This document shows positions 1 through 48,163 of a DNA stretch of 48,163 nucleotides, piece by piece. The notes under the pieces were generated by a model that was not told the DNA's origin, did no database searches, and worked only from the letters and a program-made list of their open reading frames with translations. A program made the position numbers and the translations under genes. The DNA is from Magnetococcales bacterium (GTDB lineage Bacteria > Pseudomonadota > Magnetococcia > Magnetococcales > Magnetaquicoccaceae). The stretch covers positions 1-48,163 of the forward strand of contig JADFWP010000020.1 of assembly GCA_015234115.1 (NCBI GenBank), given 5' to 3'. Numbering within the stretch: the first letter of the stretch is position 1; each line of letters starts with the position of its first letter.

Positions 1-3000
1 GTTCTGGACCGGTGGCACCGAGCGCGGCAGCGAGTGCCGCAGCCAGGGAGGCGATGGTTGCCTCGCCCAGAAAACGCACCACCGGCAGATCGAGCTGCCA
101 ATGCTGTTTCACCCGGTTGCGCAGCTCCACGGCCATCAGCGAGTCGAGGCCCAGTTGGTGCAGGGGCAGCTCCGGGGTGATCCGTTTGGCTTCGAGCCGC
201 AAGACCGCGCTGCCTTGTTCCAGGAAATAGGCTTGCAATAGCGCAGGGCGCTGGTCGGGCGCGGCGGTTTTGAAACGCTCCCGCCAGTCCGCAGCCGCAG
301 CCGTGGGCGCGGGGGGGGAGTCTTTCCGGGCGTAGGCGCTTAACAGTGGCGGCACTCTGCCGGTTGCGGGCAGATGGGCCAGAAAGCGCTCCCAGGCCAC
401 AGGCCAGACTGCGGCCTGGGGGCGATCCATGCCCATCAGGGCCTCCAGGGCGAGCAAACCGGCCTGGGGCGGAATGAAGCCGATGCCGCGTTCGGCATAC
501 CAGCTTTTCTGGCGTTCCTCCAGGGTGGCCGCCATGCCCACCTCGGCCCAGGCTCCCCAATGAATGGTGTTGCCGGGCAATCCCAGGGCGCGCCGGTGCA
601 GGATCAATCCATCCACAAAGCCGTTGGCCGCGGCATAATTGCCCTGTCCTGGGGCGCCCAGCAAGGCCGCCGTGGACGAGAAGGCCACAAAGAAATCCAA
701 AGAGCGGTGCAGGGTCAGTTGATGCAGATTCCAGGCCCCGTCGGCCTTGGCCCCCATCACCCGGTGAAACTGCTCCGGGGTGCAGTGGTGCAGGGCGACA
801 TCGGCCACCACGCCGGCCAGATGGAAAATGCCCCGCAGGGGCTGCCCGCTCCGGTCGATGGCGGCAAAGAGTTCCGCCACCGCCGCAGGCCGTGCCATAT
901 CCGCCGCGTGACAGGTCACTTGCAGGCCCGTGCCGGCTTGCAGTGACTCAAGCTCGGCCAGACAGGCGGCGTCGGGTGCGTTGCGCCCCACGAGCCACAG
1001 ATTTCTGGCCCCGGTTTCAGTCAGCCACCGGACCAGCCGCAGCCCGATCCCGCCCAGACCGCCGGTGATCAGGATGATTCCCTCCCGGAGGCGCCAGGTG
1101 GGGGCCGCCGCCGGGAGAGGCAGCGGGGCCAGCCGGGCCAGATGACGCTTTCCGCGCCGCCAGGCGCTCTGGTCTTCCGGGTCGTTGGCCACAAGTTCGT
1201 GCATCAGGTTGTCCAGATCGTCTGCGCCGGTCGGGTCCAGATCCACCCGGTGACAGAGTGCTTCGCTGCGCTCCAGGGCCATGACCCGGCCCAATCCCCA
1301 CAGGGCCGCGCTGGCAGGCGAGAGCGGGGAATCATCCCCCTCCACCCCGACCCCGCCGCGCGTGACCAGCCACACCGGCGGCGGTTGCTGCCAGACAATC
1401 CCGGCCATGGCCTGATGGAGGGCCACCGCCTGATCCAGTATCCGGGTGCGGGTGGCGGGTTCGGAGTCGGCCCGCTCCAGACTCCACAAGCAGATCACCC
1501 CATGGATCACGCTCCGGGCGGCCAGCGCCTGGAGTCTGGATTGCAATAATTTTTCATCGTCCGCCAACAGCAGTTCGGTCCGATGGCCCGACTGGTGCAG
1601 ACGCTCGGCCAGTGCGGCGCCCAGCCCCTGCCGATCGGCCAGGATCAGCCAGTGTCCCGGCGGTTTGGCGGCGATGTCGGCAGGTTCGGGCCGGGGAGCC
1701 GGGGGCCAGTGCAGGGCATGGAGCCAGGTGGACCACTCCGGATCATGGGGGCGCTGCAACAGTCGTGGATTGAGCGCCTGAATCGCCAGGCCGGTGACCG
1801 TGACCAGAATGGCGCCGGAGTCATCCAGGAGTGTCAGCTCCGCCAGGGCGCGCTGGGCATGGTCCGGGTCCGGGCGCCACTCGGCCCAGGCCCAGAGCTG
1901 ATCCGCAACGGGTTGATGGTGTTCCAGGCGGTCGATGCCCATGGGCAGATAGAGGGTCGGGTGTTCGCTCTCCTCCATGGCGGCCCCGAGCAACTGGAAA
2001 GCCCCATCCAGCCAGACCGGATGGAGCTGCCAGGCGGTTTCCGGGTGGGTGCGGGCCGCTTCCGGGAGTGCGAGGCGGGCCAGGGCGCTGCGTGTGTCGG
2101 GTGCGCGCCACAAGGCTGCGATGGCCAGAAAGGCTGGTCCCTGCTCCAGGCCGAGATGCCGGAAACGTTGATAGAATGGCGTGCGCTCCAGGGCCAGGGG
2201 GTGGGCCAGACGCAACGCGGCCAGATCGCGCGGGGCGGGCGTGGCGCGCGGGGCGGGCCGGAGCGTGCCCGAGGCATGCAGGGTGGCAGCGGTCGGGGTC
2301 AGGGTGTGGATCTGGAAGGTTTGCTCCGTGAGTTCGATCCGCACCCGTTGCGGTTGGTCGGGCGTGAGGATCAGGGGTTGCTGGAACAACAGGTCGTGCA
2401 GGGTGGGCAGCGCCTCCTCCGGCGCGGCGGCGTGGCAGGCGGCCCAGGCCATCTCCACCAGGGCCGCGCCCGGCACCACCACCTGACCCAATACCCGGTG
2501 ATCCTGAAGAAAAGCGGGGTGATCCGGGGTCAGTTCGACCTCGAAGATGGCCTTGCCGGTTGCGCCGGTTGCCACCCGGTTGCCGATCAGGGGGTGTTTC
2601 ACGTGAAACCAGCAGGGTGTGCGCTGAAACGGATAATGCGGCAGGGAAATCCGGCGGCCACGCTCTTTTTCGTGACCGGTGGGCCATTCGATCGGCAGAT
2701 GGCTCTGGGTGCGGGTGCTGCGCGGATCGGTTTGACCGGCCAGGAATTGTTCCAGAACGGTACAGGCTTCGGCAGCATGCGAGGCGGTGACGGTCAGCCG
2801 TTCGGGCCAGAGCGGTCGGCTGGTATGGGCGCTGAAACAGAGATCGCCCCAGGAGATGTCGGGGTGGTCGCGGAGATGATCCCGATAGCGGGTCGCCAGT
2901 TCCCGCAGCGCCGGTTCGCTCTGGGCAGAGAGGATCAGGGCGCGGGGCGGGGCCATGTCGGGTGTATCGGTTCCGGGTATGGCCATTCCGGGTACGGCAG

Positions 3001-4402
3001 GCGGGGCCGGGGGAGGCGCCTGCTCCAGGATGAGATGGACATTGGCGCCGCTCACGCCGAAGGCGCTGACTGCGGCCCGTCTTGGTCCCTGGGTGGTCGG
3101 CCAGGGGGTGAGCCGGGTGGGGGGGCGGATGGGCAGATTGTCCCAATCGAGATGGGGATTGGGGGTGTGGAAATGGAGATGGGGCGGGATTGCGCCCGCG
3201 CGCAGGGCGAGTACGGTTTTGATCACCCCGGCCACCCCGGAGGCGGCCTCCAGATGGCCGATGTTGGTCTTGACCGAGCCGACCAGCAGGGGCGTTTCGC
3301 GGGTTCTGCCGGTGCCATAGACGGCGGCCAGAGCCTGGAGTTCGATGGGGTCGCCGAGCGGAGTGCCGGTGCCATGGGCTTCGACATACTGCACCTGATC
3401 GGGTTGCAGGCGGGCCGCTTCCAGGGCCTGGCGCAAAAGCTGTCGTTGGGCGGTGCCATTGGGCACGGTCAGGCCGGAACTGGCTCCATCCTGGTTGGCG
3501 GCGGAACCGAGGATGACGGCGTGGATCGTGTCGCCATCCCGCAAGGCGTCGTCGAGGCGGCGCAGGATCAACACGCCGCACCCTTCGCCCCGTCCATAGC
3601 CGTCGGCGGCGGCGTCGAAGGTTTTGCAGCGTCCGTCGGCGGCGAGCATGCGGGATTGACAGGTGGTGATCATGCCGCCGGGAGCGAGGATCAGGTTGAC
3701 CCCTCCTGCCACGGCCAGTTGGCATTCCCGGTTGCGCAGTCCGGCGCAGGCGAGATGAATGGCGGTCAGGGAGGAGGAGCAGGCCGTATCCACGGCCATG
3801 CAGGGGCCATGCAGTCCCAGGGTGAAGGCGAGGCGACCGGCAGCCACGTTGGCGGCATTGCCGGTGAGATAATAGCTGTCCACCTGATCCAGCGGAGTGG
3901 ATTGGGTATAGAGCCGGTCGTAGTCGTTGCCGGTGATGCCGATATAGACCCCGGTCGAACTGCCCTGGAGACGATCGGTGAGTTTGCCCGCCTCTTCCAT
4001 GGCCTCCCAGGTCACTTCCAGCAGCAGCCGTTGCTGGGGATCCATGCTGGCGGCCTCGCGGGGGGAGATGCGGAAGAAGCCGGGATCGAATCCGGCCACA
4101 TCTTGCAGGAATCCGCCGGAACGGGTGTACATTTTGCCCGGTGTGCCGGGTTCCGGGTGATAATAGCGGGTGCTGTGCCACCGTTCCGGGGGAATCGGGG
4201 TGATGGCATCCACGCCATCCTTGAGCATTTGCCAGAACCGTTCCGGGGTTGCGGCGTCACCGGGAAAGCGGCAGCCCATGCCGATGATGGCAATGGGATC
4301 GGCGCGCTGGCTTTCCAGTTGCGCGATGCGGGTGCGGGCGCTGCGCAAGGCGGCGAGGATTTTTTGCGCGTCGAAACCGGGAGGAAGGGCAGTTTGGTTC
4401 AT
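1..4402 (-). CDS. Type I polyketide synthase, AT-less module KS-DH-KR-ACP (3' end outside window)
   Basis: The frame is open from ATG 4402 to the left edge (about 1467 residues, no stop), so the C-terminus is missing. After a short N-terminal helix (LRSARTRIAQLE, docking-like) comes a ketosynthase with DTACSSS (Cys ~208), EAHGTGTPLGDP and NIGHLEAASG, so all three catalytic residues are present. The usual KS-AT linker (~490-560) runs almost directly into the post-AT motif LPHYPFQR (~590), with no GHSxG acyltransferase between. A dehydratase follows with HRVLGQVVVP (His ~635) and LDGAFQ (Asp ~799). The ketoreductase has TGGLGGIG (~1115), FSSTAA and GNYAAAN (Tyr ~1256). The ACP has GLDSLMAVEL (Ser ~1421). 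It would make a beta-hydroxy or alpha,beta-unsaturated unit, with malonyl supplied in trans. Its start overlaps the PPTase stop by 4 bp (translational coupling). Anything after the ACP is unknown. Confidence 0.93.
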   Translation of the reverse strand, partial: MNQTALPPGFDAQKILAALRSARTRIAQLESQRADPIAIIGMGCRFPGDAATPERFWQMLKDGVDAITPIPPERWHSTRYYHPEPGTPGKMYTRSGGFLQDVAGFDPGFFRISPREAASMDPQQRLLLEVTWEAMEEAGKLTDRLQGSSTGVYIGITGNDYDRLYTQSTPLDQVDSYYLTGNAANVAAGRLAFTLGLHGPCMAVDTACSSSLTAIHLACAGLRNRECQLAVAGGVNLILAPGGMITTCQSRMLAADGRCKTFDAAADGYGRGEGCGVLILRRLDDALRDGDTIHAVILGSAANQDGASSGLTVPNGTAQRQLLRQALEAARLQPDQVQYVEAHGTGTPLGDPIELQALAAVYGTGRTRETPLLVGSVKTNIGHLEAASGVAGVIKTVLALRAGAIPPHLHFHTPNPHLDWDNLPIRPPTRLTPWPTTQGPRRAAVSAFGVSGANVHLILEQAPPPAPPAVPGMAIPGTDTPDMAPPRALILSAQSEPALRELATRYRDHLRDHPDISWGDLCFSAHTSRPLWPERLTVTASHAAEACTVLEQFLAGQTDPRSTRTQSHLPIEWPTGHEKERGRRISLPHYPFQRTPCWFHVKHPLIGNRVATGATGKAIFEVELTPDHPAFLQDHRVLGQVVVPGAALVEMAWAACHAAAPEEALPTLHDLLFQQPLILTPDQPQRVRIELTEQTFQIHTLTPTAATLHASGTLRPAPRATPAPRDLAALRLAHPLALERTPFYQRFRHLGLEQGPAFLAIAALWRAPDTRSALARLALPEAARTHPETAWQLHPVWLDGAFQLLGAAMEESEHPTLYLPMGIDRLEHHQPVADQLWAWAEWRPDPDHAQRALAELTLLDDSGAILVTVTGLAIQALNPRLLQRPHDPEWSTWLHALHWPPAPRPEPADIAAKPPGHWLILADRQGLGAALAERLHQSGHRTELLLADDEKLLQSRLQALAARSVIHGVICLWSLERADSEPATRTRILDQAVALHQAMAGIVWQQPPPVWLVTRGGVGVEGDDSPLSPASAALWGLGRVMALERSEALCHRVDLDPTGADDLDNLMHELVANDPEDQSAWRRGKRHLARLAPLPLPAAAPTWRLREGIILITGGLGGIGLRLVRWLTETGARNLWLVGRNAPDAACLAELESLQAGTGLQVTCHAADMARPAAVAELFAAIDRSGQPLRGIFHLAGVVADVALHHCTPEQFHRVMGAKADGAWNLHQLTLHRSLDFFVAFSSTAALLGAPGQGNYAAANGFVDGLILHRRALGLPGNTIHWGAWAEVGMAATLEERQKSWYAERGIGFIPPQAGLLALEALMGMDRPQAAVWPVAWERFLAHLPATGRVPPLLSAYARKDSPPAPTAAAADWRERFKTAAPDQRPALLQAYFLEQGSAVLRLEAKRITPELPLHQLGLDSLMAVELRNRVKQHWQLDLPVVRFLGEATIASLAAALAAALGATGPE

Positions 4403-5049
4403 GCGGATAACCGGTGCAAAGGGATGAACTCCAGGCGTGGCGTTTCCGGGGTGGGCACGCAGGCGAGATGGGCAGAGTAACCGGGGTGGAGGTCGAGGGA
4501 ATGGATGGCCCAGAAGCGTCCGTTCAGCCAGGCCCCGTGATGATCGGGGCGGATCTCTTTGGGATGGATGGACATGCCTTGGCCTTCTGCTTTGAGGACA
4601 CTTTCGCGTTGCGTCCAGAAGTTGAAGAAAACAATCCGTTGCGCGACGGGATCGGCACAGGAGAGCCAGGGTGGGTCAGGCACGAACCCGTGAAAGTCAT
4701 CCAGGGAGATGGCGCGGTGTTGTTCCACGTCCAGTCCGATGTCGCCCGCGTCGGTCAGCGCGCAGGCGACCACGCCTCCGGAATGGGTGATGTTAAATTG
4801 AACCGGGCCATCGAGAAAGGGTTTGCCGAATCGGGTCTGGCGGATGGCGTGCAGGGCGGGTGGTTCGCCTCTCTGGGCGTGCAGACCATGGGCCAGCAGT
4901 CGCCGTCCCAGCAGCCGGGCCAGCCGGTCTTCCCAGCGCACGAAGCGTTGGGTCTGCGCCACAAAGGCGGGCGGAAGCGGGGCCTGGAGCTGCTCCCATT
5001 GCTGTCCGGTCGGGGGGGTCGCGAAGTGGGTATGATAGATGCACAGCAT
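4399..5049 (-). CDS. 4'-phosphopantetheinyl transferase, Sfp type
   Basis: Transfers 4'-phosphopantetheine from CoA to the conserved Ser of ACP and PCP domains, and so activates the neighbouring PKS and NRPS. Family motifs are visible in order: FNITHSGG, IGLDVEQH (Mg-binding Asp and Glu) and FWTQRESVLKAEGQGM, as in the Sfp/EntD superfamily. I chose ATG 5049 because the protein then begins MLCIYHTHF, as such enzymes usually do. The frame is open to ATG 5115 (238 residues), but that longer start would overlap the start codon of the divergent thioesterase gene and has no ribosome binding site. The stop overlaps the start of the PKS gene by 4 bp, so the two form an operon. Function is secure; the start is less so. 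Confidence 0.92.
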   Translation of the reverse strand: MLCIYHTHFATPPTGQQWEQLQAPLPPAFVAQTQRFVRWEDRLARLLGRRLLAHGLHAQRGEPPALHAIRQTRFGKPFLDGPVQFNITHSGGVVACALTDAGDIGLDVEQHRAISLDDFHGFVPDPPWLSCADPVAQRIVFFNFWTQRESVLKAEGQGMSIHPKEIRPDHHGAWLNGRFWAIHSLDLHPGYSAHLACVPTPETPRLEFIPLHRLSA

Positions 5050-5149
5050 GTTCGGAACCGTTCGGGATTTTTCGTTGACGCAACTCCAGGTTGAATTGTA
5101 ACCTTTATATTTCATGAATGGAAGTGATCAGGTGGATTGGTGTGTGCTC

Positions 5150-5845
5150 ATGGATCGCCCGTTACAGCTTTTTTGTTTTCCGTTTGCTGGCGGGAACGTC
5201 TACTCTTTTCGTTCCTGGCCGCAGCATTTTTCCGACCGGATTCGGGTCGAACCCCTGGAATTGCCGGGTCGGGGGCGACGGGGGCGCGAACCTTTGCTGG
5301 TGAGCCTGGAAGCGATGATCGACGACATGACCGGTCAGTTGCTGTCCAGGGTGCAAGGCCCTTATGCCCTGTTTGGTCACAGTCTCGGGGCCTGTCTGGC
5401 GTTTGGCGTGGCGCATCGGTGTGTTCGCGCCGGAGGGGTGTTGCCGAGGCATCTGTTTCTTTCCGGGCGCAAGGCCCCTGGGGCGATCCGGAATGAGGTG
5501 TGGAAACATCGGCTCGATCGTCCGCAATTTCTGCGTGTGTTGGAAGAATATGGGGGATTTTCTCCTCAATTGCTCGCGGATGCCGGATTCGTCGAGTATA
5601 TCGAGCCGATTCTCCGGGCCGATTTTCAGGCCATCGAGACTCATGTTGCGGTTCCACTGCCCCCTCTGCCGCTTCCCCTGACGGTTTTCATGGGGCAGCG
5701 CGAAGAGTTTGAGGAGGCGGAGGCACAGTTGTGGCGTGCCGAGACCAGTGCCTCCATGACGTTGATTCAGTATCCCGGAGGCCATTTTTTCTTGAACGAT
5801 CATCTTCCTTCGGTCGCTGCCCGGATCGAGGAGGATCTGATATAA
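5150..5845 (+). CDS. Type II thioesterase (alpha/beta hydrolase, GrsT/SrfAD-like)
   Basis: Stand-alone editing thioesterase that frees stalled or mis-primed acyl groups from carrier domains; a role in final release cannot be excluded because no TE domain is seen in the megasynthases. The N-terminus LQLFCFPFAGGNVYSFRSW is typical of the family. The nucleophile lies in GHSLGA (Ser codon 5381-5383) and the catalytic His in GGHFFLND near the C-terminus. The position where the family usually has the catalytic Asp reads FMGQREEFEEAE, so Glu may replace it. I prefer ATG 5150 (MDRPLQLFC); an in-frame ATG at 5114 would add 12 residues and share bases with the longest possible PPTase start. It is transcribed away from the PPTase-PKS pair and toward the NRPS genes. 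Confidence 0.9.
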   Translation: MDRPLQLFCFPFAGGNVYSFRSWPQHFSDRIRVEPLELPGRGRRGREPLLVSLEAMIDDMTGQLLSRVQGPYALFGHSLGACLAFGVAHRCVRAGGVLPRHLFLSGRKAPGAIRNEVWKHRLDRPQFLRVLEEYGGFSPQLLADAGFVEYIEPILRADFQAIETHVAVPLPPLPLPLTVFMGQREEFEEAEAQLWRAETSASMTLIQYPGGHFFLNDHLPSVAARIEEDLI

Positions 5846-5862
5846 TTTTTTTGAGATGGAAT

Positions 5863-5892
5863 TTGACAAGGTTGGCAGCCGTGTGATATAAC
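5863..5892 (+). promoter_or_regulatory. Strong sigma70 promoter with extended -10
   Basis: TTGACA at 5863-5868 and TATAAC at 5887-5892 are separated by 18 bp, and TG lies one base before the -10 (extended -10, 5884-5885). It lies just after the thioesterase stop and drives the DUF697 gene, with a leader of about 50 nt. It is one of the closest matches to consensus in the window. Confidence 0.75.
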
Positions 5893-5950
5893 AGAATATG
5901 AATTTTTGTGTGTTTTGATCTACCAACTTACATGACGGAGGATCCCAATC

Positions 5951-6502
5951 GTGTCCAATACTGCCCAAGCCGATGCCACCACCATTGACCAGGAAGTCCC
6001 CCACATCGACGACTCCCCCCTGAGCGAAGCCGAACTCCGGGGTCGCCGCGGACAGGCCAACAACCTGATCAAGAATTTCATGATCGGTTCGTTGTCCGTG
6101 GGTATCGTGCCGGTTCCTCTGGTCGATGCCGCCGCTCTCTCCAGCCTGCACCTCTGGATGTTGCAGAAACTGGCCAATCTCTATGGCGTGCCCTTCAAGA
6201 AAGACATCGGCAAATCCCTGCTGGGTTCGCTGGTGGGCAGTGGCGCCGGGATCACGGCCGCCATGGGTCTGCGCCAGTTGCTGCGCGGTCTGCCCGTGGC
6301 CGGTCAACTGCTGACCGGTGTCAGCGTCTCCATCATGAGCGCGGCCAGCACCTATGCCGTGGGCAAGGTCTTTGTCCAGCATTTCGAGTCCGGTGGCACC
6401 TTCCTCACCATGGACCCGGAAAAAGTGCGGGATTATTTCCAGGCTGAATTCGCTGCGGGCAAGGCCAAAGCCTCTTCCATGGCCAAGGATTTTGTTGGCT
6501 GA
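5951..6502 (+). CDS. DUF697/YcjF-like small membrane protein
   Basis: 183 residues starting at GTG 5951, fixed by a clear ribosome binding site GGAGGA at 5937-5942. After an acidic, polar N-terminus (~40 residues) there are hydrophobic helical stretches around 43-75 (IGSLSVGIVPVPLVDAAAL) and 88-140 (glycine/alanine-rich, LGSLVGSGAGITAAMGLRQLL), then an amphipathic C-terminus. This matches the DUF697 pattern found in YcjF-like proteins and in many small uncharacterised proteins. The biochemical role is unknown. It has its own strong promoter and a terminator-like hairpin after it, so it is probably an independent unit that happens to sit inside the biosynthetic cluster. A link to product handling at the membrane is speculation. 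Confidence 0.72.
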   Translation: MSNTAQADATTIDQEVPHIDDSPLSEAELRGRRGQANNLIKNFMIGSLSVGIVPVPLVDAAALSSLHLWMLQKLANLYGVPFKKDIGKSLLGSLVGSGAGITAAMGLRQLLRGLPVAGQLLTGVSVSIMSAASTYAVGKVFVQHFESGGTFLTMDPEKVRDYFQAEFAAGKAKASSMAKDFVG

Positions 6503-6527
6503 GTTCTGCCGGAAGACGGGATCCTCC

Positions 6528-6571
6528 AGAAAGGCCAATCCTTCCCACAGACTGGAAGGATTGGCCTTTCT
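6528..6571 (+). terminator. Perfect 18-bp hairpin, terminator-like
   Basis: Arms 6528-6545 and 6554-6571 (AGAAAGGCCAATCCTTCC and its complement) are perfect, with an 8-nt loop. It stands 25 bp after the DUF697 stop. Only a short T-run follows (CTTTCT), so termination may be only partial. Confidence 0.6.
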
Positions 6572-6634
6572 GATGGTTGAGGAGAGCGATCCCGCTTCTC
6601 CCTTATTGACTTTTCGAACCATCCCGAGAATGAT

Positions 6635-8401
6635 ATGAAAAGAAATTTACTCACCCATGCGCGCCATCATGCGTTGATCCTCGCGACGGCCACCCTCTTT
6701 GCCGGCACCCTGGCCAACGCGGCCCCTGAAGGTGGACTGCTCAAGGAATTGAGCACCTCCATGAAACAGTTCGAGAACCACGACAAGCAGGAAGGCCCTG
6801 CGATCAAGGGAATCGATGTGGTCCAGACCGCCCTGGCCCAGGACAACATCATGCGGATGATCGAATGGAAAAAGGTCGAGATGGTCGAAGGGGATCATCA
6901 GTCTGCCCAGGGCAAATTCGACTGGACGCCATCGGCCATTCTCGCCGTGGGTGACACCCGCACCAATGTGCGCAACGATATTTCCGCTTTGATGGGCGGT
7001 GCGCCCGATCCGCGCAAGGTCGCCACCAATTCGGCCAAATACACCAGCGTGACTCTGGGCATGGAGAAGAACTTTGCGGCAGGTCTCAAGACCGAACTCC
7101 AGGTTTCCCCCATGCAGAGCAAGGCCAACTTCGACAAGATCGGTGTGCCGGGGGTGACGCGGGACATGTTGTGCGCCCAGGGGGTGGCTCCGTGTCAGGG
7201 GAGCAACACCTCTTCGGTCACCTTCAAGATCAATGTGCCGTTGCTCAAGGGCAGCGCCTGGGACGACGCCTACGCCCCCACGGTGGAAGAGCAGGTCGCC
7301 AAAAAGAATTATGAAAAGGGCGTCTCGGAATACCGCCAGAAGGTGGCCGAGCAGGTCTATGCGGTCATGAGTGCCTATTGGGATTACAAAGCGGCCTTGA
7401 AAGATCGCATGATCAACAAAATCAGCCAGGATCTGGTGGGACGCTGGGTCCGGTCCGCCAAGGTCGCCCCGGCCGAGAGCCGCAAAGGCGGCAGACAGGC
7501 GACCCCCTCGGTCAACCAGAAATCCCTGGAAGCCATGCTGGCCGATGAAACCCTGGGTGTGACCAGCGCCGAACAGGAGGTGGTGGCCAAGAAAGAGGCG
7601 TTGATCGCGGCCATGGGGATCTCCGAGGATCTGATTCCCCAGATCGGCTATCCGGCCGAAGAGTTCGCGATGGTGCCGGCGCAAGTCAATCTGGACAGTT
7701 CCACCATGAAGGAACATCTCTTCAAACTGGCCATGGAGAACCGTGCCGATCTGGTGGCGCTGCGGCTGGAAGAGGAGTCCAACAACCTGAAATTCGGTCA
7801 GGCGAAAAATGCCCTGAAACCTCAGCTCGACCTGGAGACCGGGGTCAGCTACAACGGCGGCGGCATCAGCCAGAACACCGACGGGAAAACGCCCGAGACC
7901 TATTCCGGCACCGGGATTGCCAATCTGGTGGATCCCATGGATGATTTCAGCGCCGGTCCCTCCTGGAACGCCATGCTGACCTTCAAGATGCCTCTCGGCA
8001 ACAACACCGCCGAAGGCACGATGAAAAAGGCCAGTGCCATGATGACCCTGGCCAACATGAAACAGACCAGCGAATACCGCAAGATCATCTCGGCCTTGCG
8101 CACCACCCATGCCTCCATCAAGCAGCGTCAGGCCGATCTGGCCACGGCCGAAGGGGCGGTGAAGTCCTATTGGGAGGCGCTGGATCAATCCCTGGCGGAT
8201 CGGGGCTTGTCCAATCCGGCCAAGCTGACCACCATTCTCGATCTGGAAGAGAAGCTGAAAAAGTCCATGATCGCCTTCAATCATGCCCGTCGCGATCTGG
8301 CCAAGGCGGTGGTGGATGCCCGTTTCCATACCGGCACCCTGCTGGCGGGCAAAGGGGCGGATGTGGATGTGACCCCGGAGCAGCTCACCACGCTGCCTTG
8401 A
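6635..8401 (+). CDS. TolC-family outer-membrane efflux protein
   Basis: 588 residues. A signal peptide (KR-rich start, hydrophobic core LILATATLFAGTLANA, cleavage near residue 29) targets it to the periplasm. The mature protein shows the two-repeat pattern of OEP/TolC proteins: long coiled-coil helices with heptads (EEQVAKKNYEKGVSEYRQKVAEQ and later ENRADLVALRLEEESNNLKFGQAKNALKPQLDLE) alternating with short beta segments (TFKINVPLL, MLTFKMPLG). Such proteins form the outer-membrane channel of tripartite exporters. There is no inner-membrane pump or adaptor beside it. It lies just before the NRPS, which suggests export of the product, perhaps together with the channel-less RND pair at 36.8-41.0 kb. 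That link is inference. Confidence 0.85.
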   Translation: MKRNLLTHARHHALILATATLFAGTLANAAPEGGLLKELSTSMKQFENHDKQEGPAIKGIDVVQTALAQDNIMRMIEWKKVEMVEGDHQSAQGKFDWTPSAILAVGDTRTNVRNDISALMGGAPDPRKVATNSAKYTSVTLGMEKNFAAGLKTELQVSPMQSKANFDKIGVPGVTRDMLCAQGVAPCQGSNTSSVTFKINVPLLKGSAWDDAYAPTVEEQVAKKNYEKGVSEYRQKVAEQVYAVMSAYWDYKAALKDRMINKISQDLVGRWVRSAKVAPAESRKGGRQATPSVNQKSLEAMLADETLGVTSAEQEVVAKKEALIAAMGISEDLIPQIGYPAEEFAMVPAQVNLDSSTMKEHLFKLAMENRADLVALRLEEESNNLKFGQAKNALKPQLDLETGVSYNGGGISQNTDGKTPETYSGTGIANLVDPMDDFSAGPSWNAMLTFKMPLGNNTAEGTMKKASAMMTLANMKQTSEYRKIISALRTTHASIKQRQADLATAEGAVKSYWEALDQSLADRGLSNPAKLTTILDLEEKLKKSMIAFNHARRDLAKAVVDARFHTGTLLAGKGADVDVTPEQLTTLP

Positions 8402-8424
8402 GCCTTGCGGACGGTATCGTCTGA

Positions 8425-8458
8425 CATGCAAATGGGGGTGAGGGGGCTCCCCCCCATC
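8425..8458. repeat. Palindromic repeat, family 1, copy 1
   Basis: CATGCAAAT followed by GGGGGTGAGGGGG, a short turn and CTCCCCCCC, then CATC. It forms a G/C hairpin. It is directly followed by a second copy, and a third related copy lies inside the NRPS gene at 15.0 kb. Confidence 0.7.
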
Positions 8459-8506
8459 ATGTAAATGGGGGTGAGAGGGTTTCTCTCCCCCCATCATGCA
8501 AGTTTG
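8459..8506. repeat. Palindromic repeat, family 1, copy 2 (tandem)
   Basis: ATGTAAATGGGGGTGAGAGGG, a TTT turn, then CTCTCCCCCC and CATCATGCAAGTTTG. The unit boundary ATG(C/T)AA(A/G)T is the same as in copy 1. The arms of the two copies differ at compensating positions (GAGGG with CTC, GAGAGGG with CTCTCC), so base pairing is kept. Confidence 0.7.
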
Positions 8507-8536
8507 TTCCGTCTGGCTCTGGCCAGACGGAACAAA
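8503..8536. promoter_or_regulatory. 15-bp hairpin before the NRPS gene
   Basis: TTTGTTCCGTCTGGC (8503-8517) and its exact complement (8522-8536) enclose a 4-nt loop. An A-run, not a T-run, follows, so it is not a normal intrinsic terminator on the plus strand. It ends 32 bp before the NRPS start and could act on the leader of that mRNA or slow read-through from the outer-membrane protein gene. I see no clear promoter between 8402 and 8568. Confidence 0.5.
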
Positions 8537-8568
8537 AAAGGTCTTGTCTGATCGAGAATTTCACTTCC

Positions 8569-11500
8569 ATGGCCCTGTCCGAATCCCCCCCCTCTCTGAG
8601 CGCCCGTCTCGCTCAACTTTCGCCGGCTCAACGGCAACTTCTCCTCGACAAACTGCGTGACGCCAAACGTCCGGCCTCTTCCTCTCCTGCGGGGGATTCC
8701 GGTCCGGCGCCTTTGTCGTTCGCCCAGCAGCGGTTGTGGTTTCTGGACCAGCTGGAAGGCGGCAGCGCCCATTACAACGAGGCCGTGATCCAGGAGATCC
8801 GGGGTCGGCTGCGGGTCGATCGGCTCGAACGCGCCTTGTTGGCCCTGGCCGGGCGTCATGGCGTGTTGCGCACCGCGTTTCCCGAAGTCGAGGAGGGGCA
8901 GGTGGTGCAGCAGGTGCATCCTGTGCCGGAGCGTCTGTTGGAGGTGATGGCGTGGTCGCATCTGCCCGCGGTCGAACAGGAGCGCGCCTGGCGCGAGCTG
9001 GCCGCGCAGGAGGCGCGCACCCCTTTTGATCTGGCGCGCGGGCCGGTGTGGCGGGCCAGGCTGGTGGTGTTGGCGGAAGAACGGTTCATCCTGATGCTGA
9101 CCATGCATCACATCGTGTGCGACAACTGGTCGGCCCGGATCGTGTTGCAGGAGTTGCTGACCTTTTATCGCCTGGCCTGCGCGGATCAGCCGCTTTTTCT
9201 GCCCCCTTTGCCGCTTCAGTATGGCGATTTCGCCCGCTGGCAACGGGCCTGGTGGCAGGGGGAGGTGCGGGCGCGGCAACTCGACTACTGGCGCCGGAAA
9301 CTGGCTGGCGCCCCGCCGTTGATCGCTTTGCCGACCGATTTTCCCCGTCCCCCCGCCCAGTCGTTTCAGGGGCAAGAGCTTGCCTTTGCGCTGGATCGCA
9401 CGCTCACGGCCCGTTTGACCGCCCTGGGCCGGAGCCACGGGGCCACGCCGTTCATGACCCTGCTGGCCGCCTTTGCCGTGCTGCTCTCCCGCTTTGGTGG
9501 GGGAGAGGATCTGGTGATCGGCACTCCGGTGTTCAACCGGCCACGGCGCGAAACCGAAGGGCTGATCGGATTTTTCATCAATACCCTGCTGTTGCGGCTG
9601 GATCTGGCGGATCAGCCGGATTTCATCACCCTGTTGCAACGGGTGCGCGCCACGACGCTGGAGGCGTTCGACCATCAGGAGACCCCGTTCGAGCAGTTGG
9701 TGGAGGCGTTGCAGCCCGAACGCAGTTTGAGTCATGCGCCGCTGTTTCAGGTGTTGTTCGTCTTTCACAATGCCGATGGTCCGGTGGCCGCGCTGGAGGA
9801 TCTGCAACTGACGCAAGTCGATGCCGGGCTGGCCACCTCGGCCAAGTTCGATCTTTCGTTGTATCTGGTGCAGGAGGCGGATGGCGCGCTGCATGGCCAT
9901 TGGGAGTATGCCACGGATCTCTTCGCCGCAACGACCGTGGCCCGTTGGAACGAATTTTTCGGCATGGTATTGCAAGGCGTGGCGGCGGATCCCGGGGTCG
10001 AGGTCGGGCGGCTCCCCTGGTTGTCGGCTGGCGCCAGGGCGGAGCTGTGGCGTTTGAGCGGTGACGAACCCCTTGATTTCCCGCAAGAGCGCGGGCTGCA
10101 TCACTGGTTCGAGGCCCAGGTCGGGGAGCATCCCCAGGCCGTGGCGGTGATCCATGGTCAGGAGGGGTTGCGCTATGACCAGCTCAATCGTTCCGCCAAC
10201 CGGCTGGCGCACGCGCTGCTCGAACGCGGCGCGGGGCCGGGGACGCTGGTCGGAGTCTGCCTGGAGCGCACGCCGGATCTGCTGATCGCCATTCTGGCCA
10301 TTTTAAAAACCGGTGCCGGTTATGTGCCGCTCGATCCCCGTTATCCTCGGGAGCGGTTGCGTCAGATGCTGGAGGGGGCGCGGGCGCGGTGGGTGGTGAC
10401 CCTGGCCGCCCTGGATCCGGTGTTGCCTGAATCCAGTGCCGAACGGATCTGTCTGGATCAGGAGGCGGCGCGGATCGCGGTGCAATCGGAAGACAATCCG
10501 GTCTGGTCGCAGCACGCCACCGGGCTGGCTTTGGTGATTTTCACGTCGGGTTCCACCGGATTGCCCAAGGGGGTGGCCATCACCCATCGCAGTGTCTCCG
10601 CGCTGCTGGCCTGGGCCTGGACCCGGTTTTCGGCAGAGGATCTGGCCAGGACGCTTTTTTCCACCTCGATCTGTTTTGATCTGTCGGTTTTCGAGATGTT
10701 TCTGCCGCTCAGCCGGGGGGCGACCCTCGTTCTGGCGGAAAATGCCCTGGCCTTGCCGGATCTGCCGGTCCGCGACCAGGTGACGTTGATCAATACCGTG
10801 CCTTCGGCCATGGCGGAACTGATCGCCCTGCGGGCGATTCCGGCCTCGGTGCGGGTGATCAATCTGGCCGGAGAGCCGTTGACCACCGCCCTGGCCGACC
10901 GGATCTATCACACCACGGGTGTGGAGCGGCTGTACAATCTTTATGGTCCCACCGAGGATACGGTCTATTCCACCTGGTTTCTGGTGCCCAGGGTGCGCCA
11001 TCCGCGCGTCACCATTGGTCGTCCCATTGCCAACACGCGGGTCTATGTGCTGGATCCGTTGCTGCAACCCACTCCGGTGGGGGTGCCGGGTGAGCTTTAC
11101 CTGGCCGGGGCCGGGTTGGCGTGGGGCTATCTGCATCAGCCGGAGCTGACCGCCGAGCGGTTTCTGCCGGATCCTTTTGTGCGGCAGCCGGGCGAACGGA
11201 TCTACAAGACCGGGGATCTGGTGCGTTTTCTGGCCAACGGGGAGCTGGAATATCTGGGTCGGCTCGATCATCAGGTCAAGCTCAACGGTTTTCGCATCGA
11301 GCTGGGGGAGATCCAGGCGGTATTGCTGCGGCAGCCGCAGGTGAAAGAGGCCGTGGTGGTGGTGTGGGGCGCGGGGGAGAGCCATCAACGGCTGGTGGCT
11401 TATGTGGTGCCTGCATCGGACGAGGTGGCGGAGCTGGCCGGGGTGTTGCGGCGTGCCGTGGCCGCCTGTTTGCCGGCCTACATGGTTCCGGCCCATGTCG

Positions 11501-14500
11501 TGGTGATGTCGGCGTTGCCTTTGACTCCGAACGGCAAGGTGGATCGCAAGGCGTTGCCGCCGCCGGTGCGGGAGGAGGGGGGTGCGGCGTCGGCGTTCGA
11601 GGCGCCGGTCACGCCGGTGGAGCGTGTCATGGCCGAACTCTGGTCCGATCTGCTGGGGCTGGACCGGATCGGGCGTCAGGACCATTTTTTTGCCCTTGGG
11701 GGCCATTCGTTGCTGGCCACCCGCTTGATTGCCCGGCTGCGCGACCGTTTTGGTGGCGACTGGAGCGTGCGGCAGTTGTTCGATGCGCCGGTGCTGGCGG
11801 ATCTGGCCCGACTGGTGGAAGCCTCCACCGCTGCGGTGCCGGTGGCGGACCCCATTGCGCGCGTGGCCCATGTCGGCGACGAAAGTCCTCTGTCGTTTGC
11901 CCAGGAGCGGTTGTGGTTTCTGGAGCGTCTGGGGGGTGGGGAGGCCGGGGTTTCGGCCTATCCGGTGGTGGCGGTGTTGCGGATTGTCGGGATGGTGCAG
12001 GACCGGGTATTGGAGCAGGCGCTGCAAGCGGTGCTGGAGCGTCATGCCCTGTTGCGGGCCGCGTTTCCGGAGGTGCGGGGGCGGCCGGTGATGCGTTTGC
12101 AGCCTGCGACCGGCTTTGGTTTGCAACGGATCGATGGTCGTGGCTGGTCGGATGAGGCGGTGACCGCCTTGATTCAAGAGCGGGTGCGGGTGCCGTTTGA
12201 TCTGGAGTCCGGCCCCTGTTGTCGTTTTGTCTGGGTGGAGCAGGACGAGACCGGGCACTGGCTGGCGGCGGTGTGGCATCATCTGCTGACCGATGGCTGG
12301 TCCCAGGGGATTTTCGTGCGCGAGCTGGCGTTGGCCTACGGGGCATTGCTGAAAGAGTCCGCCCCGGACTGGCCGGCCCTGCCCATTGACTACCGGGATT
12401 ATGTCGATTGGCAGCAGGGGCGCGACTGGAGCGCAGGGCTTGATTTCTGGCGGAAGCATCTGGAGGGCGCGCCCCCCACGCTGGAGTTGCCGCTTGCGCG
12501 TCCGCGTCCGGCGGTCAAGAGTTTTCGCGGAGCGACGGTGTTGTTTCAGGTTCCGGCAACCGAGGTGGCCGGATTGCGGGCGTTGGGAGAGCGGAGCGGG
12601 GTTTCGCTTTTCATGATTCTGTTGTCGGCCTTCGGGGTGTTGTTGCACCGCTATGGCCAGCAGGAGGATCTGGTGATCGGCACGCCGATTGCCAATCGCA
12701 ACCGCCGGGAGTTGGAGCCTTTGATCGGTCTGTTCGTCAACACCCTGGCGTTGCGGCTGCGGGTGCAGGGGGGACAACGGTTTGTCGAGCTGCTGGAGCA
12801 GACCCGTCAGCGTTGTCTCGACGCCTATGCCCATCAGGAAGTTCCGTTTGAGAAGGTGGTCGAGGCGCTGCAACCCGAACGCACCCTGAGCCAGACGCCG
12901 CTTTTTCAGGTGCTGTTCGCCTTGCAGAGCGTGGTCGAGGCGACGGATCTTTTTCCCGGTCTGTCGATCACCCCGGTGGAGTGGATGGCGGATACGGCCA
13001 AGTTCGATCTGGCGTTGCAGATGGAAGAGCGTCAGGATGGATTGTGGGCGCGGCTGGAATATGCGCTGGAGCTGTTCGATCCGCCGCTGATGGCGCGGCT
13101 TGCGGGTCATTATCTCACCCTGTTGGCGGCCATTGCGGCGGATCCTGCCTGCACGGTGGCCCGTTTGCCACTGATGCCTGCCGGGGAGCGGCGGGCCTTG
13201 TGGGTGGATGACAATGCCACCGCCACCCCTTATCCCCAGGAAAAGAGCATTGCCGCACTTTTTGAAGCGTGGGCCGAGCGCACCCCGGAGGCGGTCGCCG
13301 TCTGTTTTGGCGACGCATCGATCACTTACGCCACCCTGAACCAGCGCGCCAACCATCTGGCGGCGCGTCTGCGGGATTTGGGCGTGGGGCCGGATCAGGT
13401 GGTGGGACTTTTGACCGGGCGTTCCCTGGCCATGGTGGTGGGGGTGTTGGGGATTTTGAAAGCGGGCGGGGCCTATCTGCCGCTGGATCCCGATTATCCC
13501 CAGGAGCGGTTGGCCTATCTGTTCCAGGAGGCGGAACTCTCCGTGGTATTGGTTCAGGAGGGCGTGATGGCCCGTCTGCCCGCCACCGGGGCGACGTTGA
13601 TTGCTCTGGAAGAATACCAGGGGGCGCAGGCCGGCATGCTGGTCGAGAATCCGTCCCATATCTCCGGGCCGGATTCCCTGGCCTATGTGATGTACACCTC
13701 GGGCACGACCGGGGTTCCCAAGGGGGTGGCGGTGCCGCAAAAAGCGGTGGTGCGGCTGGTGCGCGACACCGACTATATCCGATTCGGGCCGGACGAGACC
13801 TTTTTGCAACTCGCCGCGCTCGCGTTCGATGCGGCCACCCTGGAGATCTGGGGGGCTTTGTTGAATGGTGGCCGGCTGGCGGTGATGGAGCCGGGTCCGT
13901 TCAGCCTGGAGGCGTTGGGACGGGCATTGCGGCGTTACGAAGTGACCACGTTGTGGTTGACGGCCGGATTGTTCCATCTGATGGTGGAGCAGCGGTTGGA
14001 GGATCTGCGCGGGGTCAGACAGCTTCTGGCCGGCGGGGATGTGCTGGGCGTGCCGCAGGTGCAGAAGGTGCGGCGCGCTTTTCCCGCAATGCGGCTGGTC
14101 AATGGTTACGGTCCCACGGAAAACACCACCTTCACCTGCTGTCACACCGTGACCGATCCGGATGGTCTGGAGGGATCGGTGCCGATTGGCCGTCCGATTG
14201 CCAACACGCGGGTTTATATTCTCGATGCGGCGGGCGAGCCGGTGCCGAGAGGGATTCCGGGGGAACTCCATGCTGCCGGGGATGGGTTGGCGCGGGGTTA
14301 TTTCAAGCAGCCTGGTCTGACGGCGGCGGCGTTCATCGATCATCCGTCGGGCGAGCGGATGTACAAAACCGGCGACCGGGTGCGGTTGCGGGAAGATGGC
14401 GCCATCGAATTTTTGGGCAGAGTGGATCGTCAGATCAAGATCCGGGGCTTCCGGGTGGAGCCTGGCGAGATCGAAGCCGCTCTTGCGGCCCATCCTTTGG

Positions 14501-17500
14501 TGCGGGCCTGTGCCGTGGTGGTGCAGGGTGGAGACCGGTTGGTGGGATATGCGGTGTTGACCCGTCCCGAGCCGGAGGCCGCGGCGTTGCTGCGGGAGGA
14601 TCTGCGCGGCAAACTGCCGCCTTACATGGTTCCGGCGGCGCTGGTCATGCTGGAGTCCATGCCGTTGACGGCCAACGGCAAGGTGGATCGCGCGGCCTTG
14701 CCGGAAGTGGCATTGGCGCCCGCTGCTCCTGACGTCTCCGATCTGACCCCCACCGAGGCCATGCTGGCCGGGGTCTGGTGTCAACTGCTGGGGCTGGAGC
14801 AGGTTGGCCGCAGCGGGGATTTCTTTGCGTTGGGGGGGCATTCGTTGCTGGCCACCCGGCTGGTCTCCCGGATGCGCGAATTGTTCGGGGTCGAGGTGGC
14901 GATGCGGCGGCTGTTTGCCGATTCCACCTTGTCGGGTGTGGCGCGCGCCGTGGAGGAGGCGCGTCAGGAGCGGGTGGGTCTGGTGAAGCCTCCGCTGCGT
15001 TCCTGCCAGTTACCGTGGAACTCCCGTCAGGGAGGTCCACGGTCGGGGGGTGAGGGGGAACTCCCCCCATCATGCCAGTTGGCGGGCGATGGCCCGTTGT
15101 CCTTTGCCCAGGAGCGTTTGTGGTTCCTGCATCAACTGGAGCCGGACAATCCTTTTTACAACATTCACTTCGGGTTGCGTCTCACCGGTCGTCTGGAGGT
15201 CGCTGCCCTGGAGCGCGCCCTGACCGGACTGCATGCCCGTCATGCCATGCTGCGGGCGATTTTCCCGGTGCAAGAGGGGCGGGCCGTGCTGCGGATTCTG
15301 CCCCTTCAGCCGGTGGCGTTGTGGTGCGAGGCGCTGCCCGACACGCCGGAAGCCATCGAGGCCGCAGGCCGGGCCCATGGAACCGCCCCCTTTGATCTGG
15401 CGCAAGGGCCATTGGCCCGTTATCGGTTGCAGTCGGATGGCGGGGAGGTGCATGTGTTGTGGGTCACCATGCACCACATCATTGCCGATGGCTGGTCGAT
15501 TGGCGTGTTGATCCGCGAGCTTTCCGCGCTTTACGGGGCGTTGGTGCAGGGGCGGGATCCGGCCCTGCCCGTGTTGGCCATCGATTATGTCGATTTCATC
15601 CACTGGCAGCGCGGCTGGTTGCAAGGCGACCACCTGGAGGCGGAGCTTGATTTCTGGCGGCAACGTTTTGCCGGGGAGATTCCGGTATTGCGTCTGCCCA
15701 CGGACCGCCCCCGGCCTGCCCGGCAGAGTTTTCGTGGCAGTTCGGTGCGGTTTGATGTGGACCAGGCGCTTTCGGTCGCTCTGCTCGACTTGAGCCGCAG
15801 ACAGGGGGTGACCCTGAACATGACCCTGCTGGCGGTCTTTGCCGTGTTGTTGTCCCGTTACAGCGGCCAGAAGGATCTGGTGATCGGCTCTCCCATTGCC
15901 AACCGCAATCAGGCCGAGTTGGAGCCGGTGATCGGATTTTTTGTCAACACCCTCGCCTTGCGGCTCGATCTGACCGGCGATCCCACCTTTTTGCAGCTTC
16001 TGGAACGGGTGCGGGGTGTGGCGTTGGAGGCGTATGACCATCAGGATCTGCCGTTCGAGAAGCTCGTGGACGGGTTGAAACTGGTGCGGGATTTGAGCGG
16101 CAATCCGCTGTTCCAGGTGATGTTCGCCTTGCAGAACGCCAGCCGGGAGGTTCTGGCATTGCCCGGATTGCAGGTGGAACTGCTCGATGCGCGCCGTTTT
16201 GCGGCCCAGTTCGATCTGGTGCTGGATCTGTGGGAGGGGGCTGCGGGTCTGGTCGGGGTATTGGAGTTCAACACCGATCTGTTTGATCTGGCCACGATCG
16301 AGCGGATGACGCGCCACTATCAGACCTTGCTGAAAGGCGTCGTGGCGCAACCGGACGGGAGGCTCGGCGCGTTGCCGTTGCTGGACGAAGCCGAAACGCG
16401 CTTGATGCTGCCGATCTGGCATGGTCCCGAACGGCTCTTTGACGTGCACAAGGGGCTGCACCACCGCATCGAAGCGCAGGCGCTGCGCACGCCGCAACGG
16501 ATCGCGGCCCGTCATCGGGAGGAGGCCGTCGATTACGCCACCCTGAATGGCCGCGCCAATCGTCTTGCGCACAGGTTGCGTGCCGCCGGGGTGCAGCCGG
16601 GCGAGGTGGTGGCCATTCTTTTGGAGCGCAGTGTGGAATCGCTGGTGGCGATGCTGGCCATTCTGAAAGCGGGCGGGGCCTTTCTGCCGCTGGATCCGGC
16701 CTATCCGCCTGGGCGCATCCGCTACATGCTCGAAGACAGCGCCGCCGCCACCCTGATCACCCGTGGCGCGAGCGGTCTGGTCGCCGCCCGGACCATCCGG
16801 CTCGACGATCCCGTTTTGCAGGCGGAAATGGCTGCGTTGTCTTCTGAAAATCCGGAACTGGCCGTGGCCGGCAGTGCCCTGGCCTATGTGCTTTACACCT
16901 CCGGCTCCACGGGGCTGCCCAAGGGGGCCATGGTACGCCACGACGGGGCGATCAACCATATCGATGCCCAGGTCGAAGAGTTGGCCATGCATGCGGGCAC
17001 GGCTTTTCTGCAAAGCGCGCCTGCCTCATCGGACATCTCGGTGTGGCAGTTTCTGGGACCGCTGCTGATCGGCGGCTGCACCGTGATCGTGGATTATGCC
17101 GTGCTGCTCGATGCCACCTTGCTGGCAGCGGAGTTGCGGCGTCAGCGGGTGACGTTGATCGAACTGGTGCCCGCGGCCCTGAAGGCGCTGCTCGATCATC
17201 TGGAGTCCGAGGGGGGTGCGGGTCTGCCGAGCCTGGAGATGGCCATGGTGACCGGTGAAACCGTGCCGGTGCCGTTGGCGCGGCAGTGGTTCGGGGTGTT
17301 TCCGCAGGTGCCGCTGGTCAATGCCTATGGTCCCACCGAGGCGGCGGACGATATTTGTCAGCATGTTTTGCGTGCGTCGCCGGATGCGGCGTGTCTGAGC
17401 GTGCCGATTGGCAAGACCCTGGCCAATCTGGCGATTTTTGTCGTGGACGAGTGGTTGAACCGGATGCCGATCGGGGTGCCGGGCGAGATTTGCGTGGCGG

Positions 17501-20500
17501 GAATCGGGGTGGGTCCAGGCTATTGGCGCCACCCGGAGCGCACCAGGGAATCCTTTGTGGCCAATCCCTACGCCACCCATGCCCACGATGCGGTGCTGTA
17601 TCGCACCGGCGATCTGGGGCGCTGGCGGGCGGATGGGGTGTTGGAGTTCATGGGGCGGCTCGATCATCAGATCAAGTTGCGCGGTTTTCGCATCGAGTTG
17701 GGGGAGATCGAGGCGGTGTTGGCCCGTCATCCTTTGGTGCGGGAGGCGGCGGCTTTGCTCTGGGAAGAGGCGGATGGCGAAAAACGGCTGGTTGCCTATG
17801 CGGTCGGGGATTATCAAAAGGCTGCCGAAGAGCCGTTGCGCGGCGAGCAGGTGGCCCTGTGGCAGGCGTTGCACGAAAACAGCTATGCCGATTCATCGGG
17901 CCGGATCGATGGGGATCCCACCTTCAATACCATTGGCTGGGACAGCAACTATACCGGTCTGCCGCTCTCCACGGTCGAGATGCGCGAATATGTGGGTCTG
18001 ACCTGCGCGCGGATTCGGGAGTTGGGTCCGGGGCGGGTGCTGGAGATCGGGTGTGGCACGGGTCTGCTGATGTTTGCGCTCCTGCCCGATTGCCGCCACT
18101 ATCGCGGGTTTGACCTCTCCCAGACCGCGATCGATCAGTTGCGCGCGCTGCAACACGATCCTGCCTTGCTGGCCAGGGTGCCGGGACTGGCGGATGCCCG
18201 ACTGGAACGGCGCAATGCCGATGATTTCAGCGGGATCGAGGCCGGGTCGTTCGATACCGTGATGCTCTGTTCCGTGGTGCAGTATTTTCCCGGCATCGAT
18301 TATCTGGTGCGGGTGCTGGAGGGGGTGGAGCGGGTATTGGCGCCGGGCGGGGCGGTCTTTGTCGGGGATGTGCGTCGTCTGTCGCTGCTGGAGCCGTTTC
18401 ATGCCTCGGTGGAGTGGTTCAAATCCGGGGAGGAGACCACGGCGGCCAAGGTGCGGCAGCGGCTGATGCGGGAACAGGAGTTGGCCGTGGATCCGGCCTT
18501 TTTCTGGGCCTTGCGGAGCCGGTTGCCCCGGTTGCGCCATGTGGAGTTGCTGCCCAAGCGGGGCACGGTGCACAACGAGATGACCCGGTTCCGGTATGAT
18601 GTGGTGTTGCGTTTTGACGGCCCGGATGTCGAGGCGGCGTCGCTCTCCTGGCAGGTGTGGCACCCCGAACACCACAGACCCGAACAGATGCGCCGTCTGT
18701 TGCAAGACCCGGCCTGGGAGCCAATGGCGATTCGCGGCATTGCCAACAGCCGTTGCCAGGAGGCGCGCGCCTTGTCTGCCCGGTTGATGCGGCAGGACGC
18801 GCCCGAGTCGGAAACGGGCGTGGATCCGGAGGAGTACCAGGCGCTGGCGGCGGAGTTCGGTTGTTCGGTTGCCATGGCGCTCGATCCGGCCTCGCAGGAG
18901 AGCCGCTATCATCTGGTGGTGCGTCGGCCCGATCAGCCGCGCTGGTTTTTTCCGGCGCCCGAATTGGCCCCCCGTCCGTGGCGCTCTTTCGGGAACAATC
19001 CCTTGTTCGAAAAATGGGCCGGACGCATCACCGGGCAGATCCGGGAGCATCTGGCCGAAAGCCTGCCGGGCTACATGGTTCCCTCCCAGGTGATGGTGTT
19101 GGAAGCGTTGCCGCTCACTCCGAACGGCAAGATCGATCGTCTGGCGCTGCCCCGTCCGGAACGGTTGGCCGTGGGCGCCCAGCTCTGGGAGGCGCCCCAG
19201 ACTCCGGTCGAAACCGTTCTGGCCGAGATCTGGAGCGCGGTCCTGGGCTGCGAACGGGTGGGTCGTCGGGATCATTTCTTTGAACTGGGTGGCCACAGCC
19301 TGAAAGCCACGCAGGTGATCAGCCGCATCCATCAGCGTCTTGGGGTGGAGTTGCCCTTGCGGGATCTGTTCAATTTTCCGGTGCTGGCCGATCTGGCGGT
19401 CGAGGTGGCAGGGCGCGGGCGCACGGTCCAGGCCGCGATTCCGGCCCAACCGGATGCGGAAACCCATCCGGTCTCCCATGCCCAGCGGCGGTTGTGGGTT
19501 CTGTCGCGGATTCCTGCCGCTTCGGTGGCCTACAACATGCCCGGCGCGCTGCTTTTGACCGGTGCGCTGCAGCCGGAGGCGTTCGCCGAGGCTTTGCGGC
19601 AACTGGTCGCCCGTCACGACTCCTTGCGCACCACCTTCGTGAGCCTGGATGGGGTGTTGCGCCAGAAAATCCATGCGGACCGGATTCCTGATCTGGAGTG
19701 GGTGGATCTGAGCGGGTTCGAGGCGCCGGAAGAGGCGGCCCGCGCCTGGATCCGGGAGGCGGCGCTCGTGCCGTTCGATCTGGAACAGGGGCCTTTGGTG
19801 CGGGTGGCGGTATTGCGCCTGGCGGCCTCCAGGGCCGTGCTGTTCGTCAATCTGCACCACATCATCTCCGATGGCTGGAGCGAAACCGTGCTGGTGCGCG
19901 AGTTTGTGCGGCTCTATGCCGGGTTGAGCCGGGGGCGCGCGATGGAGCTGCCCCGTCTGCGGATCCAGTACCGCGACTATGCCCACTGGCAGAACCGTTT
20001 TCTGGAAGGGGAAGCCGGCCAACGATCCGCCCGCTACTGGCAGGCCCAACTGGCCGCTCCCCTGCCCACCCTCAATCTGCCCACGGATCGTCCCCGGCCG
20101 GCGATCAAGAGCTATCGCGGGGCAGAGTGGAGCTGTGTGCTCGATGCCGGGTTGGTCGAGGGACTCAATGCGTTGGCCCGTCTCCATCGGGCGAGTCTGT
20201 TCATGCTCCTGACCGCTCTGGTGCAGGTGCAACTGGCCCGTTACAGCGGTCAGGAAGAGATTCTGGTCGGCTGTCCGGTGGCCGGGCGGGATCATCCGGA
20301 TCTGGAAGGGCAGATCGGTTTTTATGTCAATACGCTGGTCTTGCGGGCGCGGGTACGGAGCGAGGAGTCGTTTGCAACTCTGCTGGATCAGGTGCGTGAC
20401 ACCGTTTCCCAGGCGCTGGAGCATCAATCCTATCCCTTTGACCGGCTGGTGGATGAATTGCGTCTGGAACGGGATGTCAGTCGCAATCCGTTGTTTGACG

Positions 20501-22737
20501 TGATGGTGATCATGCAAAACACCGGCGTCACCCGCTTTGAACTCGATGGGGTCGAGACCGCGCCCTTTGTCTGGCCGTTGGAGAGCGGCAAGTTTGATTT
20601 GAGCTGGGCCTTCGAGGAGCGGGAAGATCGGTTGGCCGTCACCATTGGCTACAATCCGGATCTGTTCGAGGCCGGGCGGATCGAACGGGCTGCCGGCCAT
20701 TTTCAGCAGTTGGTCCGGGCGGTTTGTCGCGATGCCGGGCAGGCCGTGGGTCGGCTGGAGATGGTGACGGATGCGGAGCGGGTGCAGGTGTTGGAAATTT
20801 TTAACGCAACCCAGGCCCGTTATCCGGAGCAGACCATGGTCGATTGCCTTCGGGAGTCGCTCACGCGGCATGCCGGGCGGGTGGCGGTGGTGTGTGACGA
20901 GCGGGAGATGACGTATCGGGAGCTGTGGCAACAGGCGGATCGACTCGCCGATGTGCTGCGCGCCCACGGGGTGGGACCAGGGGTGCTGGTTCCGGTGGTG
21001 ATCGAGCGCAACGCATGGGCTGTCATCGCCTTTCTGGGGGTGTTGCAGGCGGGTGGCGCCTATGTGCCGGTCGATCCCGAATATCCGTCGGCGCGCATCG
21101 GTTTCATGCTGACCGAAACCAATGCCCCGGTCGGGGTGGTGCAGCCCTCCTGTCGTGCGCTGGTGCAAGAGGCTGCGGCGGGCATGATCTGGCTCGATCC
21201 GGATCAGCCCGCCGGGATGGCGCAGCCGGGTCCGGCAGCCGGGATGGATGATCCTGCCTACATGATTTTCACCTCGGGTTCCACGGGTCAGCCCAAGGGG
21301 TGCCTGATCAGCCATCGCAATGTGGTGCGCCTGTTGCGCAATGAGCGGGCGCGCTTTGATTTCGGGCCGGAGGATGTCTGGATCATCGCCCATTCGATCT
21401 GTTTCGACTTTTCGGTCTGGGAGATGTATGGCGCGCTCTTTTTCGGGGGCCGGGTGGTGATTCCCCATCCGGATGAGGTGCGCAATCCGGAGAGCCTGCT
21501 GGCCTTGATCCGGCGCCATCGGGTGACGGTGTTGAATCAGACCCCGGCGGCCTTCAAGAATCTGTTGCACCTGGAAGCGTTGCAACCGGTGCATGATCTG
21601 GATCACCATCTGCGTTACGTTATTTTTGGCGGAGACCGTCTCGAACCGGCTCATCTGCGTCCCTGGGCGGCCTGGTATCCCCTGGATGGGGCGATTCGGC
21701 TGATCAACATGTATGGCATCACTGAAACCACGGTGCATGTGACCTACTGCCTCATTGGCCATGATGCGGTCTTTGGGAGCGAGGGGCGCAGTCCGATCGG
21801 GGTGCCGTTGCCGGAGACGTGCGTGTATGTGTGCGACTCTGTGTGCGACTCTGTGTGCGACTCTGTGTGCGACTCTGTGTGCGACGCGGCGTTGCAATTG
21901 CAACCGATTGGGGTGCCTGGCGAGATTTATGTCGGCGGCAGCGGGGTGGGGATCGGTTATCTGAACCGTCCGGAGTTGAACGCGGCGCGCTTCATCGCCA
22001 ATCCCTTTGTGCCCGGAGCGAGGCTCTATCGCAGCGGCGATCTGGGGATGTGGCGCGAGGATGGCACGCTGGAGCATCTGGGACGCAATGATTTTCAGGT
22101 GCAACTGCGCGGTTTCCGGATCGAGTTGGGCGAGATCGAAGCCCGTCTGGCCGCCCATCCCGGTGTGCGCGAGAGTGTGGTGGTGGCCGATACCGGCAAC
22201 GAGACGCCGCGACTGCTTGCCTATCTGGTCGTGAACGGTTCGGTGGCTGGGTTGGATGAGGCCGCGTTGCGGCTCTATCTGGGGCAGTTCCTGCCGCCTT
22301 ACATGCTGCCTGCCCATTTTATCGTGTTGGACCGGCTGCCATTGACCGCCAATGGCAAGATCGACCGTGCGGCCTTGCCTGCGCCCGATGGGGCGCGGTT
22401 GGCGGCTGCACCGTTGGTGCTGCCACGCAATCAGGCCGAAGCGCGCATTGCGGCGCTGTGGCAAGAGGTGTTGTCGTTGGATGCGGTCGGGGTCGAGGAG
22501 AATTTCTTTGATCTGGGTGGGGATTCGTTGCGGCTGGTGCAGTTGCATGGCCGGTTGCAAGAGGCGTTCGGGCGTGAGATTGCCGTGGTGGATCTGTTCC
22601 GCAAGACCACCATCGCGGCTCTGGCGGAATTTTTGAGCCAGGAGGCGTCGGAAGAACCTGCGGACGCGCTGCGGGATCGCGCCCGGCTGCGTGCCCAACA
22701 GGCCCAGGCTGCCCGTCATCAACGGCGCGGTCGCTAA
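8569..22737 (+). CDS. Tetramodular non-ribosomal peptide synthetase C-A-T/C-A-T/C-A-MT-T/C-A-T
   Basis: 4722 residues from ATG 8569. Module 1: C (~48-490, HHIVCDN at 180), A (~502-1000), T (Ser ~1047). Module 2: C (HHLLTDG ~1237), A (~1551-2050), T (Ser ~2092). Module 3: C (HHIIADG ~2302), A (~2625-3530) interrupted after GFRIELGEIEA by an N-methyltransferase (VLEIGCGTGLL ~3158), T (Ser ~3577). Module 4: C (HHIISDG ~3763), A (~4085-4605), T (GGDSL, Ser ~4653). Pocket residues aligned by eye to GrsA: A1 DLFNNALVYK (Ala-like), A2 DALWLGGTFK (Val-like), A3 DIWEMTADDK (close to the Dab code I remember from PvdL), A4 DFWNIGMVHK (the Thr code). There is no epimerase and no thioesterase. The N-terminal C domain implies that an acyl or polyketide starter is accepted. 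Two odd in-frame inserts (2146-2168, 4421-4439) are listed separately. The PKS follows after 17 bp. Confidence 0.96.
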   Translation: MALSESPPSLSARLAQLSPAQRQLLLDKLRDAKRPASSSPAGDSGPAPLSFAQQRLWFLDQLEGGSAHYNEAVIQEIRGRLRVDRLERALLALAGRHGVLRTAFPEVEEGQVVQQVHPVPERLLEVMAWSHLPAVEQERAWRELAAQEARTPFDLARGPVWRARLVVLAEERFILMLTMHHIVCDNWSARIVLQELLTFYRLACADQPLFLPPLPLQYGDFARWQRAWWQGEVRARQLDYWRRKLAGAPPLIALPTDFPRPPAQSFQGQELAFALDRTLTARLTALGRSHGATPFMTLLAAFAVLLSRFGGGEDLVIGTPVFNRPRRETEGLIGFFINTLLLRLDLADQPDFITLLQRVRATTLEAFDHQETPFEQLVEALQPERSLSHAPLFQVLFVFHNADGPVAALEDLQLTQVDAGLATSAKFDLSLYLVQEADGALHGHWEYATDLFAATTVARWNEFFGMVLQGVAADPGVEVGRLPWLSAGARAELWRLSGDEPLDFPQERGLHHWFEAQVGEHPQAVAVIHGQEGLRYDQLNRSANRLAHALLERGAGPGTLVGVCLERTPDLLIAILAILKTGAGYVPLDPRYPRERLRQMLEGARARWVVTLAALDPVLPESSAERICLDQEAARIAVQSEDNPVWSQHATGLALVIFTSGSTGLPKGVAITHRSVSALLAWAWTRFSAEDLARTLFSTSICFDLSVFEMFLPLSRGATLVLAENALALPDLPVRDQVTLINTVPSAMAELIALRAIPASVRVINLAGEPLTTALADRIYHTTGVERLYNLYGPTEDTVYSTWFLVPRVRHPRVTIGRPIANTRVYVLDPLLQPTPVGVPGELYLAGAGLAWGYLHQPELTAERFLPDPFVRQPGERIYKTGDLVRFLANGELEYLGRLDHQVKLNGFRIELGEIQAVLLRQPQVKEAVVVVWGAGESHQRLVAYVVPASDEVAELAGVLRRAVAACLPAYMVPAHVVVMSALPLTPNGKVDRKALPPPVREEGGAASAFEAPVTPVERVMAELWSDLLGLDRIGRQDHFFALGGHSLLATRLIARLRDRFGGDWSVRQLFDAPVLADLARLVEASTAAVPVADPIARVAHVGDESPLSFAQERLWFLERLGGGEAGVSAYPVVAVLRIVGMVQDRVLEQALQAVLERHALLRAAFPEVRGRPVMRLQPATGFGLQRIDGRGWSDEAVTALIQERVRVPFDLESGPCCRFVWVEQDETGHWLAAVWHHLLTDGWSQGIFVRELALAYGALLKESAPDWPALPIDYRDYVDWQQGRDWSAGLDFWRKHLEGAPPTLELPLARPRPAVKSFRGATVLFQVPATEVAGLRALGERSGVSLFMILLSAFGVLLHRYGQQEDLVIGTPIANRNRRELEPLIGLFVNTLALRLRVQGGQRFVELLEQTRQRCLDAYAHQEVPFEKVVEALQPERTLSQTPLFQVLFALQSVVEATDLFPGLSITPVEWMADTAKFDLALQMEERQDGLWARLEYALELFDPPLMARLAGHYLTLLAAIAADPACTVARLPLMPAGERRALWVDDNATATPYPQEKSIAALFEAWAERTPEAVAVCFGDASITYATLNQRANHLAARLRDLGVGPDQVVGLLTGRSLAMVVGVLGILKAGGAYLPLDPDYPQERLAYLFQEAELSVVLVQEGVMARLPATGATLIALEEYQGAQAGMLVENPSHISGPDSLAYVMYTSGTTGVPKGVAVPQKAVVRLVRDTDYIRFGPDETFLQLAALAFDAATLEIWGALLNGGRLAVMEPGPFSLEALGRALRRYEVTTLWLTAGLFHLMVEQRLEDLRGVRQLLAGGDVLGVPQVQKVRRAFPAMRLVNGYGPTENTTFTCCHTVTDPDGLEGSVPIGRPIANTRVYILDAAGEPVPRGIPGELHAAGDGLARGYFKQPGLTAAAFIDHPSGERMYKTGDRVRLREDGAIEFLGRVDRQIKIRGFRVEPGEIEAALAAHPLVRACAVVVQGGDRLVGYAVLTRPEPEAAALLREDLRGKLPPYMVPAALVMLESMPLTANGKVDRAALPEVALAPAAPDVSDLTPTEAMLAGVWCQLLGLEQVGRSGDFFALGGHSLLATRLVSRMRELFGVEVAMRRLFADSTLSGVARAVEEARQERVGLVKPPLRSCQLPWNSRQGGPRSGGEGELPPSCQLAGDGPLSFAQERLWFLHQLEPDNPFYNIHFGLRLTGRLEVAALERALTGLHARHAMLRAIFPVQEGRAVLRILPLQPVALWCEALPDTPEAIEAAGRAHGTAPFDLAQGPLARYRLQSDGGEVHVLWVTMHHIIADGWSIGVLIRELSALYGALVQGRDPALPVLAIDYVDFIHWQRGWLQGDHLEAELDFWRQRFAGEIPVLRLPTDRPRPARQSFRGSSVRFDVDQALSVALLDLSRRQGVTLNMTLLAVFAVLLSRYSGQKDLVIGSPIANRNQAELEPVIGFFVNTLALRLDLTGDPTFLQLLERVRGVALEAYDHQDLPFEKLVDGLKLVRDLSGNPLFQVMFALQNASREVLALPGLQVELLDARRFAAQFDLVLDLWEGAAGLVGVLEFNTDLFDLATIERMTRHYQTLLKGVVAQPDGRLGALPLLDEAETRLMLPIWHGPERLFDVHKGLHHRIEAQALRTPQRIAARHREEAVDYATLNGRANRLAHRLRAAGVQPGEVVAILLERSVESLVAMLAILKAGGAFLPLDPAYPPGRIRYMLEDSAAATLITRGASGLVAARTIRLDDPVLQAEMAALSSENPELAVAGSALAYVLYTSGSTGLPKGAMVRHDGAINHIDAQVEELAMHAGTAFLQSAPASSDISVWQFLGPLLIGGCTVIVDYAVLLDATLLAAELRRQRVTLIELVPAALKALLDHLESEGGAGLPSLEMAMVTGETVPVPLARQWFGVFPQVPLVNAYGPTEAADDICQHVLRASPDAACLSVPIGKTLANLAIFVVDEWLNRMPIGVPGEICVAGIGVGPGYWRHPERTRESFVANPYATHAHDAVLYRTGDLGRWRADGVLEFMGRLDHQIKLRGFRIELGEIEAVLARHPLVREAAALLWEEADGEKRLVAYAVGDYQKAAEEPLRGEQVALWQALHENSYADSSGRIDGDPTFNTIGWDSNYTGLPLSTVEMREYVGLTCARIRELGPGRVLEIGCGTGLLMFALLPDCRHYRGFDLSQTAIDQLRALQHDPALLARVPGLADARLERRNADDFSGIEAGSFDTVMLCSVVQYFPGIDYLVRVLEGVERVLAPGGAVFVGDVRRLSLLEPFHASVEWFKSGEETTAAKVRQRLMREQELAVDPAFFWALRSRLPRLRHVELLPKRGTVHNEMTRFRYDVVLRFDGPDVEAASLSWQVWHPEHHRPEQMRRLLQDPAWEPMAIRGIANSRCQEARALSARLMRQDAPESETGVDPEEYQALAAEFGCSVAMALDPASQESRYHLVVRRPDQPRWFFPAPELAPRPWRSFGNNPLFEKWAGRITGQIREHLAESLPGYMVPSQVMVLEALPLTPNGKIDRLALPRPERLAVGAQLWEAPQTPVETVLAEIWSAVLGCERVGRRDHFFELGGHSLKATQVISRIHQRLGVELPLRDLFNFPVLADLAVEVAGRGRTVQAAIPAQPDAETHPVSHAQRRLWVLSRIPAASVAYNMPGALLLTGALQPEAFAEALRQLVARHDSLRTTFVSLDGVLRQKIHADRIPDLEWVDLSGFEAPEEAARAWIREAALVPFDLEQGPLVRVAVLRLAASRAVLFVNLHHIISDGWSETVLVREFVRLYAGLSRGRAMELPRLRIQYRDYAHWQNRFLEGEAGQRSARYWQAQLAAPLPTLNLPTDRPRPAIKSYRGAEWSCVLDAGLVEGLNALARLHRASLFMLLTALVQVQLARYSGQEEILVGCPVAGRDHPDLEGQIGFYVNTLVLRARVRSEESFATLLDQVRDTVSQALEHQSYPFDRLVDELRLERDVSRNPLFDVMVIMQNTGVTRFELDGVETAPFVWPLESGKFDLSWAFEEREDRLAVTIGYNPDLFEAGRIERAAGHFQQLVRAVCRDAGQAVGRLEMVTDAERVQVLEIFNATQARYPEQTMVDCLRESLTRHAGRVAVVCDEREMTYRELWQQADRLADVLRAHGVGPGVLVPVVIERNAWAVIAFLGVLQAGGAYVPVDPEYPSARIGFMLTETNAPVGVVQPSCRALVQEAAAGMIWLDPDQPAGMAQPGPAAGMDDPAYMIFTSGSTGQPKGCLISHRNVVRLLRNERARFDFGPEDVWIIAHSICFDFSVWEMYGALFFGGRVVIPHPDEVRNPESLLALIRRHRVTVLNQTPAAFKNLLHLEALQPVHDLDHHLRYVIFGGDRLEPAHLRPWAAWYPLDGAIRLINMYGITETTVHVTYCLIGHDAVFGSEGRSPIGVPLPETCVYVCDSVCDSVCDSVCDSVCDAALQLQPIGVPGEIYVGGSGVGIGYLNRPELNAARFIANPFVPGARLYRSGDLGMWREDGTLEHLGRNDFQVQLRGFRIELGEIEARLAAHPGVRESVVVADTGNETPRLLAYLVVNGSVAGLDEAALRLYLGQFLPPYMLPAHFIVLDRLPLTANGKIDRAALPAPDGARLAAAPLVLPRNQAEARIAALWQEVLSLDAVGVEENFFDLGGDSLRLVQLHGRLQEAFGREIAVVDLFRKTTIAALAEFLSQEASEEPADALRDRARLRAQQAQAARHQRRGR
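15004..15080. repeat. Family 1 palindromic element inserted in frame in the NRPS gene
   Basis: TGCCAGTT occurs at 15004-15011 and again at 15073-15080. Between them lie two hairpins: ACCGTGGAaCTCCC with its complement (15012-15043) and GGGGGGTGAGGGGG with CTCCCCCC (15045-15068), then CATCA. The second hairpin and the CATCATGCCAGTT end match the intergenic copies at 8425-8506. The period is 69 nt (23 codons), so the frame is kept. It encodes a Pro/Gly/Ser-rich stretch with a repeated SCQL, in the linker between T2 and C3. Confidence 0.8.
21829..21885. repeat. 12-bp tandem repeat (4.75 copies) in adenylation domain 4
   Basis: GTGTGCGACTCT is repeated exactly four times (21829-21876), followed by a 9-nt partial copy. 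It is read as VCDS x4 plus VCD. It lies between core motifs A5 (NMYGITE) and A6 (GEIYVGG), where normal domains read VYVLDAALQ-like sequence. The array therefore adds about 16 residues, including 4 extra Cys, without a frameshift. Confidence 0.9.
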
Positions 22738-22754
22738 GGAGTGATGGAGAGAGC

Positions 22755-25700
22755 ATGAGCGATTCGTCAGCGCGCATTGCGGTGATCGGCATGGCCGGGC
22801 GTTTTCCGGGCGCGGCGGATCTGCGCCAGTTCTGGGAAAATCTGGCGGGAGAGGTGGAGTCGATCACCTTTTTTACCCCCGAGGCCCTGATTGCGGCGGG
22901 TGTGGATCCGGCAGTGGCGCAACATCCCGATTATGTCCCGGCCAACGGGGTTCTGGAGGGGGTGGAGTGGCTGGATGCCGCCTTTTTCGGTCTCACCCCG
23001 CGCGAGGCCGAAGCCACCGATCCTCAGCACCGCCTGATGCTGGAGTGCGCCTGGGAGGCGCTGGAAAATGCCGGATACGTCCCGAACCGGCTCACCATTC
23101 CGGTCGGCGTCTTTGCCGGATGCGGCCCAAGCTCGTATTTGTTGCATAATCTGCTGCCCAATGTCGGATTTCTCGCCAGTGTCGATGATTTCCAGTTGCT
23201 GGTTGGCAACAACAAGGATTTCGCTCCGACCCGCATCTCCTACAAACTGAATCTCAAGGGGCCAAGTCTCAACATCAGCACCGCCTGTTCCACCTCGCTG
23301 GTGGCGGTGCAGACCGCCTGTCAGGCTCTGCTGGATTATCAATGCGATCTGGCCCTGGCCGGAGGGGCGGGGATCCATCTGCCCCAGGAGCAGGGGTATC
23401 TTTATCACAAAAACGGCATCGGCTCGCCCGATGGCCACTGCCGCCCTTTTGATGCCGCTGCCCAGGGCACGGTCAACGGCAACGGGGTGGGGATGGTGGT
23501 GCTGAAACGGTTGGAAGAGGCGCTGGACGATGGGGATTTCATTTATGGCGTGATCGCGGGCGCGGCCATCAACAACGATGGCGCGGACAAGATCGGCTTC
23601 ACCGCGCCGAGCGTTTCCGGCCAGGCCGAAGTGATCGCCACCGCGCTGGCGTTGGCCGGCTTCGAGCCAGAGACCCTCTCCTGTGTCGAAACCCACGGCA
23701 CGGCCACCGAGTTGGGCGACCCCATCGAGATCGAAGCCTTGAGCCGCGCCTTTGGTCCGGGTCTGACTTCCGGGCAGTGCGCCATCGGTTCGGTCAAAAG
23801 CAACATCGGCCATCTGGACGAAGCCGCCGGGGTGGCAGGATTGATCAAAACCCTGCTCGCCCTGACCCACAAGACCCTGCCCGCCTCGCTCCACTACCAC
23901 GCGCCCAACCCGAAGATCCCTTTTGCCAAGACTCCGTTCCAGGTCAATGCCCGCACCCGTCCCTGGCCAGCGGGTTCAACCCCGCGCCGGGCGGCGGTCA
24001 GTTCGTTCGGCATTGGCGGCACCAATGCCTCGGTGATGGTGGAAGAGGCGCCGTTGCGGGAGGGGTCGGCTCCGTCTCGCGACACACAGGTCTTGATGCT
24101 CTCTGCCCGCACGCCCCAGGCGCTGGAGCAGGCCGTCGCGCGGCTGGCCCAATGGTTGGAGGAGAATCCAGGCGCGAATCTCGCCGATGTCGCCTATACC
24201 TTGCAGGTGGGGCGGGCGCAGTTCCGGCAGCGTCGGGCCGTGCCGTGTCGCAGCCGGGCAGAGGCCCTGGTCGCCTTGCGTGCGGGGCAGGGGCTGGTTG
24301 GCCAGTGGGAAGGGTCCGAATCCCGGCCTGTGGTATGGCTTTTTCCTGGTCAGGGGACGCAACGGATCCGGATGGGCGCGACTCTTTACGCCTCCGAATC
24401 GCTCTTTCGGGCGTTGGTGGACCAGTGCGCCCAGGGGCTGGTGCCCCATTTGGGGTTTGATCTGCGCAGCGTGTTGTTTCCCGCCGCCGGTCAGGAGGAG
24501 CAGGCCAGGGCGCGTTTGATCCGCACCGACCTCGCCCAGCCTGCCTTGTTCGTGATCGAATATGCCCTGGCCAAACTTTGGATGGCCTGGGGAATCACGC
24601 CGCAGGCCATGCTTGGCCACAGTCTGGGCGAATATGTCGCAGCCTGTCTGGCCGGGGTTTTCACCCTGGAGGAGGCCTTGAAGATCACCGCGCTGCGCGG
24701 GCGGTTGATGCAATCCATGCCTGCCGGGGCCATGGTGGCGGTGGTGTTGCCGGAAGAGCCATTCCGGGCCTTGCTGACCCGTCACGATCTGGCCCTGGCG
24801 GCCCATAACGGGCCGCAGCATTGGGTGGCTGCCGGGACGTTCGCGGCGATTGCCGCGCTGGAAGCGGAATTGACCGAACGGGAGATTCCCTGGCAACGTC
24901 TGGCCACCTCCCATGCCTTTCACTCCGCGCTGATGGCGCCGATCCTGGCCCCGTTCGAGGCGGCGTTGCGGCACTGTCGTCTGCAACCGCCCAGCCTGCC
25001 CTTTTTGTCCAATTTGACCGGCCACTGGATCACGCCGCAGCAGGCGACCGATCCGGGTTACTGGTCTGCCCATCTGCGCCAGGCCGTGCGTTTTGCCGAC
25101 GGGGTGGCGGAATTGTCCCGGACGCTGCCCAAGGCGCTTTATTGGGAGTTGGGGCCGGGCCGGGTGCTGACCAGTCTGGTGAGAAAAAATCTTGGCAACG
25201 CCGTCGAACTTCTGACCGGCGAGGAGGGGGACGAATGCGCGACCCTGGGACGCTTGTTCGTCGCGGGGGTGGGAATCGACTGGAAAGGGTTTTATGCGGG
25301 CGAGCGCCGGATGCGTTGTCCCCTGCCGGGCTATCCTTTCGAGCGGCAACGCTATTGGGTGGAGTCGCGGGTTGCTCCCCCCGCTCCCCAGGTTGCCTCC
25401 GGGGGGGTGGATGGCTGGCTCTATCAGCCGGTCTGGAAAGCTCTCCCGCTGCGGCCTGCGCCGGTCACGGCTGCGCGCTGGCTGGTGTTTCTGGATGATT
25501 GGGGGTTGGGTGCGGCGCTGGTTTCCGCCCTGCGTGCGCAGGGGGAGTCGGTGGTCACGGTGCGGGTCGGAGTCGGCTTTGAACGGTTGGGTGCGGAGGC
25601 GTTTGCGCTGGTCCCGGAGCGCGGAGCGGATTATCAGCGATTGATCCAGGCCGCCGGCCCTGTGCAACGGGTGGCTCATCTGTGGCTGGTTTCGGGCCAT

Positions 25701-28700
25701 GGAGACTCCTGCGCTCTGGCGCACGGATTTGAGAGTCTGCTGCATCTGGCCCGTGCGCTGGAACCGATCCAGGACGAGGTGCGCATTGGCGTGGTCACCA
25801 CCCGACTGGATCGATATCCGGAAAAAGCCCTGGTGCAAGGACCGGTCAAGGGGATCGGGCTGGAGTATCCGGGTCGGAGCTGTTGTGCCGTGGAATTGGC
25901 ATGGAGCGGCGATGTTCCCGTGGCAGGCTGGATGGTGGACGGGATCTTGTCAGAGATCCGTGCGGGGGGTGCATCCGGCGGGTTGGTGGCGTTGCACGAG
26001 GATCGACGGTCGATTCTGGCGCACGAACCGATCATGTCGCCGTCATGGCCTGTGGCGACCGGCTGGCGCGCAGGCGGGGTTTATCTGATCACCGGGGGCA
26101 CCGGGGGCATGGGGTTGGCCATGGCCGAACATCTGGTGCGGCGCCATCGGGCCAAAGTGATTTTGATCAGCCGTTCCGGAGCATCGGCAGCATTGACCGG
26201 GCGGATCGCCGCCTGGGGCGGAGAGGTGTTGGTTCTGGCGGCGGATGTGGCGGATCGGGAGGCCATGACCAGGGCGCTTGATCAGGCCAGAGAGCGGTTT
26301 GGCGCGATCCACGGGGTGATTCATGCGGCCGGAATCGCGGATGGCGGGCTGATCTGGAGCCGCACCCCGGCCCAGGATCAGGCGGTGCTGGCTCCCAAGT
26401 TCCAGGGGTTGCGGGTGCTGGAGCAGGTATTGGATTTTGCCGCTCTGGATTTCCTGCTGCTTTGTTCGGCCTTGAGCGGCGTGACCGGGGCCTTCGGGCA
26501 GGTGGCCTATGGGGCAGCGAACGCCTTTCTGGATCACTATGCCGCCTCCATGCGGGCGCGTCATGGTTTGCGCGTGACGGCTCTGGCCTGGGATGGCTGG
26601 CGCGAAACCGGCATGGCCAAAGAGAGTGCCGCCTCCATGGGGCGTCATCGGCTGGATCATCCGTTGTTTGCGTCCATGGCCCACGATGGCGCCCGCATCG
26701 TCTATGCTGCGATCCTGCATGCCAACGACTGGTTGCTGGACGAACACCGCATCGCCGGCATGCGGGTCTTGCCGGGGACCGCCTATCTGGATCGGGCGTT
26801 GGCCGCGATGCAGTTGAAAACCGGCGGCAGTGCGTTTGAAATGGCCGATTTTTTCTTTGTGGCGCCATGGGTGCTGGAAGCGGACGAAACCCGGACCCTG
26901 GAAGTGGTGCTGGAAGAGCAGGCCGAAGGGGTGCATTGCACCATCCGCAGTGCCTCGGCGCCGGGTGTCTGGATCGAACACGCCCAGGGCCGGATGCGGG
27001 TGGTGGAGGCGGAGCGGAAACGGGGGGAGATCGGGCAACTGCAAGCGACGCTGGAGGCGTCACGGGTCGGGCTGGAGCGGTTCGCCCCGCGTCTCGGCGC
27101 CCTGGGAGTCCACTGGCATTGCCTGCGACAGGTCGGCCTGCGTGACGGGGAAGGTGACGGGGAAGGGGTGGCGTTGCTGGAGCTTGCCCCGGCGTATGAG
27201 GAGGAGTTGATCGCTCATCCTCTGCATCCGGCCCTGCTGGATGTGGCGACCGGCTTGCTGGTGCTGGCGGGCCATGGGGCGGAAGAGGGGATGTTGCCGT
27301 TCGGGTATGCCCGGTTGACCTGGTTCCAGCCGCTGCCCCGGCGCGTGATCAGCCAGGTGCGGGTGGTGGCGCGGAGCGGCGATCAGGTCACGTTTGATGT
27401 CAACCTGTATGACGAAACCGGTTTGTTGCTGGTCGAGGTGCGGGGGTATTCCCTGCGTGCGGTGCGCACTCCCCGCAGTGCCGAGAATTTCCGGGTTCGG
27501 ATCGTGACTCCGGGTGATCTGGAAAGCCTGACCCTGGTTCCTGTCGAGCGTCCGGCACCGGGTGCCGGGCAGGTGGAGCTGGCGGTGGCCTGTGTGGGGC
27601 TGAATTTCAAGGAGGTGCTGTTCGCCCTGGGATTGTTGCCCGAGGCGCCGGATCCGGCGGTGGTGGCGTTTGGGCTGGAGTGTTCTGGCGTGGTGAGCCG
27701 GGTCGGGGCCGGGGTCGAGGGGCTGGCGGTCGGGGATCGGGTGATGGCCTTTGCGTCGGAGGCGCTGGGCCGTCATGTGGTGGTGGATGCGCAAGCCGTG
27801 GTGGCGGTTCCGGCGGGTCTGTCGCTGGAGCAGGCGGCGACCGTTCCGGCGGCTTTTGTCACTGCCTATTATGCCCTGGTGGAACTGGCCCGTCTGCAAC
27901 CCGGCGAGAAAATTCTGATTCACTCGGCAACCGGCGGGGTGGGGCTGGCGGCGGTTCACATTGCCCGCTGGATCGGGGCCGAAATTTTTGCCACGGCGGG
28001 CAATCCGGAGAAACGGGCCTATCTCTCCGGATTGGGCATTCAAACGGTGCTCGATTCCCGTTCGCTGGATTTTGTCGCTGCGGTGCGGAACGCCACCCAG
28101 GGCCGGGGGGTGGATGTGGTGCTGAATGCCCTGGCAGGAGAGTATTTGTCGAAAAGTCTCGGGTTGTTGGCCCCGTTTGGCCGTTTTCTGGAGTTGGGGG
28201 TGCGGGACTTTTACGCCAACCGTGGCCTGGATCTGGCGCCTTTTGTGCACAATCTGTCGTTTTTTGCCGTGGGCGTTGGCGTGGGCATGCCGGGCTTCGC
28301 CAGACTCTTTGCCAAGGTCGCGGAACACCTCGCGCACCAGGATTTCGCGCCTCTGCCCGTGCAGCTTTTCCCCCTGGCCCGGATGGCGGATGGCTTCCGG
28401 CTCATGTCCCAGGCTCGACACATCGGCAAGGTGGTGATCGCGGTGGGGGGCAGCGATGCTTCAGCGCCGCAGAGCATCGGCCTGACCACAGCCCAGGGGT
28501 TGGAAATTCTCGACCGGGTGGTGAATCTTGCCGATCCTCCGGCCCGGATTGTGGTTTCTCTCCAGGAGTTGGGGCAGCGGATCGCCACGGCGGCCCATGT
28601 CGATGCGGTCATTCCCGTCACGCCTGGCGCGACCCATGCCCGGCCAGATCTGGGAATCGCCTTTGTGCCAGTGCAGGGGGCAACGCAGCAGGCTGTGGCC

Positions 28701-28946
28701 GAGATTTGGGAATTGCTGTTCGGGATCAGCGGGTTGGGGGCGCGGGATGACTTTTTTGCCCTTGGCGGGGATTCGCTGCTGGCGGCCCAGGTCAACTCCC
28801 GGCTGCGCAAGCGGTTCGGAGTGGAGCTTTCCATGGGGGCGCTGTTCGAACACCCCACCATCGCCACTTTGGCCGACCATATCGATCGTCTCCGTCCCCT
28901 CCCGCATCCGGAGGTGGACGAAGAGGAGGAGTTTGGGGAGCTGTAA
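22755..28946 (+). CDS. Type I polyketide synthase, KS-AT-KR-DH-ER-ACP
   Basis: 2063 residues; ATG 22755 has a purine-rich GGAGAGAGC upstream and lies 17 bp after the NRPS stop. KS: TACSTS (Cys ~178), VETHGTATELGDP, SNIGHLDEAAG. AT: GQGTQ, GHSLGEY (Ser ~623), HAFHS (~720), which indicates malonyl-CoA; the post-AT motif LPGYPFERQRYW follows. KR: ITGGTGGMG (~1112), CSALSG, AYGAANAF. DH: EHRIAGMRVLPGTAYLD (His ~1331) and HPALLD (Asp ~1496). ER: HSATGGVGLAAVHIAR (~1725). ACP: FFALGGDSLLAAQ (Ser ~2007), PCP-like, and then an acidic tail. All reductive residues look intact, so it should add a fully reduced two-carbon unit to the peptidyl chain from the NRPS. The order KR-DH-ER differs from the usual DH-ER-KR. 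No release domain is present. Confidence 0.95.
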   Translation: MSDSSARIAVIGMAGRFPGAADLRQFWENLAGEVESITFFTPEALIAAGVDPAVAQHPDYVPANGVLEGVEWLDAAFFGLTPREAEATDPQHRLMLECAWEALENAGYVPNRLTIPVGVFAGCGPSSYLLHNLLPNVGFLASVDDFQLLVGNNKDFAPTRISYKLNLKGPSLNISTACSTSLVAVQTACQALLDYQCDLALAGGAGIHLPQEQGYLYHKNGIGSPDGHCRPFDAAAQGTVNGNGVGMVVLKRLEEALDDGDFIYGVIAGAAINNDGADKIGFTAPSVSGQAEVIATALALAGFEPETLSCVETHGTATELGDPIEIEALSRAFGPGLTSGQCAIGSVKSNIGHLDEAAGVAGLIKTLLALTHKTLPASLHYHAPNPKIPFAKTPFQVNARTRPWPAGSTPRRAAVSSFGIGGTNASVMVEEAPLREGSAPSRDTQVLMLSARTPQALEQAVARLAQWLEENPGANLADVAYTLQVGRAQFRQRRAVPCRSRAEALVALRAGQGLVGQWEGSESRPVVWLFPGQGTQRIRMGATLYASESLFRALVDQCAQGLVPHLGFDLRSVLFPAAGQEEQARARLIRTDLAQPALFVIEYALAKLWMAWGITPQAMLGHSLGEYVAACLAGVFTLEEALKITALRGRLMQSMPAGAMVAVVLPEEPFRALLTRHDLALAAHNGPQHWVAAGTFAAIAALEAELTEREIPWQRLATSHAFHSALMAPILAPFEAALRHCRLQPPSLPFLSNLTGHWITPQQATDPGYWSAHLRQAVRFADGVAELSRTLPKALYWELGPGRVLTSLVRKNLGNAVELLTGEEGDECATLGRLFVAGVGIDWKGFYAGERRMRCPLPGYPFERQRYWVESRVAPPAPQVASGGVDGWLYQPVWKALPLRPAPVTAARWLVFLDDWGLGAALVSALRAQGESVVTVRVGVGFERLGAEAFALVPERGADYQRLIQAAGPVQRVAHLWLVSGHGDSCALAHGFESLLHLARALEPIQDEVRIGVVTTRLDRYPEKALVQGPVKGIGLEYPGRSCCAVELAWSGDVPVAGWMVDGILSEIRAGGASGGLVALHEDRRSILAHEPIMSPSWPVATGWRAGGVYLITGGTGGMGLAMAEHLVRRHRAKVILISRSGASAALTGRIAAWGGEVLVLAADVADREAMTRALDQARERFGAIHGVIHAAGIADGGLIWSRTPAQDQAVLAPKFQGLRVLEQVLDFAALDFLLLCSALSGVTGAFGQVAYGAANAFLDHYAASMRARHGLRVTALAWDGWRETGMAKESAASMGRHRLDHPLFASMAHDGARIVYAAILHANDWLLDEHRIAGMRVLPGTAYLDRALAAMQLKTGGSAFEMADFFFVAPWVLEADETRTLEVVLEEQAEGVHCTIRSASAPGVWIEHAQGRMRVVEAERKRGEIGQLQATLEASRVGLERFAPRLGALGVHWHCLRQVGLRDGEGDGEGVALLELAPAYEEELIAHPLHPALLDVATGLLVLAGHGAEEGMLPFGYARLTWFQPLPRRVISQVRVVARSGDQVTFDVNLYDETGLLLVEVRGYSLRAVRTPRSAENFRVRIVTPGDLESLTLVPVERPAPGAGQVELAVACVGLNFKEVLFALGLLPEAPDPAVVAFGLECSGVVSRVGAGVEGLAVGDRVMAFASEALGRHVVVDAQAVVAVPAGLSLEQAATVPAAFVTAYYALVELARLQPGEKILIHSATGGVGLAAVHIARWIGAEIFATAGNPEKRAYLSGLGIQTVLDSRSLDFVAAVRNATQGRGVDVVLNALAGEYLSKSLGLLAPFGRFLELGVRDFYANRGLDLAPFVHNLSFFAVGVGVGMPGFARLFAKVAEHLAHQDFAPLPVQLFPLARMADGFRLMSQARHIGKVVIAVGGSDASAPQSIGLTTAQGLEILDRVVNLADPPARIVVSLQELGQRIATAAHVDAVIPVTPGATHARPDLGIAFVPVQGATQQAVAEIWELLFGISGLGARDDFFALGGDSLLAAQVNSRLRKRFGVELSMGALFEHPTIATLADHIDRLRPLPHPEVDEEEEFGEL

Positions 28947-28975
28947 TGTGACCAGCTCCCCTCTCAGCGGGTTGG

Positions 28976-29935
28976 TCAGGGCTGCAATTGCGCCCAGGTG
29001 ACCGGACCGACAATGCCGTCGGCCGTGAGGTGATGTCGGGTCTGGAACGCGATGACCGCCAGATGGGTCTGTTCTCCGAACACGCCGTCCACGTCGATCG
29101 GGATGCCGTGATCCTGTAGCGCCTGCTGAAGCTGCTTGATGGCCTCGCCCTGGAGCGGAGCGGTCCGGATCCATCGCAACAGCGGCGTGCCGAGTTGATC
29201 TTCGGTGTGGAGCGGAGTGGCGGGCTGGAGCAGAATCTCCTCGGTTATGTTCAGGCCGCGCACCAGGATCGGCAGTTTCAGCGTCCATTTGTTGGACTGA
29301 ATGATCTCCTGGAAACTGGTCATGCGGTAGACGGTCTTGTGGAGCAGGTCATTGGCATGATTGGCCAGCCAGTCCCTTCTGGTCTCGACATAGGTGATGA
29401 ACCATTCCTGTTCTTGTTGCGGGGTGGTGAATTTCGGATCACCCTGGGTGCCGAGACGCTTCTGGGTCGCGGCGCGCATGAGGTGCCAGGAGCCGTGGAT
29501 CTTGCTGTCGTAGACAATCGCCGCCCCGAGCGCGGATTGAACCCCGATGTAGTCGGCGGAGACCATGGCCGGATTCCAGTAGACGCGATCGAAGAAGGCG
29601 TCTTGTTCCAATTGCATGGCCGGATCCTCTCCCGCATGCCTCAAAATATCCTTGAACCGGGTATCGTGGTCCAGGGAGGTGTCTTTGTTCTGGAGTTCGT
29701 CAAGGTAAGGTGCCAGCTCTTTTCCGTGCCAGGTTCCTGGCCTGTCGCAGTATCCCCGGATCAGCAGATAGAGATTCCCGCTGCTCAAGGTTGTTTGCGA
29801 TCTTCCGTAGGTCAGGTGACCGGTATCATTTTTCAGCAGCGTCACCTGACCGTAATCGCCGTGGATTCGGCCAGTTTCGAAAATATTGACAATGGCCTGA
29901 CAGGTTGACTTTTGCAGCGGCTGGAGTGCTGGCAT
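28976..29935 (-). CDS. GH46-type chitosanase with C-terminal peptidoglycan-binding domain
   Basis: 319 residues, ATG 29935 with AGGAG about 8 nt upstream. The N-terminal part matches glycoside hydrolase family 46: IVNIFETGRIHGDYG holds the expected catalytic Glu, and LLKNDTGHLTYGRSQTTL holds the expected Asp, followed by SGNLYLLI. This family cleaves chitosan with inversion. The last ~70 residues (IKQLQQALQDHGIPIDVDGVFG, then VIAFQTRHHLTADGIVGPVTW) form a PG_binding_1 repeat, which suggests attachment to a cell wall or polysaccharide. No classical signal peptide is evident, so the route out of the cell is unclear. It converges with the PKS gene (29-bp gap) and has a strong promoter of its own, so it is probably not part of the biosynthetic cluster. 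Confidence 0.85.
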   Translation of the reverse strand: MPALQPLQKSTCQAIVNIFETGRIHGDYGQVTLLKNDTGHLTYGRSQTTLSSGNLYLLIRGYCDRPGTWHGKELAPYLDELQNKDTSLDHDTRFKDILRHAGEDPAMQLEQDAFFDRVYWNPAMVSADYIGVQSALGAAIVYDSKIHGSWHLMRAATQKRLGTQGDPKFTTPQQEQEWFITYVETRRDWLANHANDLLHKTVYRMTSFQEIIQSNKWTLKLPILVRGLNITEEILLQPATPLHTEDQLGTPLLRWIRTAPLQGEAIKQLQQALQDHGIPIDVDGVFGEQTHLAVIAFQTRHHLTADGIVGPVTWAQLQP

Positions 29936-30015
29936 GTTGGTGCTCCTGGATTGGTTGCGGGTGAAGGTCGGATTGAAGTATGAGTTATAGAGATTTTATT
30001 ATAACCATATTAACA

Positions 30016-30044
30016 AATATACTGCAAATCCTTAAAATTGTCAA
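30016..30044 (-). promoter_or_regulatory. Consensus-like sigma70 promoter for the chitosanase gene
   Basis: On the minus strand TTGACA (30039-30044) and TATATT (30016-30021) are 17 bp apart, inside an AT-rich block (about 29980-30050) unlike the rest of the window. A second overlapping -10 (TATAAT-like, near 30000) is possible. The remaining intergenic bases up to 30190 show no clear plus-strand promoter. Confidence 0.7.
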
Positions 30045-30190
30045 TCAGAAACAGATCAGGGTTTGGTGTAGGGATATGCTCATCCGGCACCCTGATGGCT
30101 TGCCAAGGGCGTCAGCTTGCCGCATGCTGTCTGCATCGGCTGATGGCGTTGGAATTTTTCCGAACTTGAAGACAAAAAAGGGGAATAGTG

Positions 30191-30979
30191 ATGAGAGCGT
30201 CTTTTGCTCATGCCGTATTGGCGAGCCTGCTGCTGGGGGGTGTCCCGGCGGCTCATGCCGGGTTGAACGATCTGCTCAATCAGGTGCAACCGCTGGTCAA
30301 TCAGGCGCTGCCCGGCAAGGGGGGTGGGGCCGGGTTGGCGGGGCTTTCCCAAACCGACATGACCGGTGGCCTGAAAGAGGCGTTGAGCGTGGGGATTCGG
30401 ATCGCCATTCAGACCCTGGGACGGGAGAACGGGTTTCTGGGGGATCCCCAGGTGCGGATTCCTCTGCCGCCCGCTTTGCAGCCCATGGAGTCGCTGTTGA
30501 AACTGGGAGCGGCCAAGGGGTTGCGGGATCAGTTCGTGGGGACGCTCAACCAGGCGGCGGAAAAGGCCATTCCGGTGACGGCGGACATTTTTTCCAAGGC
30601 GGTCCAGGAGATGACCATCCAGGATGCTGCCGGAATCCTGCAAGGGCCGGACAATGCCGCCACCGAATATTTCCGCAAAAGCAGTTCCACCCGGTTGATT
30701 TCGGCGGTGCGTCCCATTGTGACCCGCACCACCCAGGAGGCTGGCGTCACCGCCTCCTACAAGGCCCTGACCAGTGCCGTGCCCAGCAGTGGCCTGAATC
30801 TGCTTTCCGGGGTCACCGGACAGGATGTGACGGATCTGGATGGCTATGTCACCGGCAAGGCGGTGGATGGCCTGTTTCTCAAACTGGCCGATGAGGAGAA
30901 GAAAATTCGCGTCAATCCCGCAGCCCGCAGCAGCGATCTGCTGAAAAAAGTGTTTGGGGCCGGCGCGGGAGGACGGTGA
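30191..30979 (+). CDS. DUF4197 family periplasmic protein
   Basis: About 262 residues; I prefer ATG 30191 (GGGGAA just upstream) over the in-frame GTG at 30188. A signal peptide (AHAVLASLLLGGVPAAHA) ends near residue 23. The mature protein is helical and has the family landmarks LKEALSVGIRIAIQTLGRENGF, IPLPPALQPMESLLKLG, AAEKAIPVTADIF, ATEYFRKSSSTRL and the terminal YVTGKAVDGLFLKLADEEKKIR. DUF4197 proteins are widespread in Proteobacteria, secreted to the periplasm and of unknown function. Length is normal. It stands alone, converging with the CHAD gene across a shared hairpin. Confidence 0.85.
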   Translation: MRASFAHAVLASLLLGGVPAAHAGLNDLLNQVQPLVNQALPGKGGGAGLAGLSQTDMTGGLKEALSVGIRIAIQTLGRENGFLGDPQVRIPLPPALQPMESLLKLGAAKGLRDQFVGTLNQAAEKAIPVTADIFSKAVQEMTIQDAAGILQGPDNAATEYFRKSSSTRLISAVRPIVTRTTQEAGVTASYKALTSAVPSSGLNLLSGVTGQDVTDLDGYVTGKAVDGLFLKLADEEKKIRVNPAARSSDLLKKVFGAGAGGR

Positions 30980-30985
30980 GGCGGT

Positions 30986-31031
30986 GATATTCCTCTCCCC
31001 GGTTCGTCGGAGCGAATCGGGGAGAGGATAT
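30986..31031. terminator. Bidirectional terminator-like hairpin
   Basis: TCCTCTCCCCG...TTCG and CGAA...CGGGGAGAGGA pair around a short loop, flanked by ATAT/ATATC. It lies between the convergent stops of the DUF4197 gene (30979) and the CHAD gene (31049). Confidence 0.65.
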
Positions 31032-31048
31032 CAGGTAGGCGGTGTGGC

Positions 31049-31987
31049 TTATTTTTTCTTGATCGTCCAGGGAAGCGATGCATGGGAGAATTCTGCCCAG
31101 CGGGCATCGAGTTGACCGCTCACCTCTTCGAATTGCCGTGCCCGCCAGCCGATGAGGGCACCGGCGTATTGCAGGGTTTCCAGGTCGGTGGAACCGGCAA
31201 GAATCCGTTCCATCAGTCCGGGCATCACCGCAACATCATTCATCACCCCGAGCACATCCTGCAATCCTTTGAGGTGGATGCTGAAGTTGAGCATGCTCTT
31301 TTCGACGAAGAGGGGTTGGAAGAATTCGAAGGCATAGCGAAGTTTTTTGCATTCGATGCGCAGGGCGTGGCGTTCGGTGCTGTTCATCGTGCTCATCCGG
31401 TCGCCATAGGCCAGGGTGGACCCCATGCGTTTGCCGAGCACCGAAAAGGCGTATCTGCGGATGTTCCGATCCATTTTTTCTCGGGTGGCTGCGGGCAGAT
31501 CTGCCTGGTACCATCCTTTGGTGTTGAGCCATTGGGGAAAATCGGTCATGAAGGCGCGGTAGCGTTCACTGGCCATCATGATGCGGATCTGGGCATAGGC
31601 CTCGTTGCGACGCTCTTCGGCCAGGGCGGCGAGCTTTTTTTCACCCGCTTCGAGCGGGATTTTTCCGGACATGGCCCGCAATCCTTCGTGGATGAAGACA
31701 TCCAGATCCCGTGCCGCACCCATGGTGGTGGCGATCCATTTCATTTCCAGGCTCCAGGGATCGGTGAATTCCCTGGGAATGGCCTTGCGGAACAATCCCA
31801 GTGCCGAACGCATGCGGCGCAATGAGACCCTGGCCTGATGGACTCCTTCGATGTTGTCTCCCTGTTGGGCAATTGGAGCCCACTCTTGCAATGCATCGAA
31901 ATTGAAACGCAAAATGAGCATGAACGCTTCACTGGTACTGTGTTTGTCCTGAATGGGCGCGCTCTTGCTCTTGACCACGTTGTTCAT
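31049..31987 (-). CDS. CHAD domain protein (polyphosphate-binding)
   Basis: 312 residues from ATG 31987. CHAD domains are helical bundles lined with conserved His, Arg and Lys that bind inorganic polyphosphate. Both signature helices are present: EGVHQARVSLRRMRSALGLFR (~48-68) and RHALRIECKKLRYAFEFF (~207-224), and ARDLDVF and LQDVLGVMND lie where the family has them. No fused CYTH domain and no signal peptide are present, so it is a cytosolic stand-alone CHAD protein. It diverges from the polyphosphate kinase 2 gene, which supports a role at polyphosphate granules. Confidence 0.88.
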   Translation of the reverse strand: MNNVVKSKSAPIQDKHSTSEAFMLILRFNFDALQEWAPIAQQGDNIEGVHQARVSLRRMRSALGLFRKAIPREFTDPWSLEMKWIATTMGAARDLDVFIHEGLRAMSGKIPLEAGEKKLAALAEERRNEAYAQIRIMMASERYRAFMTDFPQWLNTKGWYQADLPAATREKMDRNIRRYAFSVLGKRMGSTLAYGDRMSTMNSTERHALRIECKKLRYAFEFFQPLFVEKSMLNFSIHLKGLQDVLGVMNDVAVMPGLMERILAGSTDLETLQYAGALIGWRARQFEEVSGQLDARWAEFSHASLPWTIKKK

Positions 31988-32269
31988 GATCTTCCTCTTT
32001 CCTGAATGGTTTCCCGGTGACGGGTGACGAGAGCCTTTCTTACACGTTTACGTTATTTTATCTTAGAATTCCCGATGCAACAAGCGGCTTTGCGCGCTCT
32101 GGAAAAAATGCGTGGCGCAGGGAGCAGGGGTGTTGGGAAAGGTGGACATTCCCGACATCGGGATTTATCATGGAGACACCTTGACCGAAGCCTAAATTGC
32201 GGTAATCGAACCTGTTGTATCATTCATTCATTGTGCAGACAATCTCAATCAAAATGGCAGGAGAACGGC
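31988..32269. other. Divergent intergenic region between CHAD and ppk2
   Basis: 282 bp without a credible gene. It must hold promoters for both sides. Candidates are weak: on the plus strand TTGACC at 32181-32186 with TAATCG 16 bp later, and on the minus strand an AT-rich GATAAAAT around 32055. The ppk2 ribosome binding site CAGGAG is at 32258-32263. An open frame continuing ppk2 upstream to 32024 exists but lacks coding character. Confidence 0.5.
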
Positions 32270-33166
32270 ATGACCAACAGCAACCCCGAAGATGAGAAGA
32301 AAACCGATGCTACGTCCGATCTGCTCACCAAGCGTCTGACCGCAGATGACGGAGCCAACCGGATCATCCTTGGCAAGGGAAGCCAGCAGGCGCAACGCAG
32401 CGCCCGCCCCAAATTCAAGAAAATGTCCGAAGAGGAATACCTCAACATCATGACCCCGCTTCATATCGAGCTGGTCAAGATGCAGAACTGGGTCAAGGAA
32501 AACGGACTGAAAATCATTGCCCTCTTCGAAGGCCGCGACGCCTCGGGCAAGGGTGGCACCATCAAACGCTTCATCGAACACATGAACCCCCGTGGCTGCC
32601 ATGTGGTCGCCCTGGAAAAACCCACGGATCAGGAACGGAGCCAGTGGTATTTCCAACGGTATGTGCAACATCTCCCCTCGGCGGGCGAGATCTGCCTCTT
32701 CGACCGCAGCTGGTACAACCGCGCGGGCGTGGAACGGGTCATGGGTTTCTGCTCCAAGGATCAGGTCAAAGAATTCCTGCGCTCGGTGCCGGAATTCGAG
32801 CGGATGCTGGTCAATTCGGGCATCATCCTCTTCAAGTTCTATTTCTCGGTCAGCAAGGAAGAGCAGTTGCGCCGCTTCAACAGCCGCATGAACGATCCCC
32901 TCAAGCAATGGAAACTCTCCCCGGTGGACAAGGAGTCCCAGGACAAGTGGGAAGATTACACCAAAGCCAAAGAGGACATGTTCTTCTACTCCTCGACGCC
33001 CGAGTGCCCCTGGACCATCATCAAATCCGATGACAAGAAACGGGCGCGCATCAATGGCATCAAGTATGTGTTGAGCCAGCTTCCCTACAAGGGGAAAAAC
33101 AAAGAGATCCTGGACTACGATAAACGGGTGGTCCGCACCGTGGCCGAGGAGATTGGCATCGATTGA
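32270..33166 (+). CDS. ppk2: Polyphosphate kinase 2 (PPK2)
   Basis: 298 residues from ATG 32270, chosen for the ribosome binding site CAGGAG 6 nt upstream. PPK2 uses polyphosphate to phosphorylate nucleoside mono- or diphosphates (making GTP/ATP), or runs in reverse. Walker A is GRDASGKGGTIKRF, and the lid/Walker B region DRSWYNRAGVERVMGF with an upstream YVQHLPSAGEICLF is diagnostic. The family motif KPTDQERSQWYFQRY is present. Length (~300) fits a single-domain class I enzyme, though the preference for NDP or NMP cannot be read from the sequence. The N-terminal ~55 residues are polar and family-typical. The divergent CHAD gene is functionally related. A hairpin with a T-rich tail follows. 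Confidence 0.95.
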   Translation: MTNSNPEDEKKTDATSDLLTKRLTADDGANRIILGKGSQQAQRSARPKFKKMSEEEYLNIMTPLHIELVKMQNWVKENGLKIIALFEGRDASGKGGTIKRFIEHMNPRGCHVVALEKPTDQERSQWYFQRYVQHLPSAGEICLFDRSWYNRAGVERVMGFCSKDQVKEFLRSVPEFERMLVNSGIILFKFYFSVSKEEQLRRFNSRMNDPLKQWKLSPVDKESQDKWEDYTKAKEDMFFYSSTPECPWTIIKSDDKKRARINGIKYVLSQLPYKGKNKEILDYDKRVVRTVAEEIGID

Positions 33167-33216
33167 GGCTGCTGGATCCTTGTTCCCGCTGCGGATGGGA
33201 GTCAGTGGTTTTTGGT

Positions 33217-33256
33217 AAACGAGGTTGTCGGTTGCAGATCGGCGACCTCGTTTCGT
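33217..33256 (+). terminator. Intrinsic terminator after ppk2
   Basis: AAACGAGGTTGTCG (33217-33230) pairs with CGGCGACCTCGTTT (33240-33253) over 14 bp, with two G-U pairs and a 9-nt loop, and TTTCGTT follows. Confidence 0.65.
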
Positions 33257-33321
33257 TCCTTCCGACGCACTCCCGAGCATTGTTCCCAAGATCGTGAAAC
33301 CTCAGAAGGAAGATAACGCAC

Positions 33322-34014
33322 ATGACGCACACTCCCTTGGAACTGGTTCGCTCCATTCTCGATGCGGGCCGTTACGATACCGACAAAACTGCGAGTGTCC
33401 CGACTCTGATGAAACCTTTGGTCACTGTTTCCCGCTATTATGGCGCTGCCGGTTCCAACATTTCCCGGCAGTTGGCTGAACGGCTTGGCGTGCATCTTTA
33501 TGACAAGGATCTGTTGAACGCCATTGTCAATCAAACCAAAGAGGATAAGCAACTGCTCTCCAGCCTGGATGAGCGGGTGAGCACGCTGGTGGATGACATT
33601 CTCCACTCCTTTTTTTCCAAGAAAAGCATTACCTCCGAAGCCTATTTCCGCTACATGGCCAAGGTGATTCTCGGGATTGCGCCGATCGGTGGAGTGATCG
33701 TGGGGCGGGCCGCCCATCTGCTGCTGCCGAGAAAAACCACCTTCCGAGTGCGTCTGGAAGGTTCTCTGGAGACCTGTGCCAAGCGGATCGCCAAACAGAA
33801 GGATATCAAATACGACAAAGCCGAAAGATTGGTCGAAGAGTCCAACAGAGATCGCGACAAGTTCGAGCATCAGGTGGCCAAGCGGTTCCCCAGAGCGGTT
33901 CAGGGCTTCGATCTGATTCTGAATACCGACCGGTTCACGCCGGAGCAGGCGGTTGAAGTGATTCTGGTCGCCATGCGCGAGGCCGGTTTCCAGGTTCCAC
34001 AGCCACAGGCCTGA
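33322..34014 (+). CDS. Cytidylate kinase-like protein
   Basis: 230 residues; ATG 33322 is preceded by AGAAGGAAG. The P-loop-like segment VTVSRYYGAAGSNISRQLAERLG (~35-57) and following YDKDLL place it in the cytidylate kinase-like family (AAA_26/Cytidylate_kin2), which resembles Cmk but has unproven substrates. Further landmarks are GGVIVGRAAHLLLP, FRVRLEGSLETCAKRIA (the lid equivalent, with Arg residues), ESNRDRDKF and FDLILNTDRFTPEQAVEVIL. It is shorter and more divergent than true Cmk, so I do not assign cmk. The histidine-kinase gene starts 3 bp after its stop, which suggests co-transcription and perhaps a regulatory connection. Confidence 0.8.
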   Translation: MTHTPLELVRSILDAGRYDTDKTASVPTLMKPLVTVSRYYGAAGSNISRQLAERLGVHLYDKDLLNAIVNQTKEDKQLLSSLDERVSTLVDDILHSFFSKKSITSEAYFRYMAKVILGIAPIGGVIVGRAAHLLLPRKTTFRVRLEGSLETCAKRIAKQKDIKYDKAERLVEESNRDRDKFEHQVAKRFPRAVQGFDLILNTDRFTPEQAVEVILVAMREAGFQVPQPQA

Positions 34015-34017
34015 CCT

Positions 34018-36633
34018 GTGTCAACGACCTCCATGCCCATTTCCGGGATGGCGCTTTTCCCCTGGGATTGGGGATGGAGCGTTGCGGTTCTGGTTGTCAT
34101 GGCGGCGCTGGTCATTTACCGGGTGCGTCTTTTGCCTCGGCAACAGGCTTTGAGTCGTCAGGTGGCAGAGTTGACCCGTCTTCATCACGACCTCTGCGTT
34201 CGGTTCGATGTCATGGCCGTGGGGGTGGCGGTGATCGCTGAGTCGGGCAAGGTGCGCAGCGTGAACCAGACCCTCCTGACCTGGACCGGTCACGAGGGCG
34301 ATCCATGGTCGGGTCGCGCCGCCGAGGGCCTGTTTGCCGCCGAGGGCCTGTTTGCTGCCGAGAGCCTGTTTTCTGCCGAGCAACAGCTTCTGATCCATGC
34401 TTTTCAACAGGGAACGCGCAGTGTCGGCGAGGCGCATTTGCTGGCCAGGGATGGCAGCCGGATCCCGGTGGAAATCATGGCCTCCCGTCTGGGAAATGCG
34501 TCCGCCTCCTCGACCGGCGAGACCCTGCTGGTGATCCGCGATCTGCGCGCCTGGCATGCGGTTGCCGAGCGGTTGCGCCACGATCGGGAGGATCTGGAGA
34601 CGCAGTTCAACCTGCTCGCCACCCAGCTTGACGCAGCGCGAGCCGGGGCTGCGGCTGCCAGTCAGGCCAAAAACGAATTTCTGGCCAATATGAGCCATGA
34701 AATCCGCAGTCCCATGACCGCCATCATCGGCATGACCGATCTGGTGCTCCACACCCGCCTGACCCCGGAACAGCGCGACAAGCTCACCATTGTCCAGAAC
34801 GCCTCCAACAATCTGCTGACCCTGATCAACAGCATTCTGGATCTCGCCAAACTCGAAGCAGGTCAATTGCGTCTGGAAAAAATCTCCTTTGATCCGCGTG
34901 CCGTGGTGGAGAATGTCTGTGATCTGGTCGCGGTCAAGGCCCATGAAAAGGATCTGGAGCTGTTTTGTTACATTGCGCCGGATCTGCCGGAGCAACTCAT
35001 CGGTGATCCCAACCGTTTGACCCAGATTCTCATCAATTTAATCGCCAATGCCATCAAGTTCACCGAACAGGGGGAAGTGACGGTGCTGGTGCAACGGACC
35101 GATCAGTCGGTGGCCGAAAGCGGTCCGGACGGGCGGGACCGGGAGGTGGGGGTGATCTTTTCCGTGGCGGATACCGGCATTGGTATTCCCGACGAGTGCC
35201 AGGAACGGATTTTCGAGCGTTTCACCCAGCTTGACGGTTCGATCAGCCGCAGATATGGCGGGACGGGTCTGGGCTTGACCATCAGCAAGGTGCTGGCCGA
35301 GCGGATGGGCGGTTCGATCCGGGTGGAGAGCGAACCCGGCGAAGGGAGCATTTTTCATGTCATGGTCCGCTTTGGTCTGGTGCGGCGCGGGGCGGTGAGC
35401 GACGACGGGCCGGGCGGTGAGCGGTCGGTGGCAACCAAAGGTCAAGCCATGGCCGGGGTGCGGATTCTGATTGCCGATCCCCATCCGTTGGGTCGGACCA
35501 TTGCCACGGAGATTTTGCACGGTTTTGGGGCAGATGTGGGCGAGGCCGAAGATTTTGCGGCGCTGGTCGCGAGTCTCGAAGCGGCGCATGCCCGGAATCG
35601 GCCCTGGGAGGTGTTGCTGGTGGATCAGCGCATGGTCGAGGCCCATGGAGCGGCGTTGGCCGGGATCCGGCATCATGCCGGATGGAGCGGCAAGGCAGCG
35701 GTTCTGTTGTCGGCGAATCGGCGGATTGAGGAGTTGCCTGCCGGTGTGGCGGCGCTGGAGATGATCTCGATTGTCAAGCCTCTCAAGCGGTTGCACCTGT
35801 TGCGTTGTCTCAAGGCGATGCTGGAAGGGCGGCTCTGTGAGCTGTTGCTGGAACCCGAAGGATGGCCTGCGATGGATCCGGCGTTGCCCTCCTTGCGCAT
35901 TCTGTTGGCCGAGGATCTGGAGGAAAATCGCGAATTGGCGGTTGAAATCCTGGAAAAGGTCGGTCATCAGGTGGTGCCGGTGAAGGATGGTCAGGAGGCG
36001 CTTGATCGTATGGGTTCCGGATTGCCGTTTGATCTGGTGTTGACCGATCTGCACATGCCGCGCATGGATGGCTATGAGTTGACCCGTCGCATTCGTGCTG
36101 CGGAGGACTCCAAGGTGCATGTGCCCATCGTGGCCGTGACCGCCCGTGCCATGCCTGGCGAACGGGAGTTGTGTCTGGCGTCGGGCATGGATGAATTTCT
36201 GGTCAAACCCTATCGTCCGAATGATCTGTTGCAGGTGACCGCGCGTGTGGCGTTGAAACGGCGTGCCAAGGTGCGCAAGGGCGGCACGAAGGATCCGGCG
36301 ACCTTGTTGTCCCAGGTGGAGGACAGGACGCTGTTTCTGGAGTCGGCCGTGCAGTTGCGCAAAGGGTGTGGCATGTTGTTGGATCCGTTGCGGTCGGCTG
36401 TGGAGGAGAAGGCCACCCGGCGCGCACGGGAGCAGTGTGAAGTCTTGAAAAAATTTGCCGTTGGCCTGGGTGCGGAGCGGCTCAGACTCAAGGCGGTGCG
36501 TATGGGGGTGGCGGTGCGTGCCGAAGAGTGGATCAAGGTAGGCAAATTATTGAAAGAGCTGGAAACCGAATGTGCAGGCGTCTGCGAGGCATTGCGGGAG
36601 AGCGGGTTGAAGGGATCCGGGGATTCGGGTTGA
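34018..36633 (+). CDS. Membrane hybrid histidine kinase with two REC domains and a degenerate HPt
   Basis: 871 residues (GTG 34018; ATG 34033 is an alternative). One transmembrane helix (WSVAVLVVMAALVIY, ~20-36), a PAS-like sensor region (~60-190), a coiled coil, then HisKA with NMSHEIRSPM (His ~227). The HATPase has NLIANAIKFT, DTGIGIP and GGTGLGL. REC1 (~480-600) keeps LLVDQRM, LLSAN and VKPL but has a reduced acidic pair (IADPH). REC2 (~625-750) is complete: LLAEDLEEN, VLTDLHMPRMDG (Asp ~677), VTARAM, KPY. The C-terminal ~100 residues look like an HPt (VLKKFAVGLGAERL), but the phospho-accepting His position is Glu (~808). An 18-bp tandem repeat lies in the sensor region. The partner regulator is not in the window. 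Confidence 0.93.
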   Translation: MSTTSMPISGMALFPWDWGWSVAVLVVMAALVIYRVRLLPRQQALSRQVAELTRLHHDLCVRFDVMAVGVAVIAESGKVRSVNQTLLTWTGHEGDPWSGRAAEGLFAAEGLFAAESLFSAEQQLLIHAFQQGTRSVGEAHLLARDGSRIPVEIMASRLGNASASSTGETLLVIRDLRAWHAVAERLRHDREDLETQFNLLATQLDAARAGAAAASQAKNEFLANMSHEIRSPMTAIIGMTDLVLHTRLTPEQRDKLTIVQNASNNLLTLINSILDLAKLEAGQLRLEKISFDPRAVVENVCDLVAVKAHEKDLELFCYIAPDLPEQLIGDPNRLTQILINLIANAIKFTEQGEVTVLVQRTDQSVAESGPDGRDREVGVIFSVADTGIGIPDECQERIFERFTQLDGSISRRYGGTGLGLTISKVLAERMGGSIRVESEPGEGSIFHVMVRFGLVRRGAVSDDGPGGERSVATKGQAMAGVRILIADPHPLGRTIATEILHGFGADVGEAEDFAALVASLEAAHARNRPWEVLLVDQRMVEAHGAALAGIRHHAGWSGKAAVLLSANRRIEELPAGVAALEMISIVKPLKRLHLLRCLKAMLEGRLCELLLEPEGWPAMDPALPSLRILLAEDLEENRELAVEILEKVGHQVVPVKDGQEALDRMGSGLPFDLVLTDLHMPRMDGYELTRRIRAAEDSKVHVPIVAVTARAMPGERELCLASGMDEFLVKPYRPNDLLQVTARVALKRRAKVRKGGTKDPATLLSQVEDRTLFLESAVQLRKGCGMLLDPLRSAVEEKATRRAREQCEVLKKFAVGLGAERLRLKAVRMGVAVRAEEWIKVGKLLKELETECAGVCEALRESGLKGSGDSG
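34321..34380. repeat. 18-bp tandem repeat (3.3 copies) in the histidine-kinase sensor region
   Basis: GCCGAGGGCCTGTTTGCC is repeated at 34321, 34339 and 34357 (the third copy with three substitutions), plus GCCGAG. It is read as AEGLFA, AEGLFA, AESLFS. It is in frame, so copy-number changes would alter loop length only. Confidence 0.85.
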
Positions 36634-36656
36634 AGCGGATGTGGCCTGGGGATGCG

Positions 36657-36764
36657 CAGGTCAAGGTGATCTTATTGAAAAAAAGAGAGGGTCTGGGGGA
36701 AGAATCCCCCAGACCCTCTCTTTTTTTTCAGAAATGTGCATCCCGAAATGGTCATGATTTGATC
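36657..36764. repeat. Palindromic repeat, family 2, copy A (also a terminator)
   Basis: About 108 bp sharing flanks and core with 44945-45054. A perfect 23-bp stem (36678-36700 with 36705-36727, core GGTCTGGGGGA / TCCCCCAGACC, loop AGAA) has A-runs and T-runs at its base, so it should terminate transcription in both directions between the convergent histidine-kinase and RND genes. The outer parts CAGGTCA.GGTGA.CTTATTG and GGT..GATTTGAT are also shared with copy B. Confidence 0.82.
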
Positions 36765-36804
36765 CAACGAATTTTCGTGATCTTTTGACCATGGTGCAGG
36801 CGGA

Positions 36805-39800
36805 TCATCCACGTTGTTCCTCCTCCTCCACCGGTTCCGGATCCACGAACCTCCGGATTTTCTCCAGATAAAGATAGATCACCGGCGTGATGTAGAGGGT
36901 CAGCCACTGGGAGAGGATCAGACCGCCGACCACGGCCAGCCCCAACGGCTGGCGCGCCTCGCCGCCGGCCCCCATGCCCAACGCAATCGGCAGCGTGCCG
37001 ACCAAAGCGGCCATGGTGGTCATCATGATGGGACGGAAACGGACCAGACCGGCTTCGCGAATCGCCTCCAGGGCGGTGGTCTTGTTTTCCCGTCGGGTCT
37101 CGATGGCAAAGTCGATCATCATGATGGCGTTTTTCTTGACAATGCCGATCAGCATGATCAATCCCACGAAGCCATAGAGATTCAACTCCAGGCCAAAGAA
37201 TTTCAGGGTGAGCAGCGCCCCGAGTCCGGCGGCGGGCAGACCCGAGAGAATGGTCAACGGGTGGATGTAGCTTTCGTACAGCATGCCCAGCACCAGATAG
37301 ATCACCAGCACCGCCAGTCCCAGCAGCCATCCCATGCCCGCCAGAGAGGATTGAAACACCTGGGCCGAACCCTGGAAACTGGCGGCGATGGTGGCCGGCA
37401 TGCCCATCTGATCGCGGGCCTTGTTGATGGCTTCGATGGCCTGTCCCAGGGAGAGTCCGGGGGTGAGGTCAAACGACAAGGTGACGGCGGGCAGTTGTCC
37501 CTGATGGGAGATGGTGGCCGGTCCCACGGAACGGGAGATGCGGGCCAGCGCATCCAGTGGAATCAGGGTATTGTTGGCGCCACGCACATGCAGCAGCGAC
37601 AGCATCGAGGGATCGGTCTTGAAAGCGTCGTCCAGTTCCAGGAGCAGGGCATACTGGTTGCTTGGGGCGTAGATGGTGGAAATCTGTTTGGGACCAAAGG
37701 CGGCGTAGAGGGTCTTTTCCAGTTTTTCCGGGGTGATGCCCAGGGTGGCGGCCTTGTCCCGGTCGATCTCCACCAGGGCCTGGGGCTTGGCCAGTTGCAT
37801 ATCCGAGGTGACGTTCAGGAAGCCGGGCAGGTCACGCAAGGTTTTTTCGACCTTTTCGGCCCAGGTGAACAACTCGCCGGTATCCGTGCCCTGAAGGGTG
37901 AACTGGTACTGGCTTTTGGTCAACTGGGTGCCGATGCGGATCACCGGCAGATTTTGAATGAAGGCCTTGATGCCGGGGATCTGGGCCAGTTTCGGGCGCA
38001 GCCGTTTGACGATTTCATCGGCGTGGGGACGCTCTTCGTGGGGTTTCAGGCGGATGAAGATGCGGCCATTGCTGAGCGCCGATTGCACCGCCCCTCCGCC
38101 GATGAAGGACATGGTGATGCTCACTCCCGGATCGGCGCCGATGATGGCGGCAACCTGGCGTTGTCGTTCGACCATGGCCTCGAAGCCGATCTCCTGTTCG
38201 GTTTCGGTGAAGCAGAAGAGTTGTCCGGTATCTTCGCTCGGCATGAATCCTTTGGGCATGTCATTGCCCACCTGGATCGACCAGCCCGCCATGAGCAGAA
38301 ACAGGATGAGCACCAGACGGCGGTGGGCCAGGGTCCAGTCCAGGGTGGAGGCATAGCCCCGGCGCATGGCCATGAAAAGCGCCTCGCTGCCGCGAATCAC
38401 CCAGTTGGCCCGTTGAGGAACATGGGGTTTGAGCAGGCGCGAGCAGAGCATGGGGGTCAGGGACAAAGAGACCACCCCGGAGAGAATCACGGCGGCCATG
38501 ATCGCCACGGAAAATTCATGCAGCAGCCGTCCCAGGATGCCGCCCATGAACAGGACCGGAATGAAGACCGCAGCCAGGGAGAGGGTCATGGAAAGAATGG
38601 TGAAGGCGATCTGGCGACCGCCGATCAGGGTGGCCTGCCAGGGGGAGAGTCCTTTTTCTTCCATGTGGCGGGAGATGTTTTCCAGCATGACGATGGCATC
38701 GTCCACCACAAAGCCGACCGAGAGGGTCAGGGCCATGAGCGAGATGATGTTGATGCTCATGTTCATGCCGAGCATGATGGGAAAGACCCCCACCAGGGAG
38801 ATCGGCAGCGCGAGACTCGGGATCAGGGTGGCCGAGGCATTGCCCAGAAAGAGGTAAATCACCAGAACGACCAGCAGCAGCGAAAACAGCAGGGTGTACT
38901 GTACGTCCCGGACCGATTCGCGGATCGACTGTGAACGGTCGTAGAGGATTTCCAGATTGGTGGCTGCGGGCAGTCGTTGACGCAGGTTGGGCAGGATGTC
39001 GCGGATGGCGTCGGCGACCGCGATGGTGTTGGAGCCGGGTTGCCGTTGGATGGCCAGCACCACGCCGCGTGAGGCGTTGAACCAGGCGGCCATCAGATCG
39101 TTTTCCGGTCCATCGACCACGCGGGCGATTTCGTCGAGGCGCAGGGGGGCGCCATTTTTCTGGGCGATGACGATGGAACGATAGCTTTTGGCCGCGGGGG
39201 CGCGTTCCGGGGTTTCCAGGGAGATCATGCGGTTGGGGCTGATCAGGTAACCTGTTGGCAGGTTGGGATTGTTCTGCTGGATGGCCGACTCGACCTCTTC
39301 CAGGGAGAGGCCGTGGACCGCCAGGGCATGGGGGTTGACCTTGACCCGCACCGAGGGGTTCTGGCGACCATAGATGCTCACCTGGGCCACGCCGGGCAGG
39401 GTGGAGATGCGTTGGGAGAGGGTGGTATCGGCAAACTCGGAGACTTCGGTGAGCGGCAGGGTCTCGGAGGTGAGGGCCAGATAGAAGATCGGCTGATCCG
39501 CCGGATTGACCTTGCGATAATAGGGCGGTGTGGTCAAGTTGTTGGGCAGGCGGCGTTGGGCGGCGGAGATGGCGGCTTGCACATCCTGGGCCACGGCATC
39601 GATATCCTTTTCCAGGGTGAACTGGAGGGAGATCTGGGTGGTGCCCAGGCCGCTGGTGGAGGTCATCGAGTCCAGGCCGGCAATGGAGGAGAACTCTTTT
39701 TCCAAGGGCAGGGCCACGGAGTTGGCCATGGTCTCCGGGGAGGCGCCGGTCAGGCTGGCCGAGACCTGCAAGGTGGGATAATCCACCGTGGGCAGGGCGG

Positions 39801-39903
39801 CGACCGGCAGTTGCCGGTAGGAGATGATCCCGAACAGAAACAGCCCGAGCATGGTCAGGACCGTGGTGACCGGGCGATGGACGAAGAAACCGGTAATGTT
39901 CAT
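36805..39903 (-). CDS. RND efflux transporter, HAE1/MdtB-MdtC type
   Basis: 1032 residues, the normal size for this family, with the typical start MNITGFFVHRPVTTVLTMLGLFLFGIISYRQLPVAALP. The proton-relay Asp pair is seen in SVGFVVDDAIVMLEN (~405), and the matching Lys is in GIVKKNAIMMIDFA in the second half. Two large periplasmic loops and 12 predicted membrane helices are in order. Closest in style to MdtB/MdtC/OqxB, multidrug pumps of the inner membrane driven by the proton gradient. It follows the adaptor gene by 7 bp. Only one pump subunit is present, unlike the MdtBC pair. The tail EPVEEEEQRG is acidic. Confidence 0.94.
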   Translation of the reverse strand: MNITGFFVHRPVTTVLTMLGLFLFGIISYRQLPVAALPTVDYPTLQVSASLTGASPETMANSVALPLEKEFSSIAGLDSMTSTSGLGTTQISLQFTLEKDIDAVAQDVQAAISAAQRRLPNNLTTPPYYRKVNPADQPIFYLALTSETLPLTEVSEFADTTLSQRISTLPGVAQVSIYGRQNPSVRVKVNPHALAVHGLSLEEVESAIQQNNPNLPTGYLISPNRMISLETPERAPAAKSYRSIVIAQKNGAPLRLDEIARVVDGPENDLMAAWFNASRGVVLAIQRQPGSNTIAVADAIRDILPNLRQRLPAATNLEILYDRSQSIRESVRDVQYTLLFSLLLVVLVIYLFLGNASATLIPSLALPISLVGVFPIMLGMNMSINIISLMALTLSVGFVVDDAIVMLENISRHMEEKGLSPWQATLIGGRQIAFTILSMTLSLAAVFIPVLFMGGILGRLLHEFSVAIMAAVILSGVVSLSLTPMLCSRLLKPHVPQRANWVIRGSEALFMAMRRGYASTLDWTLAHRRLVLILFLLMAGWSIQVGNDMPKGFMPSEDTGQLFCFTETEQEIGFEAMVERQRQVAAIIGADPGVSITMSFIGGGAVQSALSNGRIFIRLKPHEERPHADEIVKRLRPKLAQIPGIKAFIQNLPVIRIGTQLTKSQYQFTLQGTDTGELFTWAEKVEKTLRDLPGFLNVTSDMQLAKPQALVEIDRDKAATLGITPEKLEKTLYAAFGPKQISTIYAPSNQYALLLELDDAFKTDPSMLSLLHVRGANNTLIPLDALARISRSVGPATISHQGQLPAVTLSFDLTPGLSLGQAIEAINKARDQMGMPATIAASFQGSAQVFQSSLAGMGWLLGLAVLVIYLVLGMLYESYIHPLTILSGLPAAGLGALLTLKFFGLELNLYGFVGLIMLIGIVKKNAIMMIDFAIETRRENKTTALEAIREAGLVRFRPIMMTTMAALVGTLPIALGMGAGGEARQPLGLAVVGGLILSQWLTLYITPVIYLYLEKIRRFVDPEPVEEEEQRG

Positions 39904-39910
39904 CGTGGGT

Positions 39911-41050
39911 TCACTTGTTTTCCGGGGTGGAGGCGTCCGATTTGGGTAGTTCCACCTTGACTCCCGGTTTGAGTCGCCACTGACCCACGGTGACGATGGT
40001 TTCTCCAGGGGTCAGACCCGAGGTGAGAACGGTATCCTCTTTTTCTTCCTGGGCAATGGCGACAGCCCGGCTCTCCACGGTCAGGTCTTCTTTGACCCGG
40101 TAGACGAACGGACCTTGCGAACCGGTGAGCAGGGCGCGGGTCGGGATGACCAGGGCTTCGGGTCGGTCGGAGAGTTTGAGTTTCAGGGTGACGAACAGAC
40201 CGGGCCAGAGACGGCGTTCCCCGTTGGTCGCCTGGGCCTTGAGGCGGATGGTGCCGCTTTGCCGTTCCACGGTGTTGTCCAGGGCGAGCAGCGTGGCCGC
40301 GATCGGACGGGTGGTTTCCCGGTTGGGGAAAATCTCCAGGGTGAGCGGAGATTTGGCGTGGTTGGCGCGGATCGACTCCAGGTGGTTTTCGGCCACGGTC
40401 AGGGTGAGGCAGATGGGATCCATTTGATGGAGCATCACCAGCGGATTGGTGTCGTTGGCTTTGATCAGGTTGCCGGGCTGGATCAGGATCGGACCGACCA
40501 TGCCGGAGATCGGAGCGGTGATGCGGGTGAAGCCCAGTTGCATCTCCCCTTCGGCCACGGCTGCCCGGTCGCCGGCCACCGTGGCTTCGGCGGCCTGACG
40601 GCTGGCCACCAGCGAGGTGAGGGTCTCTTCCGAGGCGATGTTCTGTTTGCTGAGCACGGTTTGGCGTTGTTCCTTGGCGCGGGCGTTGTCCAGCAGCGCC
40701 AGATCCCGATCCAGATTGGCTTTCAGTTGTTTCAGCCGGTACTGGAACGGACGGTCATCGAGGTCGAAGAGGGGTTGTCCCCGTTCCACCTCCTGGCCAT
40801 CCCGGATGTGGGATTTCAACAGTTCCCCATCGACCCTGGCCTTGATCGCCACCGCGTGGCAGGTTTCGGCATTGCCCATGGCCTGGATGGTCAAGGGGAC
40901 ATTTTTTTGCACCACGGTTGCGACCGATACCGGGACAGGAGCGGCGGCGGGAGGTCCCTTGGTTTCGGATTTTTCCTGGGCGCAGGAGGCGATCAGCAGG
41001 GATGCACCCAGAATCAGGTGCGGCAGGCGACGAAAGAGGGCCGGTTCCAT
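39911..41050 (-). CDS. RND periplasmic adaptor (membrane-fusion lipoprotein, MdtA/AcrA-like)
   Basis: 379 residues from ATG 41050. A lipoprotein signal (LILGASLLIASC, lipobox Cys 23) anchors it in the inner membrane. The order of domains is normal: barrel-sandwich half motif AIKARVDGELLKSHIRDGQEVERGQPLFDLD, an alpha-helical hairpin (~95-165), the second lipoyl half LGFTRITAPISGMVGPILIQPGNLI, a beta-barrel and a membrane-proximal domain (VPTRALLTGSQGPFVYRV-like, VTVGQWRLKPGVKVEL). It links the pump to an outer-membrane channel. That channel is not in the operon; the TolC-family protein at 6.6 kb is a possible partner. The two genes form one operon. Confidence 0.92.
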   Translation of the reverse strand: MEPALFRRLPHLILGASLLIASCAQEKSETKGPPAAAPVPVSVATVVQKNVPLTIQAMGNAETCHAVAIKARVDGELLKSHIRDGQEVERGQPLFDLDDRPFQYRLKQLKANLDRDLALLDNARAKEQRQTVLSKQNIASEETLTSLVASRQAAEATVAGDRAAVAEGEMQLGFTRITAPISGMVGPILIQPGNLIKANDTNPLVMLHQMDPICLTLTVAENHLESIRANHAKSPLTLEIFPNRETTRPIAATLLALDNTVERQSGTIRLKAQATNGERRLWPGLFVTLKLKLSDRPEALVIPTRALLTGSQGPFVYRVKEDLTVESRAVAIAQEEKEDTVLTSGLTPGETIVTVGQWRLKPGVKVELPKSDASTPENK

Positions 41051-41363
41051 GGCAAGTCAACCTTTGGCAAAGAAGGATAGTGGACCGATCATTCCAGTAT
41101 AATCCATGCCGCAGGTCTTGACCAGTGCGGGTATCCGTTGCGGCTGCAAAAGGGTGGCCGTGGTGCGTCATGCCATCCTGGGTCGGTTTTCAAACCTGCG
41201 GTGTGGTCTGGTCATGCACGCCCTTGACATTTGCGGCGCTCCAGACTAGGAAACAGTGTTCTCCACTGGATGCCTGGAACCTGGCGGTGGCATCTTTGGA
41301 ATCGCAGCCGGTCTTGATCCGGTCCCGAACGGATTGCCTCGTTGTCTTGGAGCCTTCACACCC
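41051..41363. other. Divergent intergenic region, efflux operon and ppiD
   Basis: 313 bp without a credible gene. It holds a minus-strand -10-like TATACT (41096-41101) about 45 bp before the adaptor start, with no convincing -35, and the plus-strand ppiD promoter at 41224-41252. An open frame reaches upstream of ppiD to 41256, but it begins at the promoter and is Cys/Gly/Pro-rich. Confidence 0.55.
41224..41252 (+). promoter_or_regulatory. Sigma70-type promoter for ppiD
   Basis: TTGACA (41224-41229), a 17-bp spacer and TAGGAA (41247-41252). The -35 is perfect and the -10 is weak. It would give a leader of about 105 nt. Confidence 0.55.
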
Positions 41364-43268
41364 ATGTTGAATCTTATGCGCCGCAGCGCAAAATCATTTG
41401 TTATCAAACTCCTGCTTGGTTTTCTCATCCTCAGCTTCATGGCCTGGGGCGTGGAGAGCTATATCCGTGTCAACACCCGTTCCCCGCTGGTCGAGGCCGA
41501 TGGCTGGCAGATCGGCGCGCAGGAGTTCAGCGTTGCCTATGAAGAGGAGTTCCAGCGGCTGCGGGAGCGGTTCGGGGGATCTTTGGACAAGAAGACCGCT
41601 GAAATGCTCGGTCTCAAACAACGCACCCTGCATGGCTTGATCAATCGTCACCTGATTCTGCGGGCTGCGCGGGAATTGCATCTGACCGTGGCGCCGAACA
41701 TTCTGCGTCAGCGGATCGAATCCATTCCGGCCTTTCAGGTCGAAAAGCGTTTCAGCAAGGAGCGTTACGAACTGGAATTGCGTCGCAACCGATTGGGTCC
41801 CAAGGAGTTCGAGGGGCAGTTGACCTCGGATGTCGTTTCGGATCAGATCCGTCGCGCGGTGACTGCGCCGGTGCTGCTGCCCAAGGTACTGGTGGACGAT
41901 CTGTATCGTCTGGAGCATGAGAAGCGTGCGGTGGTCATTTTCACAGTTGATTCCAAGGCGTTGGAGGAGGGGATCAAACCCACGGACGAGGAGTTGGAAG
42001 CCTATCTGAAACAGAACCCGGAGCCGTTCAAGACCAAGGCCAAGGTGAAGATTCGTTATGCGCTGCTGAATGTGGACAGCGTGCGGAGTGCGGTGCAGGT
42101 GTCGGACGAGGAGTTGCGGGAGTTTTACACCGAGCACGCCAAGGAATACCGCAAAGAGGAGAACCGTCAGGTGCGTCATATTCTGGCCCGCATCGACGAC
42201 AAAACCGATGCGGCTGCGGCCAACGAAAAGATCCGCAAGGCCGAAGAGCGGCTCAAGGCCGGGGAGAGTTTCGAGGCAGTGGCCAAGGCGCTTTCGGATG
42301 ATCCCTCGGCGGCTCAGGGTGGGGATCTCGGCGTGTTTGGCCTGGGGGTCATGGTGCCGGAGTTCGAGAAGGTCGCCTTCGCGTTGGAGACGGGCAAGGT
42401 TTCCGAGCCGGTGACCACGGATTTCGGCGTGCATCTGATCCGGGTGGACCGGATCATTCCGGCGGAGGTCAAGCCGTTGGAGCAGGTGGCCACCGAGATT
42501 CGCGGTCGCATCGTGGAGAACAAGGCCAAGGATCTGGTGCATGATCGCGCCACGATTTTCGAGGACCAACTGGCAGCTTCCGGTGATCTGAAGACCATTT
42601 CCAATGATCTGAATCTGCGGTTCAAGGAGACCGATTTCTGGGCCAGAGACGATGCGGATCGCACTGGCGTGGAGTTGGAGGCCAAGTTCGTGGAAGCGGC
42701 TTTTGCCACGGCCAAGGGAGCGATTTCGTCGTTGGTCGAATTGCCCAATACCCAATTCGTGGCCATCGAGGTGGTGGATCGTCAGGAACCGACCCCCAAA
42801 ACCCTGGAGCAGGCACGGGAGGAGGTTGTGCGTGCCTGTACGGCGGATCAGGCCAGACAGCAGGCCCAGAAGATCATGGAGAGTGTGGTCAAGGCGTTGG
42901 GCGAGGGCAAATCCGTCACCGAGGTGAGCGCGCTCCATCCCCGGATTCAATCCGCCACGCCGGAGCCGTTCCTGCGTGAGGGAGCAGAGAAAGAGCCAGG
43001 TCCCCGCACCCGCGAGGCGGCGTTCAAACTGCATCCGGACAAGCCCAATCACCCGGAGATTCTCCAGGAAGAGGGGTATCTGGCGGCGGTGCGCCTGCTC
43101 AAGGTCATCGACGCCGCTCCCCAGGAGGAGGAGAACCAGGAGGCCGCGAAAGAGTGGCGTGCCAAAATCGAGGGCGCGCTGGGTCAGGAGCAGTTGATCG
43201 CCTATCTGAATGGACTCTGGATCCGGTCCAATATTCGGATTCATCAGGAAGTGCTGGATCGTCTGTAA
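41364..43268 (+). CDS. ppiD: Peptidyl-prolyl isomerase PpiD / SurA N-terminal domain protein
   Basis: 634 residues from ATG 41364 (MLNLMRRSAKSFVIK), the usual form for PpiD. One N-terminal membrane anchor (KLLLGFLILSFMAWGVESYI, ~17-36) places the rest in the periplasm. A SurA-N like chaperone region follows (ADGWQIGAQEFSVAYEEE...). The single parvulin domain is around 270-365: VRHILARID, AKALSDDPSAAQGGDLGVFG, FGVHLIRVD. The C-terminal region is helical and charged. PpiD helps folding of outer-membrane and secreted proteins at the Sec translocon exit. Its length is as in Escherichia coli PpiD. It is followed 14 bp later by the dihydrolipoyl dehydrogenase gene, probably in one transcript. Confidence 0.9.
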   Translation: MLNLMRRSAKSFVIKLLLGFLILSFMAWGVESYIRVNTRSPLVEADGWQIGAQEFSVAYEEEFQRLRERFGGSLDKKTAEMLGLKQRTLHGLINRHLILRAARELHLTVAPNILRQRIESIPAFQVEKRFSKERYELELRRNRLGPKEFEGQLTSDVVSDQIRRAVTAPVLLPKVLVDDLYRLEHEKRAVVIFTVDSKALEEGIKPTDEELEAYLKQNPEPFKTKAKVKIRYALLNVDSVRSAVQVSDEELREFYTEHAKEYRKEENRQVRHILARIDDKTDAAAANEKIRKAEERLKAGESFEAVAKALSDDPSAAQGGDLGVFGLGVMVPEFEKVAFALETGKVSEPVTTDFGVHLIRVDRIIPAEVKPLEQVATEIRGRIVENKAKDLVHDRATIFEDQLAASGDLKTISNDLNLRFKETDFWARDDADRTGVELEAKFVEAAFATAKGAISSLVELPNTQFVAIEVVDRQEPTPKTLEQAREEVVRACTADQARQQAQKIMESVVKALGEGKSVTEVSALHPRIQSATPEPFLREGAEKEPGPRTREAAFKLHPDKPNHPEILQEEGYLAAVRLLKVIDAAPQEEENQEAAKEWRAKIEGALGQEQLIAYLNGLWIRSNIRIHQEVLDRL

Positions 43269-43282
43269 AAAGGTGATGTGAA

Positions 43283-44710
43283 ATGATGCACGCCCAGGTT
43301 GTGGTGGTCGGTGCTGGTCCCGGCGGTTATTCAGCCGCTTTTCTGGCCGCCGGGCGCGGCCTGGCAACGGTGCTGATCGATGCGGATCCGGCGCCGGGCG
43401 GGGTCTGTCTGCATCGGGGGTGCATTCCCAGCAAGGCGCTGCTGCATGCGGCGCGGGTGATCAGCGAAAGCGCGGCGGCGGCGCAGATGGGCATTCAGTT
43501 CGCACCGCCTCGTATCGATCTGGATCAACTGCGCGCCTGGAAAGAGCAGGTGGTCACCCGTCTGACCTCCGGTCTGGCCCAGCAGTGTCAACTGCGCGGG
43601 GTGACCCGCATTCCGGGCCAAGCCAGGCTGCTTGGCTCCAACCAGTTGGAGATCGCGCGGGAGGGTGAGGCGCCGCTGCGGATAAGCGCGGACCACATCA
43701 TTCTGGCTACGGGTTCCCGTCCCGCCCCGTTGCCGGGGATCCGGGAGTTGCCACCCGGGGTGATGGACTCCACCGATGCCCTGGCTCTGGAGACCATTCC
43801 AGCCTCGCTGCTGGTGGTGGGCGCGGGCAACATCGGCCTGGAGTTGGGGAGCGCCTATGCGGTCTTGGGTGCGCGGGTGCGGGTGGTCGAAGCCGCGAAC
43901 GGGATTCTGCCCGGTGCGGACCGGGATCTGATCCGCCCCCTGGCCACACGGTTGAACAGCCTGTTGGACGCCTTGATTCTTCAGGCGCGGGTGGTCTCGC
44001 TGGCTGCAATCCCGAACGGGGTGCGGGTCGAGGTGATGGAGGCGTCGGGGCAGGTCACCTGCCACGAGGTGGAAAAGGTGTTGATCGCCACCGGACGGAC
44101 TCCGGCCAGCGACATTCCGGGCCTGGAGCAGACCCGTGTGACTCTGGATGAGCGTGGGGCGATTCAGGTGGATGCGGCCATGCGCACGGCTGATCCCGCG
44201 ATTCTGGCCATCGGCGATGTCACCGGCGGGGCGATGTTGGCCCACAAGGCATCGGCCCAGGCGCGGGTGGCTGTGGCCACTTTGGCCGGCGAGGACCCTC
44301 CGGCCCATGCGCCGGTTCTGCCTGCGGTCACCTATACCGATCCCGAAGTGGCCTGGGCCGGTCTCACCGAGACTGCAGCGCGGGCGCAGGGCATTGCGGT
44401 GCGGGCGCTGCGTTTCCCGTGGGCGGCCTCGGGTCGCGCCCACACCCTGGAGCGCACCGAAGGGGTGACCAAATGGATCTGCGATCCGGTCACCGGGCGG
44501 ATTCTTGGCGTGGGCATCTGTGGCGTGGGCGCCGGCGAACTGCTTGCCGAAGGGGTTCTGGCCATGGAACAGGGGTTGACGCTCCAGGAGTTGGCCCATT
44601 GTGTCCATCCCCATCCGACCCTTTCGGAAACCCTGATGGAAGCAGCGGAAATCTTCTCCGGTCAGTGTGTCCACTTCCATGCTCCCGTGCGCAGACGCCC
44701 CGGAGAATGA
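43283..44710 (+). CDS. lpdA: Dihydrolipoyl dehydrogenase
   Basis: 475 residues from ATG 43283 (AAGGTGAT upstream). It oxidises dihydrolipoyl groups of 2-oxoacid dehydrogenase or glycine-cleavage complexes using FAD and NAD. FAD site VVVVGAGPGGYSAAFLAAGRG (~5-25), redox disulfide GGVCLHRGCIPSKALLHAA (~39-57; the family norm is TCLNVGC), NAD site LLVVGAGNIGLELGSAYAVLG, second FAD contact ILAIGDVTGGAMLAHKA, and the C-terminal catalytic His in HPHPTLSETLMEA. No complex components are nearby, so the partner complex is unknown, and a related disulfide oxidoreductase cannot be ruled out entirely. Confidence 0.9.
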   Translation: MMHAQVVVVGAGPGGYSAAFLAAGRGLATVLIDADPAPGGVCLHRGCIPSKALLHAARVISESAAAAQMGIQFAPPRIDLDQLRAWKEQVVTRLTSGLAQQCQLRGVTRIPGQARLLGSNQLEIAREGEAPLRISADHIILATGSRPAPLPGIRELPPGVMDSTDALALETIPASLLVVGAGNIGLELGSAYAVLGARVRVVEAANGILPGADRDLIRPLATRLNSLLDALILQARVVSLAAIPNGVRVEVMEASGQVTCHEVEKVLIATGRTPASDIPGLEQTRVTLDERGAIQVDAAMRTADPAILAIGDVTGGAMLAHKASAQARVAVATLAGEDPPAHAPVLPAVTYTDPEVAWAGLTETAARAQGIAVRALRFPWAASGRAHTLERTEGVTKWICDPVTGRILGVGICGVGAGELLAEGVLAMEQGLTLQELAHCVHPHPTLSETLMEAAEIFSGQCVHFHAPVRRRPGE

Positions 44711-44731
44711 GTCGCGGATGGAAAATTGCCA

Positions 44732-44760
44732 TTGACTCCTGCCGCCCTTTTTGCTAGGAT
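44732..44760 (+). promoter_or_regulatory. tRNA-Leu promoter
   Basis: TTGACT (44732-44737), a 17-bp spacer ending in a T-run and TTGC, then TAGGAT (44755-44760). It lies about 10 bp before the tRNA. The T-run followed by TGCTA is shared with the tRNA-Lys promoter. Confidence 0.75.
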
Positions 44761-44770
44761 GATCTTCGTT

Positions 44771-44857
44771 GCCGAGATGGCGGAACTGGTAGACGCACCA
44801 GACTCAAAATCTGGCGGGAGCAATCCCGTGTCGGTTCGACTCCGACCCTCGGCACCA
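44771..44857 (+). tRNA. tRNA-Leu (anticodon CAA)
   Basis: 87 nt including an encoded CCA. The anticodon stem CCAGA/TCTGG holds the loop CTCAAAA (CAA, reads UUG). There is a long variable arm (class II), D-arm GGTAGACGC and T-loop TTCGACT with stem GTCGG/CCGAC. Acceptor pairs 1-6 are normal; pair 7 would be A-C, a mismatch. It has its own promoter and terminator. Confidence 0.95.
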
Positions 44858-44869
44858 ATTCAAACTTTC

Positions 44870-44902
44870 AAGGACTTGTCCCCATGGGCCAAGTCCTTTT
44901 TT
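44870..44902 (+). terminator. Intrinsic terminator of tRNA-Leu
   Basis: AAGGACTTG (44870-44878) and CAAGTCCTT (44890-44898) form a perfect stem followed by a T-run (44897-44902). Confidence 0.8.
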
Positions 44903-44944
44903 GTTCGTGTCCCCGGCAGAAGGCGCGCATTTCTTGAGCACGAA

Positions 44945-45054
44945 CAGGTCATGGTGACCTTATTGGAAGACAAAGAAGGGGTCCGGGGGAGGAATCCCCC
45001 GGACCCCTTCTTCTTTTTCAACCGTGTGCCTTGCGAAACCGGTGCGGTTTGATG
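44945..45054. repeat. Palindromic repeat, family 2, copy B
   Basis: About 110 bp, homologous over its whole length to 36657-36764. The stem GAAGGGGTCCGGGGGA (44975-44990) with its exact complement (44995-45010) has loop GGAA. The arms differ from copy A at several positions, but both arms changed together. It lies between the tRNA-Leu terminator and hscA. Confidence 0.8.
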
Positions 45055-45085
45055 ATTTTTTTCTCATGCTGGAGGCGTCATCCCG

Positions 45086-46966
45086 ATGGACGTATTGCTG
45101 GAGATCATGGAGCCGGGTCAATCCCTTCTTCCTCATCAGACCGGACCCGGTATGCGCAAACGGGTGGTGGGCATTGACCTGGGAACCACGTTTTCACTCG
45201 TGGCTGCAATCGGCGTGGCGGGTACTCCCCTGTGCATTCCGGATGAAGAGGGCCATTGCGCGCTCCCGTCCGTGGTGCATTACGGAGAGGATCAGACCAT
45301 CCTGGTGGGTCGGGCGGCACGGGAACGCGCCCTGACGCATCCCGAGGCCACCATCGCTTCGGTCAAACGTTACATGGGGCGCGGGCTGGCGGATCTTTCC
45401 ACCCAGTTGTCCACCATTCCCCATGGCCTGGAAGCTGGGGAAGGGGGCATGGTGCGGATTGTTGCCGGTTCGGCCAGGGTCTCTCCGGTGGAGGTGTCGG
45501 CGGAAATTCTGAAGGCGCTCAAGCAACGGGCGGAAGAGGCGCTGGGCGGTGCCCTGCACGGGGTGGTGATCACGGTTCCGGCCTATTTCGATGACGCGCA
45601 ACGTCAGGCCACCAAGGATGCGGCACGGGTGGCCGGTCTGGAGGTGTTGCGTCTGCTCAACGAACCGACCGCTGCTGCGCTTGCCTATGGCCTGGACAAG
45701 GGCAGTGAAGGGTTGTACGCCATCTATGATTTGGGAGGAGGGACCTTCGACATTTCCCTCCTGAAACTGGAAAAAGAGGTTTTCCAGGTCATGGCCACCA
45801 GTGGGGATTCGGCCCTGGGCGGGGATGATCTGGATCAATGGCTTGTGCGGCGCATCATGCAGGAAACCGGCATGGAGCATCCGGATCCGGGTTGGATTCA
45901 GGCATGTCGCAAGGTGGCGCGCACGGTCAAGGAGCAGTTGTCGGATCAGGAGCAGGTTGAATTTTCTCTGCCTGGCGCCATTGGTCAAACCAGTCGCATC
46001 ACCCGGACCGAATTCGAAACCGGAATCCGCGAATTGATCCGGCGGACCATTCCGATTTGTCGTCGGGTACTCAAGGATGCCGGGGTCGCCTCCGAAGCGC
46101 TTCAGGGGGTGGTGCTGGTGGGCGGATCGACCCGGGTGCCGCTGGTGCGACGCATGGTGGCGGAATTTTTTGGTCGTGAGCCGTTGGTGGATCTGGACCC
46201 GGATCAGGTGGTGGCGCTGGGGGCGGCTCATCAGGCGGAAACCCTGGCTGGCAATGCGCCCGCCGAGATGCTGTTGCTGGATGTGACTCCGTTGTCGCTG
46301 GGGATCGAGACCATGGGGGATCTGGTGGAAAAGATCATCCCGCGCAATGCGCCGATCCCTACGGCCCGTGCCCAGGATTTCACCACCTTCCAGGATGGTC
46401 AGACTGCCATGGCCATTCATGTGGTGCAGGGCGAGCGGGAGTTGGCCAGCCAGTGTCGTTCCCTGGCCCGTTTCGAGTTGCGGGGCATTCCGCCGATGAC
46501 CGCCGGGGCGGCACGGATTCGCGTGACCTATCAGGTGGATGCGGATGGACTGTTGACGGTTTCGGCCCAGGAAGAGACCACTGGTGTCGCGCAATCGATT
46601 GCGGTCAAGCCTTCGTATGGGTTGACGGACGATGAAATCGCCGACATGCTGCAAGAGGCGATGCGGCATGGTGAAGCGGACCTGCTGGCTCGTCTGTTCA
46701 ACGAAGCCAAGGTGGAGGCGGATCGGGTTTTGGCGGCGGCCGGTGCGGCGTTGCGGGAAGATGGGGATTTGTTGAACGAAAACGAGTTGCAGCGGGTCAA
46801 AGGGGCGATGCAGACGCTCTGGGAGGCCACGCAAGGGGAATCGGCGGATCTGATCCAGGAGAGAATCCAGAAAATGGATCAGGAGACCCGTTTTTTTGCC
46901 CAGCGGCGCATGGACCGGAGTCTGCAACAGGCGATGACCGGTCGCAAGGTGGATGATTTTGCATGA
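45086..46966 (+). CDS. hscA: Fe-S cluster assembly chaperone HscA (Hsp70 family)
   Basis: 626 residues; ATG 45086 with CTGGAGG upstream, beginning [18 protein letters not shown], the N-terminal extension typical of HscA rather than DnaK. Hsp70 signatures are present: [42 protein letters not shown], and [21 protein letters not shown] peptide-binding domain ([26 protein letters not shown]) follows. HscA uses ATP to release the cluster from IscU together with the J-protein HscB. HscB and IscRSUA are not upstream here: the gene is preceded by a repeat and a tRNA gene. fdx starts 16 bp after its stop. Confidence 0.95.
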
Positions 46967-46982
46967 CGGACAAGGAATGAAC

Positions 46983-47324
46983 ATGATTCGTGTGACGTTT
47001 CAACCGATGAATCAAACCGTGGAAGCCGAAGCCGGGGACACCTTGCTGGAGCTGGCGCATGCCCATGACATCGCCCTGGAAGGGGCCTGCGAAGGGGCTT
47101 TGGCCTGTTCGACCTGTCATGTCATTGTGGATCCGGCGTGGGTGGATCGGCTGGATCCAGCGGATGAGCGGGAAGAAGACATGTTGGACAAAGCCTTTGG
47201 TCTGACTGCGACCAGTCGTCTGGGCTGTCAGATCGTATTGGACGATACGTTGGATGGATTGGTGGTCACCATTCCACCCTATTCGGTGAACATCAGTGTG
47301 GATAAGAAAGGAGGACGTTCATGA
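46983..47324 (+). CDS. fdx: ISC-type [2Fe-2S] ferredoxin
   Basis: 113 residues. I prefer ATG 46983 (MIRVTFQP), which has AAGGA 6 nt upstream; ATG 46977 is also in frame. The adrenodoxin-like cluster motif is CEGALACSTCHVIV (Cys-X5-Cys-X2-Cys), with the fourth Cys in SRLGCQIVLDD. The segment EREEDMLDKAFGLTATSRLGCQ is characteristic of ISC ferredoxins, which give electrons for cluster assembly on IscU. It overlaps iscX by 4 bp. Confidence 0.95.
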   Translation: MIRVTFQPMNQTVEAEAGDTLLELAHAHDIALEGACEGALACSTCHVIVDPAWVDRLDPADEREEDMLDKAFGLTATSRLGCQIVLDDTLDGLVVTIPPYSVNISVDKKGGRS

Positions 47325-47512
47325 AGTGGACCGACACTCATGAGATTGCGATTGCCTTGGCTGACAATATGCCGGATCAGGATCCCATGGTTGTGCGTTT
47401 TACGGAATTGATGGAGTGGGTGTTGCATCTGCCTGAGTTCGATGATGTGCCGGAACGGTGCAACGAAAAGATCCTGGAGGCGATTCAGATGGCCTGGATG
47501 GATGAGATCTGA
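47321..47512 (+). CDS. iscX: IscX, Fe-S cluster assembly regulator
   Basis: 63 residues, MKWTDTHEIAIALADNMPDQDP...PERCNEKILEAIQMAWMDE. The acidic face (DQDP, EFDDVPE) and the end ILEAIQMAW are typical of IscX/YfhJ, which binds IscS and iron. The start ATGA overlaps the fdx stop, so the two are translationally coupled. It closes the hscA-fdx-iscX operon. Confidence 0.95.
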   Translation: MKWTDTHEIAIALADNMPDQDPMVVRFTELMEWVLHLPEFDDVPERCNEKILEAIQMAWMDEI

Positions 47513-47542
47513 AAAAAAATCGTCCTACCCTCACAAAGGGGG

Positions 47543-47571
47543 TTCACTTGGAGAGGCTTTTTTGCTATAGT
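47543..47571 (+). promoter_or_regulatory. tRNA-Lys promoter, extended -10
   Basis: TTCACT (47543-47548), a 17-bp spacer and TATAGT (47566-47571) with TG one base before it, after a run of T. It lies between iscX and tRNA-Lys. Confidence 0.65.
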
Positions 47572-47614
47572 CTCCGGATCGTTTCTGAGGGGATATCCAA
47601 GCCCTCTCAAGCGT

Positions 47615-47690
47615 GGGCCGTTAGCTCAGTTGGTAGAGCAGCAGACTTTTAATCTGCGGGTCGTGGGTTCGACTCCCGCACGGCTCACCA
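47615..47690 (+). tRNA. tRNA-Lys (anticodon UUU)
   Basis: 76 nt with encoded CCA. Anticodon stem GCAGA/TCTGC and loop CTTTTAA (TTT). D-arm TAGCTCAGTTGGTAGAGCA and T-arm GTGGGTTCGACTCCCGC are regular. The acceptor stem is complete, with one G-U pair. Confidence 0.97.
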
Positions 47691-47718
47691 TTTTTGTTTC
47701 ACAAGGTATTCTCAGCAC

Positions 47719-47748
47719 AAAAGCCGCCCTTCCAGAGCGGCTTTTTTT
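47719..47748 (+). terminator. Intrinsic terminator after tRNA-Lys
   Basis: AAAAGCCGC and GCGGCTTTT enclose a 9-nt loop, followed by a T-run ending near 47748. Confidence 0.85.
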
Positions 47749-48054
47749 GTGGGCAAAATTCCAATATTTTCAATAGATAGCCAATACAGTTTGGAAACAC
47801 ACTTGGTTGGAAACCGGATCCGCAGGAGTCGAAAAACGGCCTTTCTCCCTTCTCCCTGGCGACATTCTCCAAAAGCTATGGACCGTTCATATGAAGTGGC
47901 CTGGAATTTTGGACCGAACTTTTGCCTTGAAAATCAACAAACAAGCCAGACCTGTTTTTTTGGGCGGTTTGTGCAAAAAGATGGTCGGCAACAGGAGTCA
48001 AACGTGTGTCCGATTTTCTTAATATCAATTTTTTGCCGACTTCTGATGAATTTA
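47749..48054. other. Non-coding, lower-GC stretch
   Basis: About 300 bp after the tRNA-Lys terminator with much lower GC than the rest. A plus-strand frame of 103 codons is open here, but it has no ribosome binding site, atypical composition and no recognisable motif, and I reject it. GTCGGCAA at 47982-47989 and TTGCCGAC at about 48032-48039 form a widely spaced inverted repeat. I see no RNA gene. Confidence 0.45.
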
Positions 48055-48163
48055 TTATGATTTAAATTCAAAAAAGAATTCCGCTTCCGCTACGGCCATG
48101 GTGGCACCCACGCCGCTCTCCGTATCGCGGAAGTGGCTCTGTGCCTGTGTTGGCCACCAGTCG
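48055..48163 (-). CDS. Possible C-terminal end of an unrecognised protein (5' part outside window)
   Basis: A minus-strand frame enters from the right edge and ends at TAA (48055-48057). It gives 35 residues (start DWWPTQAQSHFRD, end AEAEFFFEFKS). The GC-rich part of this frame looks like the genes in the rest of the window, while the sequence after the stop is AT-rich, as expected at a gene end. Too short to identify. Confidence 0.3.
   Translation of the reverse strand, partial: DWWPTQAQSHFRDTESGVGATMAVAEAEFFFEFKS

Follow-up and report, generated by a model that had tools for sequence, protein, structure and literature searches.

The mycosubtilin assembly line is a lipopeptide hybrid in which the AT-less KS module of MycA is served in trans by FenF, a FabD-like protein encoded within the same cluster. 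In colibactin biosynthesis, ClbB is described as having the order KS-AT-KR-DH-ER-T after an NRPS module, where Ala is joined with malonate and full reduction gives a 4-aminopentanoic acid residue (PMC5490422). LusU of the lusichelin pathway is described as combining a malonyl-type AT with a KR-DH-ER set, leading to a saturated C2 link (PMC12210259). The cluster presented here, predicted to yield a small modified peptide with polyketide units attached, has one PKS module from which the AT is cleanly lost. In other respects it is a new member of the well-known hybrid NRPS-PKS systems.

Overall architecture of the cluster

The window analysed is the whole of a 48,163-bp contig from a metagenome-assembled genome, which is 77% complete and encodes MamK. 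The host is an uncultured magnetotactic bacterium, presumably of the order Magnetococcales. Bases 1-28,946 contain six genes:

2..4402, minus strand: P0001, AT-less PKS (KS-DH-KR-ACP), incomplete, cut by the contig end
4399..5115, minus strand: P0007, 4'-phosphopantetheinyl transferase (PPTase; Pfam AASDHPPT_N)
5114..5845, plus strand: P0006, type II thioesterase (Pfam Thioesterase, 2.6e-46)
6635..8401, plus strand: P0005, TolC-like outer membrane protein, probable exporter (Pfam OEP, 5.1e-17)
8569..22737, plus strand: P0002, tetramodular NRPS, C-A-T, C-A-T, C-A(MT)-T, C-A-T (Pfam, codes, motifs)
22755..28946, plus strand: P0003, fully reducing PKS module, KS-AT-KR-DH-ER-ACP, no TE

The genes named in an earlier sequence-only reading were all found by Pfam and ORF analysis, at matching or nearly matching coordinates. 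Domains, codes, gene order, linkage and the lack of an AT between retained linkers in P0001 can be read directly from the sequence. The C, A and T domains as well as the KS, AT and ACP domains lie in collinear genes with intact motifs, except for a variant first condensation domain (C1) and one AT-less module. Apart from the C1 variant, every motif checked in the C, A, T, KS, DH, AT, ER and ACP domains and at the KR nucleotide site is present. We consider that this region probably represents the right-hand portion of a hybrid assembly line of NRPS and PKS modules working, as a whole, by the steps proposed below.

Pfam detects neither a loading module nor a terminal TE in the window, and the left side lies off the contig. 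The earlier expectation of a leftward continuation is correct in substance, although the contig itself stops at base 1. A scan of the 77% complete genome detects no more Condensation domains beyond the cluster and no other KS apart from one in a 432-aa FabF-like frame, both of which count against the proposal. An ORF at 5162-6622 (minus strand), which covers part of the thioesterase gene and the following gap, lacks a Pfam match and was rejected as spurious. The RND pump at 36.8-41.1 kb is unsupported as a part of the cluster, with no full-length homologue in the 15 loci compared from relatives, which are short stretches.

The tetramodular NRPS

Pfam assigns four Condensation, four AMP-binding and four PP-binding stretches to P0002, and one methyltransferase in module 3. 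The following features are located in its adenylation domains (A1-A4):

10126..11568, plus strand: A1, code DLFNNALVYK, predicted Ala
13246..14703, plus strand: A2, code DALWLGGTFK, predicted Val
16486..19008, plus strand: A3 with the inserted methyltransferase, code DIWEMTADDK, predicted N-methyl-Dab
20836..22368, plus strand: A4, code DFWNIGMVHK, predicted Thr
21828..21885, plus strand: perfect 12-bp tandem repeat of 4.8 copies, an in-frame (CDSV)n stretch within A4

The residues are predictions from the codes: we take those of A1, A2 and A4 to specify Ala, Val and Thr, and that of A3 presumably specifies Dab. The residue calls of the sequence-only reading match the codes extracted on alignment in four of four cases. 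Its tetramodular count, its Ala/Val/Dab-like/Thr codes and its fully reduced C2 extension are likewise borne out by Pfam, the alignment-extracted codes and motifs. For the A3 code no literature support was found, the papers listed for a shorter string being unrelated by title. The only model run for a Dab aminotransferase, TIGR00709, reaches 134 of 401.6 bits in the 77% complete genome, which is under its cut-off and counts against the proposal.

C1 has the motif HHIVCDN in place of the usual HHxxxDG, which also counts against the proposal. In a comparison within P0002, C1 is 43.7% identical to C2 and 45.0% to C3, and its motifs are LCL-like by eye. Since C1 is similar to C2 and C3 and Pfam detects no fatty-acyl ligase among the 18 window proteins, the earlier label of a lipopeptide stays tentative. 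The repeat insertion could impair A4, a further point against the proposal. Decay of the pathway into a broken cluster would accommodate the A4 repeat expansion, the C1 variant, the AT loss and the missing TE. We regard it as improbable, as the genes are open over 4.4 (cut by the contig end), 14.2 and 6.2 kb and the other tested motifs are intact.

The fully reducing PKS module

P0003 follows P0002 after 17 bp only, and its domains, all on the plus strand, are as follows:

22773-23897, plus strand: KS (Pfam, motifs)
24333-25199, plus strand: AT, malonyl-type, HAFH
26076-26606, plus strand: KR (Pfam, motifs)
26658-27473, plus strand: DH (Pfam, motifs)
27561-28439, plus strand: ER (Pfam, motifs)
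28689-28883, plus strand: ACP (Pfam, motifs)

This arrangement matches the unusual order KS-AT-KR-DH-ER-T described for ClbB, and in both cases it comes right after an NRPS module. ClbB, as described, extends Ala and is fused with the NRPS module, whereas P0003 is a separate protein and would extend the predicted Thr. LusU shares the malonyl-type AT and the KR-DH-ER set with P0003, by its description, but belongs to a thiazoline metallophore pathway. In addition, a plasmid of Chroococcidiopsis sp. CCNUC1 encodes two KS-AT-KR-DH-ER-T modules (WP_250017948.1 and the module after it; one by Pfam, both by BLAST), which are 55 and 63% (KS), 51% (AT) and 50 and 53% (ER) identical to P0003. The plasmid locus is a different cluster with other genes. 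Pfam detects no terminal TE in P0003, which is counted against the proposal. The sequence-only reading was silent on the KR-DH-ER order of P0003, as it was on the cis-AT affinity of the P0001 KS.

The AT-less PKS module

P0001 is composed of an N-terminal coil, KS, linker, DH, KR and ACP, and shows neither a Pfam match nor a motif for an AT:

4300-3167, minus strand: KS (Pfam)
2596-1766, minus strand: DH (Pfam)
1081-542, minus strand: KR (Pfam, KR motif)
208-32, minus strand: ACP (Pfam, ACP motif)

The N-terminal coil aligns to the N-terminus of CurL from the cis-AT curacin system, so P0001 probably receives its chain from another protein. The KS also aligns best to CurL (603 bits in one stretch), the best single KS among solved structures, compared with at most about 402 bits for the PksL entries, which we take to be trans-AT, and 330 and 361 bits for the two KSs of 7zma. 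The 7zma total of 708 bits was discarded as a trans-AT sign, being mainly the sum of these two domains. A classical trans-AT PKS reading of P0001 was rejected because its KS is nearer to CurL and to AT-bearing modules.

CurL keeps its AT, whereas P0001 has lost it. The alignment between them runs to residue 557 (CurL 562) and resumes at 571-599 (CurL 908-936), skipping the AT. The second piece alone scores 1.0 bit only, but alignments to two relatives that carry an AT show the identical join. The AT of P0001 thus appears to have been excised between its linkers, both of which are kept. An assembly or binning artefact, such as a collapsed PKS repeat, might produce a similar gap in a single metagenome contig, as PKS repeats are collapsible. 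However, the frame is kept, and the join falls where domains meet, flanked on either side by linker sequence. Moreover, the relative G020 has its own KS-DH module of a related type, also AT-less, with borders differing from those of P0001, and we consider an artefact very improbable. A more distant KS-ACP-C protein occurs in G038. G020 and G038 have one AT each, that of G020 being FabD and that of G038 a discrete AT on the contig bearing a FabF-like KS match.

The KS tree comprised 30 KS domains longer than 330 aa, drawn from 22 loci in addition to the window (duplicate or more distant KS loci omitted), and held no named trans-AT KS. In this tree the P0001 KS lies within an 11-row group (89/87), in which an AT is present in eight of the ten other rows, G020 lacking it and G008 being cut. 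Among the starred groups, none that spans half the rows or fewer includes the P0001 KS. It lies among KSs without a preceding NRPS module on their own polypeptide.

The whole genome, at 77% completeness, has two ATs only, that of P0003 and FabD. No discrete cluster-encoded AT is present in the window, where the contig ends on the left, or elsewhere in the genome apart from FabD. The only discrete AT found is hence the genome's FabD, unlike in the mycosubtilin system with its FenF.

Accessory genes and linkage of the minus-strand PKS

Matches of P0007 to the NCBIfam models HetI and AcpT are under cut-off. Its gene overlaps the start of P0001 by 4 bp. Among 15 loci compared, the PPTase adjoins the thioesterase in all four relatives' loci with either gene (L046, L048, L051 and L090). 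This linkage ties the minus-strand PPTase, and by the overlap P0001, to the pathway. The sequence-only reading had allowed that the minus-strand PKS might belong to another pathway. It would then lie beside the NRPS cluster by chance, and P0001 is indeed divergently transcribed with a single module visible. The PPTase-thioesterase linkage in 4/4 loci and the 4-bp overlap make this unlikely. The GC content of P0001-P0003 (0.64-0.68, versus 0.54-0.67 in 11 right-flank genes) points the same way, but is weak evidence for cluster unity because the small genes in between are also lower (PPTase 0.61, thioesterase 0.58, TolC-like 0.59).

Homologues of the TolC-like protein share a contig with PKS/NRPS domains or with the thioesterase and PPTase genes in five of six relatives (E below 1e-20). 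P0005 is thus a probable dedicated export channel. A PADLOC scan of P0005 and two right-hand neighbours gave no matches.

Comparison with related clusters

No orthologous cluster was found in searches of plasmids, genome contigs and 99 other genomes. This accords with the earlier statement that the combination is not recognisable as a described one. A near-identity search of plasmids with bases 1-24,000 gave short matches only, in nine records. For the NRPS, a genome-contig scan whose reach is limited to close relatives returned five loci with 34-36% identity (Chitinophaga, Hymenobacter and Roseivirga). For P0003 against the 99 genomes, the longest among the matches listed covers residues 5-1570 at 43% identity (G097), and the highest identity among them is 53% over residues 4-653 (G036). 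Within the order, 16 of the 48 genomes, the source genome among them, carry a match to P0001 at E 1e-80 or better.

Clusters of the same genus (G010, G006, G004 and G009) have the type II thioesterase and PPTase genes as here, and three of the four have the TolC-like gene. In G004 these shared genes lie on a different contig from its PKS-NRPS. The KSs of the four are 58-60% identical to that of P0001, but their PKSs retain the AT, and the G010 PKS differs further in a class III aminotransferase ahead of C-A-T. The present cluster thus has its thioesterase and PPTase in common with these clusters, and with most of them the exporter too, while the cores differ.

Proposed pathway and product

From these features we infer the product, the charging in trans, the export and the order of the pathway as follows. 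On the NRPS, an acyl starter would be extended with Ala, Val, N-methyl-Dab and Thr in turn. P0003 would then add malonate to the Thr carbonyl, and its KR, DH and ER would reduce the extension fully, giving an internal 4-amino-5-hydroxyhexanoyl unit. This follows the reported ClbB reaction: as Ala and malonate yield 4-aminopentanoate, Thr and malonate should yield 4-amino-5-hydroxyhexanoate. P0001 (KS-DH-KR-ACP) would contribute an alpha,beta-unsaturated C2 unit at one of two points: on the starter, ahead of C1, or downstream of P0003. Its ACP would have to receive malonate in trans, from FabD, from the AT of P0003 or from the product of an AT gene past the contig end. Carrier domains would be activated by the PPTase and, when stalled, cleared by the type II thioesterase, and the TolC-like protein would export the product.

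The earlier placement of the AT-less PKS before the NRPS is tentative, and this PKS could instead act after the second one. In the downstream order, the chain would pass from the NRPS to P0003, to P0001 and finally to missing modules on the left that include a TE, becoming acyl-Ala-Val-NMeDab-Thr with one saturated and one unsaturated C2 unit. This order agrees with the missing TE of P0003, the unrelated gene on the opposite strand to its right, the CurL-like coil of P0001 and the position of its KS among those with no NRPS module ahead of them on the same polypeptide. However, no class 2 docking helix is recognisable by eye in the approximately 20 residues after the P0003 ACP, and KSs of the P0001 group precede an NRPS module in the protein in G010, G006, G004, G009 and G042. 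We hold the downstream order to be a real contender, with somewhat less than an even chance.

A literature search (limited spellings, without subscription papers) for N-methyl-Dab and for 4-amino-5-hydroxyhexanoate returned only organic synthesis and mureidomycins. The latter are described as containing N-methyl-2,3-diaminobutyric acid, a different isomer from N-methyl-Dab.

Implications for Magnetococcales

Cultured magnetotactic cocci were judged poor candidates for new metabolites in a 2015 review (PMC4306944), and according to a 2021 report the first natural product from a magnetotactic bacterium was sesbanimide R, whose producer is an alphaproteobacterium (PMC8262917). With P0001 matches in a third of the genomes of the order, its uncultured members look richer than the cultured cocci. 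P0001, the KS-DH module of G020 and the distant KS-ACP-C protein of G038 allow a further reading, which we hold to be possible but less likely than not: in Magnetococcales, the AT may have disappeared more than once from PKS modules of cis-AT descent, with the housekeeping FabD now charging them in place of a dedicated trans-AT. If true, repeated AT loss with FabD charging would represent a naturally occurring stage between the cis-AT and trans-AT types. P0001 offers a direct, testable case of a cis-AT module surviving AT loss.

Layout and borders of the cluster

The sequence-only reading described a lipopeptide/polyketide hybrid cluster at 1–28946, and all of its parts, namely the PPTase, the AT-less PKS, the type II thioesterase, the TolC-like protein, the four-module NRPS and the fully reducing PKS, are present by Pfam and motif analysis; the observation is confirmed and its central interpretation holds, the lipopeptide character being tentative.

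4402–2, minus strand: P0001, AT-less PKS with KS, DH, KR and ACP (Pfam), extending to the contig end
4399–5115, minus strand: PPTase gene, overlapping the P0001 gene
8569–22737, plus strand: P0002, the NRPS (4,722 residues)
22755–28946, plus strand: P0003, the reducing PKS (2,063 residues)
28976–29935: chitosanase-like gene (GH46), also encoding a peptidoglycan-binding domain, adjoining the cluster on its right

On the plus strand, the thioesterase gene is followed by those of the TolC-like protein, the NRPS and P0003, the last starting 17 bp past the NRPS gene. The NRPS is composed of four C-A-T modules, with a methyltransferase within the third adenylation domain (A3). All tested motifs of the KS, AT, DH, ER, A, T and ACP domains and the KR nucleotide site were found, whereas the first Condensation domain (C1) reads HHIVCDN against HHxxxDG. 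The right flank contains the chitosanase-like gene, CHAD and PPK2 genes, an RND pump, a PpiD-like gene, HscA and two tRNAs, and the cluster therefore ends near 28,946. Imperfect 33-bp repeats (8425–8501, 2.2 copies) occupy the TolC-like/NRPS intergenic gap, and an 18-bp tandem repeat (34318–34380, 3.5 copies) lies within a hybrid histidine kinase gene.

The window is one entire contig (48,163 bp) out of the 161 that make up a metagenome-assembled genome of 3.31 Mb with a completeness of 77%. Two MamK proteins of this genome score 514 and 496 bits against a curated cut-off of 400 (genes at G000:C106 26294–27295 and G000:C161 30291–31292). This cut-off is passed by 46 of 48 genomes of the same order and by 0 of 14 control genomes; a second MamK gene or more is likewise present in several relatives. 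The window's genome probably belongs to the Magnetococcales.

Predicted residues of the NRPS

Adenylation codes were taken from an alignment to a GrsA segment.

A1: DLFNNALVYK
A2: DALWLGGTFK
A3: DIWEMTADDK
A4: DFWNIGMVHK

The predicted residues are Ala, Val, Dab (the A3 code resembles DIWELTADDK of PvdL) and Thr, in agreement with the residue order predicted earlier. Dab for A3 is the least secure of the four calls: its code was not found in the literature searched, and a search of the 77%-complete genome with a single Dab aminotransferase model gave no match above cut-off. Each of the four Condensation matches stands ahead of an A domain, so none is left over as an epimerisation domain, and C1–C4 all look LCL-like, with motifs judged by eye. 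A perfect 12-bp tandem repeat (21828–21885, 4.8 copies) encodes CDSV repeats in A4, about 12 residues ahead of the GVPGE motif, and looks like recent slippage.

Domain order of the reducing PKS

Reducing PKSs usually follow the order DH-ER-KR. P0003 is KS-AT-KR-DH-ER-ACP (Pfam), and in a tree of 30 KS domains its KS belongs to an 11-row group (support 100/100). KR was found in 10 of these 11 modules, each time immediately after AT; DH follows KR in all five modules bearing it, three of which, including P0003, have ER after DH. In the other 19-row group, DH precedes KR in 4/4 modules with both seen. Within this sample, KR before DH therefore marks a lineage.

The KR-DH-ER order itself is already published. 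ClbB is described in PMC5490422 as KS-AT-KR-DH-ER-T, the same order as in P0003, and adds malonate to Ala, giving a 4-aminopentanoic acid residue, whereas P0003 is predicted to extend Thr; LusU (PMC12210259) shares KR-DH-ER with P0003 and yields a saturated link. By analogy, P0003 would extend Thr to 4-amino-5-hydroxyhexanoyl. No terminal TE was found in the window, and given this, release as a delta-lactone via the Thr hydroxyl is possible. A KS-AT-KR-DH-ER module also occurs on a Chroococcidiopsis plasmid (L023 21569–29236), where the gene table of PLSDB leaves part of the module uncovered.

Apparent loss of the AT from P0001

No AT was matched by Pfam in P0001, a gene incomplete at the contig end. 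Compared with solved structures, its KS scores highest as a single domain against CurL, a cis-AT protein (603 bits); PksL reaches about 402 bits at most, and the two KSs of 7zma 330 and 361 bits. PksL and 7zma are trans-AT; one review describes a trans-AT bimodule, and the paper cited there is presumably that of 7zma.

CurL up to residue 562 aligns with P0001 up to 557, and CurL 908–936 with P0001 571–599, a piece scoring just 1.0 bit alone. Alignment to G010 and G036, two AT-bearing relatives, places the join identically and shows that the motif of the post-AT linker is retained. This join between linkers points to removal of the domain, and the AT of P0001 seems to have been excised between its own linkers. 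Its KS falls in an 11-row tree group of moderate support (89/87; inner fork 85/84), where eight of the other 10 rows have an AT, G020 lacks one and G008 is cut ahead of the AT position.

The G020 KS-DH module has mostly lost the linker; it lies in a single AT-less protein (G020:C146, L086 2201–8014) with an AMP-binding domain, ACP, KS, DH, ACP and an aminotransferase class I/II domain. G038 has an AT-less KS-ACP-C protein. One AT was found in each of these two genomes: that of G020 is FabD (above cut-off), and the contig of that in G038 also holds a FabF-like KS match. Two were found in the window's 77%-complete genome, P0003's own and FabD, the latter a candidate for charging P0001.

Accessory genes among relatives

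Magnetococcus marinus MC-1 (4.71 Mb) is reported to be without PKS (PMC4306944). The top P0001 match in G027, a single-contig genome of the order, reaches only 5e-33, and the frame that holds it spans about 500 aa.

TolC-like homologues (E <1e-20) occur in 7/48 genomes of the order, including the window's. In five of the other six (G010, G006, G004, G008 and G036), the contig carries PKS/NRPS domains or thioesterase plus PPTase; neither these domains nor either gene was found in the 15,000 of 19,276 bases read of the G042 contig. Among 15 loci compared, thioesterase adjoins PPTase in all four with either gene; in G010, G006 and G009 a PKS-NRPS gene is found on the contig of this pair, and in G004 it is on another contig. 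The accessory genes of G010 adjoin an ABC transporter gene; its PKS (KS-AT-ACP-aminotransferase-C-A-T) keeps the AT and bears an aminotransferase before C-A-T. The assignment of the minus-strand PKS to the cluster is supported by its overlap with the PPTase gene and by the PPTase–thioesterase adjacency. In view of this linkage and of the accessory set in relatives, the PPTase and overlapping P0001 most likely share one pathway with the NRPS. The accessory set is kept among relatives, and the core changes.
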